Positions 1-46,186 of a stretch of DNA of 46,186 nt are shown here, one piece after another (the stretch's first letter is position 1; each line of letters begins with the position of its first letter). The position numbers and the translations under genes were made by a program. The notes beneath the pieces were generated by a model, which worked only from the letters and a program-made list of their open reading frames with translations, was not told the DNA's origin and did no database searches. Source of the DNA: an uncultured Eubacteriales bacterium (GTDB lineage Bacteria > Bacillota > Clostridia > Christensenellales > Aristaeellaceae); the NCBI GenBank assembly GCA_902765395.1, contig CACWZP010000030.1:1-46186 (forward strand), given 5' to 3'.

Positions 1-54
1 GTGTTAAGCACGCCGCCAGCGTTCGTCCTGAGCCAGGATCAAACTCTGATGTTT
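1..54 (-). rRNA. 16S rRNA, 5' end only (leftward operon)
   Basis: The reverse complement reads as the universal 16S 5' end (AGAGTTTGATCCTGGCTCAG, followed by GACGAACGCTGGCGGCGTG), the same as the 16S start at the right end of the window. Only about 54 nt lie inside; the gene continues off the left edge. The 5' boundary is set about 7 nt before AGAGTTTGATC by analogy with other 16S genes. Transcription runs leftward, away from oriC. Confidence 0.95.
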
Positions 55-294
55 AATCCTTACCAATCGGTTCTCCCTCCGGTCCGGCTCGCCAAAGCCC
101 TCCCTTCGTTCTAACCTCTCGGCGTTCTACTCAATGAATTCTGACTGTTCCGAATCGCTTCACCGCTCCTGCCTCCCGGCTCTCTTCGCAGCTTCGCGAC
201 CCGTTTCTCTCTCGTCTCTCTGTATCGTTTTCAAGGTTCGCGCCACCGTCGCTCCGTCAGGGCTTTGACCCCCTGTCCTCGCGACAGCTTGATT
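55..294 (-). other. rRNA operon leader (left copy)
   Basis: Transcribed leader of the left rRNA operon. Three blocks match the right-hand rRNA leader almost exactly: a GAACCTTGAAAACGATACAG block at 215-242, a 20-nt block with AATTCATTGAGT at 129-148, and the small self-complementary GGCTTTGGCGAGCC block at 85-99. The sequence between them differs, so the two ends of the window are two different operons. The first block resembles the CCTTGAAAAC sequences of Firmicutes pre-rRNA; a role in antitermination or RNase III processing is inferred. Confidence 0.75.
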
Positions 295-323
295 AGTATA
301 TCAAAACGGATTTTGAATGTCAA
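295..323 (-). promoter_or_regulatory. rRNA promoter (left operon)
   Basis: On the minus strand TTGACA (318-323) and TATACT (295-300) are separated by exactly 17 bp, a near-consensus sigma-A promoter about 240 nt upstream of the 16S start. The right-hand operon has the same arrangement. Confidence 0.9.
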
Positions 324-454
324 TGGGGTTTTTGCGATTTTTCCGAATCTTTACACTGCAGGCCCTCTTTTGGGCTTATTTTGAAGAAAAGCTGCATAGT
401 CTGGGAAGAAATGCAGGATGTCCTCAATTATAGGCATATATAGGGGGAATTTCG

Positions 455-1699
455 GTGAAAAAGGGCCGTTTTGCGCTGTTGCTGCTGGGCCTTGCGCTGC
501 TCTTTCCGCTGCTGTTGCACGCGCGGCGGGTGCTGCCCCTGGACAGCCGTCCGCTGGTGGCGGCGAAGTACGCGGGCTGGAGCGGCGTGCTGCGGCTGTG
601 GGTATACGAGGGCTGGCCCAGCGGCTCTGGCGGGCTGACCGGCTGGCTGAACCGCTGCGCCGCCGGATTCGAGAAGCGCCATCCCGGGGTGTACGTGCAG
701 CCCCAGGCCGTGGACGCGGACGCCCTCGCCGGGTTTGCGGGCAGCGGCATCCTTCCGCCGGACATGCTGCTGTTCCCGCCGGGGCTGCTGGATTCGCCGA
801 AGGGCCTGGCGGCGCTGGACGTGCCGGATGGCTTGCGGGAACCCCTGCGCCGCTGCGGGATGTGGAACGAAACGCCGTATGCCGCGCCGGTGGCCATGGG
901 CGGGTACATCTGGGCCTGCAATACAACGCTGACGGACGGCGTCCCCGGGGACTGGCGGTCAGCGGGGATGTCGCCTGCCGTGGCGGAGAGCGAGGGCTTT
1001 CGCCACTGGGACGCGGCGCTGCTGGCGATGTGCGCGGGCCGGTACGCGCAGGCGGCTCCGGAGGGCGCGCCGCAGGAGATGGAGCTGCCGGGGGTCGACC
1101 TGGGGCTGGCCGGATCGGCGACGCCCGCGCCGACCTCCGCCCCGGAGTCCGCCGGCGCGCTGCTGCCCTGCCGTCTGCCGGAGGGGTTCGTCTTCGACGA
1201 TGACGCCTGGCGGCGCTTCACTGGCGGCGAGGCCCCGGCGCTGCTGGCCACCCAGCGGGAGGTACGACGACTGGAGGCGCTGTCGGGCCAGGGCAAGGGG
1301 CCGGATTGGCAGCTGGCCGTCGGCGCGACGGCGTTCACCGACCAGCTACTGTGCCTGGCTGTCGTGGACAAGGAGGATGATGATCGGCGGGCGCTGTGCG
1401 AGGCGTTCCTGGACTGGCTGCTGTCGGAGGATTGCCAGGGAGGGCTGGCCGCGTCGGGGGCCTTCGCCGTGACGGACGCGCCGTCGGGCTACGGGCCGGG
1501 GGACGCGCTGGTGCAGCTGGACGCCGCGCTGCGCGATCCGGGGCTGGTCGCGCCCAACTGCTTCGACAAAATCTGGCCCGAAGCCGCCAAAAATATTGTT
1601 CGGGATTTTATCGCTGGCGACGGGGAATCCCCTGCCCTGTGGCGGGCGTTGGCGGCGCGGCTCCGAGAAAACCCGAACATTCTGCGCGGTGGCGGCTGA
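455..1699 (+). CDS. ABC-type extracellular solute-binding protein (family 1-like)
   Basis: A 414-residue protein starting at GTG; an AGGGGG Shine-Dalgarno lies 7-8 nt upstream. Residues 1-23 form a Sec signal peptide or anchor (Lys-Lys, then a Leu-rich core ending LLLHA) with no lipobox Cys. The mature part resembles bacterial family 1 solute-binding proteins: a ligand-lobe start followed by the GYIWACNTTL segment typical of the hinge region. Such proteins capture sugars or other solutes outside the membrane for an ABC importer. No permease or ATPase gene lies nearby, so substrate and partner are unknown; it may work with a distant transporter. Similarity to the family is moderate. Confidence 0.65.
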   Translation: MKKGRFALLLLGLALLFPLLLHARRVLPLDSRPLVAAKYAGWSGVLRLWVYEGWPSGSGGLTGWLNRCAAGFEKRHPGVYVQPQAVDADALAGFAGSGILPPDMLLFPPGLLDSPKGLAALDVPDGLREPLRRCGMWNETPYAAPVAMGGYIWACNTTLTDGVPGDWRSAGMSPAVAESEGFRHWDAALLAMCAGRYAQAAPEGAPQEMELPGVDLGLAGSATPAPTSAPESAGALLPCRLPEGFVFDDDAWRRFTGGEAPALLATQREVRRLEALSGQGKGPDWQLAVGATAFTDQLLCLAVVDKEDDDRRALCEAFLDWLLSEDCQGGLAASGAFAVTDAPSGYGPGDALVQLDAALRDPGLVAPNCFDKIWPEAAKNIVRDFIAGDGESPALWRALAARLRENPNILRGGG

Positions 1700-1781
1700 A
1701 TCCCTCCGGGAATTGTCCTTAAATAAGCGCTTATATAATAGGAAGAAATCCGGACAAAAATCGACGAAATGTAGACAGGCC

Positions 1782-1810
1782 TTGAGCGTAAAGGCGTTGT
1801 GTGATATAAT
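1782..1810 (+). promoter_or_regulatory. Sigma-A promoter
   Basis: TTGAGC (1782-1787) and TATAAT (1805-1810) are separated by 17 bp. It would give a leader of roughly 255 nt containing the 61-bp tandem repeats before the permease start at 2073. Confidence 0.75.
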
Positions 1811-1872
1811 GAAAGATGGTAAAATGATGGGTTTTACAGAGCGAAACGAGAAGATCCTTCAACTTCGCTGCC

Positions 1873-2017
1873 GCTCCGCTCAGGATGACCGCAGAGAAAT
1901 ACCGTCTCGGACAGCATGACCGTGGGGGCTGACGCTCCGCTCGGCATGACCGCAGAGAAATACCGTTCGGACAGCATGACCGCAGGGGGCTGACGCTCCG
2001 CTCAGCATGACCGCAGG
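1873..2017. repeat. 61-bp tandem repeat, about 2.4 copies
   Basis: GCTCCGCTC begins at 1873, 1934 and 1995, a constant 61-bp period. Each unit carries GCTCCGCTC, an A/G-G/C-CATGACCGCAG block and GGACAGCATGACC. The units diverge at only a few positions, which suggests recent duplication of a dispersed-repeat half. Confidence 0.9.
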
Positions 2018-2072
2018 GAAGCCGCCGTTCCCGAATGGCAGCGAAGAGTTGAAGACCATATGGAGGCCGTCT

Positions 2073-3320
2073 ATGAAATCGCCGATTCCCCATGATTTGA
2101 GGGGCAAGACCATATCCAACATCATCGTGGTGTGCGTGGGCATCATCGTCTACGCGGCGGTGCTGCACATCGGCCTGCTCTGGAACATCGTCAACCGGGT
2201 GTTCAGTGTGGCCATGCCGATGTTCATCGGCTTCGCCATCGCGTTCATACTGCTGCCCCTGGTGAACCGCATCGAGCGCTTTTTCACCAGTCTGGTGTTC
2301 CGGCGCAAGCCCCATCCGAAGCTGAGCCGCATGCTGTCCATCATCATCACCTACATACTGGTGCTGGCGCTGCTGGCGGGCTTCTTCGTGATGCTGGTGC
2401 CCCAGGTGATCAGCTCGATGAAGTCGGTGGTCAGCATCGTGACCAAGTCCGTGCCGCGCACCCGCCAGGATTTCCAGAATATGGTGGAAAACGCCACCAT
2501 CCTGAAGCAGCTGGGGCTGAAGACGGAGCAGCTGATGTCGCTGTGGGACAACGCCGCCGACCAGCTGACCAAGCGCCTGAGCGAATTGAGCACCTACAGC
2601 ACCGTGCTGCTGAACAACGTGCTGTCCATCGCCGGGAGCATCGGAAACGGCGTGTATCGGGTGCTGTTCAACGCCCTGGTGGGGCTGATCGCCTCCATCT
2701 ACATGCTCATCGACCGGGAGCGCTTCCTGGCCCAGGCCAAGAAGGTGTGCTATGCCGTGATGAAGCGGCCCAGCTGCGAGACGCTGATCCACTGGGCGCG
2801 CCGCGCCAACAACATCTTCGCCGGGTTCATCATCGGCAAGATCGTGGATTCGCTGATCATCGGCGTGATCTGCTACATCTGCATGCTGATCTTCGGCATC
2901 GAATACCCGCTGCTGATCAGCGTGATCGTGGGCGTGACCAACGTCATCCCCTTCTTCGGCCCCTACATCGGCGCTGTTCCCAGCATACTGTTCCTGCTGC
3001 TGGTGAACCCCGTGAGCGCACTGTGGTTCGGCATATTCATCGTGATATTGCAGCAGATCGACGGCAACATCATCGGGCCGCTGATCCTGGGCGACCACGT
3101 GGGCCTGTCCGCGTTCTGGATCATGCTGTCCATCACGGTGGGCGGCGGGCTGTTCGGCTTCGCCGGCATGGTGCTGAGCGTGCCCACCTTCGCGCTGATC
3201 TACGCCATCGTCCGCACGGTGATCGACCGGCGGCTGAAAAACAAAGGCCTGCCCGAGGAGACGGAGCGCTACATCGACGCGCCGAACACCCTGACCGAGG
3301 AGAAGAATACCGGCAAATGA
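2073..3320 (+). CDS. AI-2E family transporter / permease (YtvI-TqsA type)
   Basis: Polytopic inner-membrane protein of 415 residues. The start at 2073 is preferred over the in-frame ATG at 2007 because GGAGG (2062-2066) lies 6 nt upstream and the extra 22 residues are encoded by repeat DNA. It has the AI-2E exporter family pattern: two hydrophobic hairpins near the N-terminus, a central soluble segment with amphipathic helices, then a C-terminal helix cluster with the NVIPFFGPYIGAVPS and QQIDGNIIGP motifs diagnostic of the family. Members export autoinducer-2 or act as ion or solute permeases; the cargo here is unknown. Its stop overlaps the next gene (ATGA), so the two are co-translated. Confidence 0.88.
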   Translation: MKSPIPHDLRGKTISNIIVVCVGIIVYAAVLHIGLLWNIVNRVFSVAMPMFIGFAIAFILLPLVNRIERFFTSLVFRRKPHPKLSRMLSIIITYILVLALLAGFFVMLVPQVISSMKSVVSIVTKSVPRTRQDFQNMVENATILKQLGLKTEQLMSLWDNAADQLTKRLSELSTYSTVLLNNVLSIAGSIGNGVYRVLFNALVGLIASIYMLIDRERFLAQAKKVCYAVMKRPSCETLIHWARRANNIFAGFIIGKIVDSLIIGVICYICMLIFGIEYPLLISVIVGVTNVIPFFGPYIGAVPSILFLLLVNPVSALWFGIFIVILQQIDGNIIGPLILGDHVGLSAFWIMLSITVGGGLFGFAGMVLSVPTFALIYAIVRTVIDRRLKNKGLPEETERYIDAPNTLTEEKNTGK

Positions 3321-4009
3321 AGCATCTGATATTGGACTGCGGCGGCGTGCTGGTCTACCCGAAGCTGGGGGACTGGTGCCTGCCCTTCGGCATCGCGAAC
3401 ATACTGGGCGAGCGCGCCCGGGACATCCATACCGCCAAATACCTGCTGGCCCACCGCGAATCCGCCCGGTGGCTGGACGAGGCGCGGCCCATGCGGGACG
3501 TGGAGGAGGAGCGGGGCTATCGCCGGGAGTACATCCGGGCGATGGGCGTGCGCATGGATTGGCACATGACCGCCGACGAGATCGACCGCCTGGCCGACGA
3601 CTTCACGAACAACATCGATCGCTACGGCTTCTTCGACGACGTAAAACCCTGGCTGGCGGCCTGGAAGGCGCGGGGGCTTTCCCTGGGCATGCTCTCCGAC
3701 GCCATGCCCTCCATCAAGGTGTTTTTGAAGCAGTACGGCATACTGGACGATTTCGACGCCGCCGTGATCTCCACCGAGGTGGGCGCCATCAAGCCGGATT
3801 CGAAGATGTATGCCGCGATCCTGGAGGCCCTGGGCGCCGAGCCCGGCGACTGCCTGTTCGCCGACGACAAGCCGGAGAACCTGGAGGGCGCCGTGGCCGC
3901 CGGGATGAGGGCGGTGCAGATGGCCCGTGCCGAAACCCTGCCCCGCGTGCTGTGGGACGGGCCGGTGGCGCGGGATTTCGCCGAGCTGGACGCGTTTGTC
4001 AGGACTTGA
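3317..4009 (+). CDS. HAD superfamily hydrolase (subfamily IA-like)
   Basis: A 230-residue cytoplasmic protein starting in a 4-nt ATGA overlap with the permease. HAD motifs are visible: motif I ILDCGGVLVY, motif II Ser in MLSDA, motif III Lys in AIKPDSKMY, and motif IV LFADDKPENLEGA. Motif I has Gly where most HAD phosphatases have the second Asp (DxD); DxGG-type motif I also occurs in YihX-like and epoxide-hydrolase-like HAD proteins. The nucleophile Asp is present, so phosphatase or other hydrolase activity is possible, but the substrate is not predictable. It is followed 1 nt later by the rRNA methylase gene. Confidence 0.85.
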   Translation: MKHLILDCGGVLVYPKLGDWCLPFGIANILGERARDIHTAKYLLAHRESARWLDEARPMRDVEEERGYRREYIRAMGVRMDWHMTADEIDRLADDFTNNIDRYGFFDDVKPWLAAWKARGLSLGMLSDAMPSIKVFLKQYGILDDFDAAVISTEVGAIKPDSKMYAAILEALGAEPGDCLFADDKPENLEGAVAAGMRAVQMARAETLPRVLWDGPVARDFAELDAFVRT

Positions 4010-4010
4010 T

Positions 4011-5339
4011 ATGATTCCGCTGAACGAGATATTCATAAGCAACACCCAAAAAATGCTGGGAGAGGAGACCCCGGCATTTTTGCGTGCCCTGGAGGACGCC
4101 CCGGCGCTGGCGCTGCGGCTGAACCCGCGGCGGGACGGCGCGGAGGAAGCGGCCGCGGCGTTCGTCGAGGGGGCCGTGCCCTGGGAGGAAAACGGACGGT
4201 ACCTGATCGACGGCGCGAAGCCGGGCGGTTCCGTCGCCCACGCCGCCGGGGCGTTCTACATCCAGGAGGCCAGCGCCATGGCCAGCGCCGCCGCGCTGGA
4301 CGCCCGGCCCGGGGAGCAGATCCTGGACCTGTGCGCCGCGCCGGGCGGCAAGAGCACCCAGATCGCCGCCGCGCTGGGGGGTGCGGGCCTGCTGGTGTCC
4401 AACGACCTGGAGCCCTCCCGCTCCAAGGCGCTGGCGGGAAACCTGGAGCGCATGGGCGTGCCCAACGCCGTCGTGGTCTGCGGCCTGCCGGGGAAGCTGG
4501 CGTCGGCCTGGCCGGAGCGCTTCGACGCCGTCCTGGTGGACGCGCCCTGCTCCGGGGAGGGCATGTTCCGGCGGGACCCGTCCAGCCGCGGGGAGTGGGC
4601 CCCGGCGTCGCCGGAGGGCTGCGCCCGGCGCCAGGCGGAGATCCTGGATCGGGCGGCAGCCATGCTGCGCCCCGGCGGGCGGCTGGTGTACTCCACCTGC
4701 ACCTTCAACGAATTCGAGAACGAGGGCAGCGTGACGGGCTTCCTTGAGCGCCATCCCGAGTTTGCGCCGGAGGATTTTTCCCTCAACGGCGTTGGCGCGT
4801 CGAAGGGCGGCATGCTCAGGCTCTGGCCCCACAGGCTCCGGGGCGACGGCCATTTCGTGGCGCGGCTGCGCAAGGCCGGGACGCTGGCTGCGCGCGGGGA
4901 AGGCGCGCCGGCGCGGCCGGACAGGCCCACTGCAGCGCTGCTGGACGCGCTGGAGAAAGGGGTCTGCCGACTGCCCGGGGCGTGGCTCGGCATGCGGCCC
5001 GCGCGGCTGGGCGACCGGCTGTACCTTGTGCCCCCAAACGCCCCCGACACCGCCGGGCTGCGGGTGGTCTCCCCGGGGCTGTGCCTTCTGCGCGTGGGCC
5101 GAAACCACATCGAGCCGGAGCACGCGCTGGCCATGGCGCTGCCCGCCGGATGCGCCCTGCGCGCGGCGGAGCTCTCCGCGGAGCAGGCGGACGCCTTCCT
5201 GCGCGGCGAGGCCATCCCCTTCGACGGGGAGAAGGGCTGGACGCGGGCGGAGCGCCTGGGCATGCCCCTGGGCTGGGGAAAGGCATCGGACGGGTGGCTG
5301 AAGAACCACCTGCCCAAGGGCCTGCGCCGGCACGGATGA
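4011..5339 (+). CDS. rsmF: 16S rRNA m5C methyltransferase, RsmF/NOL1-NOP2-Sun family
   Basis: A 442-residue SAM-dependent RNA cytosine-5 methylase. The ATG at 4011 follows AGGA by 6 nt and lies 1 nt after the HAD stop. Domain order: an N-terminal RNA-binding cap (about 1-100), a Rossmann methylase core with DLCAAPGGKS (SAM motif I), VDAPCSGEGMFRRDP (motif IV, Pro-Cys) and YSTCTFNEFENEG (motif VI, with the Thr-Cys catalytic pair), then a C-terminal region of about 150 residues matching the ferredoxin-like plus PUA-like tail of RsmF. In the family the two cysteines perform nucleophilic attack and product release on rRNA cytosine. The exact target base is inferred. Confidence 0.9.
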   Translation: MIPLNEIFISNTQKMLGEETPAFLRALEDAPALALRLNPRRDGAEEAAAAFVEGAVPWEENGRYLIDGAKPGGSVAHAAGAFYIQEASAMASAAALDARPGEQILDLCAAPGGKSTQIAAALGGAGLLVSNDLEPSRSKALAGNLERMGVPNAVVVCGLPGKLASAWPERFDAVLVDAPCSGEGMFRRDPSSRGEWAPASPEGCARRQAEILDRAAAMLRPGGRLVYSTCTFNEFENEGSVTGFLERHPEFAPEDFSLNGVGASKGGMLRLWPHRLRGDGHFVARLRKAGTLAARGEGAPARPDRPTAALLDALEKGVCRLPGAWLGMRPARLGDRLYLVPPNAPDTAGLRVVSPGLCLLRVGRNHIEPEHALAMALPAGCALRAAELSAEQADAFLRGEAIPFDGEKGWTRAERLGMPLGWGKASDGWLKNHLPKGLRRHG

Positions 5340-5432
5340 GGGCCGGCCGCCAACATCCCGATAACATTTCTCAATACCTGCCATAAGCCCCATAAATTTC
5401 TGCGATTTTGGCTAAAAAATCGCGATTTGAAA

Positions 5433-5461
5433 TTGACATTTTCCTTTACAAATAGTATACT
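5433..5461 (+). promoter_or_regulatory. Sigma-A promoter of the DUF1508 gene
   Basis: TTGACA (5433-5438) and TATACT (5456-5461) are separated by exactly 17 bp within an AT-rich stretch. Predicted initiation is about 40 nt upstream of the start codon at 5510, leaving a normal short leader. A near-consensus promoter suggests strong expression. Confidence 0.88.
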
Positions 5462-5509
5462 ATAAACAGTTTTAATTTACGTATAATAAACATGAAAGGG
5501 GATCACACA

Positions 5510-5890
5510 ATGGCCGGCAAGTTCGTCATCACCACCGCTAAGAACGGGGAATTCACCTTCAACCTCAAGGCCTCCAACGGCGAGGTCGTCCTCACCGCCT
5601 CGGAAACCTACACCACCCAGTCCGCCTGTGAAAGTGGCATCAACTCCGTCAAGAAGAACGCGGGCGCGCCCATCGAGGATCAGACCCGGGACGAGAAGGT
5701 GGGTCACCCGAAGTATGAGCTGTACAAGGACAAGGGCGGCGAGTTCCGCTTCCGCCTGAAGGCCGCCAACGGCCAGAACATCGGCAAGTCCGAGGGCTAC
5801 AAGGCCAAGGCCAGCGCCAAGAAGGGCATCGCCTCCATCGCCAAGAACGCCCCCGACGCCCCGGTGATCGTGCTGGACGCGGAGAAATAA
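5510..5890 (+). CDS. YegP-like protein with two DUF1508 repeats
   Basis: A 126-residue small protein made of two tandem DUF1508 units: about residues 4-50 (KFVITTAKNGEFTFNLKASN to VKKNA) and 66-115 (KYELYKDKGGEFRFRLKAAN to IAKNA). Each unit has the GEFxFxLKAxNG core and a helix ending in KNA. The ATG at 5510 is chosen over 5492 because AGGGG lies 8 nt upstream and the upstream ATG precedes that site. DUF1508 proteins are small beta-rich proteins of unknown function. The gene stands alone between a strong promoter and a terminator-like hairpin, so it is monocistronic. Confidence 0.9.
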   Translation: MAGKFVITTAKNGEFTFNLKASNGEVVLTASETYTTQSACESGINSVKKNAGAPIEDQTRDEKVGHPKYELYKDKGGEFRFRLKAANGQNIGKSEGYKAKASAKKGIASIAKNAPDAPVIVLDAEK

Positions 5891-5903
5891 TCTTATTTAG
5901 CTG

Positions 5904-6004
5904 AAAGATCCTTCGGCTTCGGCTTCGCCACCGCTCGGTATGACAGCGATTCCGCAACCTGTCATCCCGGGCAGAGCGACGGCGGGGCCGAAGGATCTTT
6001 TTTT
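5904..6004. terminator. Long hairpin with T-run, dispersed-repeat type
   Basis: AAAGATCCTTCGGC (5904-5917) pairs with GCCGAAGGATCTTT (5987-6000), followed by more T residues. An inner TGACAG/CTGTCA stem (5941-5946/5959-5964) lies within it. This suits an intrinsic terminator for the DUF1508 gene and belongs to the same GATCCTTC...GATGACA repeat family as 14309-14375. Confidence 0.7.
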
Positions 6005-6028
6005 GTTTCCCTGTCGGGCCGCTTTTTG

Positions 6029-6058
6029 TTGACACGGGCCCTCAAAAGCCGTTATAAT
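6029..6058 (+). promoter_or_regulatory. Sigma-A promoter placing the start codon at +1
   Basis: TTGACA (6029-6034) and TATAAT (6053-6058) are separated by 18 bp. The expected start site, 7-8 nt past the -10, falls at 6065-6066, the A of the hisK ATG. There is no Shine-Dalgarno sequence between them, so the transcript appears leaderless. Confidence 0.8.
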
Positions 6059-6065
6059 GATTGCT

Positions 6066-6887
6066 ATGAAGAACTACTTGAGCAAGTCCAACGTACACAC
6101 CCACACCACCTTCTCCGACGGGAAGAATTCCGCCGAGGACATGGTGCAACGGGCCCTTTCCCTGGGCTTTCACACGCTGGGCTTTTCCGAGCACGCCCCC
6201 GCGATCTATGACGATGCCGCCATGCCCGCCAGGCGGGAGCCGGAATACCGCGCGGAGATTTTGCGCCTGCGGGAGAAGTACGCCGGGCAGATCGAACTCC
6301 TTATAGGGCTGGAGCATGACTGGCTGTCCCCGGCGGTGCCGAAGGACTGCGACTTCTGGATCGAGTCCGTCCACTACGTGCGCACCGGCGGCTGGATGTG
6401 GTGCGTGGACTGGGACCGGCAGCGGCTGGAGGACGCCCGGGACGAGCTCTGCGGCGGGGACATCTACGCCCTGTGCCAGGACTACTTTAGAACGGTCTCG
6501 GAATCCATCCAGAAAACCGGCGCGGACATCCTGGGCCACATCGAGCTGATCATGAAGTTCAACGAGGCCCGGGATCTGTTCGACGACACCGACGCGCGCT
6601 ACCTCGGCCCCGCGCTGGAGTGCGCCACGCTGGCGGCGGAGAGCGGCAGGCTGATCGAGATCAACTCCGGCGCCGTGGCCAAGGGCTACCGCACCGCGCC
6701 CTATCCCGGCGAGGCCATGCTTCGCCGCGCCTGCGAGGCGGGCGGGCGCGTGATCCTCACCAGCGACTGCCACGACATGGCCTTCCTGGACTGCCACTTC
6801 GCAGAATCGGCGGCGCTGGCGAAGGCCTGCGGCTTCAGGACGGCCTGGGAATATCGCGGGAACCAGCTCATCGAATACCCGCTATGA
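6066..6887 (+). CDS. hisK: Histidinol-phosphatase, PHP family (HisK type)
   Basis: A 273-residue PHP-domain phosphoesterase, expected to remove phosphate from L-histidinol phosphate in histidine synthesis. PHP metal motifs are in order: VHTHTTFSDG near residue 10, GFSEHAP, GLEHDW, FWIESVHYV, DILGHIELIMKFN, LIEINSGA and TSDCHDM near the C-terminus, together supplying the His/Asp/Glu ligands of a multinuclear metal site. The ATG at 6066 is chosen because the ATG at 6057 lies inside the -10 box. No ribosome-binding site is present and the predicted +1 is the start codon. Downstream, coaD follows after 11 nt. No other his genes are in view, so the exact substrate is inferred from family resemblance. 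Confidence 0.85.
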   Translation: MKNYLSKSNVHTHTTFSDGKNSAEDMVQRALSLGFHTLGFSEHAPAIYDDAAMPARREPEYRAEILRLREKYAGQIELLIGLEHDWLSPAVPKDCDFWIESVHYVRTGGWMWCVDWDRQRLEDARDELCGGDIYALCQDYFRTVSESIQKTGADILGHIELIMKFNEARDLFDDTDARYLGPALECATLAAESGRLIEINSGAVAKGYRTAPYPGEAMLRRACEAGGRVILTSDCHDMAFLDCHFAESAALAKACGFRTAWEYRGNQLIEYPL

Positions 6888-6898
6888 CGGAGGGAATT

Positions 6899-7384
6899 AT
6901 GACCAAGCGCATCGCCCTGTACGCGGGCAGCTTTGACCCCTACACCAACGGCCACCACGACATCGTGAAGAAGGCCTGCGCCCTGTTCGACGAGGTGGTG
7001 GTGATGATCGCCGTGAACGTGCAGAAGAAGCGCTCCGGCGACGCCGAGGCCATGCGCGCCGCCATCCAGCAGGCCCTGGAGGCCGACGGGCTGGACAACG
7101 CCAGGGCCGTGGTCCACACCGGGCTGGTGGCGGACTACTGCGCCGAACACGGCATCGGCTGGTACGTGCGCGGACTGCGCAACAGCATGGACTACAACTA
7201 CGAGGAGAACCTGGCCCAGGTGAACCACCTGATCAACCCGGCCCTGGAGTCCATCTACCTGCGCAGCGACGAGCCCGCCGTGTCCTCCAGCATGGTGCGG
7301 GAGCTGATGGCGTTCGGGAAGGACGTCAGACAGTACGTCCCAGAGGCAATATACGTGCAATTGGAAATGAGGAATGAGGAATGA
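6899..7384 (+). CDS. coaD: Phosphopantetheine adenylyltransferase (CoaD)
   Basis: A 161-residue nucleotidyltransferase that adenylates 4'-phosphopantetheine to dephospho-CoA, the penultimate step of CoA synthesis. Signatures: GSFDPYTNGHHDIV near the N-terminus (T-x-G-H ATP motif), RGLRNSMDYNYE in the middle, and SSSMVREL (ISSTxxR-type) near residue 130. The ATG at 6899 is preferred because GGAGGG lies 5 nt upstream and the length then equals the family norm. Oddity: the last six residues (EMRNEE) and the stop are encoded by GGAATGA-type heptamers of the repeat element that begins here, so the native C-terminus has been rewritten by the element. Confidence 0.95.
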   Translation: MTKRIALYAGSFDPYTNGHHDIVKKACALFDEVVVMIAVNVQKKRSGDAEAMRAAIQQALEADGLDNARAVVHTGLVADYCAEHGIGWYVRGLRNSMDYNYEENLAQVNHLINPALESIYLRSDEPAVSSSMVRELMAFGKDVRQYVPEAIYVQLEMRNEE

Positions 7385-7508
7385 AATGCCCGGAAACGTG
7401 CAGTGTGGCAGCAGCATTGCGGCGCAACGCCGTCCCTGCAGGAAATTCAGATTCAAACAAATCCGGAAGGATTTGCTCCACAATTCCTCATTCCTAATTA
7501 TTCACAAT
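7363..7508. repeat. Heptamer-arm intergenic element, family B (coaD-rimO)
   Basis: The left arm (7363-7388) is built of GGAATGA-like 7-nt units; the right arm (7482-7508) is their inverted, degenerate counterpart (ATTCCTCATTCCTAATT). TGA occurs at 7368, 7375 and 7382, covering all three frames in 17 nt. The interior has a CAAATCC-GGAA-GGATTTG hairpin (7458-7475), also found in the family A element at 42412-42430, and a GCGGCGCAACGCCG segment. The element fills the gap from the coaD stop to 25 bp before rimO. Confidence 0.85.
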
Positions 7509-7533
7509 CGATCAGAAAAGAGTGTAACATCGC

Positions 7534-8868
7534 ATGAAAAAGGTTGGCATGGTCTCCCTGGGCTGCGCGAAGAACCGGGTGGACAGCGAAAACATGCTGG
7601 GCATGCTGCGGCAGAAGGGCTTTGAAATCGTCAGCGACCCCGCCGAGGCGGACGTGCTGTTCGTGAACACCTGCGGCTTCATCGAGAGCGCCAAGGAGGA
7701 ATCCATCGACGCCATCTTCGAAATGGCCCAGTATAAGAAGGGCCGTCCGGGCGTGAAGCTGTTCGTCACGGGCTGTCTGGCCCAGCGCTATCCCCAGGCG
7801 CTAATGAGCGAGATCCCCGAAATCGACGGCCTGCTGGGCGTGGCGGAGTACAGCCGCCTGTTTGAGATGATGGACGCGGCCCAGAAGGGCGACAAGCCCT
7901 GCTACACCGCCAACGGCGCGCGGTTTTTGAACACGCCCCGGGTGCTGACCACCCCCGGCTACAGCGCCTATGTGAAGATATCCGACGGCTGCGACAACCG
8001 CTGCACCTACTGCGCCATCCCGCTGATCCGCGGCGGCTACAGCTCCCGGCCCTTTGAGGACATCGTGGCCGAGTGCGAAAAGCTGGCGGGCGAGGGCGTG
8101 ACGGAGATCACGCTGATCGCCCAGGACACCAGCCGCTACGGCTGCGACCTGGGCGACGGGCACTATATGCTTCCGGAGCTGCTGGAGGCGGTGAGCGCCA
8201 TCGAGGGCATCCACTGGGTGCGGGTGCTGTACTGCTATCCCGACAGCACCGAGGACCGGCTGCTGGACGCCATCCGCGACCTTCCGAAGGTGGCCCCGTA
8301 CCTGGATCTGCCGCTGCAGCACATCGACGACGAGCTGCTCAAGCGCATGAACCGCCGCGGCAGCGCGGACTGGATCAAGAGCCGCATCGCCGAGTGCCGC
8401 AAGCGGGGCATCCTGCTGCGCACCACAATGATCGTGGGCTTCCCCGGCGAGACGGACGAGCAATTCCAAACCCTGCTGGACTTCGTGAAGGAGGCCCGCT
8501 TCGAGCGTTTGGGCGCGTTCACCTACTCCCCCGAGGAGGGCACCGCCGCGGCGAAGATGCCGGGGCAGATCGACGAAGCCGTGAAGAATGAGCGCATGGA
8601 CCAGCTGATGATGCTGCAGCAGGGCATCTCCATGGAGGTGAACGAAGCGCGCATCGGCAGCGAGTGCGAGGTGCTGGTGGACGGCTTCGACGAGGAGACC
8701 GGCCGCTTCTACGGCCGGAGCCTGCTGGAGGCCCCCGAGAGCGACGGCTGCATCTGGTTGAACGTCAACCCCGGGCTGAACGGCTCGGGCGACCTCACCC
8801 CCGGGCAATACGTGAACGTGCGCATCACCGGCGCGGACGCCTATGACCTGGAGGGAGAAATCATATGA
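7534..8868 (+). CDS. rimO: Ribosomal protein S12 methylthiotransferase RimO
   Basis: A 444-residue radical-SAM methylthiotransferase that adds a methylthio group to the conserved Asp of ribosomal protein S12. Three parts are visible: an N-terminal UPF0004 domain starting KKVGMVSLGCAKNRVDSE with cysteines for the auxiliary cluster (NTCGFIE, GCLAQRY), a radical SAM core with CDNRCTYC (Cys153, Cys157, Cys160), and a C-terminal TRAM domain (about 375-440). The SLGCAKN motif and the length separate RimO from MiaB. The Shine-Dalgarno is weak. The stop overlaps the pgsA start (ATGA), so the pair is translationally coupled, the order rimO-pgsA seen in many Firmicutes. Confidence 0.96.
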   Translation: MKKVGMVSLGCAKNRVDSENMLGMLRQKGFEIVSDPAEADVLFVNTCGFIESAKEESIDAIFEMAQYKKGRPGVKLFVTGCLAQRYPQALMSEIPEIDGLLGVAEYSRLFEMMDAAQKGDKPCYTANGARFLNTPRVLTTPGYSAYVKISDGCDNRCTYCAIPLIRGGYSSRPFEDIVAECEKLAGEGVTEITLIAQDTSRYGCDLGDGHYMLPELLEAVSAIEGIHWVRVLYCYPDSTEDRLLDAIRDLPKVAPYLDLPLQHIDDELLKRMNRRGSADWIKSRIAECRKRGILLRTTMIVGFPGETDEQFQTLLDFVKEARFERLGAFTYSPEEGTAAAKMPGQIDEAVKNERMDQLMMLQQGISMEVNEARIGSECEVLVDGFDEETGRFYGRSLLEAPESDGCIWLNVNPGLNGSGDLTPGQYVNVRITGADAYDLEGEII

Positions 8869-9419
8869 ACCTACCCAATAAATTGACGATACTGCGCGTG
8901 TGCCTGATCCCGTTCTTCGTGGTGTTCGCGAAGATGGGCGGCGCGGCCATGCAGGCGGTGGCCGTGGGCATCTACGTGCTGGCCTGCGTGACGGACGCAT
9001 TGGACGGGCGCATCGCCCGCAGCCGGAACCTGGTCACCAACTTCGGCAAGTTCATGGACCCCATCGCCGACAAGCTGCTGGTGATGAGCGCCATGATTGT
9101 GCTGGCGGCACAGGGCCGCATGCCCGACTGGGTGTGCATACTGATGCTGGGACGGGAGTTCCTGGTCAGCGGTTTTCGGCTGGTGGCGGTGGAAAACGGC
9201 GTGGTGATCGCCGCCGGACCGCTGGGCAAGCTGAAGACCGTGTTCCAGATGGTGTCCACCATCGCGCTGATGCTGCTGGTGCCCGTGGAGGGCGCGCCGC
9301 TGCTGGGCGAAGCCGGCAAGACCGTCGCCCAAGTCCTCATGTACATCGCCCTGGCCCTCACCGTCATAAGCGGCGCGGACTACATCATCCGCAACCGCGA
9401 GTGCATCAAGGACATGTGA
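8865..9419 (+). CDS. pgsA: CDP-diacylglycerol--glycerol-3-phosphate 3-phosphatidyltransferase
   Basis: A 184-residue integral membrane enzyme that makes phosphatidylglycerol phosphate, the committed step to phosphatidylglycerol. The CDP-alcohol phosphotransferase motif is complete: DALDGRIARSRNLVTNFGKF followed by MDPIADK, matching D-x2-D-G-x2-A-R-x8-G-x3-D-x3-D, just after the first membrane helices. The start LPNKLTILRV is typical of PgsA. It overlaps rimO by 4 nt. The next element begins 5 bp past its stop. Confidence 0.96.
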   Translation: MNLPNKLTILRVCLIPFFVVFAKMGGAAMQAVAVGIYVLACVTDALDGRIARSRNLVTNFGKFMDPIADKLLVMSAMIVLAAQGRMPDWVCILMLGREFLVSGFRLVAVENGVVIAAGPLGKLKTVFQMVSTIALMLLVPVEGAPLLGEAGKTVAQVLMYIALALTVISGADYIIRNRECIKDM

Positions 9420-9420
9420 A

Positions 9421-9518
9421 TGTAAATTAGGAATGAGGAATGAGAAATGAGGAATGAAGACAGCCAGTTGCCACACAGCTATTCAATTCCTTATTCCTCA
9501 TTCCTAATTCCTTATTAA
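9421..9518. repeat. Heptamer-arm intergenic element, family B (pgsA-GH3)
   Basis: The left arm (9425-9457) reads as consecutive 7-nt units GGAATGA, GGAATGA, GAAATGA, GGAATGA; the right arm (9485-9517) is the inverted set. Stops at 9423, 9428, 9434, 9441, 9448 and 9455 cover all frames. The spacer is only about 27 bp, so this is a minimal copy of the family. Confidence 0.85.
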
Positions 9519-9561
9519 TGAACCGAACCTCTGTCACGAACGAAGAAGAAAGGATGCTATC

Positions 9562-11976
9562 ATGAACAAGTGGTCCCGCATCAAATACCATCCCAACCTG
9601 CCCCTGGGCGCGGACGGCCGGAGGGTCACCGCCAGCCCGGAGCACATCCGCCTGAGCAAGGACGCCGCCCGGGAGGGCATGGTTCTCCTCAAAAACGAGG
9701 GCGGCGCGCTGCCGCTGAAGCAGGGCTGCAAGGTGGCCCTGTTCGGCAAGGGCACCTATGACTACGTGAAGGGCGGCGGCGGCAGCGGCGACGTGACCGT
9801 GCCCTACACCCGCTGCCTGGCCGAGGGCATGAAGCAGTACCCTGAGCGGGTGACGCTGTTCGAGGCCACCGACAAGTTCTACCGCGACCACGTGGCCGCC
9901 GGCTATGCCGAGGGCCGCGCCCCCGGCACCATCGAGGAGCCGGCGCTGCCGGACGAGCTGGTGGCGCGCGCCGCGGCCTTTGCCGACGCCGCCGTCATCT
10001 CCATCAGCCGCTTCTCCAGCGAGGGCTGGGACCGCAAGAGCGCCTTTGACAGGATCGAGCAGCACAAGGGCGTGTGGGTGGACGACGCCCGCTACCAGCT
10101 GACCGAGGCCATCTTCGTGAAGGGCGACTTCTATCTCACCGACGGCGAGGCCGCCATGGTGGAGAAGGTGAAGGCCGCGTTCAAGACCGTGATCGTGGTG
10201 CTGAACGTGGGCGGCGTGTTCGACACCTCCTTCTTCAAGGACGAGCCGCGCATCCAGGCGGCGCTGATGGGCTGGCAGGCGGGCCTGGAGGGCGGCCTGG
10301 CCGAGGCGGAGCTGCTGCTGGGCATCGTCAGCCCCTCCGGCAAGCTGGCGGACACCTTCGCCGCCACGCTGGAGGACTACCCCTCCTCCCCCAACTTCTA
10401 CGAATCCGACGAGTTCGTGAACTACGAGGACGACATCTACGTGGGCTACCGCTACTTCGAGACCATCCCCGGCGCGGCAGCGAAGGTGAACTATCCCTTC
10501 GGCTACGGCCTGAGCTATACGACGTTTGATGTGGACAACATCGCCATGTGCGAATCGGACGGCCAGATCGTCGCCCGGGCCACCATCACCAACACCGGCA
10601 GCGTGCCCGGCCGCGAGGTCGTACAGGTCTACTTCTCCGCGCCCCAGGGCAAGCTGGGCAAGCCCGCCCGCCAGCTGGCCGGCTGGAAGAAGACCCGGCT
10701 GCTGCAGCCCGGCGAGAGCCACCGGGTGGAGATCCGCTTCCCGGTGGAGCAGATGGCCTCCTACGACGACCTGGGCAAGGTCCAGGTGTCCGCGTGGGTG
10801 CTGGAGGCGGGCGAATACCGCTTCTTCCTAGGCACCGACGTGCGCGCGCCGCAGGCGGATTTCGCCTGGACGCTCGCCGAAGACCGCGTGGTGGAGCAGC
10901 TGACGAAGCGCATGGCGTCCAACCAGCTGACCCGGCGGATGCTGTCCGACGGCAGCTACGAGGCCCTGCCCACCGGCGAGCCCTTCGACACCGACGCCAG
11001 CGCGCTGCCCCACATGACCCATGATGAGACCAACTGCATCAGCCCGGCGGTGCGGCCGCATGAGCGGGTGGCCTTCCTGCTTGAGAACCCCCGCCGCCAG
11101 CTGATCGAGGTGGCCGAGGGCAAGCTGAGCCTGGACGAATTCATGGCCCAGCTGTCCGACGAGGACCTGGCCTGGCTGCTCAGCGGCACGCCCAACGAGG
11201 GCGTGGCCAACACCTTCGGCTACGGCAATCTGCCGGACTTCGGCGTGCCCAGCGCCATGACCGCCGACGGCCCCGCGGGCCTGCGCATCCAGCCGGAGGT
11301 GGGCGTGTCCACCACGGCCTTCCCCTGCGCCTGCCTGCTGGCCTGCACCTGGGACAGCGAGCTCACCGAGGCGGTGGGCCGCGCCGCGGGTGAGGAGGTC
11401 AAGGAGAACAACATCGGCGCCTGGCTGGCCCCGGGCGTGAACATCCACCGCAACCCCCTGTGTGGCCGGAACTTTGAGTACTACTCCGAGGACCCGCTGC
11501 TCACCGGCCACCTGGCGGGCGCGCTGGTGCGGGGCGTGCAGTCGAACGGCGTGGCCGCCACGGCCAAGCACTTCGCCCTGAACAACAAGGAGACCAACCG
11601 CATGGACTGCGATTCCCGGGCCTCCGAGCGCGCCATCCGCGAGATCTACATCAAGGCCTTTGAGATCATCGTGAAGCAGTACGACGTGTGGAGCATCATG
11701 ACCAGCTACAACGTCATCAACGGCCACCGCGCCAGCGAGAACGCTGACCTGCTGAACGGCATCCTGCGCGGCGAGTGGGGCTATGAGGGCCTGGTCACCA
11801 CCGACTGGTGGACCCACGGCGAGCACTACAAGGAGTGCGCCGCCGGCAACGACATGAAGATGGGCTGCGGCTATCCCGACCGGCTGCTGGCGGCCGTGGA
11901 AAAGGGCGCGCTCACCCGCGAGCAGATGCTCACCGCCGCCCGGCACATCCTGGGGATGATCCTGAAGCTGGATTAG
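9562..11976 (+). CDS. Glycoside hydrolase family 3, domain-permuted beta-glucosidase-like
   Basis: An 804-residue cytoplasmic enzyme (no signal peptide). The domain order is reversed relative to classic GH3: first the alpha/beta sandwich domain (about 25-300, starting MVLLKNEGGALPL), then a fibronectin III-like domain (about 330-440), then a GH3 (beta/alpha)-barrel (about 530-804). The barrel carries TADGPAGLR, NIHRNPLCGRNFEYYSEDP, ATAKHFALNNKETNR and the nucleophile Asp748 in GLVTTDWW. This arrangement is known from Ruminococcus albus and Butyrivibrio beta-glucosidases. Expected action is exo-cleavage of beta-glucosides or related oligosaccharides taken up by the cell. It lies 142 bp after pgsA with the repeat element between; a good ribosome-binding site (AAGAAAGGAT) precedes the ATG. 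Confidence 0.93.
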   Translation: MNKWSRIKYHPNLPLGADGRRVTASPEHIRLSKDAAREGMVLLKNEGGALPLKQGCKVALFGKGTYDYVKGGGGSGDVTVPYTRCLAEGMKQYPERVTLFEATDKFYRDHVAAGYAEGRAPGTIEEPALPDELVARAAAFADAAVISISRFSSEGWDRKSAFDRIEQHKGVWVDDARYQLTEAIFVKGDFYLTDGEAAMVEKVKAAFKTVIVVLNVGGVFDTSFFKDEPRIQAALMGWQAGLEGGLAEAELLLGIVSPSGKLADTFAATLEDYPSSPNFYESDEFVNYEDDIYVGYRYFETIPGAAAKVNYPFGYGLSYTTFDVDNIAMCESDGQIVARATITNTGSVPGREVVQVYFSAPQGKLGKPARQLAGWKKTRLLQPGESHRVEIRFPVEQMASYDDLGKVQVSAWVLEAGEYRFFLGTDVRAPQADFAWTLAEDRVVEQLTKRMASNQLTRRMLSDGSYEALPTGEPFDTDASALPHMTHDETNCISPAVRPHERVAFLLENPRRQLIEVAEGKLSLDEFMAQLSDEDLAWLLSGTPNEGVANTFGYGNLPDFGVPSAMTADGPAGLRIQPEVGVSTTAFPCACLLACTWDSELTEAVGRAAGEEVKENNIGAWLAPGVNIHRNPLCGRNFEYYSEDPLLTGHLAGALVRGVQSNGVAATAKHFALNNKETNRMDCDSRASERAIREIYIKAFEIIVKQYDVWSIMTSYNVINGHRASENADLLNGILRGEWGYEGLVTTDWWTHGEHYKECAAGNDMKMGCGYPDRLLAAVEKGALTREQMLTAARHILGMILKLD

Positions 11977-12103
11977 TCGGCAGGGCGGGTCGAGCGCAGG
12001 GCGCTCGACCCCATTCGCTGCCGCCGGGGCATCGCCCCGGACCCCAATCGCTGCCGCGCGGAATATGGGATGTTCAATCCCTTTCGCTGCCGCACTCTGC
12101 AAC

Positions 12104-12142
12104 CGACCCCCGTGCGCCACTGGTTCAAGCGCACGGGGGTCG
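12104..12142 (-). repeat. Conserved-loop hairpin, copy 1
   Basis: A perfect 14-bp stem CGACCCCCGTGCGC / GCGCACGGGGGTCG flanks an 11-nt loop which on the minus strand reads TTGAACCAGTG. The loop matches the other three copies, while the stem is entirely different. Upstream in the same gap (11977-12100) are several GCTGCCGC spacers and small stems such as GGGGC-ATC-GCCCC. Confidence 0.85.
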
Positions 12143-12178
12143 CGTTTGTGGGAATAGGATTGCCGCGCAATCAACACA

Positions 12179-12211
12179 ATTTCCCGCGCCAATGATTCAA
12201 GCGCGGGAAAT
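12179..12211 (-). repeat. Conserved-loop hairpin, copy 2
   Basis: A perfect 11-bp stem ATTTCCCGCGC / GCGCGGGAAAT with an 11-nt loop which on the minus strand reads TTGAATCATTG, one base from the consensus TTGAATCAGTG. Confidence 0.85.
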
Positions 12212-12319
12212 CTCTGTTGCAGCAAGATCGCGCGAGCGCAAGGTACTCAACCCAATTCGACGTCGCCCGGCACATCATGGGGATGATTTTGAACATCCCT
12301 CGCTGCTCCCCTATCACAG

Positions 12320-12474
12320 GGCGGCCTGCCGAGTCGTGAATTGAAGCGAGCGGCTCGGCGCAGGGTGCCGAACGCGAAGCTTCACTGAACAGCGAGTGCA
12401 GGCCGCCAAAAAGAACCGTCCCTCGGTCTCCTCTCGGAAACAACTTCCAAAAGGAAACCGAAGAACGGTTTTTT
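12320..12474. repeat. GGCGGCCTGC-bounded module with terminator-like tail
   Basis: GGCGGCCTGC (12320-12329) and its inverse GCAGGCCGCC (12398-12407) bound a CGAGTCGTGAATTGAAGCGA core. They are followed by AAAAAGAACCGT...CGGT and a later ACCGAAGAACGGTTTTTT, a T-tailed hairpin. Near-identical copies lie at 24575-24730 and, inverted, at 37898-38006; a copy with a different core lies at 29445-29696. The tail could terminate the GH3 and XRE transcripts, which converge here. Confidence 0.85.
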
Positions 12475-12475
12475 C

Positions 12476-12733
12476 GGCGGCATGGTTTCAGAACAGAACG
12501 CCCCGCGCTTAAGCCTCACGGCAAGCGCAGGTTTCGCCTGCGTCTTGCCCTCCGGGCTGCGCTTGCAGTCTCAGCCTCGCTGCGCTCGGCGCTACACGAA
12601 CCGCGCTCCTGCGCACATTGCGCGCATCCGCTTGTTCCATAGTTCTGAAAACCATGCCGCCCAGCGATGGAGGATCAGCGAGAATCGGGATTGCGTAAAG
12701 ATGATGTAGGGGCGCCGCAACGGCGCCCCTACA
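12476..12733. repeat. Nested inverted-repeat module and GC hairpin
   Basis: GCGGCATGGTTTCAGAAC (near 12477) is inverted at 12644-12663 (GTTCTGAAAACCATGCCGCC), enclosing CTCAGCCTCGCTGCGCTCGG-type sequence that reappears inverted near 29480-29540. Then an AGCGATGG...ATCAGCGA...ATCGGGATTGCG block (12664-12695, also near 24297 and 29700) leads to a perfect 13-bp hairpin TGTAGGGGCGCCG / CGGCGCCCCTACA (12705-12733). No gene is seen from 11977 to 12747. Confidence 0.75.
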
Positions 12734-12747
12734 CTGTTGTTGTTACC

Positions 12748-13011
12748 TTATAACTGATACCGCTTTGTCGGCGGAAGTCGGTCCGGCACATCCGTCAGCC
12801 CGAGCAGATATTCCAGGTTCACCCCGTAATACTCCGCCAGTTTAACCAGCAGCGGAATGGGAATCTCCCTCTTGCCGTTTTCATAATTGCAATAGGTGTT
12901 CTGCGCCACGCAAAGGAAGGACGCGACCTCCTTCTGCGTCCTGTCCCTGTCCTCCCGAAGCTCCTTGATGCGGTTCGCCTGCACGAGAAACACCTCGTAC
13001 ATAGCATACAA
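12748..13011 (-). CDS. XRE-family HTH transcriptional regulator
   Basis: An 87-residue protein. A lambda-repressor-type helix-turn-helix spans about residues 12-66: RIKELREDRDRTQKEVASFL (helices 1-2), VAQNTYCNYENGKREIP (recognition helix and cap), then LLVKLAEYYGVNLEYLLGLTD, the typical XRE end. There is no extra sensor domain. The gene is divergent from two lipoprotein genes, and its upstream region holds two ATCTC-n5-GAGAT/GTGAT operators over the facing promoter, so it probably represses that pair and perhaps itself. The exact start is uncertain: M at 13011, a second ATG at 13002, or a GTG slightly further in. Confidence 0.88.
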   Translation of the reverse strand: MYAMYEVFLVQANRIKELREDRDRTQKEVASFLCVAQNTYCNYENGKREIPIPLLVKLAEYYGVNLEYLLGLTDVPDRLPPTKRYQL

Positions 13012-13012
13012 A

Positions 13013-13057
13013 ATCTCATTGCGAGATATTTACAATTATCTCATTTTGTGATATTAT
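13013..13057 (+). promoter_or_regulatory. Promoter overlapped by two palindromic operators
   Basis: ATCTCATTGCGAGAT (13013-13027) and ATCTCATTTTGTGAT (13038-13052) are two copies of a 15-nt dyad, 25 bp apart. TTTACA (13029-13034) and TATTAT (13052-13057), with a 17-bp spacer, form a sigma-A promoter whose -10 touches the second operator and whose -35 sits between the two. Binding of the divergent XRE protein here would block transcription of the lipoprotein genes. Confidence 0.8.
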
Positions 13058-13089
13058 TCTTTTGGATTAATTCACTGGGGATGGTAATA

Positions 13090-13680
13090 ATGAAAAAGCT
13101 AATTATTCTTGCCTTAGTCTTTGTTATTTGCACCATTTTATCAGGTTGTGCAAAGAAGAATGTTGTTACCAGTTCAAACCTGATTGACGCTGTTGAAATT
13201 GATGAACTCTATGGTTCTGAGTTTGTTTATAATGGAGTAACCCAAATTCCTGTAGAAAGGAATAACTATAATATCAAATACAATTCGACTGTTAAAGTCG
13301 GTATAAATACTTCCGATCTGTCATTTGACATTGACGAAGAAAACGATATTATAAAAGTTATCATTCCAGAAGTCGATATTCTCGATGTAAGCATCGATGT
13401 TGATAGCATAGAATATCTCCCTTCCAAGCCTAATTTGGAGATTAAAACTGTTTTGAAAAGATGCGAAGAAGATGCTATTGCAGATGCAAAAGCTGAGACA
13501 TATCTTTCAGATGCTAAAAATGCCAATAGTAGCCAACATTCTTCACTCTTATTTGATATAGCTGAGGACAACATTTGTTCACTAATCAAAGGATTAATTT
13601 CTCCATTGATTGAAGACTCTGAATATACTGTCGATTTTTATAGAACCAAGACTACCCATACAACGGAGGTCATACGATGA
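13090..13680 (+). CDS. DUF4230-like lipoprotein, first paralogue
   Basis: A 196-residue predicted lipoprotein. The signal peptide KKLIILALVFVICTILSGC ends in lipobox L-S-G-C, so it should be anchored to the outer face of the membrane. The body resembles DUF4230 proteins: VTSSNLIDAVEIDELYGSEF, then FVYNGV, a YNSTVKVGINTSDLSFDID strand region and a VIIPEVDI segment, ending in an alpha-helical tail. The ATG at 13090 is favoured, with GGGG 9-10 nt upstream; ATG 13081 would hide the signal start. The base composition is strikingly AT-rich compared with its neighbours, a sign of transfer. It overlaps the next gene by ATGA. Function unknown. Confidence 0.75.
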   Translation: MKKLIILALVFVICTILSGCAKKNVVTSSNLIDAVEIDELYGSEFVYNGVTQIPVERNNYNIKYNSTVKVGINTSDLSFDIDEENDIIKVIIPEVDILDVSIDVDSIEYLPSKPNLEIKTVLKRCEEDAIADAKAETYLSDAKNANSSQHSSLLFDIAEDNICSLIKGLISPLIEDSEYTVDFYRTKTTHTTEVIR

Positions 13681-14240
13681 ACTTCTATAAGAAAGCAACG
13701 GTTATTTTGTTGATATGTATCATTGTCTTTCCTCTACACGGTTGCAAGAAAAATGAAAACCAATTCAATAGCATCAACAGCATATGTGAATATGCCACGC
13801 TTGAATGTTATTATCATAATGTTGCAAAGTTTGAAGACCCCGGAAAAGTTTTCATAGTGACTTATGGGAATAAGAAAGCATGGATTGAATACAGTGGAAC
13901 TGTAAAACTCGGCATTGATGCTAACCGTATTTCAGTTGATGTTGACGGGCAAAATGTTACTGTTACAATGCCTCATGCAAAAGTCTTAAGCACATACCTC
14001 GATACTGACAGTATCAATGAAGCCTGGATAGAAAACGGACTATTTGCAAGTATAAACGCAGAGGATAGAACTAAAGCAGTAGCTGAAGCACAGAATAATA
14101 TGGAGATAGCTACCAGCGAGGATTCCAATCTGCTTATGCAAAGTGAAAATCGCGCCAAGGACATGATAGAAAAGTACATTAAAAATGTCGGAATGCTTTC
14201 AAATAAAGACTATCAAGTAATATGGAATATGGTAGATTAA
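13677..14240 (+). CDS. DUF4230-like lipoprotein, second paralogue
   Basis: A 187-residue predicted lipoprotein with signal YKKATVILLICIIVFPLHGC (lipobox L-H-G-C). It shares architecture with the gene before it: SINSICEYATLECYYHNVAK, a central YSGTVKLGIDANRISVDVDG block closely matching YNSTVKVGINTSDLSFDID of its partner, a VTMPHAKVL block equivalent to VIIPEVDIL, and a helical C-terminus. The pair probably arose by duplication and may act as a heterodimer on the cell surface. Same AT-rich composition, same operon (4-nt overlap). Function unknown. Confidence 0.75.
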   Translation: MNFYKKATVILLICIIVFPLHGCKKNENQFNSINSICEYATLECYYHNVAKFEDPGKVFIVTYGNKKAWIEYSGTVKLGIDANRISVDVDGQNVTVTMPHAKVLSTYLDTDSINEAWIENGLFASINAEDRTKAVAEAQNNMEIATSEDSNLLMQSENRAKDMIEKYIKNVGMLSNKDYQVIWNMVD

Positions 14241-14308
14241 TAAACCTGCTCATATGTGAAATGAGGACGGTTCACATTTCACATGGATGATCCTGAATCG
14301 ACTCGTGC

Positions 14309-14375
14309 AGATCCTTCGCTCCGCTCAGGATGACAACGCCGCTATGCCTGTCATCCTGAGCGGAGCGAAGGATCT
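14309..14375. repeat. 27-bp perfect inverted repeat with T-tail (GATCCTTC family)
   Basis: A 27-nt arm beginning AGATCCTTCGCTCCGCTC (14309-14335) is perfectly inverted at 14349-14375 around a 13-nt loop and followed by TTTTTC. It probably ends the lipoprotein transcript; the reverse strand lacks a comparable T-run. Related copies occur at 5904-6000 and, as a half, at 1853-1888. Confidence 0.85.
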
Positions 14376-14420
14376 TTTTCATATCATAAAGAATGACCCT
14401 GCATACGGCACCAAAGCGAA

Positions 14421-14455
14421 GATTTCCCGGTCTTGAATCAGTGGGCCGGGAAATC
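14421..14455 (+). repeat. Conserved-loop hairpin, copy 3
   Basis: A 12-bp stem GATTTCCCGGTC / GGCCGGGAAATC (one G-U pair) encloses the 11-nt loop TTGAATCAGTG. GCGGCAGC followed by TAATGGGATTGAGCG lies 13 nt downstream. Confidence 0.85.
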
Positions 14456-14521
14456 ATGTTCATATGGGCGGCAGCTAATGGGATTGAGCGCCCCTCGCTC
14501 ACACGATTTTGCCATAGCGAA

Positions 14522-14556
14522 AATTCCCCGCGCTGGAATCAGTGGCGCGGGGAATT
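14522..14556 (+). repeat. Conserved-loop hairpin, copy 4
   Basis: A perfect 12-bp stem AATTCCCCGCGC / GCGCGGGGAATT encloses the 11-nt loop TGGAATCAGTG. GCGGCAGC (14570-14577) with AAATGG follows 13 nt downstream, as in copy 3. The rest of 14241-14600 shows no gene. Confidence 0.85.
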
Positions 14557-14600
14557 GATATCAGAAAGCGCGGCAGCAAATGGCTGTCGGCCCTGCCGAC

Positions 14601-17420
14601 TCAGGCGCAATCGTCAAACATCGCCTGGGCTTCCTCACGGGTGATGAGCACCTGGCGGGGCTTGGCGCCGTCGGCCTCGGAGACGATGCCCCGCTGGGCC
14701 ATCTCGTCGATGAGGCGGCCGGCCTTGGCGTAGCCGATGCGCATGCGGCGCTGCAGCATGGAGATGGACGCCTGGCCCATGTCGATGACGATATCGATGG
14801 CCTCAGGCAGCCGCGGGTCGTACTCGCTGGCCACCTCCTCCTTCTCGGCGTCGGTGCGCACGGCGTTTTCCATGTGCTCCAGCATATCCGGGTCGTAATT
14901 GGCCTCGCCGGACTGCTTGATGTACTCCACGATGGCGTGGACCTCCTCATCGGAGACCCAGGCGCCCTGCACGCGCATGCTCTTCATGCCGTTGGGCACG
15001 AACAGCATGTCGCCGTTGCCCAGCAGCTTTTCCGCGCCGCCGTGGTCGATCATGGTGCGGCTGTCCACCTGGGACGCCACGGAGAAGGCGATGCGAGTGG
15101 GGATGTTGGCTTTGATGATACCGGTGATGACGTTCACGGACGGGCGCTGGGTGGCGATGACCAGGTGCATGCCGCAGGCGCGGGCCAGCTGGGCCAGGCG
15201 GCAGATGGAGTCCTCCACCTCGCCGGGGCTGACCATCATCAGGTCGGCCAGCTCGTCGATGATGATGACCATCTGGGGCATCAGCTTCTCGCCGGGCTGC
15301 AGGGACTTGTTGTAGCCCTTGATGTCGCGCACGCCTCGCTCCGCGAACAGCTTGTAGCGCTTGGTCATCTCCGCCACGGCCCAATCCAGGGCGCTGGCGG
15401 CCTTCTTCGGGTCGGTGACCACCGGGCACACCAGGTGGGGAATGTTGTTGTAAATGGACAGCTCCACCACCTTGGGGTCGATCAGGATCAGCTTGACTTC
15501 CTCGGGGGACGAGCGGAACAGGATCGACGTGATGATGGCGTTGATGCACACCGACTTACCGGAACCGGTCTGGCCGGCGATCAGCACGTGGGGCATCTTG
15601 GCGATGTCCGCCACGATGTAGCGGCCGGAGTTGTCCTTGCCCAGGCCCACGGCGATCTTGCTGGGGTGCTTGCGGGCCTCACTGGACTCCAGCACGTCCC
15701 TCAGGCGCACCATTTCCACCTTGTCGTTGGGGATCTCCACGCCCACGGCGGCCTTGCCGGGGATGGGCGCCTCGATGCGCACGCTCATCGCCGCCAGGTT
15801 CAGCGCGATGTCGTCCGACAGCGAGGTGATGCGGCTCACCTTCACGCCGGGAGCCGGCTGCAGCTCAAACCGGGTCACCGCGGGGCCATGGGCGATGCCC
15901 GTCAGCTTCGCGGAGATGCCAAAGCTCTGCAGCGTGTCCTCCAGCAGGTGGGCCTTCTGCATGTCGCGGTTGTTGTGGACGGAGGTGTCCTCCACCTCGC
16001 CCCGGGCCAGCAGGTCGATGGGCGGATAGTTGTAGGGCGGCACGTCGTCCTCGGCGGGCTCGGGCTTGCTCGCCCGCTTCAGCTTGCCGAAGCTCTTCTT
16101 CTCGGCGATGCCGGCCTTCACTTCGCCGCCGGTCTCGGCCATGTCGAAGGGCGGCTCGTCGTCGTCGGGGGTCTCGTAGGCCTCCGGCTCGATCTTCAGG
16201 TCGTCGATGGAGACGTTGCTCTTCCTATCCGCCTTCACCACGGGGATCTCCTCCACGGGGATGTCCTCGGCGGGCACGTCTTCGATCTTGTCCTGCATCA
16301 TGGAGGGGCGGTCCGGCTTGAAGGCCTTGCGGGCAGCCCTGGCCTTCTCCGGCTTATCCGCCTTTTCAGCCTTGACGGCCTCGTCGAAGGCCGCGCTCTC
16401 GGCCTCCAGGCGGTCGAAATCGTCGAAGTCGTCGAACAGCTCGTCCTTCTCCACAGATGCGTCGGCCTTCGCCAGCGCGGCCTTGTTCTTCTTCTCGATA
16501 TCCTCGTTGTACAGCTTCTTGCGCTTCACCGGGGTCGGCTTCGCGGCCGCGGGCGCCGCCTTGGCGGTGGGGGCGCGGCGGGCGCCGGCCTGGGTCTCGA
16601 TGGCGTCGGCGCTCCTGCGCCTGCGGGTGGGCTGATCCACGGCGCGGGCCGGGCGGGACATGTCGTCCGCCTTGGGGTCGGCCTTGCGCCGGCTCGTGGC
16701 GCTCCTGCGCTTCAGGCCGCTGTCGCCCACGATCACGGATTCGCTGTAGGGGTCGCGGCCGGGCGTCCTGCGTGCCGCCGGACGGGCGGGCCTGCGCTGC
16801 TCCTGCACCTCGACCACGCGCTCCCGGCGCGGCGCCTTTTCCCGGCGCTGGCCGGCCTTTTCGTTCACGAACCGCACAAAGCGGCCCATCCGCCCGGTGG
16901 CGGTGAGCAGCAGCGCGGCGATCAGCAGCGTGGCGATGAAGCCGCCGGCCACGCCCAGGTTGGCGTACAGCGGCCAGCTCAGCAGCGCGCCGATGGCGCC
17001 GCCGCCGATGGCGCAGCGGTAGGACTTGGAAATGAAGTCCATGTAGCCCAGCATCACCGCGTAGCGGGACTTGATGCCCTCCACGGCGAAGATATGTACG
17101 GCGGTGAACAGGCACACGATCAGCAGGGCGTCCGCGGCCACCCGCAGCGCCGATACGCGCATGCCCCTGGCGCGGCCCACGCAAAGCACGCCGATCCAGG
17201 CCAGCACCATCGGCAGGAACACCGCCACGCTGCCGCCCAGGCCGTTCATCACGTTCTTGATGGCGCCCATGCCCGTGCCGTCCACGGGGGGAACGATACA
17301 GATATAGGTCAGCAGAAATGCCAGTCCGAAGAAGGCCACCGCCGCCAAAACCATCACGGGCACATTGGAACCCTTGTACTGGTCCTCAAAACGGTTTCCC
17401 TTTATCGCTTTCGCAGTCAT
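14601..17420 (-). CDS. ftsK: DNA translocase FtsK/SpoIIIE
   Basis: A 939-residue septal DNA pump that clears chromosome from the division or sporulation septum. The N-terminus has about four membrane helices (within roughly 20-190); an Ala/Lys/Asp/Glu-rich linker spans about 200-460; the alpha/beta motor follows with Walker A GQTGSGKS at about 615-622, Walker B IIIDELADLM, and the KANIPTRIAFSVASQVDSRT and GAEKLLGNGDML segments. The winged-helix gamma domain closes the protein (LPEAIDIVIDMGQASISMLQ, then RRMRIGYAKAGRLIDEMAQRG), which reads polar DNA motifs. GGAGGT lies 9 nt before the ATG. A spore-former would use it as SpoIIIE. A 13-bp direct repeat lies upstream. Confidence 0.96.
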   Translation of the reverse strand: MTAKAIKGNRFEDQYKGSNVPVMVLAAVAFFGLAFLLTYICIVPPVDGTGMGAIKNVMNGLGGSVAVFLPMVLAWIGVLCVGRARGMRVSALRVAADALLIVCLFTAVHIFAVEGIKSRYAVMLGYMDFISKSYRCAIGGGAIGALLSWPLYANLGVAGGFIATLLIAALLLTATGRMGRFVRFVNEKAGQRREKAPRRERVVEVQEQRRPARPAARRTPGRDPYSESVIVGDSGLKRRSATSRRKADPKADDMSRPARAVDQPTRRRRSADAIETQAGARRAPTAKAAPAAAKPTPVKRKKLYNEDIEKKNKAALAKADASVEKDELFDDFDDFDRLEAESAAFDEAVKAEKADKPEKARAARKAFKPDRPSMMQDKIEDVPAEDIPVEEIPVVKADRKSNVSIDDLKIEPEAYETPDDDEPPFDMAETGGEVKAGIAEKKSFGKLKRASKPEPAEDDVPPYNYPPIDLLARGEVEDTSVHNNRDMQKAHLLEDTLQSFGISAKLTGIAHGPAVTRFELQPAPGVKVSRITSLSDDIALNLAAMSVRIEAPIPGKAAVGVEIPNDKVEMVRLRDVLESSEARKHPSKIAVGLGKDNSGRYIVADIAKMPHVLIAGQTGSGKSVCINAIITSILFRSSPEEVKLILIDPKVVELSIYNNIPHLVCPVVTDPKKAASALDWAVAEMTKRYKLFAERGVRDIKGYNKSLQPGEKLMPQMVIIIDELADLMMVSPGEVEDSICRLAQLARACGMHLVIATQRPSVNVITGIIKANIPTRIAFSVASQVDSRTMIDHGGAEKLLGNGDMLFVPNGMKSMRVQGAWVSDEEVHAIVEYIKQSGEANYDPDMLEHMENAVRTDAEKEEVASEYDPRLPEAIDIVIDMGQASISMLQRRMRIGYAKAGRLIDEMAQRGIVSEADGAKPRQVLITREEAQAMFDDCA

Positions 17421-17446
17421 CTGGCAAACACCTCCACCAACTTACG

Positions 17447-17493
17447 GTCGTCACAATTTATACCCATATACTTTCTTTTTGTCGTCACAATTT
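17447..17493 (-). promoter_or_regulatory. 13-bp direct repeat upstream of ftsK
   Basis: GTCGTCACAATTT occurs at 17447-17459 and again at 17481-17493, a 34-bp period (minus-strand AAATTGTGACGAC). It lies 27-73 bp before the ftsK start, in an AT-rich stretch that must hold the promoter; a TATAAA lies between the copies on the minus strand. It looks like a regulator-binding pair, regulator unknown. Confidence 0.5.
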
Positions 17494-17580
17494 CAAAGTC
17501 CCCATGACGCAAAACTCCCATCGCCACCGCATTTAACGGAATTGGATGGGGTTTTGTCATCATTTTGTCTCATTCCGGCA

Positions 17581-18318
17581 TCAGCCGCCGATCAGCCCGG
17601 TCACCAGGGTGCCCACGTTCAGGAAGTCCATCTGGGTGACGTAGCTGTACAGCACCGATCCGGTTCGCAGACTCTCCGCGAAGTCGGGGGAGACGATCTC
17701 CACGATGGCGGGCAGCAGGCACAGCACCAGCACCACCATCACCAGGCCCCTGGCCAGGCCGAAGATGCCGCCCAGCAGCCAGTCGAAGCCCCGCACCAGC
17801 GGGAAGGAGATCACATGGTCCAGCAGGTTCACCACCAGGCAGGCCAGCACATACAGCGCGATGAAGCAGAGTATGAAGGCGCCCACGTTGAAAACCGCCT
17901 GCCAGATGGTCTGGTCCAGGTAGTCGGCCAGGGTGTTGATGCCCAGGCGCTGGAACATCTGCGCCCTCACGTTGGCCTCAAAGGCCTTGGAGATCACGCT
18001 CAGCTTGGAGGAAACCGCGCTGACCGCGTTCTGTATGGCGGCCTCGCCGCCGGCGATCACCTCGGAAACGGTGCTCACGGCCTGGGAGTGGGATTCGAAG
18101 AAGGTCTCCGGCTCCAGGTACTGGTTCAGCACCGCCATCAGCGTCTGGTTGGACAGCGCCAGCTTCGCCACCCGGGGATAGAGCTGCTGCGCGCCGAACC
18201 AGGCGCCCACGAAGCCCACTGTTCCCAGCAGCGACGTGATGAACCCGCGATACATGCCTGATATCAGGTAGAACGCCAGGATCACGATGATCGTAATGTC
18301 CAGCAGGTTCAGGTTCAT
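17581..18318 (-). CDS. CvpA family membrane protein
   Basis: A 245-residue protein with four predicted membrane helices. The N-terminal LLDITIIVILAFYLISGMYR then GFITSLLGTVGFVGAW and the C-terminal RGFDWLLGGIFGLARGL block match the CvpA (colicin V production-like) family. A roughly 90-residue soluble insert between helices two and three is rich in Ser/Val. Family members are linked to envelope integrity; the biochemical role is unknown. AGGAGGG precedes the ATG by 7 nt. It lies 160 bp upstream of ftsK and 73 bp downstream of the propeller-like gene, probably one operon. Confidence 0.85.
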   Translation of the reverse strand: MNLNLLDITIIVILAFYLISGMYRGFITSLLGTVGFVGAWFGAQQLYPRVAKLALSNQTLMAVLNQYLEPETFFESHSQAVSTVSEVIAGGEAAIQNAVSAVSSKLSVISKAFEANVRAQMFQRLGINTLADYLDQTIWQAVFNVGAFILCFIALYVLACLVVNLLDHVISFPLVRGFDWLLGGIFGLARGLVMVVLVLCLLPAIVEIVSPDFAESLRTGSVLYSYVTQMDFLNVGTLVTGLIGG

Positions 18319-18391
18319 TATTCACCCTCCTCGTTTCAAGGATTCGTTTGATACAGACCCAGTTTACCCATTTTGTGCCAGTTCATGCACA

Positions 18392-19492
18392 TCAGGAGAG
18401 ATTCAGGATATAGATGACGTTGCCGTTGCCCAGCACGGCCACGTTGTCCGCCGTGACGCCGTAGACCTTGTCAAAGGTCATCGGCAGCGCGTAGGCCTCC
18501 ACCGTCTCCTTGCCCAGCGTGGCGATGGACACATAGCCCTCCGTGGAGAAGCCGTAGACCCGGTCGTTTCGCGCGATCAGCGACTGGCAGCCGTAGGGCA
18601 TGCGCACCTGCTGGTCAAAATTGGAGCGAATCATGCGCACATCCTGCATTCCGCTGTTGGAATCGTATTGTGCGTTGGGCACAAATGCCATCAGCGGGTC
18701 ATCCAGCACGCCCTCGTCCAATCCGGCCATGTACCAGCCGTACACCTGGCGGCGGCGGGTCTTGTCCTCCTTGCCGGTGTAGTCGTAAACCTTCAGGAAG
18801 GTGTCGCCGGCGCAGCAGAAGTAGGAGGACTGGAACACCACGCCGTAGACCATCTGCTCGTTGTCGTGGATGGAGCCCACCATCTCCTTGCCGGGGCGGT
18901 AGGTGTTCACGGTGCAGCTGGGCACGGTGCCGCTGGTGTCCAGGCTCATCACCCAGAGCAGCGAGCCGTTGGAGAAAAACCCGTATTCGATTACAGTCTG
19001 GTTGGTCAGCGTGATGCTGTTCACGCGCCGACCGCCCCGTTCCATGAGGACAATCGTGCTGTTGTGTTCCGGCCCGAGCAACACGGCGGTATATTTGTCG
19101 CCGATGCAGGCGGAGAGCACCTCCCGCTCCATGGCGCCGGAGAAGGAGGGCGTGCCGGTCTGGCCGTCGATCAGCGTCAGGCTCTCGCCCGTCCATGCCG
19201 CGACGCCGTTCTGGTTGGCGTCGAAGTCGGCGTTTCGGCCGATCAGATAGCTCCACTTGATGTGGCCGCCGGTGGTGACGGCGCCGATGTAGCTGCCGTC
19301 ATAGTAGACAAACCCGTCGTTCACCACCTCGAGCCCCAGGTTGCTCGCCAGCTGTATGGCGTGATAATCGTAGGAGCTGCGATGGGTGGCGCGGCTGATG
19401 ATCCGCCCCGCCACCAGCGCGATGACGCTGACGAACACGACGATCAACAGAGCGATTGCCCATGGAAGGCGACCCTTTTGGTTCCTTTCCAT
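18392..19492 (-). CDS. Membrane-anchored beta-propeller-like protein (DUF5711-like)
   Basis: A 366-residue protein with one N-terminal membrane helix (about residues 10-33, WAIALLIVVFVSVIALVAG) and an extracytoplasmic domain of regularly spaced short strands. Repeating blocks such as GGHIKWSYLIGRNADF, GESLTLIDGQTG, DKYTAVLLG, NGSLLWVMSLDTSG, DTFLKVYDYTGKE and NGNVIYILNLS look like propeller blades. It resembles DUF5711 proteins of Clostridia, which lie near cvpA; I am less sure of the family name than of the architecture. Possible scaffold or envelope sensor. First gene of the leftward ftsK group with its own promoter. Confidence 0.65.
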   Translation of the reverse strand: MERNQKGRLPWAIALLIVVFVSVIALVAGRIISRATHRSSYDYHAIQLASNLGLEVVNDGFVYYDGSYIGAVTTGGHIKWSYLIGRNADFDANQNGVAAWTGESLTLIDGQTGTPSFSGAMEREVLSACIGDKYTAVLLGPEHNSTIVLMERGGRRVNSITLTNQTVIEYGFFSNGSLLWVMSLDTSGTVPSCTVNTYRPGKEMVGSIHDNEQMVYGVVFQSSYFCCAGDTFLKVYDYTGKEDKTRRRQVYGWYMAGLDEGVLDDPLMAFVPNAQYDSNSGMQDVRMIRSNFDQQVRMPYGCQSLIARNDRVYGFSTEGYVSIATLGKETVEAYALPMTFDKVYGVTADNVAVLGNGNVIYILNLS

Positions 19493-19567
19493 GGAATCCT
19501 CCAGTCATTCTATATTGTTTTGGATGGCTGGAAATGCTAATATCCCTTGTATGCCATACCAAATGTT

Positions 19568-19596
19568 ATTATAATAGATGTTGAACCCGGTTTCAA
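19568..19596 (-). promoter_or_regulatory. Sigma-A promoter for the leftward propeller-cvpA-ftsK group
   Basis: On the minus strand TTGAAA (19591-19596) and TATAAT (19568-19573) are separated by 17 bp. Predicted initiation lies about 70 nt upstream of the ATG at 19492. A CCCGGTTT...AAACCGGG inverted repeat overlaps the -35 side. Confidence 0.8.
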
Positions 19597-19717
19597 CAAC
19601 GCTGTTGTGACAAAACCGGGCAAAAACCAGACAATTCAGCCCGCATCTTCAAACGGGCAACACATTGCGGCCTCTTTGCCGCATCTGTGCCGAATTTCCG
19701 TAAAAATGGGGTAAAGC

Positions 19718-20641
19718 ATGGCCAAAAGACGCAAAACCAACCGAAAAATGAGCCGCGGCGGACGGGTGGCGCTGGCAGTTTTCATCGCGCTGCTGCTGGC
19801 ACTGGCGCTGTTCTGCGGCGGGGCCGCGCTGAACGCCGGGGTGGTGCGCGTGCGCCGGGCGGAGGTTCAGCTGCGCGACCTGCCCGCCGCCTTCGAAGGC
19901 AAGACCCTGCTCTATGCCTCCGACATCGACCTCTGCGGCATGAACACGGGCGCCAGGAGCGGCGCGCTGTTCAGCAAGCTCCAAGAGCTGAAGCCGGACA
20001 TGCTGATCCTGGGTGGGGACTACACCTCACCCTCCCTGCTGAAAGTATTGAACAGGGGCAGCGACGCGGATGGCCGCGATCTGCGCCAGCTGCGCGATCG
20101 GACGGATTTCTTCCTATATATAAAGGACTTTGAAGCGCCCCTTGGCAAGTTCGGCATAGCCGCCCCTGAGGACCCGGAACAGGAGATGCTGGCCAACCTG
20201 ATGCTGGATGCGGGCATCACGCCGCTGTTCAACAACCGCGCGCCTGTCACCATCGGCGGGGATACCCTCTGGATCATCGGCGTGAGCCGGGAGACGGCCA
20301 ACCTGAATTCCGCCGGAAGCGCCTTTTCCCGGGGCGATTGCGTGCTGGTGGCTGCCTACAGCCCCGCCGTGCTGCCGGTGCTGGCAACCAGCGAGGCCCA
20401 GGACGGCGGGCGCTGGGCGGATCTTGCCCTCACCGGCCACACCCACGGCGGCCAGGTTCGGCTGTTCGGCCGGGATCTTCTCAACCTCACCACCACCGAA
20501 CGCCAGTACCGCGCCGGATGGACGATGGAGAACGGCCTGCCCATACTCACCACCCAGGGCGTAGGCTGCGAGGGCGTGAACCTGCGCGTTGGTACGGAGC
20601 CGGAGGTGTGGCTGATCACGTTGATGAGGGCGGCCGATTGA
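19718..20641 (+). CDS. YkuE-like metallophosphoesterase with eroded active site
   Basis: A 307-residue protein with an N-terminal anchor (basic residues, then a helix at about 17-38) and an extracytoplasmic calcineurin-like fold. Family landmarks align well: YASDIDLCG (normally SDxH), GGDYT, PLGKFGIAAPEDPEQEM (normally ...GNHD), LVAAYSPAVLP (normally H-x-P) and an intact GHTHGGQVRLFG. Thus the first His is Asp71, the GNHD motif is APED, and the second His is Tyr; only GD and GHTH remain. The two-metal site is probably non-functional or altered. No frameshift is needed to explain this. The stop is immediately followed by a heptamer arm. Confidence 0.8.
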   Translation: MAKRRKTNRKMSRGGRVALAVFIALLLALALFCGGAALNAGVVRVRRAEVQLRDLPAAFEGKTLLYASDIDLCGMNTGARSGALFSKLQELKPDMLILGGDYTSPSLLKVLNRGSDADGRDLRQLRDRTDFFLYIKDFEAPLGKFGIAAPEDPEQEMLANLMLDAGITPLFNNRAPVTIGGDTLWIIGVSRETANLNSAGSAFSRGDCVLVAAYSPAVLPVLATSEAQDGGRWADLALTGHTHGGQVRLFGRDLLNLTTTERQYRAGWTMENGLPILTTQGVGCEGVNLRVGTEPEVWLITLMRAAD

Positions 20642-20891
20642 GAGTTTAGAGTGGAGATTGGTGAGTATGATGAGAGCATTTCCCTGTTGATTGTTTCACG
20701 TGAAACATCAGGAATGCTGGTGAAACTCACCGAAGAGCTGCATTTCGCATTGTTTCACGTGAAACATCGGGTTTTGTGGCGGTTTACATCGACATTCCTC
20801 GAAATACATTGTTTCACGTGAAACAATGCGTTGTGCACACGCTCTGGTTCAAACTAATCTAAACTCTTAACTCTTAACTCCAAACTCTAAC
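20638..20891. repeat. Heptamer-arm intergenic element, family A, enclosing parS
   Basis: The left arm (20639-20662) carries TGAGAGTTTAGAGTGGAG; the right arm (20850-20890) is the inverse type with TCTAAACTCTTAACTC, a further TTAACTC and AAACTCT. It starts at the stop codon of the upstream gene and ends 39 bp before the next start. The interior consists almost wholly of the three parS sites and 43-bp spacers. Confidence 0.8.
20692..20825. promoter_or_regulatory. parS centromere array, three sites at 59-bp spacing
   Basis: TGTTTCACGTGAAACA, the 16-bp palindrome bound by ParB/Spo0J, occurs perfectly at 20692-20707, 20751-20766 and 20810-20825. Both intervals are exactly 59 bp, and the 43-bp spacers have unrelated sequence. 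ParB loading here would organise the origin region for segregation. dnaA is about 8 kb away. No parA or parB gene is in the window. Confidence 0.97.
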
Positions 20892-20928
20892 AATCTCCAT
20901 GTATAATACCATGTCAGGAGGGGTTTTA

Positions 20929-21831
20929 TTGGAGGCTTACATCTGCGCCGCGTGCCCGCGGAACTGCAACGCCCTGCGCGGGGATACCGGCGCGGGCTTC
21001 TGCCGCATGGGCGCGGATCCGGCGATCGCCCGCGCGGCCCCGCATTACGACGAGGAGCCGGTGATCAGCGGTGTGCATGGCTCCGGGGCGATATTCTTCT
21101 CCGGATGCGCGCTGCGGTGCCGCTTCTGCCAGAACTATCCCATCTCCCACGAGGGATTCGGGCAAAAGGTGAGCGTCCAGCGGCTCAGGGAAATCTATTT
21201 TGAGCTGATCGACCATGGCGTGCACAACATCAACCTGGTCAACCCCACCCACTTTTCAGAGGCGATCCTGGAATCCTTGTCCGAACCGCTGCCTGTGCCG
21301 GTGGTCTGGAACAGCGGCGGCTATGAAAAAGTGGAAAATCTGCGACAATTTGAGGGGAAAGTCCAGGTTTACCTGCCCGATTTGAAGTACATCCGCCCGG
21401 ATTCCGCCCGTAAATACTCCGCCGCCAGGGATTACTTCGAGTTTGCGGGCCCTGCGCTGAAGGAGATGCTGCGGCAGACCGGCCCGGTGGAGCTGGACGA
21501 AGAGGGCATCATCCGCCGGGGCACCATCGTGCGCCACCTGATCCTGCCCGGCTGCGCGGAGGAATCCATGGAGATCCTGGACTGGATCGCGGAAAACCTT
21601 CCCGGCGCCTGGGTGAGTCTGATGGCACAATACCTGCCCTTCGGCAAGGTGGAGGGCGTGGATCAGCTGAACCGTCGACTGTACCCGGAGGAATACGAGG
21701 CCGTCGTAGACCACTTGATGGAACTGGGCCTGGAGGACGGGTTCGTGCAGGAGCTGTCCTCCTCGGATGAAAAGTATATCCCGTCCTTCGATCTGACCGG
21801 GGTCACAGGGTACAATACACGCACGGATTGA
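20929..21831 (+). CDS. Radical SAM protein, PflX/PflA-related
   Basis: A 300-residue iron-sulfur enzyme of the COG1313 type (uncharacterised PflX). The start is TTG at 20929: AGGAGGGG lies 5-7 nt upstream, whereas ATG 20899 sits in a TATAAT sequence. An N-terminal four-Cys cluster (Cys6, Cys9, Cys13, Cys25) precedes the radical SAM motif CALRCRFC (Cys60, Cys64, Cys67), then the VWNSGGYE and VYLPDLKYI segments typical of glycyl-radical-activase relatives. It would generate a 5'-deoxyadenosyl radical; no glycyl-radical enzyme gene is nearby, so the substrate is unknown. Confidence 0.87.
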   Translation: MEAYICAACPRNCNALRGDTGAGFCRMGADPAIARAAPHYDEEPVISGVHGSGAIFFSGCALRCRFCQNYPISHEGFGQKVSVQRLREIYFELIDHGVHNINLVNPTHFSEAILESLSEPLPVPVVWNSGGYEKVENLRQFEGKVQVYLPDLKYIRPDSARKYSAARDYFEFAGPALKEMLRQTGPVELDEEGIIRRGTIVRHLILPGCAEESMEILDWIAENLPGAWVSLMAQYLPFGKVEGVDQLNRRLYPEEYEAVVDHLMELGLEDGFVQELSSSDEKYIPSFDLTGVTGYNTRTD

Positions 21832-21872
21832 CCGTGTTTTCAGCGTAACAAAGGCAAAGAGAGGAACATTTC

Positions 21873-22682
21873 ATGGAGCTTCGCTTCTCGCCGCTGTTCA
21901 GCGGCTCAAGCGGAAACGCGATCTACGTGGGCTGCGACGACGCCCAAATCCTGGTGGACGCCGGCATGTCCGGCACCCGAGTGATCCAGGAGCTGCTTCG
22001 GGTGGGCGTGGACCCCGCCACCCTGGACGCCATACTGGTCACCCACGAGCACGCTGACCACATCAAGGGCATCGGCATACTCTCCCGCAAGTTCGACCTG
22101 CCCGTGTTCGCCACGGAGGGCACCTGGGAGGGCATGTACGATAAAATCGGCGCCATCTCGGACAAAAATCGCATCATTTTCGAGCCCGAGCAGGACTTTT
22201 TCATGGGTTCCATCGACGTGATGCCCTTTCCAATTCCCCACGACGCCAACCAGCCCGTGGGCTTCACCTTCGAGGTGAACGGCGCGAAGCTGGCCATCGC
22301 CACCGACCTGGGCTGCATCCGCGACGGCTGGTTCAACCATGTGCTGGGTTCGGACGCGGTGCTGCTGGAATCCAACTACGACCCGGACATGCTGCAGGCA
22401 GGGCGCTATCCCTATGAGTTAAAGAAGCGCATCAAGTCCCGCCACGGCCACCTTTCCAACGACGACGCGGGCCGCGCGGCGGCGGAGCTGGCGCTGCACG
22501 GCACCCGCCAGATCATCCTCGGGCACCTGAGCAAGGAAAACAACTTCCCGGAGCTGGCTATGCGCAGCTGTGAGCTGTACCTGCAGCAGGCCGGCGTGAT
22601 GCCCCACGAGGACGTGCAGCTGTACGTCGCCCGACGGGACGGCAACACCGGCATGTTCAGCATTTCAGCCGAAATGATTTAG
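21873..22682 (+). CDS. walJ: MBL-fold metallohydrolase, WalJ/YycJ type
   Basis: A 269-residue cytoplasmic metallo-beta-lactamase-fold hydrolase. FSPLFSGSSGNAIYVG at the start, VTHEHADHIKGIGILSRK (the HxHxDH metal motif), an IPHDANQPVGFTFE segment, ATDLGCIRDG, LESNYDPDMLQAGRYPYELK and HLSNDDAGRAAAEL match YycJ/WalJ, a nuclease-like protein usually found with the walRK two-component system. Here walRK-type genes are not adjacent; a PhoB/WalR-type pair lies 12 kb away. GAGAGGAA precedes the ATG. It probably acts on DNA ends during replication or repair. Confidence 0.87.
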   Translation: MELRFSPLFSGSSGNAIYVGCDDAQILVDAGMSGTRVIQELLRVGVDPATLDAILVTHEHADHIKGIGILSRKFDLPVFATEGTWEGMYDKIGAISDKNRIIFEPEQDFFMGSIDVMPFPIPHDANQPVGFTFEVNGAKLAIATDLGCIRDGWFNHVLGSDAVLLESNYDPDMLQAGRYPYELKKRIKSRHGHLSNDDAGRAAAELALHGTRQIILGHLSKENNFPELAMRSCELYLQQAGVMPHEDVQLYVARRDGNTGMFSISAEMI

Positions 22683-22736
22683 CATAAAAATACAGTAATC
22701 TGCATATAATAATTTCAAAAGCATTGGAGGTCCATT

Positions 22737-23633
22737 GTGACACAACCCAAAAAGCAACCGCGTCTGGTCCGCGTGCCGGACGCATTTTTGCCCGCCGCAC
22801 TGGCGGTCTTTTCCATGCTTCGCCCGGACAGCCCGTCCGCGCTGCTGCTCTATATCGCCACGCTGATCGTCTCGGCCCTGTCGCTGTTTGCCTGCAGGGG
22901 CATTCGACTGGCCTTTGCCCGACAGCCCGCCATCCGCCATGTGCGCGGCAGCGTGAAGTGCGCGCTGCTTCTGACGCTGGCCGGTGCGGCGCTTTCAACC
23001 CTGGCCGCATGGCTGCTCCGCCATCCGATGGCCGACGCCCTGCCGCTGATCGCCGCGGGAATGCTGCTCAATATCGAACATATATTCTATGAATACATGT
23101 ATGCAATAGGGGACAGGCGCAGCGCCATCCTCTCCCGGGGCCTCACGGCACTGTTTTCGATCACCGGATTGCTTCTTTCTGAACAAAACATCCTCTGGCT
23201 GGTGGGCATGGCGGGGCTTTCGGCGCTGGTATCCATCGTCGTCAGCCTGGTGATGGGCGACGGCTTCCAGGGCCGATTGGACGTCACCGTCGTCCGCTGC
23301 GTGCCATGGGCGGCGCTGCAAACCGCCCTCTATCCCGCCGCGGCGCTGGGAATATACTTCGCGCTGCGCCCGGACCGCGTCGGCCTGCCCTTCTTCGTGG
23401 GCCTGACGCTCTACGAGCTGTGCAAGACGCCCTTCCGGCGCTCGCCGCTGGAGGCGCGTTCCTTCAATAAGTATCTGCTGATCGCCTGCGCCGTGGCGGC
23501 GCTGGGCATGATCGCCGCAAGGCTCGCGTCAGCCGGATGTAACAGCGTGCCCTTCCTGGCGTGCGCCATGCTGCTGGCCGCCGCGCTCTGCGCCTTCGCG
23601 CTGTTCGGGAATATCCGCGGAAGAGATGCATAA
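22737..23633 (+). CDS. Polytopic membrane protein of unknown function
   Basis: A 298-residue protein with about eight hydrophobic segments separated by short basic loops; no family is recognised. The GTG at 22737 is well supported by GGAGGT 7 nt upstream. The cytoplasmic N-terminus is Lys/Arg rich (KKQPRLVRV), suggesting N-in topology. It is followed 3 nt after its stop by the dipeptidase gene, so the two are likely co-transcribed; an envelope or wall-precursor role is possible but only by association. It resembles flippase or polysaccharide-transporter halves in layout only. Confidence 0.6.
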   Translation: MTQPKKQPRLVRVPDAFLPAALAVFSMLRPDSPSALLLYIATLIVSALSLFACRGIRLAFARQPAIRHVRGSVKCALLLTLAGAALSTLAAWLLRHPMADALPLIAAGMLLNIEHIFYEYMYAIGDRRSAILSRGLTALFSITGLLLSEQNILWLVGMAGLSALVSIVVSLVMGDGFQGRLDVTVVRCVPWAALQTALYPAAALGIYFALRPDRVGLPFFVGLTLYELCKTPFRRSPLEARSFNKYLLIACAVAALGMIAARLASAGCNSVPFLACAMLLAAALCAFALFGNIRGRDA

Positions 23634-23636
23634 ACA

Positions 23637-24260
23637 ATGAATAATTATGAGATTCCAACCGGCTTTGTGGCCGTCCGGGAGGTCGCGCCGCTGGTGCTGC
23701 AGGAGCTGCGCTACGCCACCTCCTACAACTTCATCGGTCGGCCCGTGGACGGCTATCGGTCGGGCTGCGCCTATCTGGCCCGGGAGGCGTCCCAGGCCCT
23801 GCGCGACGCGTCGGAGGACGCCCTGCGGCGAGGCTGGCTGCTGAAGATCTACGACGCCTACCGCCCCCAGCGGGCCGTGGACCACTTCAACCGCTGGGTG
23901 CTGGACGAGGCGGACACGGCCATGAAACCCTGGTTCTACCCGAACGTGGAGAAGGCGGACCTGTACGCGCTGGACTTTCTGGGCCGCCGGTCCTCCCACA
24001 GCAAGGGCAGCGCCGTGGATCTGACGCTGTTCGACCCGCGCGCCGGCCGCGACGCCGACATGGGCGGCCCCTTCGACTTCTTCGGCCCCATCTCCAACTT
24101 CCACTATGAAGGCCTCACCCCCGACCAGGCCGAGCGCCGCGCGCTGCTGCGCCGGATCATGACCGACCACGGCTTCGAGCCGCTGGAATCGGAGTGGTGG
24201 CACTTCCGCCTGATCGACGAGCCCTTTCCAGACACCTGGTTCGACTTTGAAATTGTATGA
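23637..24260 (+). CDS. D-Ala-D-Ala dipeptidase, VanX/DdpX family (M15D)
   Basis: A 207-residue zinc peptidase expected to cleave D-Ala-D-Ala. Catalytic and zinc motifs are complete: a QELRYATSYNFIGRPVDGY start, YDAYRPQRAV (substrate Arg), SSHSKGSAVDLTLFD (S-x-H-x2-G-x-A-x-D, zinc His and Asp) and ESEWWHF (E-x2-W-H, general base Glu and third zinc His). There is no signal peptide, so it acts in the cytoplasm like VanX. No vanHA genes accompany it, so wall recycling or D-Ala-D-Ala catabolism is more likely than glycopeptide resistance. The Shine-Dalgarno is weak. Confidence 0.92.
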   Translation: MNNYEIPTGFVAVREVAPLVLQELRYATSYNFIGRPVDGYRSGCAYLAREASQALRDASEDALRRGWLLKIYDAYRPQRAVDHFNRWVLDEADTAMKPWFYPNVEKADLYALDFLGRRSSHSKGSAVDLTLFDPRAGRDADMGGPFDFFGPISNFHYEGLTPDQAERRALLRRIMTDHGFEPLESEWWHFRLIDEPFPDTWFDFEIV

Positions 24261-24292
24261 GCGCTTGAGGCTTTCCTCAACTCAAAAGGATG

Positions 24293-24570
24293 AAGGCCGT
24301 CCAGTGATGGGGATCAGCGAGGATCGAAATTTGTATTTGCTCTTGTAGGGGCGGCGTTGCGCCGCCCGCCGGGGTAAGACGTTTTTCGTTGTCAGAACGA
24401 GAACGACCACTTCCGTCTGGCCTGCGGCCAGCCACCTTCCCATAAAAGGAAGGCTTTGGGAACAGCATTGCGCCGCCCGCATTGCTTCCCCACCGCAGTG
24501 GGGAAGTACCCGCGAAGCGGGGGATAGGACTCCCCTCCAGGACTGCCCCATTCCTCGCTGCACCCCTTTC
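24293..24570. repeat. Mosaic of dispersed repeat modules
   Basis: This gap contains an AGTGATGGGGATCAGCGAGGATCG block (shared with 12664 and 29700), a TGTAGGGGCGGCGTTGCGCCGCCC hairpin-like block (shared with 33490 and 38125), GCCTTCCC- and CCCCACCGCAGTGGGG-type stems, and CGCGAAGCGGGGGA. No gene is seen. Confidence 0.7.
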
Positions 24571-24574
24571 ACGG

Positions 24575-24730
24575 GGCGGCCTGCCGAGTCGTGAATTGAA
24601 GCGAGCGGCTCGGCGCAGGGTGCCGAACGCGAAGCTTCACTGAACAGCGAGTGCAGGCCGTCAAAAAAACCGTTCCCCGGTTCCTCTTTCGAAAATTACT
24701 TCCAAAAGGAAACCGGGGAACGGTTTTTTT
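24575..24730. terminator. GGCGGCCTGC module ending in a two-way terminator
   Basis: GGCGGCCTGC (24575-24584) and GCAGGCCGTC (24653-24662) bound the same core as at 12320. The tail is a long hairpin: AAAAAAACCGTTCCCCGG (from 24663) pairs with CCGGGGAACGGTTTTTTT (to 24730). It has A-runs on one side and T-runs on the other, so it can end transcription in both directions between the convergent dipeptidase and mnmE genes. Confidence 0.85.
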
Positions 24731-24778
24731 CTGCTGAATTTTTCCATCGCGCCAGCGAATGCGTTAGCTCAATATCCC

Positions 24779-26146
24779 TTATTTTCCCACACAGAAATCC
24801 GCAAAAACCCGATCGATGACCGCCTCGGTGGCGTTTTCGCCCGTGATCTCTCCCAGCCGCTCCAGGGCCTCGCGGATGTCGATGGCAGCGGTGTCCAGGG
24901 GCATGCCGCTGTGAATACCTCTCACAGCCTGCTCAAGACTGTCCGCCGCGGCTTGGGCCAGCTCGATGTGCCGCCGGGCCATCAACTGCCCGTCACTCTC
25001 GCCGTCCATGGCCACGCGCCGGGTCAATTCGTCGATCAAATCGGAAATCCCCCGTCCCGTCTGTGCGGAAATTTCCATGATCTTCGCGTCTGTCATGCTC
25101 CTTAGTTGTTGTGCGGACAGCACAGGCGGCAGGTCACTCTTGTTCAGGCAAATGATCGCCCTCTCGTCCGCCTTTTTCACCAGCTCCGCGTCGGAATCAT
25201 CCAATTTACTGGCCGCGTCCAGCACCACCAGCACCACGTCCGCCGCCTCCACGGCCCGCCGTGCCCGGTCCACGCCGATCCGCTCGATGGGGTCGTCGGT
25301 GCCCCGCTGGCCCGCCGTATCGGAGAGCTCCGCCACCACGCCGCCCAAGCTCAGCCGCTCGGTGAGCACGTCCCGGGTGGTGCCGGGGATATCGGTGACG
25401 ATGGCCCTCTCCTGCTGGAGCAGCGCGTTCATCAGCGAGGACTTGCCCACGTTGGGCCGCCCCGCCAGCACGATGCTCGCACCCTCCCGCAGCACCCGCG
25501 CCCGCCGGGCGTCGCCGTGCTCTCGCAGCTCATCGACGATCTCCTCAAGAGACGCCGCCACCTCTGCCGCCGCGGCCTCCTCCTCCACCTCGTCGGGAAA
25601 ATCCGTGGAAGCCTCGATCAGCGCCAGCACGCCGGTGAGCCTCTGGGCGATCCCGCGCACGAAGCCCGACACGCCGCCCTCCAGCTGCCGCACGGACGCC
25701 CGCGCCGCCGCCTCGCCGGTGGCGCCAATCAGCTGCATCACCGCCTCGGCCCTGGCCAGGTCGATCCGCCCGTTCAAGAAGGCCCGCTTGGTGAACTCGC
25801 CCGGCGCGGCCATCCGCGCGCCCATCTGAAGCGCCCGGTTCAGCACCGCGCCGGCCGCGGCCCCGCCGCCGTGGCAGTGGATCTCGGCCACATCCTCCCG
25901 GGTATAGGTGTTAGGCGCGCGCATCAGCACGGCCATCACCTCGTCCAGCACCTCGCCGCCTTCGCCCACGGCCCTCCCGTACATCAGCCGGTGAGACGAA
26001 AAGGATTCCCGCGGCTTCGCGGGAATGAACAGCTTATTCAATATGTGCTCCGCCCCGTCGCCGCTCAAGCGCACGATGGCGATGCCGCCCGCGCCGCTGG
26101 CAGTGGCGATGGCGGCGATGGTATCACGATTCTTCTCCATGTTCAT
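24779..26146 (-). CDS. mnmE: tRNA modification GTPase MnmE (TrmE)
   Basis: A GTPase of about 455 residues that, with MnmG, makes 5-carboxymethylaminomethyluridine at the tRNA wobble position. Order: an N-terminal tetrahydrofolate-binding domain (DTIAAIATASGAGGIAIVRL), a helical domain, an inserted G domain with G1 GRPNVGKSS (about 228-236), switch II DTAGQR and NKSD (G4), and the C-terminal catalytic FCVGK. The second codon of the extended frame, ATG at 26146, is used; MEKNRDT slightly further in is also possible. Unusually it follows dnaN rather than sitting with rpmH-rnpA-yidC-jag and mnmG, none of which are here. Confidence 0.96.
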   Translation of the reverse strand: MNMEKNRDTIAAIATASGAGGIAIVRLSGDGAEHILNKLFIPAKPRESFSSHRLMYGRAVGEGGEVLDEVMAVLMRAPNTYTREDVAEIHCHGGGAAAGAVLNRALQMGARMAAPGEFTKRAFLNGRIDLARAEAVMQLIGATGEAAARASVRQLEGGVSGFVRGIAQRLTGVLALIEASTDFPDEVEEEAAAAEVAASLEEIVDELREHGDARRARVLREGASIVLAGRPNVGKSSLMNALLQQERAIVTDIPGTTRDVLTERLSLGGVVAELSDTAGQRGTDDPIERIGVDRARRAVEAADVVLVVLDAASKLDDSDAELVKKADERAIICLNKSDLPPVLSAQQLRSMTDAKIMEISAQTGRGISDLIDELTRRVAMDGESDGQLMARRHIELAQAAADSLEQAVRGIHSGMPLDTAAIDIREALERLGEITGENATEAVIDRVFADFCVGK

Positions 26147-26162
26147 CAAATCAAGAGCAGGA

Positions 26163-26395
26163 ATTTAGAGTTCAGAGTTGAGAGTTTAGATGAGATGGCC
26201 CGAAAACCGGATTGCCACGGCCTTCGGCTTCGCAATGACGTCTTACATGATAAAGGATCTGATCTCCTGCAGATACATTCACCGAATTAAGATCAACGTC
26301 ATTTCGGGAGGGCTATGCAAATATTCCGACGTGTCAATCAGGTTCTCCTGCGTTCTTTATCTAAACTCTCAACTCTTCACTCTCAACTCTCTTCA
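26163..26395. repeat. Heptamer-arm intergenic element, family A (dnaN-mnmE)
   Basis: Arms lie at 26163-26192 (TTTAGAGTTCAGAGTTGAGA) and 26360-26395 (inverse type, TCTAAACTCTCAACTC and CACTCTCAACTCT). Read along dnaN, the arm begins exactly at the dnaN stop codon; stops fall at offsets 0, 10, 16, 24, 32 and 36, covering all frames. The other arm ends 16 bp before the mnmE start. The roughly 165-bp interior has no gene. Confidence 0.85.
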
Positions 26396-27505
26396 GTTTG
26401 TCGCTCCCGTCCGCACCGGCAGCACCAGGTGCACGTAGTCGGAATCGCCCACGGGCGTGATGATGCAGGGGCTGATGGCGTTGTTCAGGTTGATCTCGAT
26501 CTGATCGGCGTCGATGAACCGCACCACGTCGATCAGGTATTTCACGTTGAAGGCGATGTTCAGGTTCGCGCCCTCCTGCTGCACGTCCAGCTTCTCGTAC
26601 ACGTCGCCGATCTGGCTGTGGGCCTCGATGGCCATCTCGCCGTCCGCGATCTTCAGGATCAGCAGGTTGTTGTTGCCCTCACGGGCGATCAGCGCGGCGC
26701 GGTCGATGCCCCTGCGGAAGGGCTCCAGCTCCACCACCACGCGGGTGGCGAAGCGCGGCGGCAGGATCTGGCGGTACTGCACGTACTCGCCCTCCACCAG
26801 GATCACGTAGATGTCGGTCTTCTCCAGCTTGATGTGCAGCTTGCCGCCGCCGAAGGACAGCGTGGCGAAGGCCTCGGGATCATCGGAGAGCAGCTTGCCG
26901 ATATCTCCCACGGCGCGGCCCGGGATGATGGCGCTCAGCTTCTCCAGCACGTCGCCGCACTTGGCCCGCTTCATCGCCAGCCGGAAGCCGTCCAGCGCCA
27001 CCATGGTCACGTCCCCGTTTTCCACCTCCAGCAGGCACCCGGTCAGCACCTCGCGCATGTCCTCCACGGCGATGGCGAACTCGGTCTTCTGGATCATGTC
27101 CTTCAGCATGTCCTGGGGCAGGGAAATCTCCTTCTCGCCGCTGATGGCGGGCAGGGCGGGGTAGAGGTCGGCGTCCTGGCCGGCGATGTTGGTGCGGTTG
27201 CCGGAGCCGCGGATGGTGAACATGAAGCGGTCGCTCATGGTGATCTCGATGTCGCCGTCGGTCAGGCGGCGTACGATCTCGTTGAACAGCTTGCCCGGCA
27301 CCACGCCCCGGCCCGGTTCGGTCACGTAGGCCTCCATCCGGGTGACGATGGTGATGCGCTCGTCGGAGCAGGTGAGGATGACCTCGTTCATATCCGTCTC
27401 CACCAGGATGCCCTCCAGGATCTGGTTGGGCGTGCGGGTGGGCAGTGCCTTGGTGACGATTTGCAGCGCGTCGATCAATGTCGCAGCTGAGCAGGTGAAT
27501 TTCAT
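26393..27505 (-). CDS. dnaN: DNA polymerase III beta subunit (sliding clamp)
   Basis: A 370-residue protein forming the ring-shaped clamp that tethers polymerase to DNA. It starts MKFTCSAATLIDALQIVTKA, with the family blocks PNQILEGILVE, PGKLFNEIVRRL, a central ATDGFRL-like VALDGFRLAMKR, and the C-terminal CIITPVGDSDYVHLVLPVR, close to the YLVMPIR-type end. Three clamp folds fit the length. AAGGAGGA precedes the ATG by 8 nt. It follows dnaA across the oriC unwinding region in the standard order; recF and gyrB, often next, are absent. Confidence 0.97.
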   Translation of the reverse strand: MKFTCSAATLIDALQIVTKALPTRTPNQILEGILVETDMNEVILTCSDERITIVTRMEAYVTEPGRGVVPGKLFNEIVRRLTDGDIEITMSDRFMFTIRGSGNRTNIAGQDADLYPALPAISGEKEISLPQDMLKDMIQKTEFAIAVEDMREVLTGCLLEVENGDVTMVALDGFRLAMKRAKCGDVLEKLSAIIPGRAVGDIGKLLSDDPEAFATLSFGGGKLHIKLEKTDIYVILVEGEYVQYRQILPPRFATRVVVELEPFRRGIDRAALIAREGNNNLLILKIADGEMAIEAHSQIGDVYEKLDVQQEGANLNIAFNVKYLIDVVRFIDADQIEINLNNAISPCIITPVGDSDYVHLVLPVRTGATN

Positions 27506-27560
27506 GTTTTTTTCCTCCTTGACTGAAGGTCCTCGGTGTGCTCCCGCGCTTGCGCCCAGG

Positions 27561-27710
27561 AGTATATCAATAATATAAATGTTTTAAAGTATAGTCGTCG
27601 TAGTAGGACTGTGGATACTGTGGAAAACGCCCCGAAAGCCGCTTGTCGTCGGCATTTTTCCATCCACAGGCGCTGTGGAACGCCGGTGGAAAAGGCGCGC
27701 GTTGTCCACA
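27561..27710 (-). other. oriC unwinding region between dnaA and dnaN
   Basis: Read in the dnaA direction (minus strand): a DnaA-box-like site at 27702-27710 (8/9 to TTATCCACA), weaker ones near 27660-27682, then two abutting 9-mers at 27619-27627 and 27610-27618 (each 8/9). After 3 nt come CTA-CTA-CGA-CGA-CTA triplets (27592-27606). Then follows a 31-nt AT-rich tract with only four G/C (27561-27591). This is the order of the Bacillus subtilis basal unwinding system: tandem boxes, DnaA-trios, unwinding element. Identification as oriC is inferred from that match. Confidence 0.85.
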
Positions 27711-29030
27711 TCAGCTGTTTTCGATGAAGCCCCGCAGCTCCTGCACCCGTTTCTGGAAGGCGAAATCAGCGTCCATGGCGTCGGCCACCTTGTCGCAGCC
27801 GTGCAGGATGGTGGTGTGGTCCCGTCCGCCGAAGGCCGCGCCGATGCTGGGGGTGGACAGGGTGGTCAGCTGGCGGCACAGGTACATGGCGATCTGCCGG
27901 GGCAGCGCGATGTTCTGGCTGCGCTTCTTGCCGGTGATGTCCTCCGGCTGGATGCCGTACTGCTGGGCGACCACCTCGATGATCAGCTCCGGCGTCACGG
28001 CGCGGGCAGCCTGGCCGATGCGCCCGGCCAGCGCTGTGTGGGCCAGCTCCAGGGAAATGGACGCCTTCATCAGCTCCGCGTGGGCGTTCAGGTTGGTCAG
28101 GCAGCCCTCCAGCTCGCGGATGTTGGAATTGACGCTCTGGGCGATGTAGTCGATCACGTCCGCCGGCACGTCGATGCCCATCTCCTCGGCCTTCTGGCGC
28201 AGGATGGCCGCGCGGGTCTCGTAATCGGGCTTCTGGATGTCCACCGTCAGGCCCCATTCAAAGCGGCTGCGCAGGCGCTCCTCGATCTCCGGCAGCTCCC
28301 TGGGCGGCCGGTCGGAGGCGATGATGATCTGCTTCTTCTTCTCATACAGGCTGTTGAAGGTGTGGAAGAACTCCTCCTGGGTGGCCTTGGTCTTGGCAAA
28401 GAATTGCACGTCGTCCACCATGAGCACGTCCACGCCCCGAAGCCTGTCCCGCAGCTCGCTGGTCTTCTTTCGGGCGATGCCGTCGATCAGCGCGTTGGTC
28501 ATGGCCTCGCTGGTCATCAGCAGCACCTTCATGCCCGGGTTTTCCCGCTGGATATAGTTGCCGATGGCGTTGATCAGGTGGGTCTTGCCCAGGCCCACGC
28601 CGCCATAGATGAACAGCGGGTTGTAGGCGTCACCGGGGGTCTGGGCCACGGCCAGGGAGGTGGCAAAGGCCAGGTTGTTGCTCTGGCCGACGATGAAGTT
28701 CTCAAAGGTATACTTCTCGTTCAGCGAGGACTCCTCCTGGGGCCGAACCATCCGGAAAATCTCGCTCTCCGGGTAGTATTCCAGCTCATAGCGCTTGCCA
28801 AACACCACCGGCACCGTGCTGTAGAGCATCGTGCCGTAGCGCTGCTTCATGTGGTTCAGGTTGAAGGCGGTGTCGCCGCTGATGTACAGCGTGTCCCCCG
28901 ACACGGCATAGAGCTTCAGGGGCTTTATGAATGTATTGAAGAAGGGACGCTGCCCGGAATGGTTCAGCGACTCCTCGATCATCTCGATCAGCTTGTCCCA
29001 TTTCGCCTTTTCCTCAGGCGTGTAATTCAT
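27711..29030 (-). CDS. dnaA: Chromosomal replication initiator DnaA
   Basis: A 439-residue AAA+ initiator that binds DnaA boxes and melts oriC. Domain I starts YTPEEKAKWDKLIEMIEE; the ATPase has Walker A GGVGLGKT at about 143-150, Walker B VLMVDDVQFF and the sensor-type ASDRPPRELPEIEERLRSRF; the C-terminal domain IV carries the signature GGRDHTTILHGCDKV. The ATG at 29030 is chosen because GGAGG lies 10 nt upstream and the start then matches family length; a GTG/ATG 12 codons further out is less likely. Boxes on both sides suggest autoregulation. Confidence 0.97.
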   Translation of the reverse strand: MNYTPEEKAKWDKLIEMIEESLNHSGQRPFFNTFIKPLKLYAVSGDTLYISGDTAFNLNHMKQRYGTMLYSTVPVVFGKRYELEYYPESEIFRMVRPQEESSLNEKYTFENFIVGQSNNLAFATSLAVAQTPGDAYNPLFIYGGVGLGKTHLINAIGNYIQRENPGMKVLLMTSEAMTNALIDGIARKKTSELRDRLRGVDVLMVDDVQFFAKTKATQEEFFHTFNSLYEKKKQIIIASDRPPRELPEIEERLRSRFEWGLTVDIQKPDYETRAAILRQKAEEMGIDVPADVIDYIAQSVNSNIRELEGCLTNLNAHAELMKASISLELAHTALAGRIGQAARAVTPELIIEVVAQQYGIQPEDITGKKRSQNIALPRQIAMYLCRQLTTLSTPSIGAAFGGRDHTTILHGCDKVADAMDADFAFQKRVQELRGFIENS

Positions 29031-29059
29031 ACCCAATTTGCCTCCGTTTGCTCCGTGCC

Positions 29060-29257
29060 TTTCCACAGCCCGTTTTTACACAGCTTGTGGATAACATATC
29101 AGTCTTATTGTATCATCCGGGGTTCCAAAAGTCCATAGAGAGCGGATTAAAGCGCATTTTTTGTCAAAATGAATCTTCCTCGATCCTGCCCTTCTGGCTG
29201 TGGATGACAGGGTGGATTCTATATGGAAGAAACTGTCTTTTTCAGGCTTGTGGAGAG
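29060..29257 (-). other. DnaA-box cluster upstream of dnaA (second half of oriC)
   Basis: A perfect box TGTGGATAA at 29086-29094 lies beside weaker ones at 29059-29067, 29074-29082, 29199-29207 (8/9) and 29249-29257. The sequence from 29095 to 29190 is locally AT-rich. With the region between dnaA and dnaN it makes a bipartite origin as in B. subtilis; it also probably holds the dnaA promoter and an autorepression site. Confidence 0.75.
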
Positions 29258-29284
29258 AATGGGCGGGCGCTGCCTGTCGGGCAC

Positions 29285-29745
29285 AACGCGGCGAATCGCA
29301 CCGGGCGGGTGCCGCAACGGCGCCCCTGCAGATAATTATGCGCAAACCAAAAGCCTCCCCATCTCAATGGGGAGGTGCCTGCGGAGCAGGCGGTGGGGCA
29401 CCTCTTTCAGGGCTGCCACGCTCCTCGCAGCACCCCAATCACAGGGCGGCCTGCAACCAAAACCATTGGGAATAAGCGTATGCGCGCAGGGTGCACAGGA
29501 GCGAAGTTTATAGCGCCGAGCGAAGCGAGGCTGAGGGCCCCGCACATTGGCTGTGCGGGCCCGAAACCCGCGCCTGTCTGTCAGGGCAGGCGCGGGGCGT
29601 AATGAATGGGGTTTTGTGCAGGCCGCCAAAAAGAACCGTTCCTCGGGTCCCCTTCTGGAAACCATATCCAACAGGGAGCCGGGGAACGGACTTTTTCACA
29701 GCGATGGGGGACCAGCGAGGATCGGGATTGCGTATATGCTCTTAC
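29285..29745. repeat. Mosaic repeat block between dnaA and murG
   Basis: It contains a GCCGCAACGGCGCCCCTGCA stem, an AAAGCCTCCCCATCTCAATG module (inverted at 38070-38105), a GGCGGCCTGC (29445-29454)/GCAGGCCGCC (29618-29627) module with a different core (stems GGGCCC and CCCGCGCCTG), an AAGAACCGTTCC...GGAACGGACTTTTT tail (to 29696) and an AGCGATGGGGGACCAGCGAGG block (29700-29730). No gene is seen from 29258 to 29845. Confidence 0.75.
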
Positions 29746-29845
29746 AGAAGATTATGTGAAAATTCAAAGCCTACCCACCGCAGTGGGTTCGAGCGACCGA
29801 AAAACAGCGCACCGGGCGGCATTCGCCGCCCGGTGCGTTAAACAT

Positions 29846-30913
29846 CTATTGCTTTGCATACTTGTATATCTGCTCCAGCACGGCATCGATGCCGTTGCTG
29901 GTGGGCTCGGTGGCCATGGCCTCGTATAGCGCGCCGCGGTCGTGGTACAGCGCCTCCACGGCCTGCACCAGCGTGTCCGGCGTCATGTCCTCCTGCTGCA
30001 GCACATGGCTGAACCCACGGCTGCGGAAGCTTTCGGCGTTCAACAGCTGGTCGCCCCGGCTGGCGCCCTTGGGATAGGGGATCAGCAGCGCGGGCTTGCG
30101 GGCCGCCAGGATCTCGCACAGCGCGTTGGCCCCGGCGCGGGAGATCAGCACGTCGGCGCAGGCGTAGGCGTCGGCCATCTCCTCGTTCAGGTACTCCAGC
30201 TGCACGTAGTTGGAGGTGCCCTCGTACACGTCGTTCAGGTTGCCCTTGCCGCACAGGTGAAGCACCTGGAAGTTCTCGGTCAGCCGGGGCAGCGCCTGCC
30301 ACACCGCCTGGTTGATGGCCTGGGCCCCGCTGGAGCCGCCCACCACCATCAGCACGGGCCGGTTGTCGTTGAAGCCGAAGCGCTTGCGGCCGGCGATCTT
30401 GTCGCCCTGGAGGATCTCCGGGCGGATGGGAGAGCCGGTGTGCACGCCCTTGCCCTTGGCGTACTTCACGGCCTCGGGGAAGGTGCAGCACTGGGCGCTG
30501 GAGAAGGGCAGGCACAGCTTGTTGGCCAGCCCCGGCGACATGTCAGATTCGTGGGTGACCACCGGCACGCCGTTCAGCTTCGCGCCATAGACCACCGGCA
30601 CCGACACGAACCCGCCCTTGGAGAACACCACGTTGGGCTTCAGCCTGCGGATGATCCGAGTGGCCTGGCCCACGCCCTTGATGACCCGGAAGGGGTCGGA
30701 GAAGTTCTTCAGGTCGAAGTAGCGGCGCAGCTTGCCCACGGACACCGTGTGGAATTCCACGTTCGGCACCCGGGCGATCAGCTCCTGCTCGGCGCTGTTG
30801 GCGGCGCCGATGTAGTGCACCTCCCAGCCGTCGGCCTGGAGCCTGGGGATCAGCGCCAGATTCGGCGTGACGTGGCCCGCGGTGCCGCCGCCGGTGAGAA
30901 CGATCTTCTTCAA
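29846..30913 (-). CDS. murG: UDP-GlcNAc transferase MurG (lipid II synthesis)
   Basis: A 355-residue peripheral membrane glycosyltransferase that adds GlcNAc to lipid I. The start is TTG at 30913: GGAGGAA lies 6 nt upstream and the protein then opens KKIVLTGGGTAGHVTPNLAL, the canonical MurG beginning. Further motifs: FSKGGFVSVPVVYGA, THESDMSPGLANK, GSPIRPE, VVGGSSGAQAIN and the donor-site SRAGANALCEILA. Length equals the family norm. It lies outside any dcw cluster and downstream of the repeat block beside dnaA, a stand-alone MurG type seen in Clostridia. It is divergent from dnaX. Confidence 0.95.
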   Translation of the reverse strand: MKKIVLTGGGTAGHVTPNLALIPRLQADGWEVHYIGAANSAEQELIARVPNVEFHTVSVGKLRRYFDLKNFSDPFRVIKGVGQATRIIRRLKPNVVFSKGGFVSVPVVYGAKLNGVPVVTHESDMSPGLANKLCLPFSSAQCCTFPEAVKYAKGKGVHTGSPIRPEILQGDKIAGRKRFGFNDNRPVLMVVGGSSGAQAINQAVWQALPRLTENFQVLHLCGKGNLNDVYEGTSNYVQLEYLNEEMADAYACADVLISRAGANALCEILAARKPALLIPYPKGASRGDQLLNAESFRSRGFSHVLQQEDMTPDTLVQAVEALYHDRGALYEAMATEPTSNGIDAVLEQIYKYAKQ

Positions 30914-31031
30914 AGCCAGTTCCTCCATCGGTTTGCATAAATATTCAAACAAACCCCACAATACGCATTATAGACCCGCCAGATGTATTCGCCTTTACCT
31001 CGCTGTTAAAAATGAGGATAAGTTTTGCCTC

Positions 31032-31060
31032 TTCCGTTTTTTTACAAAATACGCTATAAT
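31032..31060 (+). promoter_or_regulatory. Candidate dnaX promoter
   Basis: TATAAT (31055-31060) is consensus; the -35 at 17-bp spacing, TTCCGT (31032-31037), is poor. It would give a leader of about 24 nt containing the GGGAGGT ribosome-binding site. Confidence 0.5.
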
Positions 31061-31090
31061 GTGGTAAGAACTTCCCCGGGAGGTCATCCT

Positions 31091-32677
31091 ATGAGTTATC
31101 AGGCATTGTACAGGGCGTGGCGGCCGGACACGTTCACCGAGATCGTCGGCCAGGATGCCGTGGTGCGCACGCTGAAGCGCCAGGTGATGACGGGGCACAT
31201 CGCCCACGCCTATCTGTTCTGCGGCACCCGCGGCACCGGCAAGACCAGCGCGGCCAAGGTGCTGTCCCGGGCCATCAACTGCCTGAACCCCAAGGACGGC
31301 GACCCCTGCGGCGAATGCGAGATTTGCAAGGCCCTCAAGGCGGAGACCAGCATGGACGTGGTGGAGATCGACGCCGCGTCCAATAACGGCGTGGACGAGA
31401 TCCGCGACCTGCGAGAGAAGATCAAGTATCCCCCGGCGCTGACGAAGTACAAGGTATACATCATCGACGAGGTGCACATGCTGTCCACCGGCGCCTTCAA
31501 CGCGCTTTTGAAGACATTGGAGGAGCCCCCGGCCCACGCCGTGTTCATACTGGCCACCACCGAGCCCCAGCGCCTGCCGGCCACGATCCTCTCCCGCTGC
31601 CAGCGGTTCGATTTCCACCGCATCGGCGTGGAGACCATCGTGGAGCGGCTGATGGTGGTGCTGGGCGGCATCGGCAGGACGGCCTCCGAGGAGGCGTTGA
31701 TGGAGATCGCCCGGGCGGCGGAGGGCGCCATGCGCGACGCGCTGAGCCTGCTGGATGTGTGCCTTTCCTACACCGACGGCGAGGTCTCCGGCCAGCTGGC
31801 CCGGGACGTGCTGGGCACGGCGGGCCGGGCCGCGATGTTCGACTTCGCCGACGCGCTCATCGACGGCGATGCCGGCTCGGCGCTTGTGCAGATCGATCAG
31901 GTGATGCGCCGGGGCAGCGACCCCCAGGTGTTCATCCGGGACACCGTGGCCCACCTGCGGGGCATCCTGCTGGCCGGGGCCGTGGGCGAGGGCCTGGCGG
32001 AGATCATGGAGATCACCCCCGAGGACGCCGCCCGCTTTGCCGAACAGGCGAAGAAGATCGGCCCCGAGGCGCTCAACCGCATGCTGGACCTGTTCATGCG
32101 GGCCGAGCCGGACACCAAGTGGGCCTCCCGCCCGCGCACGATCCTTGAGCTGGCCGCCGTGCGCGCCTGCCACCCGGAGAAGGAGCCGGACGCCGCCATG
32201 GCAGAGCGGCTGGAGCGGGTGGAGAAGCTGATCGAGAGCGGCGCGGCGGCAAGGCCGGCGAAGGCCGCTCCCGCCAGGTCCGCCGAAAAGGCGGAAAAGC
32301 CCGCGGAAAAATCCGCCCCGAAGGCCGCGCCCACCCCCGGCGAGACCCCGCCCCAACCGTACCTGGACGCCATCGCCGCGCTGCAGGAGGAGAACCCCTC
32401 CATCCGCCAGCCGCTGGAGTCCATGCGGTTCATCCGCTTCGACGGCCGCCAGGTGGTGGTGGAGTTCAGCAAGAAGAGCATGATGCACATGAAGCTGCTG
32501 GAGCGCAAAAAGCCTCTGATCGAGGGCGCGCTGACCGACGCCTTCGGCACTCCCGTCAGCCTGTCCATGAACCAGGAAGGCGGCGCGGCGCAAAAACCCG
32601 TCTCCGACGTTGCCCGGGACGTCATCAATCAAGCCTATGACGTGTTCGGCCGGGATAAGACCAGCGTGGAAGAGTAA
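31091..32677 (+). CDS. dnaX: DNA polymerase III subunits gamma/tau
   Basis: A 528-residue AAA+ clamp-loader ATPase. The start at 31091 (SYQALYRAWRPDTFTEIVGQ) is preferred; GGGAGGT lies 7 nt upstream and the longer frame adds 22 unrelated residues. Walker A is GTRGTGKT (45-52); the zinc-binding cysteines lie in CLNPKDGDPCGECEIC; Walker B is YIIDEVHML; the sensor region is ATTEPQRLPATILSRCQRFDF. The C-terminal third (about 385 on) is an Ala/Lys/Pro-rich linker and a tau-like tail that would contact the polymerase. The next gene is the RadC-like one rather than ybaB-recR. Confidence 0.96.
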   Translation: MSYQALYRAWRPDTFTEIVGQDAVVRTLKRQVMTGHIAHAYLFCGTRGTGKTSAAKVLSRAINCLNPKDGDPCGECEICKALKAETSMDVVEIDAASNNGVDEIRDLREKIKYPPALTKYKVYIIDEVHMLSTGAFNALLKTLEEPPAHAVFILATTEPQRLPATILSRCQRFDFHRIGVETIVERLMVVLGGIGRTASEEALMEIARAAEGAMRDALSLLDVCLSYTDGEVSGQLARDVLGTAGRAAMFDFADALIDGDAGSALVQIDQVMRRGSDPQVFIRDTVAHLRGILLAGAVGEGLAEIMEITPEDAARFAEQAKKIGPEALNRMLDLFMRAEPDTKWASRPRTILELAAVRACHPEKEPDAAMAERLERVEKLIESGAAARPAKAAPARSAEKAEKPAEKSAPKAAPTPGETPPQPYLDAIAALQEENPSIRQPLESMRFIRFDGRQVVVEFSKKSMMHMKLLERKKPLIEGALTDAFGTPVSLSMNQEGGAAQKPVSDVARDVINQAYDVFGRDKTSVEE

Positions 32678-32699
32678 AAATACGAAAGGCGGCGGTGTT

Positions 32700-33461
32700 G
32701 TGCCAAACGCAAAAGTGGGCCGCCCCGTCTGGGAGGGCCACCGGAAGCGGCTGCGCCAGCGCATGGAGCGGGAGGGCTGGGACGCCCTGCGGCCCCACGA
32801 GATGGTGGAGCTGGTGCTGAACTACGCCGTGCCGCGGCAGAACCTGTCCGACGTGGCCCGGGCGCTGGTGGCGCAGTTTGGCTCGGTGGGCAGCGTGTTC
32901 TCCGCCGACCGGGAGCAGCTTCTGGCCGTGGAGGGCATGACGCAGACCCTGGCGGAGTGGGTGGAGATCACCGGCGGGCTGATGCGCGCCTACTACGACA
33001 TCCACGCCGAGAGCGACCAGCGCCTGTCCTGCTTCCAGGAGGTGCTGGCGTTTTTGAAGCCCCGCCTGGCGGACGCGGCGGTGCCGGGTCTGTGGGCGCT
33101 CTATGCCGATTTCGACTTCAACCTGATCACCTACAGCGACTTCGGCTCCCCCGACGACTGTTGGAACGGGACCGTGGCCCGGCGCATGATGGTGGAGGCC
33201 ATCAACAGCGACGCGCGCTATGTCTATCTGGTGCGGTTCGTCGACGAAGCGCCGCTGTCGCTGCCGGAGGGCGACCTGACCCGGCTCCAGGCGTTGTCTG
33301 AAACCCTCCGCGCCGCCGACATCGACCTGGTGGACTGCGTGCTCTGTGATGGGCGCGAGGTCGCCAGCCTGCGCCTCGTGGGCCGGCTCAAGGTGGAGGA
33401 GGGCGACGCGAGGATGCTGGCGCTGAGGGAGCAGTATGAGGGAACAGGGAGCAGGGAGTAG
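32700..33461 (+). CDS. RadC-like protein without the JAB metal site
   Basis: A 253-residue protein from GTG 32700 (AAAGGCGG 7-10 nt upstream). The N-terminal third is a helix-hairpin-helix region of the RadC/UPF0758 type (GHRKRLRQRMEREGWDALR, then FGSVGSVFSADREQLLAVEG). The C-terminal domain aligns with the RadC JAB/MPN fold, but where RadC has HNHPSGDPxPSxxD this protein has FVDEAPLSLPEGDLTRLQAL: both His are gone and only the final Asp remains. The end (VDCVLCDGREVASLRLVGRL) matches RadC's last strands. It is therefore a probable non-catalytic relative, perhaps binding DNA. It follows dnaX by 22 bp. Confidence 0.75.
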   Translation: MPNAKVGRPVWEGHRKRLRQRMEREGWDALRPHEMVELVLNYAVPRQNLSDVARALVAQFGSVGSVFSADREQLLAVEGMTQTLAEWVEITGGLMRAYYDIHAESDQRLSCFQEVLAFLKPRLADAAVPGLWALYADFDFNLITYSDFGSPDDCWNGTVARRMMVEAINSDARYVYLVRFVDEAPLSLPEGDLTRLQALSETLRAADIDLVDCVLCDGREVASLRLVGRLKVEEGDARMLALREQYEGTGSRE

Positions 33462-33583
33462 GAAAAGTGGCTGCCGCAAAGACAGCAGGAGCGGCGTTGC
33501 GCCGCCCGCCCGGCGAAACCGGAATGGCGGTTGGCGCGATGCCTTTGGAAGCGCCGCCATATAAAACCACCCATAACATTTTT

Positions 33584-33613
33584 CCCTCCCGCGCAGAATA
33601 ACGCGCGGGAGGG
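33584..33613 (+). promoter_or_regulatory. Perfect hairpin sequestering the Shine-Dalgarno
   Basis: CCCTCCCGCGC (33584-33594) and GCGCGGGAGGG (33603-33613) form an 11-bp GC-rich stem with an 8-nt loop. The right arm contains the GGGAGGG ribosome-binding site, 6 nt before the ATG at 33620, so the folded mRNA would block translation. There is no T-run, so it is not a normal terminator. The rest of 33462-33583 holds a GCGGCGTTGCGCCGCCC repeat block. Confidence 0.7.
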
Positions 33614-33619
33614 ATTGAT

Positions 33620-34054
33620 ATGAATGAAACCATACAGCTCCTGCAGGACGTGGTGCGCAACGCCCGCACGGGCCGGGACGCGGTGGAGCAGCTGCTGAAC
33701 AAGGCCGAGGGCGGCAGGATGCGCGAGGAATTGAACAAGGAAAAGGCCGAGTACCTGCAGACCCAGAAGGCGGGGGAGAAAGCCCTCGCCGACGCCGGCG
33801 GCCATGCCGAGCCCACCGGCCCCATGGCCCGGGCGGGCATGTGGGTGGGCCTTGAGATGGAGACCCTGGCCGACCGTTCCGACGCCCACATCGCCGAGAT
33901 CGTCATCCAGGGAGCCACCATGGGCGTCATCGAGATGACCAAGGCCTTGAACACCTATGACGCTGCCGACCCCGGCGCCCGCGGCCTCGCCAGCCAGTTC
34001 GTGGTTCACCAGAACGAGGCCATCGACCGGCAGAAGGGGTTTTTGGAGAATTAG
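33620..34054 (+). CDS. Small helical protein, DUF2383-like
   Basis: A 144-residue, mostly alpha-helical cytoplasmic protein: TIQLLQDVVRNARTGRDAVE, a Lys/Glu-rich second helix, PMARAGMWVGLEMETLAD, HIAEIVIQGATMGVIEMTKAL and a final helix to QKGFLEN. This layout resembles the ferritin-like DUF2383 group and a common small protein of Clostridia; the metal-ligand pattern is not clear. Translation may be controlled by the hairpin covering its ribosome-binding site. It ends at a 20-bp perfect hairpin. Function unknown; stress or spore roles are only guesses. Confidence 0.7.
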   Translation: MNETIQLLQDVVRNARTGRDAVEQLLNKAEGGRMREELNKEKAEYLQTQKAGEKALADAGGHAEPTGPMARAGMWVGLEMETLADRSDAHIAEIVIQGATMGVIEMTKALNTYDAADPGARGLASQFVVHQNEAIDRQKGFLEN

Positions 34055-34057
34055 AAC

Positions 34058-34100
34058 GGAGAGGGAACGGCGGCGCCAAAGGCGCCGCCGTTCCCTCTCC
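34058..34100. terminator. 20-bp perfect hairpin
   Basis: GGAGAGGGAACGGCGGCGCC (34058-34077) is exactly inverted at 34081-34100 around AAA. It starts 4 nt after the stop codon. It lacks a T-run, so termination may rely on other factors, or it may stabilise the 3' end. Confidence 0.7.
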
Positions 34101-34158
34101 CCCAATTATGACCTTTGCATCGAAAAAATGATAAAATCTGGGCTTCTTCGGGATATGG

Positions 34159-34187
34159 TTGCACTAAGATGAAGGAATGTATATAAT
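34159..34187 (+). promoter_or_regulatory. Sigma-A promoter of the two-component operon
   Basis: TTGCAC (34159-34164) and TATAAT (34182-34187) are separated by 17 bp; initiation would be about 25 nt upstream of the response-regulator ATG. Confidence 0.8.
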
Positions 34188-34220
34188 AAATATACAAAAG
34201 TGATATTCGGGGTGGTATAA

Positions 34221-34916
34221 ATGTCAATGTATCCTCTTATTCTGATTGCCGACGACGATCCGGTGGTGCACGAGTCGCTGGGGCTTTACCTGGGTTCCGA
34301 GGGCTATGAGCACCAGAGCGCCTACGACGGCCAGCAGGCCCTGGAGATGGTGGAGAGCCTCCACCCGGACATGGTGGTGCTGGATCTGATGATGCCCCGG
34401 GTGTCGGGCATCGACGTCTGCCGCACCATCCGTCAGACCAGTTCTCTGCCGATCATCATGCTCACCGCCAAGGGTGAGGAGATCGACCGCATCCTGGGCC
34501 TGGAGCTGGGCGCGGACGACTATATCGTCAAGCCCTTCTCCCCCCGCGAGGTGCTGGCCCGCATCAAGGCCGTGCTGCGCCGCTTCAGCGAAAAGACCGG
34601 CGAAGAGGATTCCTCCATCATCCGCCTGCCCCAGCTGGAGATCAGCCTGGAGAACTACCAGGTGAAGGTGGCCGGCAAGGTGATCCCCTGCACCCCCAAG
34701 GAGGTGGAGATCCTGCACATGCTCACCAGCAACGTGGGCCAGGTCTTCTCCCGCGAGCAGATCCTCTCCCGCGTCTGGGGCTATGATTACTTTGGAGACA
34801 CCCGCACCGTGGACGCGCACATCAAGCGCATTCGCCAGAAGCTGCCCCAGGAGAACGTACCCTGGGCGCTGAAGACGGTCTACGGCGTAGGCTACAGGTT
34901 TGAGGTCAACGCATGA
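34221..34916 (+). CDS. OmpR/PhoB-type response regulator
   Basis: A 231-residue two-domain regulator. The receiver domain (about 4-118) has the acidic pocket ADDD (11-13), phospho-acceptor Asp55 in VVLDLMMP, Thr in MLTAKG and Lys in DDYIVKPFSPRE. The winged-helix output domain (about 135-229) has CTPKEVEILHML, VFSREQILSRVWGYDYFGDT, RTVDAHIKRIRQKL and VYGVGYRFE. The group PhoB/PhoP/WalR cannot be separated by eye. Its stop overlaps the kinase start (ATGA), an assured cognate pair. Confidence 0.93.
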   Translation: MSMYPLILIADDDPVVHESLGLYLGSEGYEHQSAYDGQQALEMVESLHPDMVVLDLMMPRVSGIDVCRTIRQTSSLPIIMLTAKGEEIDRILGLELGADDYIVKPFSPREVLARIKAVLRRFSEKTGEEDSSIIRLPQLEISLENYQVKVAGKVIPCTPKEVEILHMLTSNVGQVFSREQILSRVWGYDYFGDTRTVDAHIKRIRQKLPQENVPWALKTVYGVGYRFEVNA

Positions 34917-36412
34917 TCGACCCTCGGCGAAGTCCGGAAGCCTCCGCCGAGCCGCGTGACGGGGCTTCGCTCCCGTCCGCCGGCGGGGGCAAACGGAAAA
35001 AATTCAGCGTGCTTGTCAGGCGCGCGGCACTTTTAGCGGCAATCGCGGTGGCCATCGCGGTTGCCGTGGGTCTGTCTGTGTTTTTCGCCGCGGCGGCGCT
35101 GCTGCCGGCGGCGGAGGGCATCGCGTGGGTGCCGGCGCTCATTGCGGGCGCGGCGGCTCTGGCCGCCGGGTTCGTTTCCGTGCGCCTTCTGGCGGACAGG
35201 CTCATGGCCCCTGCCTTCGAGCCGGTGAAGAAGCTGAAGGATGCGGCGGTGGCCATGTCCCAGGGCGACCTGGAAATCCGCGCCGACGAAACGGCGGACG
35301 GCGAGCTGGGCGAGCTGGGCAAGGCTGTGAACAACCTGGCCGACCAGCTGTCCCGGAACATGTACACGCTGATCGTGGAGCGCAACCGCCTGCGCAACAT
35401 GCTCAACGGCCTCAGCGAGGGCATCGTGGCCATCGACCGGGAGGGGAAGATCACCCACACCAACCCGGCCATCACGAAGTTCTTTACCCGGCAGAAGCTG
35501 GCCATCCACCTGCCCGATCCGCGGATGAAGCTGATCGACGACAAGAGCGTCTGGGAGGACTTCGACGCCGTGATCCGCACCGGCGAGCCCTCCACCCGCA
35601 ACCTGAACGCCCGGGACATGATCCTGCGGCTGACCATCACGCCCATCGTGGACGAGATCGGCAGCATCGCCGGCGCCGTGGGCCTGTTTTCCGATATCAC
35701 CCAGATGGAGCGCCTGGAGCGCACCCGCCGGGAATACGTCTCCAACGTGTCCCACGAGCTGCGCACGCCGCTGACGGCCATGCGGGCGCTGGTGGAGCCG
35801 CTGAGCGAGGGCATGGTCACCGAGGAGGCCGACCGCCAGCGCTACTACGGCATCATCCTGCGGGAGATCCAGCGCCTGGCCCGGCTGATCAACGACCAGC
35901 TGGAGCTGTCCCGCCTGCAGAGCGGCACCCTGGCCATCCAGAAGAGCGTGATGGCCCTGGACGACGTGGTGTACGACGTGTGCGACCGCTATACCACCAT
36001 CGCCAAAGAGCATGGGCTGGAGCTGAAGGTGGAGACCGACTTCACCCAGTGCCCGCACGTCTATGCCAATGCCGACCGGGTGGAGCAGATGCTGATCATC
36101 CTGGTGGACAACGCCATCAAGTACACCGAACAGGGCAGCGTGTCCGTGTCCGGCGACTGGGACGACGAGCGCGTGGTGATCCACGTGAAGGACACCGGCA
36201 TCGGCATCGAGGAAGTGGACCTGCCCTATGTGTTCGACCGCTTCTACAAGGTGGACAAGGCCCACAGCGGCAAGGGCAGCGGCCTCGGCCTGTCCATCGC
36301 CAAGGAGCTCTTGAAGCGTATGGACGAGGATATCTGGGTCACCAGCGAAAAGGGCGTGGGAACCGAGTTCTCGTTCACCATCCACCTGCCGACAAAGGAA
36401 AATGAGGATTAA
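34913..36412 (+). CDS. Sensor histidine kinase (HAMP-PAS-HisKA-HATPase)
   Basis: A 499-residue kinase partner of the upstream regulator. Two membrane helices (about 37-62 and 72-96) are separated by only about 10 residues, so there is almost no external domain. Then come HAMP (about 100-150, VKKLKDAAVAMSQGDLEIRA), a PAS region (about 160-265), HisKA with His281 in SNVSHELRTPLTAMR, N box DNAIKYTEQGS, G1 VKDTGIGIEE and G2 GKGSGLGLSIAKELL. Architecture resembles PhoR/WalK. With no outer loop, the cue is probably membrane-borne or read by the PAS. The next genes encode wall-type proteins. Confidence 0.92.
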   Translation: MIDPRRSPEASAEPRDGASLPSAGGGKRKKFSVLVRRAALLAAIAVAIAVAVGLSVFFAAAALLPAAEGIAWVPALIAGAAALAAGFVSVRLLADRLMAPAFEPVKKLKDAAVAMSQGDLEIRADETADGELGELGKAVNNLADQLSRNMYTLIVERNRLRNMLNGLSEGIVAIDREGKITHTNPAITKFFTRQKLAIHLPDPRMKLIDDKSVWEDFDAVIRTGEPSTRNLNARDMILRLTITPIVDEIGSIAGAVGLFSDITQMERLERTRREYVSNVSHELRTPLTAMRALVEPLSEGMVTEEADRQRYYGIILREIQRLARLINDQLELSRLQSGTLAIQKSVMALDDVVYDVCDRYTTIAKEHGLELKVETDFTQCPHVYANADRVEQMLIILVDNAIKYTEQGSVSVSGDWDDERVVIHVKDTGIGIEEVDLPYVFDRFYKVDKAHSGKGSGLGLSIAKELLKRMDEDIWVTSEKGVGTEFSFTIHLPTKENED

Positions 36413-36437
36413 TTATCATCGTTAAAGAGGTTTATCT

Positions 36438-37706
36438 ATGTCCCGACGTTCATTCCACCGCCGACGCCGCGCCCAGGGGGGCTGTCTTACATTTGTCATC
36501 GTCCTGTTGGTGGTGGCGGCGCTGGCGCTGGCGGCGGCGATCTTCATCACCCGGCGCATGGAGGCCAACCGGCCCGCGCCCCAGCCCAGCCCCAGCCCCG
36601 AGGTCACCGCGGACGCGACTCCCGGCGCCGGCTTCGGGCTGGAGATGGTGCTGACGGCGGACAGCTTCCAGGAGGAGGGCAAGGAGATCCCCGTGCTGAC
36701 GCCCTCGCCCAGCCCCACCCCGGAGCCCACCCCCTCGCCCGCGCCCACCTTCAACCCGGACGAGCCCTTCGCGCTGGTGCGGCCGCAGCCCATCGGCGAG
36801 GGCTTCCTGCCCGTGTTTGAAAAGGCCAACACCGAGGACAAGCGCATCGCCATCACCGTGGACGAGTGCACCGGCGCGGCCATCACGTCGGAGTTTGCGA
36901 AGATGGCCTACAAGTACGGCGCGAAGCTGACGCTGTTCCCCAGCGGCGAAAACGCGCTGCTGCAGGACATGGGCGACGTGCTGAAGACCTGCCTGTACAC
37001 CATGGGCTTTGAGATCGAAAACCGCTGCTACAGCGGCGCGGCCAAGCTCTATCAGATGAACGACGCCATGATGGTGGCGGAGATCTGGAAGCAGGAGATC
37101 GCCGTCAGCTATGTGGTCGGCGAGCGCTATCACCCCCACTTCCTGCGGCTCTACGGCGGCGACGGCGAAAACGACGGCCGCACCCACGCCTTCCTGATCC
37201 AGCAGGGCTACCTGGGCATCGCCGACTGGACTTTCAACGGCGGCACCATGGACGAGGGGAAGATCGGCGGCAACCTGGCCCCGGGCAACATCTACTATTT
37301 CAAGACCACCAAGAACGACCTTCGCATGATGGAGCTGCTGATGGACGAGGCGAAGGGCCAGGGCTATGAGATGGTGACCATGAACGAGCTGTTCGGCTAC
37401 GAGGAAAACGCCTACGAGGACGGCGTGAACGTGATGACCGAGCAGATGCCGGAGCTGGAAAACCCGGATATCCCCTACTACTTCATGAAGACCGGCGACT
37501 GCACCTGGGCCACCTACCTGCTGCAGCGGCGGCTGATCGAGCTGGGCTACCTGTCGGAGGGCAACGCCGACGGCGTGTTCGGCAGCGGCACCGCCGCCGC
37601 CCTCAGCGCCTTCCAGGCCAAGCTGAACCTGGCCGCCACCGGTGCGGCCGACGTCACCACCCAGGAGATGATCTTCGCCAAGGACGCGCCGACGGTGGAT
37701 GAGTGA
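36438..37706 (+). CDS. Polysaccharide deacetylase homologue with lost catalytic residues, PG-binding tail
   Basis: A 422-residue type II membrane-anchored protein: an Arg-rich N-terminus, a helix at about 17-38, a Pro/Ser/Thr-rich linker (about 45-110), a NodB-like domain (about 125-320) and a C-terminal peptidoglycan-binding domain (YLLQRRLIELGYLSEGNADG region). Compared with its paralogue at 40515, active-site residues are replaced: DD becomes Asp142-Glu143; zinc HxxxH becomes Arg196...Gly200; FLRPRGGD becomes FLRLYGGD; the final His is Lys289. It is probably a non-enzymatic wall-binding protein. It directly follows the sensor kinase (25-bp gap) and may belong to that operon. Confidence 0.85.
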   Translation: MSRRSFHRRRRAQGGCLTFVIVLLVVAALALAAAIFITRRMEANRPAPQPSPSPEVTADATPGAGFGLEMVLTADSFQEEGKEIPVLTPSPSPTPEPTPSPAPTFNPDEPFALVRPQPIGEGFLPVFEKANTEDKRIAITVDECTGAAITSEFAKMAYKYGAKLTLFPSGENALLQDMGDVLKTCLYTMGFEIENRCYSGAAKLYQMNDAMMVAEIWKQEIAVSYVVGERYHPHFLRLYGGDGENDGRTHAFLIQQGYLGIADWTFNGGTMDEGKIGGNLAPGNIYYFKTTKNDLRMMELLMDEAKGQGYEMVTMNELFGYEENAYEDGVNVMTEQMPELENPDIPYYFMKTGDCTWATYLLQRRLIELGYLSEGNADGVFGSGTAAALSAFQAKLNLAATGAADVTTQEMIFAKDAPTVDE

Positions 37707-37718
37707 ACCGTGAAACAG

Positions 37719-37751
37719 CGGGGACGCCCACAAGGGCGTCCCCGTTCTCTT
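37719..37751 (+). terminator. Hairpin after the deacetylase homologue
   Basis: CGGGGACGCCC (37719-37729) and GGGCGTCCCCG (37734-37744) form an 11-bp stem with an ACAA loop, followed by TTCTCTTT. It lies 13 nt after the stop. Confidence 0.75.
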
Positions 37752-37897
37752 TGAGGCGTAACAGCGCTTCCCAAAAGCCTTCCTCCGGTGGGAAAGGTGG
37801 CAATTGCCGAATTTGCGAGACAAATGACGAATGAGGTCCCCGTCCCCCTTGCCTCCCCTTCCAAGAGGAGGTGTTAAGGGCCGGAGGGGTTAGGGGA

Positions 37898-38145
37898 ACC
37901 GAAGAACGGTTCTTTTTTGGCGGCCTGCGCTCGCTGTTCAGTGAAGCTTCGCGTTCGGCACCACGCGCCGAGCCGCTCACTTCAATTCACGACTCGGCAG
38001 GCCGCCGCTGCATGGGGGAACAGCGAGGGATGAAGCAGTCCTGCATGGAGTGCCCCACCGCCCCTTCGGGGCACCTCCCCATTGAGATGGGGAGGCTTTT
38101 GGTTTGCGCATAATTGTCTGTAGGGGCGGCGTTGCGCCGCCCGCC
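37898..38145. repeat. Inverted copies of the dispersed repeat modules
   Basis: A GAACCG-AAGAA-CGGTTC-TTTTTT hairpin (37898-37918) leads into GGCGGCCTGC (37919-37928) and GCAGGCCGCC (37997-38006), the module of 12320 and 24575 in the opposite orientation. Then follow a CCTCCCCATTGAGATGGGGA module (38075-38110, inverted relative to 29347) and a TGTAGGGGCGGCGTTGCGCC block. No gene is seen between 37707 and 38287. Confidence 0.8.
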
Positions 38146-38215
38146 CAATACGACGCGCTGTGTTGTCCCCAACGGGCTTCGTTGCGCCGTCTCCCCGGCC
38201 TCCTCAAATCTTCCC

Positions 38216-38244
38216 TTGCATTTTCCGAAAATATCCGCTATACT
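38216..38244 (+). promoter_or_regulatory. Sigma-A promoter of the lacI-type gene
   Basis: TTGCAT (38216-38221) and TATACT (38239-38244) are separated by 17 bp, about 40 nt before the ATG; GAGGAGG supplies the ribosome-binding site. Confidence 0.78.
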
Positions 38245-38287
38245 CAGTAGGACGAAACCGTTTTAGAGTTCCCGAGGAGGTTATTCC

Positions 38288-39310
38288 ATGTCCGTCACCA
38301 TCAAGGATGTCGCGCGCAGCTGCGGCCTGTCCATATCCACCGTCAGCAAGGTCTTCAACGGCTATCCCGACATCAGCGAGGCCACGCGCCGCCAGGTGAT
38401 GGACGCGGCCCGGGAGATCGGCTATCGGCCCAACGCCCTGGCCCGGGCGCTGAAGACGAACCGCAGCTACAACCTGGGCGTGCTGTTCGTGGACGACAAC
38501 ATCTCCGGCCTGACCCACCCCTTCTTCGCCGCAGTGCTGAACGCCTTCAAGGCCGAATCCGAGCGCCAGGGCTATGACATCACCTTCATCAACCACAACA
38601 TCGGCACCATGGAGATGACCTACCTGGAGCACTGCCGCTATCGCAACGTGGACGGCGTGTGCCTGGCCTGCGTGGATTTCTATTCCAGGGAAGTGGCCGA
38701 GCTGGTGGAGAGCGGCATCCCCTGCGTCACCATCGACCACATGTTTTCCAGCCACCCCTCCATCATCTCCGACAACCTGAACGGCATCCACATGCTGGTG
38801 GACCGGGCCGTGGCGCTGGGGCACCGGCGCATCGCCTATATCCACGGCCAGCGCAACTCCCTGGTCACCGAAAACCGCATCCGGGGCTTCAAGCGGGCCA
38901 TGGAATACCACGGCCTGGCCATCCCGGAGGGCTATGTGGCCCAGGGCCGATATGACGACCCGGAGAGCATCCGGCCCGTCATCCAGGCGCTGCTGAACCG
39001 GAAGGATCGGCCCACCTGCATCCTCATGCCCGATGATGCCGCCTATATCGGCGCGCTGGAGGCCCTGCGGGAAATGGGGCTTCGGGTGCCCCAGGACATC
39101 TCCCTGGCCGGCTATGACGGCGTGCGCTCCATGCAGGCGCTGCATCCCCGGCTGACCACCGTGCGCCAGGACAGCGACGCCATGGGCCGGGAGGCCGCCA
39201 AGCGGCTCATCGACCACATCGTCCACCCCGCCACCTCCCTGCGAGACCCCGTGCTCATCCCCTCCGAGTTGATGGAGGGAGAGTCCCTGGGGAGGAATAA
39301 CCCGGCGTGA
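38288..39310 (+). CDS. LacI/GalR-family transcriptional regulator
   Basis: A 340-residue repressor. The N-terminal HTH and hinge are textbook: VTIKDVARSCGLSISTVSKV, then FNGYPDISEATRRQVMDAA and IGYRPNALARALKTNRS. The periplasmic-binding-type core (about 62-335) includes GVLFVDDNISGLTHPFFAAV, DGVCLACVD, VTIDHMFSSHPSIISDNLNG, the GHRRIAYIHG strand and SLAGYDGVRSMQALHPRLTT VRQD near the end. It should bind a sugar-like ligand and control carbohydrate genes, but no transporter or glycosidase sits beside it; targets may include the GH3 or solute-binding genes elsewhere. It has its own promoter. Confidence 0.93.
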   Translation: MSVTIKDVARSCGLSISTVSKVFNGYPDISEATRRQVMDAAREIGYRPNALARALKTNRSYNLGVLFVDDNISGLTHPFFAAVLNAFKAESERQGYDITFINHNIGTMEMTYLEHCRYRNVDGVCLACVDFYSREVAELVESGIPCVTIDHMFSSHPSIISDNLNGIHMLVDRAVALGHRRIAYIHGQRNSLVTENRIRGFKRAMEYHGLAIPEGYVAQGRYDDPESIRPVIQALLNRKDRPTCILMPDDAAYIGALEALREMGLRVPQDISLAGYDGVRSMQALHPRLTTVRQDSDAMGREAAKRLIDHIVHPATSLRDPVLIPSELMEGESLGRNNPA

Positions 39311-39516
39311 CCCCTCGCAAATTCAGGCCAAAGCGCCAATCGTCCAGATAAACAAGCCTGGGAACCGGATCGCTCCGTCGTTCTGCGACGCGGCCATCCG
39401 GTTCTCGATATTCTGACCTCTAAACGCTATACTCTGAACGCTCATCCCTGTTCCCCGCACCCTTTTGCGGCGCTCGGCGTATGATACGTTGAACCCCATG
39501 AAAGGAGTTGCTGTCA

Positions 39517-40113
39517 ATGGCAAAGAACAATCGCTGCGGCTGCGGATCGCGCCGCAATAACAATAATGGCTATGGCTGCCTGAACTGCGTGGGCGGCCGG
39601 TATCGCTGGGACGACTATCCCTATTACCCCGGCCCCTGCCCGGACGTGAACGGCTGCTATGACAACGACAACGACGACGATGAGAATTGCGAGTGCCGTC
39701 GCCGCCGCCATCGCCGCCGGGGGCGCTGCGACTTCGGCCTGTTCATGGCCATGCTGCCCATGGCGGTGACCGCCAACGGCATCATCCCCCTGACCAACAA
39801 CAACTGCCTGATCGACAACGGCTTCCCGGTGAACAGCGGCCTGATCACCATCGAGGAGAGCGGCACCTACCTGGCCACCTACACCGTGCGCGTGCCCGAG
39901 GGCGCGGCGCTGGATTCCACCATCACGCTGAACGTGAACGAGGCCAGCCAGTCCTCCGCCATCGCCCAGGCGAACGGTTCGTCCACCACCGCCCAGGCCA
40001 TCTTCGACGTCAACGACCGCGCCACCCTCACCATGCGGTCCTCCGAGGCCATCAACATCACCGAATCCTCGGCCCAGCCGCTGTTCACGCTCTCGCTGGT
40101 CAAGCTGGACTGA
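39517..40113 (+). CDS. Cys/Asn-rich surface protein with BclA-like C-terminal domain
   Basis: A 198-residue protein; the ATG at 39517 has AAAGGAG 10 nt upstream. The N-terminal 70 residues are low complexity: Cys-, Asn-, Gly-, Tyr- and Arg-rich with an acidic DNDNDDDENCECRRRRHRRR tract, no signal peptide. The C-terminal 125 residues form a jelly-roll-like beta domain resembling the C-terminus of BclA-type exosporium proteins: GIIPLTNNNCLIDN, SGLITIEESGTYLATYTVRV, LNVNEASQSSAIAQA and LFTLSLVKLD. A disulfide-linked spore coat or exosporium role is plausible. It stands alone, with GC hairpins after it. Confidence 0.7.
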   Translation: MAKNNRCGCGSRRNNNNGYGCLNCVGGRYRWDDYPYYPGPCPDVNGCYDNDNDDDENCECRRRRHRRRGRCDFGLFMAMLPMAVTANGIIPLTNNNCLIDNGFPVNSGLITIEESGTYLATYTVRVPEGAALDSTITLNVNEASQSSAIAQANGSSTTAQAIFDVNDRATLTMRSSEAINITESSAQPLFTLSLVKLD

Positions 40114-40131
40114 AATAAACTTCCCCACCAC

Positions 40132-40296
40132 GGGGCGCGGCGCCTGCCGCGCCCCCAGACCGCCGACAAAGCCCGCAAACGCAGAAATTCCCTGAAATAC
40201 CGCTGCGCGGAGGGAATTTCTGCTTCCTGTGTCAGGACAGCCTGCCAATTTCGGTTACTTACGCTTGTGTAAGCGCCCTCATTGGCAGGCTGTCCT
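40132..40296. terminator. Three successive hairpins after the BclA-like gene
   Basis: GGGGCGCGGC/GCCGCGCCCC (40132-40155), GCAGAAATTCCCT/AGGGAATTTCTGC (40181-40223) and AGGACAGCCTGCCAAT/ATTGGCAGGCTGTCCT (40234-40249/40281-40296) are all perfect. The last has an inner CGCTT-GTGT-AAGCG stem. One or more probably end transcription. The rest of the gap to 40514 shows only a promoter. Confidence 0.7.
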
Positions 40297-40380
40297 TCCT
40301 TGGCTTGCAGGCTTTGTCCACGGCCTGTCAGTCTGTTGGCTTTGTCAACATCCTGATGGCGCCTGCCGCGCCCCTTTTCG

Positions 40381-40409
40381 TTGACTTTTGATGGACATTC
40401 TGTTATACT
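40381..40409 (+). promoter_or_regulatory. Sigma-A promoter of the deacetylase-dut operon
   Basis: TTGACT (40381-40386) and TATACT (40404-40409) are separated by 17 bp. The leader is about 100 nt, ending in GAGGGGGG before the ATG at 40515. Confidence 0.85.
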
Positions 40410-40514
40410 TTATGCACCATAACTGGAAGTATGCCCTCTGGCCGCCCTGTGGGCGGGCGGGCGCTTCCCATCCCATTTTGTTTTGTGCCGCGCAGGCATT
40501 GAGGGGGGTTCAAT

Positions 40515-41849
40515 ATGCCGAATCGCTACAGCAGGCCCATGGTTTCCCGGGCAAGGCGCCGCGCCATGGATCGCAAGCGGCTGATCATCGGCGGCGGCGC
40601 GCTGGCGGCGCTGGTCGTGGTGCTGCTGGTGGTGCTGCTCATTCCCAAGGGCGGCCATCCGGATAACTCCGTGGAGGCGGTCGCTCCCGCGGCCACCCCC
40701 GAACTGACGGCGGCGCCCGTGGTGGAGGCCGAGCCGGAGATCGAGGCGGAGCCCCAGACGCCCACGCCCGAGCCCGCGCCCACGCCGGATCCCGATATGT
40801 CCGCGCTGGCCGCCCAGCGCGCGCTGACCCGCCCCACACCCACGGCGGAGGGCTTCATACCCGTGTTCTCCAAGGCCGAAACCGAGGAAAAGATCATCGC
40901 CATCACCGTGGACGACTGCTTCCAGGCCGACAACCTCCAGCAGATCGTGGACAAGGCCATCGAGTGCGACGCGAAGCTGACCATCTTCCCCATCGGCAAG
41001 AACGTGATCCGCTCCAAGCACAAGCAGATTTTGAAGTACGCCTGGGAAAACGGCATGGAGCTGGAGAACCACACCATGACCCACTCGGGCCTGTTCAACC
41101 TCACCGCGGACAAGCTGGCCGAGCAGGTGTACATGCAGCAGATGGCCCTCAGTTACATACTGGGCGTGGAATACCAGTGCCACTTCCTGCGCCCCCGCGG
41201 CGGCGACGCCCGCAAGGACCAGCGCATGCAGATGTACGCCAAGCAGATGGGCTACTATGGCATCGCCCACTGGTCGGCGGACGGCAAGTACGACGACAAC
41301 AAGCTGGCCAAGTGGCTGAAGCCCGGCGCCATATACCTGTTCCACACCACCGATACCGACCTGGACAAGCTGCTGCGCTTCATCCCCTGGGTGAAGGAGA
41401 AGGGCTACCAGATGGTGACGCTGAACGAGATGTTCGGCTATCCCGAAAACGAGACCAGCGAGCTGACCATCCCCATCTCCGAGCACGTGATTCCGCCGCT
41501 GGAGCCCTATGAGATGGTGTATGTGCCGCTGAAGGCCACCACCTATTCCTGGGAGGCCTATCTGCTCCAGGAAAAGCTGATCGCGCTGGGCTACCTGGAC
41601 GGCAAGCCGGACGGCGTCTACGGCCCGGGCTGCGCCAAGGCCATCGCCAAGTATCAGCAGGATCACGGCATGGAGGCCAACGGCGTGGCCGACGCCGACC
41701 TGGTGCGCACCCTGCTGGAGACCGACACCGGCGCGCCTTCGACCGGCGGCGTGACCGATGATTCGGAGGAGGACGAGAGCGCCTATGCCGACGATGCCGC
41801 CGACACCGCCGGGGAGGACGCCGCCTCCGAAGAGGGCACGGGCGCATGA
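40515..41849 (+). CDS. Membrane-anchored polysaccharide deacetylase with PG-binding domain
   Basis: A 444-residue type II membrane protein: helix at about 23-44, Pro/Thr/Glu linker (about 50-110), NodB-type deacetylase domain (about 125-315), peptidoglycan-binding domain (YLLQEKLIALGYLDGKPDGV region) and an acidic C-terminal tail (SEEDESAYADDAADTAGEDA). Catalytic residues are intact: Asp133-Asp134 in ITVDDC, His186 and His190 in ENHTMTHS (zinc), FLRPRGGD and His277 in YLFHTT. It should remove N-acetyl groups from peptidoglycan or another wall glycan outside the cell. Its paralogue at 36438 shares all domains but not the catalytic residues. It overlaps dut by ATGA. Confidence 0.9.
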   Translation: MPNRYSRPMVSRARRRAMDRKRLIIGGGALAALVVVLLVVLLIPKGGHPDNSVEAVAPAATPELTAAPVVEAEPEIEAEPQTPTPEPAPTPDPDMSALAAQRALTRPTPTAEGFIPVFSKAETEEKIIAITVDDCFQADNLQQIVDKAIECDAKLTIFPIGKNVIRSKHKQILKYAWENGMELENHTMTHSGLFNLTADKLAEQVYMQQMALSYILGVEYQCHFLRPRGGDARKDQRMQMYAKQMGYYGIAHWSADGKYDDNKLAKWLKPGAIYLFHTTDTDLDKLLRFIPWVKEKGYQMVTLNEMFGYPENETSELTIPISEHVIPPLEPYEMVYVPLKATTYSWEAYLLQEKLIALGYLDGKPDGVYGPGCAKAIAKYQQDHGMEANGVADADLVRTLLETDTGAPSTGGVTDDSEEDESAYADDAADTAGEDAASEEGTGA

Positions 41850-42340
41850 GCCGCGTGGCGCGCTTCATGCGCGTGAGCGGCGAGCGCTTCAGGGCGGACT
41901 GGCAGGACGCCTTTCCCGGCGCGCCCGTCCCGGATTTCCCCGAACTGCCCCGGCGGGCCACGGCCTTCTCCGCGGGCTACGACTTCTTCGCTCCCGCGGC
42001 GTTCAGCCTTGAGAGCGGCGAGACGATCAAAATCCCCACCGGCGTGCGCGCGCGCATCGACGGCGGCTGGGTGCTGATGCTGTTCCCCCGGAGCGGACTG
42101 GGCTTCAAGTACCGCCTGCGGTTGGACAACACCGTGGGCGTCGTGGACGCGGACTACTTCGGCGCGAAGAACGAGGGCCACATCTTCGTCAAGCTCACCA
42201 ACTGCGGCGAAAAGCCCCTGTCCGTCGCGGCCGGCGAGGCCTTCTGCCAGGGCGTGTTCCTGCCCTATGGCCTCACCGAGGACGACGCCGCCGAGGGCTT
42301 GCGGATCGGCGGATTCGGAAGCACGAACGCTGAGAGTTAA
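41846..42340 (+). CDS. dut: dUTP diphosphatase, trimeric dUTPase family
   Basis: A 164-residue enzyme hydrolysing dUTP to dUMP. Five dUTPase motifs can be followed: SAGYDFFAP (motif 1), PRSGLGFKY (2, phosphate-binding RSG), LDNTVGVVDADYFG (3, catalytic Asp and Tyr), GEAFCQGVFLPY (4) and RIGGFGST (5, C-terminal lid). The 4-nt overlap with a wall deacetylase gene is an unusual pairing. The last residues and TAA come from the heptamer arm that begins here, immediately after the motif 5 lid. Confidence 0.92.
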   Translation: MSRVARFMRVSGERFRADWQDAFPGAPVPDFPELPRRATAFSAGYDFFAPAAFSLESGETIKIPTGVRARIDGGWVLMLFPRSGLGFKYRLRLDNTVGVVDADYFGAKNEGHIFVKLTNCGEKPLSVAAGEAFCQGVFLPYGLTEDDAAEGLRIGGFGSTNAES

Positions 42341-42470
42341 GAGTTGAGAGTTTAGAGTTTAATGTTGGCCGGGGAACCGCATTGGCTCCTTCTTATTCCC
42401 AAAAAACAAAACAAATCCCGCAGGGATTTGCGCCGCAACTAAACTCTGAACTCTATTCTCTAAACTCTGC
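42331..42470. repeat. Heptamer-arm intergenic element, family A (dut-nucleotidyltransferase)
   Basis: The left arm (42331-42362) has units GAGTTAA, GAGTTGA, GAGTTTA, GAGTTTA; the right arm (42439-42470) is inverted (CTAAACTCTGAACTCT and CTCTAAACTCT). Stops at 42331, 42338 and 42345 cover all three frames in 17 nt; more follow at 42353 and 42360. The interior holds CAAATCCC-GCA-GGGATTTG (42412-42430), the hairpin shared with the family B element at 7458. Confidence 0.88.
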
Positions 42471-42505
42471 AAAATATCATATCATATATGAAAGGAACCA
42501 TACAC

Positions 42506-43405
42506 ATGAACACTACCCTGGTGGTCATGGCCGCGGGCATGGCTTCCCGCTACGGCGGCAACAAGCAGATCGCCGGCATGGGCCCCAACAACGAGATCCT
42601 GCTGGAGTATTCCGTGTGCGACGCGATGCGCGCGGGCTTCAATAAGGTGGTCTTCATCATCCGGCCCGACATGCTGGACGCCATGAAGCGGATCTGCGGC
42701 GACAAGCTGGCCAGGAAGATCCGGGTGGAATACGCGTTCCAGGACTATTCCTCCCTGCCCGCGTGGTATCGGGTGCCCGAGGGCCGCACCAAGCCCTTCG
42801 GCACGGTGCACGCCGTGCTCTGCGCCCGGGATTGCGTGAAGGAACCCTTCGCGGTCATCAACGCCGACGACTACTACGGCGTGGATTCCTTCCAGAAGAT
42901 GCACGACTTCCTGGCGGCGGAGGCCGACGCCTCCAGGGCCGCCATGGTGGGCTATCGCCTGAAGAACACCGTGTCCATCCACGGCGCGGTCACCCGCGGT
43001 GTGTGCAGGGTGGAGGACGGCCGCATGGTGGATGTGGACGAGGTGACCAGCATCCGCCTGTTTGAGGATGGCCGCATCGCCGACACCTCCGCCGGCGAGC
43101 CCGGCCGCGACCTGGACCCCGATTCCCTGGTGTCCATGAACTTCTGGGGCTTCCGGCCCGCCATATTCGACGCCATGCAGGCCTATTTCGAGGCGTTCCT
43201 GAAGCAGGCCGATCCCGCCGACATCAAGTGCGAGTGCCTGCTGCCGGTGATGGTGGACGCGCTGCTGAAGGGCGGCAGGATCACCGTGGACATGCTGGAG
43301 ACCGAGGCCGCCTGGTTCGGCGTCACCTACCAGGAGGATCGCCCGATGGTGCAGCAGTCCCTGCGGGAGCTGCACGCCCGGGGCGTGTATCCCGAGAAGC
43401 TGTAA
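42506..43405 (+). CDS. Sugar-phosphate nucleotidyltransferase-like protein
   Basis: A 299-residue GT-A-type nucleotidyltransferase. The ATG at 42506 has AAAGGAA 9 nt upstream; the ATG at 42488 precedes that site. It opens TTLVVMAAGMASRYGGNKQI (nucleotide-binding signature G-x-G-x-R variant), then FVIINADDYYG-like AVINADDYYGV for the metal Asp pair, and RTKPFGTVHAVLCA. This subgroup, common in Firmicutes, is related to NTP transferases that make NDP-sugars; the sugar is unknown. No glycan-pathway partners adjoin. Confidence 0.85.
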   Translation: MNTTLVVMAAGMASRYGGNKQIAGMGPNNEILLEYSVCDAMRAGFNKVVFIIRPDMLDAMKRICGDKLARKIRVEYAFQDYSSLPAWYRVPEGRTKPFGTVHAVLCARDCVKEPFAVINADDYYGVDSFQKMHDFLAAEADASRAAMVGYRLKNTVSIHGAVTRGVCRVEDGRMVDVDEVTSIRLFEDGRIADTSAGEPGRDLDPDSLVSMNFWGFRPAIFDAMQAYFEAFLKQADPADIKCECLLPVMVDALLKGGRITVDMLETEAAWFGVTYQEDRPMVQQSLRELHARGVYPEKL

Positions 43406-43472
43406 AAATGTCATGAGAACGGCCGGGGCCGTATTCCATACCTGTCAATCAATATAAAAGGAAGATATTGCC

Positions 43473-44234
43473 ATGAGTTCCAACAAACCCAAATTCCTCT
43501 CCCGCCTGCGCACGTCGGACAAGGTTATCCTGGGCGCGGTCACCGTGCTGCTGGTGGTGACGATCGTCCTGAACATCCTGCAGGCCTGCGGGCTGTCCCT
43601 GATCAACCAGGCGGTCATGCTGTTTGTGCCCGTGCTGGCGCTGTTTGTGCTGGTGGCCTGGGGCATTTACGCGCTGATCCGGCGCATCGGCAGCCGCGGC
43701 GTGCGCATTACGGTGGGCATCGTTGCCGCCATGCTGGCCATGCTGGTGATGACGGTGGGCTATACCTATCTCAGCTTCATCGCCTTCACCGCCATGCCCC
43801 ACCAGTACAGCACCCTGACGGATGCCAACGGCGGGCACCGGATGGTGGTGCTCTGGCAGTTTGAATCGGACGCCGAGCACAGCGAAGCGAGCATCGCCCA
43901 GCGCAAGGCCGCGCGGCTGGAGGCCTATCCCGACAGCGGCGAGGACACCCGCGGGGAGGACTTCATCGTGGTCTTCCGGGCCTATCCCAAGGTGGCGGGG
44001 CTGTTCTATCGCTCCAAGGCCGATGTGCAGGGCGAGGTCTACCTGGCCTACACCGGCAATGTCGGCCCGCTGGACGTCATCCAGCCCGCCGAGGGCTCGG
44101 ATGCCGAACCCGTGACCATCGAGACGCCCCGCGGCACCATGATGCTGGAGTGGCTGGACGACAATTCCACCGCCCACTTCTACGTGAAGGATCCCGGCAC
44201 CGCCGAGGGTGGCGAGTGCACGGTGAAGTTTTGA
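43473..44234 (+). CDS. Membrane protein of unknown function
   Basis: A 253-residue protein with three hydrophobic segments (about 17-37, 43-68 and 75-99) followed by an extracytoplasmic domain of about 150 residues with alternating strands (MVVLWQFESD, FIVVFRAYPK, EVYLAYTGN, GTMMLEWLDDN, AHFYVKDPG). No family is recognised. AAAGGAAG precedes the ATG by about 8 nt. A strong intrinsic terminator follows. Confidence 0.7.
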   Translation: MSSNKPKFLSRLRTSDKVILGAVTVLLVVTIVLNILQACGLSLINQAVMLFVPVLALFVLVAWGIYALIRRIGSRGVRITVGIVAAMLAMLVMTVGYTYLSFIAFTAMPHQYSTLTDANGGHRMVVLWQFESDAEHSEASIAQRKAARLEAYPDSGEDTRGEDFIVVFRAYPKVAGLFYRSKADVQGEVYLAYTGNVGPLDVIQPAEGSDAEPVTIETPRGTMMLEWLDDNSTAHFYVKDPGTAEGGECTVKF

Positions 44235-44254
44235 CCGACGGCTCCATATCTCAT

Positions 44255-44291
44255 CCCCCTTTCGCATATCCTGTGCGGAAGGGGGTTTTTT
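44255..44291 (+). terminator. Intrinsic terminator overlapping the next ribosome-binding site
   Basis: CCCCCTTTCGCA (44255-44266) pairs with TGCGGAAGGGGG (44274-44285), followed by TTTTTT (44286-44291). The right arm's AGGGGG lies exactly 6 nt before the ATG at 44292, so the same bases could be a Shine-Dalgarno site for the next gene. Confidence 0.88.
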
Positions 44292-45428
44292 ATGGAAGAA
44301 ACGATCCGCGCCAACCCGAAGCCTTCCCCGGGAAGCACTGTTGGCTTTGTCCCGGCTCGCCCCCGTGAGGGGGAGAGCTGGCGCGGCGAAGCCGTGACTG
44401 AGAGGGGGAACTTGGCTCTTTCCATCCTCAAGCCCCTCGCCGCCCTCGCGCTGATGGCCCTGCTGCTCGCCCGGCCCCAGGCGGCGGCGCTGGGCGCGCT
44501 GCGGGCGATGGCGGCCTGGGCGGCGTCGGTGGCCCCGGCAGTGTTCCCGTTCCTGGCGCTGATGCCGCTGTTGACCTGCGACGAGGCCGCCCGGGCCTAT
44601 GAGAAGCTGCTGGGCGGATTGACCGCCCGCCTCTTTCGCCTCCCCGGTGCGGCGGCCCCGGCCATGGTGATCGGCATGGTCGCCGGAGTGCCCGCGGGCC
44701 CCCTCGCGGCCCGGAGCGTCGCCGCCCGCACCGGCCTGGACCGGGGCCAGCTCCAGCGCCTCGCCATCGCCGCCATGGGCTTCAGCCCCGCGTTTTTGAT
44801 CAGCGGCGTCGGCGCGGGCATGCTGGGCAGCGCGGCGCTGGGCTGGCGGCTGGCGCTGTCCCAGATCCTCTCCCAGCTGACCCTGGCCCTGCTGCTGCGA
44901 AAGGCCTGGCGCAATCGCAACGGGCCCGTCGCGGACGCGGGCCCCCTTCACCAGGACGGCGCGATCCGCGGCGCGGTGCTGGCGGCGCTCACCATCTGCG
45001 GCTACATGGCGCTGTTCGGCGCGCTGGCCCGGGCGGCGGGCGGCCTGCTGGGGGATCGGGTCGGCGGGGCGATCCTGTGCCTGGTGGACGTGCCCTCCGG
45101 CGCGCGTCTGCTGGCGGATCTCCCCCTGCCGATGCAGGCGCGGCTCGTGCTGATCTCCGCGCTGTGCGGCTTCGGCGGCCTGTGCCTGATCGCCCAGTGC
45201 CTGGGCGCGCTGAAGGGCTGCGGCCTGGGCTGGATGGAGTGTCTCGCGCTGCGCGCCCTGGCCGCCATGCTCTGCGCGCTCTACACGCTGCTGGGCCTGC
45301 GGCTCGGCGAAGTCGACTTCCCCGGCCTTGCCATCGGCCTCGCTGACAATCCCCTTGCCGCCGGGGGTTTGTGCGCGTCGGCGCTGGCGGTTCCCGTGCT
45401 CCTCAAAATGAGAGAATCCATATCTTAA
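44292..45428 (+). CDS. YlbJ-like sporulation membrane protein
   Basis: A 378-residue polytopic membrane protein with about eight helices. VAPAVFPFLALMPLL, FRLPGAAAPAMVIGMVAGVP then AGPLAARS, and AIAAMGFSPAFLISGVGAG match YlbJ, a nucleoside-recognition/gate-domain protein needed for spore cortex in Bacillus. The start is uncertain: ATG 44292 follows the terminator T-run and its first 40 residues derive from a dispersed GC repeat; a GTG (about codon 35) or TTG (about codon 41) just before ALSILKPLAAL gives a more family-like beginning. Confidence 0.75.
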   Translation: MEETIRANPKPSPGSTVGFVPARPREGESWRGEAVTERGNLALSILKPLAALALMALLLARPQAAALGALRAMAAWAASVAPAVFPFLALMPLLTCDEAARAYEKLLGGLTARLFRLPGAAAPAMVIGMVAGVPAGPLAARSVAARTGLDRGQLQRLAIAAMGFSPAFLISGVGAGMLGSAALGWRLALSQILSQLTLALLLRKAWRNRNGPVADAGPLHQDGAIRGAVLAALTICGYMALFGALARAAGGLLGDRVGGAILCLVDVPSGARLLADLPLPMQARLVLISALCGFGGLCLIAQCLGALKGCGLGWMECLALRALAAMLCALYTLLGLRLGEVDFPGLAIGLADNPLAAGGLCASALAVPVLLKMRESIS

Positions 45429-45547
45429 CAAATGAATTTGGCGCCCGATCCGCCGAATTACCCATTTTTTACCTGAAAACACCACATATTGTGGTCATAT
45501 AGGCGATAAACACAAGAACTGCCGGGAGCGAAAATGAAAAATAATGC

Positions 45548-45576
45548 TTGACAAAGCCCCTGGAATTTGGTATAAT
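45548..45576 (+). promoter_or_regulatory. rRNA promoter (right operon)
   Basis: TTGACA (45548-45553) and TATAAT (45571-45576), both consensus, are separated by 17 bp. The region 45429-45547 holds nothing else recognisable. Confidence 0.93.
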
Positions 45577-45582
45577 AACACT

Positions 45583-45794
45583 TGCGTTGAATGAAAGTGA
45601 AGCGCAAAGCGAACCTTGAAAACGATACAGAGAGAGAGAAGGAAGAGCCCTATCGAGGGTGCTGAGAGCCGCGAAAGCGGGGAGCGTCCGGATAGGGAGA
45701 AACAGTCAGAATTCATTGAGTGAGACGTCACGGAAGCGGGGAAAGCGGAGGCTTTGGCGAGCCGAAGGGAGTAGCGGTGGAAGTGATGAGGATT
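45583..45794 (+). other. rRNA operon leader (right copy)
   Basis: It shares three blocks with the left leader: GAACCTTGAAAACGATACAG (45609-45636), the AATTCATTGAGT block (45702-45721) and GGCTTTGGCGAGCC (45750-45764). Between them lies a CCCTATC...GATAGGG stem enclosing GCCGCGAAAGCGG that the left copy lacks. Confidence 0.75.

Positions 45795-46186
<392 letters not shown>

Follow-up and report, generated by a model that had tools for sequence, protein, structure and literature searches.

The 46,186-nt stretch of DNA analysed here (the window) carries five short intergenic elements that are most probably non-autonomous, ORF-less copies or derivatives of small mobile elements built around an IVP/S23p gene (PF05635, 23S_rRNA_IVP/S23p, TIGR02436, a four-helix bundle). 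The evidence for this consists of an architecture of inverted heptamer arms, its recurrence across phyla with a PF05635 gene between the arms, its likeness to the intervening sequences (IVSs) of 23S rRNA, agreement between arm families and the IVP tree, placement next to stop codons and one clean insertion. Because the window elements have no PF05635 ORF between their arms, and the genome that holds them (G000, assembly 95.9% complete) has no PF05635 match, we term them derivatives and not full members. A match is also missing from the congener G018; the mobiliser is thus absent, lost or in an assembly gap.

The elements of the window

All five elements lie approximately where a first, sequence-only reading had placed them, and their arms could be mapped (Table 1), although that list was incomplete, a one-sided array having been overlooked; by eye, no right arm was recognised for it. 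The two proposed unit families, GGAATNA (A) and GAGTTNA (B), are borne out in all five elements, and most arms do have about four units, the left arm of element 3 being a short exception. All five elements have co-directional flanking genes and lie at or near the upstream stop, with the stop codon within the arm in elements 1 and 5, and the inner CAAATCC...GGATTTG hairpin is indeed common to A and B elements. From their translations, judged by eye, we take the flanking genes to be coaD and rimO (element 1), pgsA and a GH3-type gene (element 2), metallophosphoesterase and radical-SAM-type genes (element 3), a dnaN-type gene and mnmE (element 4), and dut (41846-42340) and a nucleotidyltransferase-type gene (element 5). 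The repeated sites of element 3 are presumably parS. The elements are thus sited among protein genes, outside rRNA; at Rfam gathering thresholds, a partial 16S is the only match in the window.

Table 1. Heptamer arms, inner features and adjoining genes in the window
Feature	Position	Strand	Remarks
Element 1 left arm	7364..7384	+	Family A (GGAATNA), 3 units; last unit holds coaD stop
coaD gene	6884-7384		Stop inside element 1 left arm
Element 1 inner hairpin	7458..7475	+	CAAATCCGGAAGGATTTG; resembles the hairpin at the 3' end of family-A elements that carry IVP (L403, L407)
Element 1 right arm	7481..7494	-	Family A, 2 clear units and a degenerate stretch
Element 2 left arm	9430..9457	+	Family A, 4 units; pgsA stop 10 nt before
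Element 2 right arm	9484..9511	-	Family A, 4 units
Element 3 left arm	20642..20655	+	Family B (GAGTTNA), 2 units; stop codon 20639-20641 immediately before
Three exact sites	20692..20825 (20692, 20751, 20810)	+	TGTTTCACGTGAAACA; inside element 3 arms
Element 3 right arm	20860..20887	-	Family B, 4 units
Element 4 left arm	26161..26188	+	Family B, 4 units
Element 4 right arm	26362..26389	-	Family B, 4 units; dnaN-type stop codon 3 nt away
dnaN-type gene	26393-27478	-	
One-sided array	33431..33463	+	GGGAACA/GGGAGNA type; holds stop of ORF 32610-33461; then AGTGGCTGCCGC
Element 5 left arm	42334..42361	+	Family B, 4 units; holds dut stop codon
Element 5 inner hairpin	42412..42430	+	CAAATCCCGCAGGGATTTG
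Element 5 right arm	42440..42453	-	Family B, 2 clear units; degenerate ones up to 42467

Over the whole genome (3.38 Mb), a search with at most 2 mismatches found both families arranged as inverted arms: family A has 112 forward and 117 reverse matches against 3 for the reversed pattern, and family B 88 and 91 against 48. The reversed family-B pattern is a period-7 pattern in its own right.

PF05635 genes between heptamer arms

Pairing was scored strictly, as inverted period-7 arms within 450 bp of the gene with arm consensus within 1 mismatch, using the stated match positions and strands. PF05635 genes are flanked in this way at 49 of 90 loci: 25/30 in the genus, 12/30 in far genomes and 12/30 in a phylum sample. 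The remaining loci have arms on both sides, on one side or on none (4, 10 and 4 in the far set; 7, 5 and 6 in the phylum sample). Paired arms also occur at 9 of 15 plasmid matches, chosen from 31 records, and at four of the five loci in viral contigs. In 50,697 phage records, tblastn gave no IVP match. Control loci had none (RimO 0/21 and phosphoesterase 0/23 in the genus, RimO 0/8 elsewhere), random windows had 12/2253 and 1/1072, and six other periods (5, 6 and 8-11) yielded just 2 pairs among 6x47 tests. Two of 19 far genomes that bear arrays, one of them an archaeal MAG, have no PF05635 match; this set goes back to 20 loci hand-picked from 117.

In its full-length form the element, mostly 430-570 bp long (range 346-667 among the 49 paired loci), is a single PF05635 gene between inverted heptamer arms, each unit being a fixed hexamer followed by one loosely constrained base. 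The gene reads with the preceding gene at 28 of these loci (3 via a longer-ORF rule) and against it at 2. Period-7 arms also bound the IVP-bearing insert of three 23S rRNA genes, the left arm of one (L474) judged by eye. Copies that lack the ORF resemble these elements inside the arms too: 35 of their 114 inner termini match IVP-element ends better than every shuffled score, the other 79 not exceeding the best shuffle, and 33 of the 35 match the right ends of L403 and L407.

MITEs are short, with inverted ends and no ORF, and the window elements, short, ORF-less and bounded by terminal inverted repeats, look much like them. They might accordingly be ordinary MITEs moved by some transposase, the IVP gene being a frequent passenger; the target duplication of 5 bp seen once, the many ORF-less copies and the lack of an IVP match in the window genome all suit this explanation, which we nevertheless consider unlikely. 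PF05635 is the recurrent ORF within arms, across phyla and in 23S rRNA. Among the matches listed for the loci examined, the ORFs between arms are IVP ORFs and one DDE ORF, with no transposase that has matching ends. A DDE transposase was considered as the autonomous form and rejected: its single case (L117, the sole one between B arms) looks by eye like an IS within the left arm.

Arm family is also coupled to IVP phylogeny, a further point against the passenger explanation. With labels assigned by eye, the IVP tree requires 10 changes of arm family (the minimum being 9) against 18.4 when shuffled, a value as low being reached in 0/200 shuffles; nearest neighbours share their arm in 18 of 27 cases (3.1 shuffled) and their host in 0/27. 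Families B and J, with 2 rows each, are unclustered. The IVP genes are under purifying selection: of 14 pairs, the 9 with a computable dN/dS have values of 0.03-0.17.

Occupied and empty sites

The sequence-only reading had suggested a mobile or templated class. The first term is supported, the elements being of a mobile type, tied to gene 3' ends and variably present; as to the second, arm-to-arm templating was rejected, complementarity between the variable bases (N) of opposite arms being weak. It amounts, for family A, to 21/99 when arms are aligned from the innermost unit (14.1 expected, P 0.003) and 18/99 from the outermost (14.1, P 0.08), and for family B to 20/78 (18.8 expected) and 27/78 (19.2, P 0.028), so that arms are largely independent at N.

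Variable presence is confirmed in the close relative G018: at 18 placed sites of the window genome it shares the element in 10, has no heptamer element in 5 and holds another family in 3, sites being scored as same, different or empty by eye. Among the orthologous sites compared, none was cleanly empty opposite a copy from the window or from elsewhere in its genome. The sole clean target duplication comes from plasmids, where L504, carrying a full-length relative, is occupied and L508 and L509 are empty, the duplicated 5 bp containing the stop codon; other comparisons are ragged. Some sites have been reoccupied by other arm families. The presumed parS sites lie inside arms in G000, G018 and the further congener G013, and 18 congeners have them with no arms visible by eye. 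At L074:12097, G013 has a different arm family around an inner repeat that seems conserved. A single insertion is a poor simple fit in either case.

These sites also bear on the idea that the repeats are RNA structures used by the host (3'-end hairpins, processing or termination sites) that evolve in concert and are not mobile DNA. Three elements were folded as RNA, each with a strong predicted hairpin (z of -4.2, -7.7 and -5.5), the position after stop codons and the ten shared sites would fit, and most of the heptameric repeats in a study of Xanthomonas and Nostoc are reported there as transcribed (PMC4692102). The five sites without an element, the three with another family and a cargo gene under purifying selection make this improbable. 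In ORF-less copies the hairpin is distal-only in 7 and proximal-only in 3, an unclear orientation signal.

Stop codons within the arms

The preference for gene 3' ends holds upon tabulation. Between co-directional genes the arm lies at a median of 0 nt from the upstream stop, and at 25 nt or less in 47/52 cases; the stop codon is inside the arm in 25/52. From two unrelated unit families of one design and a shared inner hairpin, the sequence-only reading had suggested selection to block translation from either side, which would make the elements insulators between genes. To be sure, A and B units often hold stops, and all-frame stops are remarked for TAACTGA repeats in PMC4679880. However, units with N=C have no forward stop (41/185 in B, 24/229 in A), so that the variable base of B does not always keep one, and the outer three units stop all frames in just 10/48 gene-entering and 7/44 gene-leaving arms. 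On the strand entered by the ribosome, 2.12 frames are stopped in A against 2.35 after column permutation (P 0.74) and 1.77 against 2.11 in B (P 0.66): coverage does not exceed that of permuted units, and for this strand the sequence-only reading fails the test that it had set against its own claim. On the opposite strand both families score above permuted units, A with 1.07 against 0.30 (P 0.17) and B with 1.82 against 0.76 (P 0.14), neither difference being significant.

Neither are N=C units depleted in arms that ribosomes enter, compared with the other arm (11/114 against 13/115 for A, 20/106 against 21/79 for B). GGGAACA arms stop 0.67 frames on average, yet share the architecture of A and B, and the IVP elements L385 and L400, which have such arms, likewise adjoin gene ends. 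Lack of excess coverage, lack of N=C depletion and stop-poor arms together leave selection for stops unsupported, and we regard it as very improbable; stops within units appear to be a by-product of the unit sequence. What recurs is the 7-nt period and the link to a PF05635 gene. Elements of this kind at gene ends would also explain how a repeat can come to supply a gene's stop codon in such genomes.

Period and polarity

Genome-wide, 57 arm pairs have the polarity of terminal repeats and 1 has another; 42 more arms were left unpaired by the script, many having a degenerate partner by eye. In sequences of 11 species, neighbouring arrays run purine-left/pyrimidine-right 105 times, in reverse 2 times and in the same direction 4 times. 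Among periods not divisible by 3, only 7 and its double stand out, and a single arm design carries several unit sequences among relatives. Simple repeats born from slippage, or G-quadruplex motifs, would account for units gained and lost between G000 and G018 and for the graded arrays of G013, but the 57:1 polarity excludes slippage as sole cause and, with the distinctive period and the linked gene, makes this the least probable explanation of all.

Relation to known elements

REP/REPIN-RAYT systems combine many short intergenic inverted-repeat elements with a rarer gene-bearing form. Their gene, RAYT, encodes a transposase of the Y1 type, whereas the present elements have a PF05635 gene and arms of heptamers in tandem. 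IVP is not known to have a catalytic site. The protein is distantly akin to Avd of diversity-generating retroelements (DGRs), with hits to DivGenRetAVD (4.8e-6, 26.8 bits) and bAvd (4.7e-5, 24.3 bits) that are both below the curated cut-offs (80 and 40, respectively).

A close likeness is with the IVSs of rRNA. As described in PMC4990558, the Coxiella burnetii 23S rRNA IVS is a 428-nt insert with terminal inverted repeats (28-bp stem) and an S23p ORF, beside which stand heptamers in tandem whose last base is degenerate; excision of IVSs from RNA by RNase III is reported, and mobile-element hypotheses are cited. Inverted heptamer arms are also on the window elements, and the 35 inner termini counted above have the inner sequences of ORF-bearing elements. 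IVSs, however, have been described from rRNA helices, whereas the present elements are multi-copy, mostly without ORF, and placed beside stop codons in the spaces that separate protein genes.

Tandem heptamers that are intergenic and near stop codons are likewise found in Xanthomonas and Nostoc. PMC4692102 describes G-rich units of GGGNATC type with one variable base. Arrays of four are preferred and are located for the most part between aligned ORFs, near or overlapping stop codons; two genomes of Xanthomonas have 70 and 75 inverted pairs, Nostoc few. They are treated there as G4-forming simple repeats; the units of the window, in contrast, are without GGG (by eye, GAGTTNA has no GG and GGAATNA just GG), a tract present in GGGAACA and some other congener families. 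The TAACTGA repeats of Beggiatoaceae, cyanobacteria and Bacteroidetes are intergenic and mostly direct, with one inverted set (PMC4679880). Most of them closely precede a start codon, and some overlap the stop codon of the gene upstream; a regulatory role was proposed. 'S23' does not occur in the available main text of PMC4692102, nor 'S23' or 'intervening sequence' in that of PMC4679880.

A possible mechanism

If the window elements derive from IVP elements, the protein may recognise its own arm family and help insertion, ORF-less copies being either moved in trans or relics. Copies might be kept after stop codons because this spot harms neither gene, or through a preference at insertion; the gene of full copies at this spot reads in the same sense as its upstream neighbour. 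A wider proposal, plausible but tentative, is that of a bacterial mobile class that works without a transposase: a four-helix-bundle protein akin to Avd would recognise a hairpin of 6+1 heptamers that evolves along with it, and would drive insertion next to stops. The heptamers of Xanthomonas, Nostoc and Beggiatoaceae and the IVSs of 23S rRNA would be footprints of this class. If true, a common unexplained family ('four helix bundle protein', S23p) would be given a role, and rRNA intervening sequences, heptameric repeats and MITE-like repeats at gene ends would be united in a single testable class of elements for which no catalytic enzyme is known. As for the seventh base of the unit, its loose constraint might mean that it serves as a spacer, or that each round of arm synthesis leaves one base untemplated. 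Between G000 and G018, family-A substitutions number 3/55 at N and 7/330 at other positions, too few to judge constraint, and both arms of element 2 are identical in the two genomes.

Heptamer arms and the 23S rRNA intervening-sequence protein

The five intergenic elements that the sequence-only reading had reported in the window, with inverted arms of heptamer units, are all present as described. Among ORFs lying between arms of one family, a 23S_rRNA_IVP gene (PF05635, S23p; hereafter IVP) was found in one congener and in one Bacteroidaceae MAG. PF05635 is matched in 20 of 28 genus genomes, with no match in the window's own genome (G000) or in the congener G018, in 17/19 far genomes (selected for their arrays), in 56 of the 299 phylum-sample genomes (48 above cut-off) and in none of 14 control genomes. 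A strict inverted pair of period-7 arms surrounds the gene at 25/30 genus, 12/30 far and 12/30 phylum-sample loci (in each sample the best-scoring matches, a non-random draw), as well as at 9 of 15 plasmid loci (from 31 records) and 4 of 5 viral loci. Such pairs occurred in 12/2253 and 1/1072 random windows and around 0/52 control genes, one of which had unmatched arrays on both sides. Arms of the window's elements belong to the same families as those of IVP-bearing elements, and the inner hairpin of the window's elements is similar to the 3' end of two IVP-bearing family-A elements (L403, L407); folding of three window elements predicts strong RNA hairpins.

On a tree of 27 IVP proteins out of 30 loci, the arm family changes 10 times, against a possible minimum of 9 and 18.4 in shuffles. 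Arm families D, E, F and A are clustered; B and J, with two rows each, are not. The nearest IVP neighbour has the same arm in 18/27 cases and the same host in 0/27. IVP dN/dS was 0.03-0.17 in the 9 pairs, out of 14, that allowed dS to be calculated; values were often near saturation. Of the 49 paired loci, 28 have IVP oriented like the gene whose stop precedes it (in 3 of these by a longer-ORF rule) and 2 have it oriented against that gene; at the remainder, genes end at both arms (10) or at neither (9). At annotated plasmid loci it is co-directional with both neighbours in 11/13 cases, and otherwise in 2/13. This co-direction may reflect a need for co-transcription or a bias of insertion; the orientation of ORF-less copies favours neither. 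In cyanobacterial plasmids, IVP genes also lie between CRISPR genes (cas6/cas4, cas10/cmr3; L493, L496, L503).

In three compared genomes (G154, G214, G279), multi-copy PF05635 matches are inside 23S rRNA genes. The inserts of G154 and G214 have period-7 arrays at each end; in that of G279, where an ORF-less heptamer element splits the IVP gene, the right arm was detected and the left one was visible by eye. The intervening sequence (IVS) of Coxiella, with its 28-bp stem, likewise has tandem heptamers whose last base is degenerate; the paper describes heptamers for that single IVS (PMC4990558). Among the open-licence PMC papers listed in literature searches, nothing pointed to a general link between heptamer arms and S23p/IVP.

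Units, placement and stop codons

Read from the flush end, a unit is a fixed hexamer followed by one variable base (family A, GGAATNA, AGGAAT; family B, GAGTTNA, AGAGTT). That base is almost free in B (T63 G46 C41 A35, 185 units) and is G137 T67 C24 A1 in A (229 units). The window's genome was sampled by 61 sequences totalling 525,813 bases, selected around array matches, plus the entire window. They contain 57 arm pairs in terminal-inverted-repeat polarity and 1 in the opposite polarity; 42 arms were left without a partner by the script, a degenerate one being visible by eye for many.

The claimed placement, between co-directional genes near the upstream stop, also held, using simple calls based on codon usage. 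Co-directional, convergent and divergent junctions hold 52, 4 and 1 of the 57 elements, against a background of 332, 39 and 46 in the same sequences. In the 52, the distance between arm and upstream stop has a median of 0 nt, with quartiles of -7 and 10, and is at most 25 nt in 47; the arm contains that stop in 25. The downstream start lies at a median of 40 nt. A survival filter could explain this placement as well as targeting.

The proposal that units were selected to block translation is not supported. Read in the entering direction, an arm stops no more frames than column-permuted units do (2.12 vs 2.35 in A, 1.77 vs 2.11 in B); on the opposite strand it stops more, not significantly (1.07 vs 0.30 in A, 1.82 vs 0.76 in B). 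Nor does the variable base of GAGTTNA always keep a stop: it is C, giving no forward stop, in 41/185 units, and N=C units are equally common in entered and exited arms. Some other families stop fewer frames: 0.67 (GGGAACA, 6 arrays), 1.00 (GGGAAAA, 4) and 1.54 (GGAGAAT, 13). The stops are best explained as a by-product.

Distribution, turnover and insertion

Within the genus the same architecture is built of GGAGTNA, GGGAGNA, GGGAACA, GGGATNA, GGANAAT, GGAGNGT and other units, both arms being of one family in 74/105 pairs. A scan of periods 4-15 gave signals at multiples of 3, as expected for coding DNA, and otherwise only at 7 and its double. Allowing one mismatch, pattern A is present in 26/80 genomes (own, 23/27 congeners, 2 others) and B in 21/80 (own, 19 congeners, 1 other). 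Three exact A units occur in at least 117 stretches of a genome contig collection, from many phyla; among 80 of these examined, a purine-left/pyrimidine-right array pair is present in 26 and absent in 54.

Turnover is visible by eye in congeners. G018 (RimO protein 97% identical) has, at 18 placed sites, the same element in 10, another heptamer family in 3 and none in 5 (3 more part-placed). All 10 sites placed in G013 are occupied, 6 by another family (2 more part-placed). At the coaD/rimO junction the family differs between species, several having none.

Comparison of L504 (Trichormus plasmid C) with L508 and L509 reveals a clean insertion, with flanks 96-99% identical and an exact GTAAT at both sides, containing the upstream gene's TAA stop; the BLAST alignments overlap by 8 bases with one mismatch. 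In the remaining filled/empty pairs compared, breaks are ragged and near gene ends. Other inserts or repeats are present at L510 and L512. Some arms host other repeat families, of types GATTGCCACG...GCAATGACG and GATCCTTC...AGGATGAC, and arms of several heptamer families may be stacked, adjoining or nested, as at L233 (G010).

Coordinates of features in the window and at compared loci (L)
Location	Genome	Feature
Window 26190-26360	G000	Nested repeats within arms
L071:14102-14325		Nested repeats within arms
L132:963-1216		Nested repeats within arms
L074:12097-12324		Nested repeats within arms
L213:14893-15110	G013	Stacked arms of several families
L117:1069-2330	G021	DDE-transposase ORF, apparently in an IS inserted into a family-B element, within its left arm
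Window 39428-39460	G000	Degenerate family-B-like units, intergenic
Window 20692-20825	G000	Three exact sites, presumably parS, 59-nt spacing
Window 45795-46186	G000	16S rRNA gene start, truncated by window end

The three sites that we take to be parS are near mnmE and a dnaN-type gene, which suggests an origin-proximal region. Most congeners examined here carry between one and four of these sites. Arms bracket them in G000, G018 and G013; in 18 congeners they are present without visible arms.
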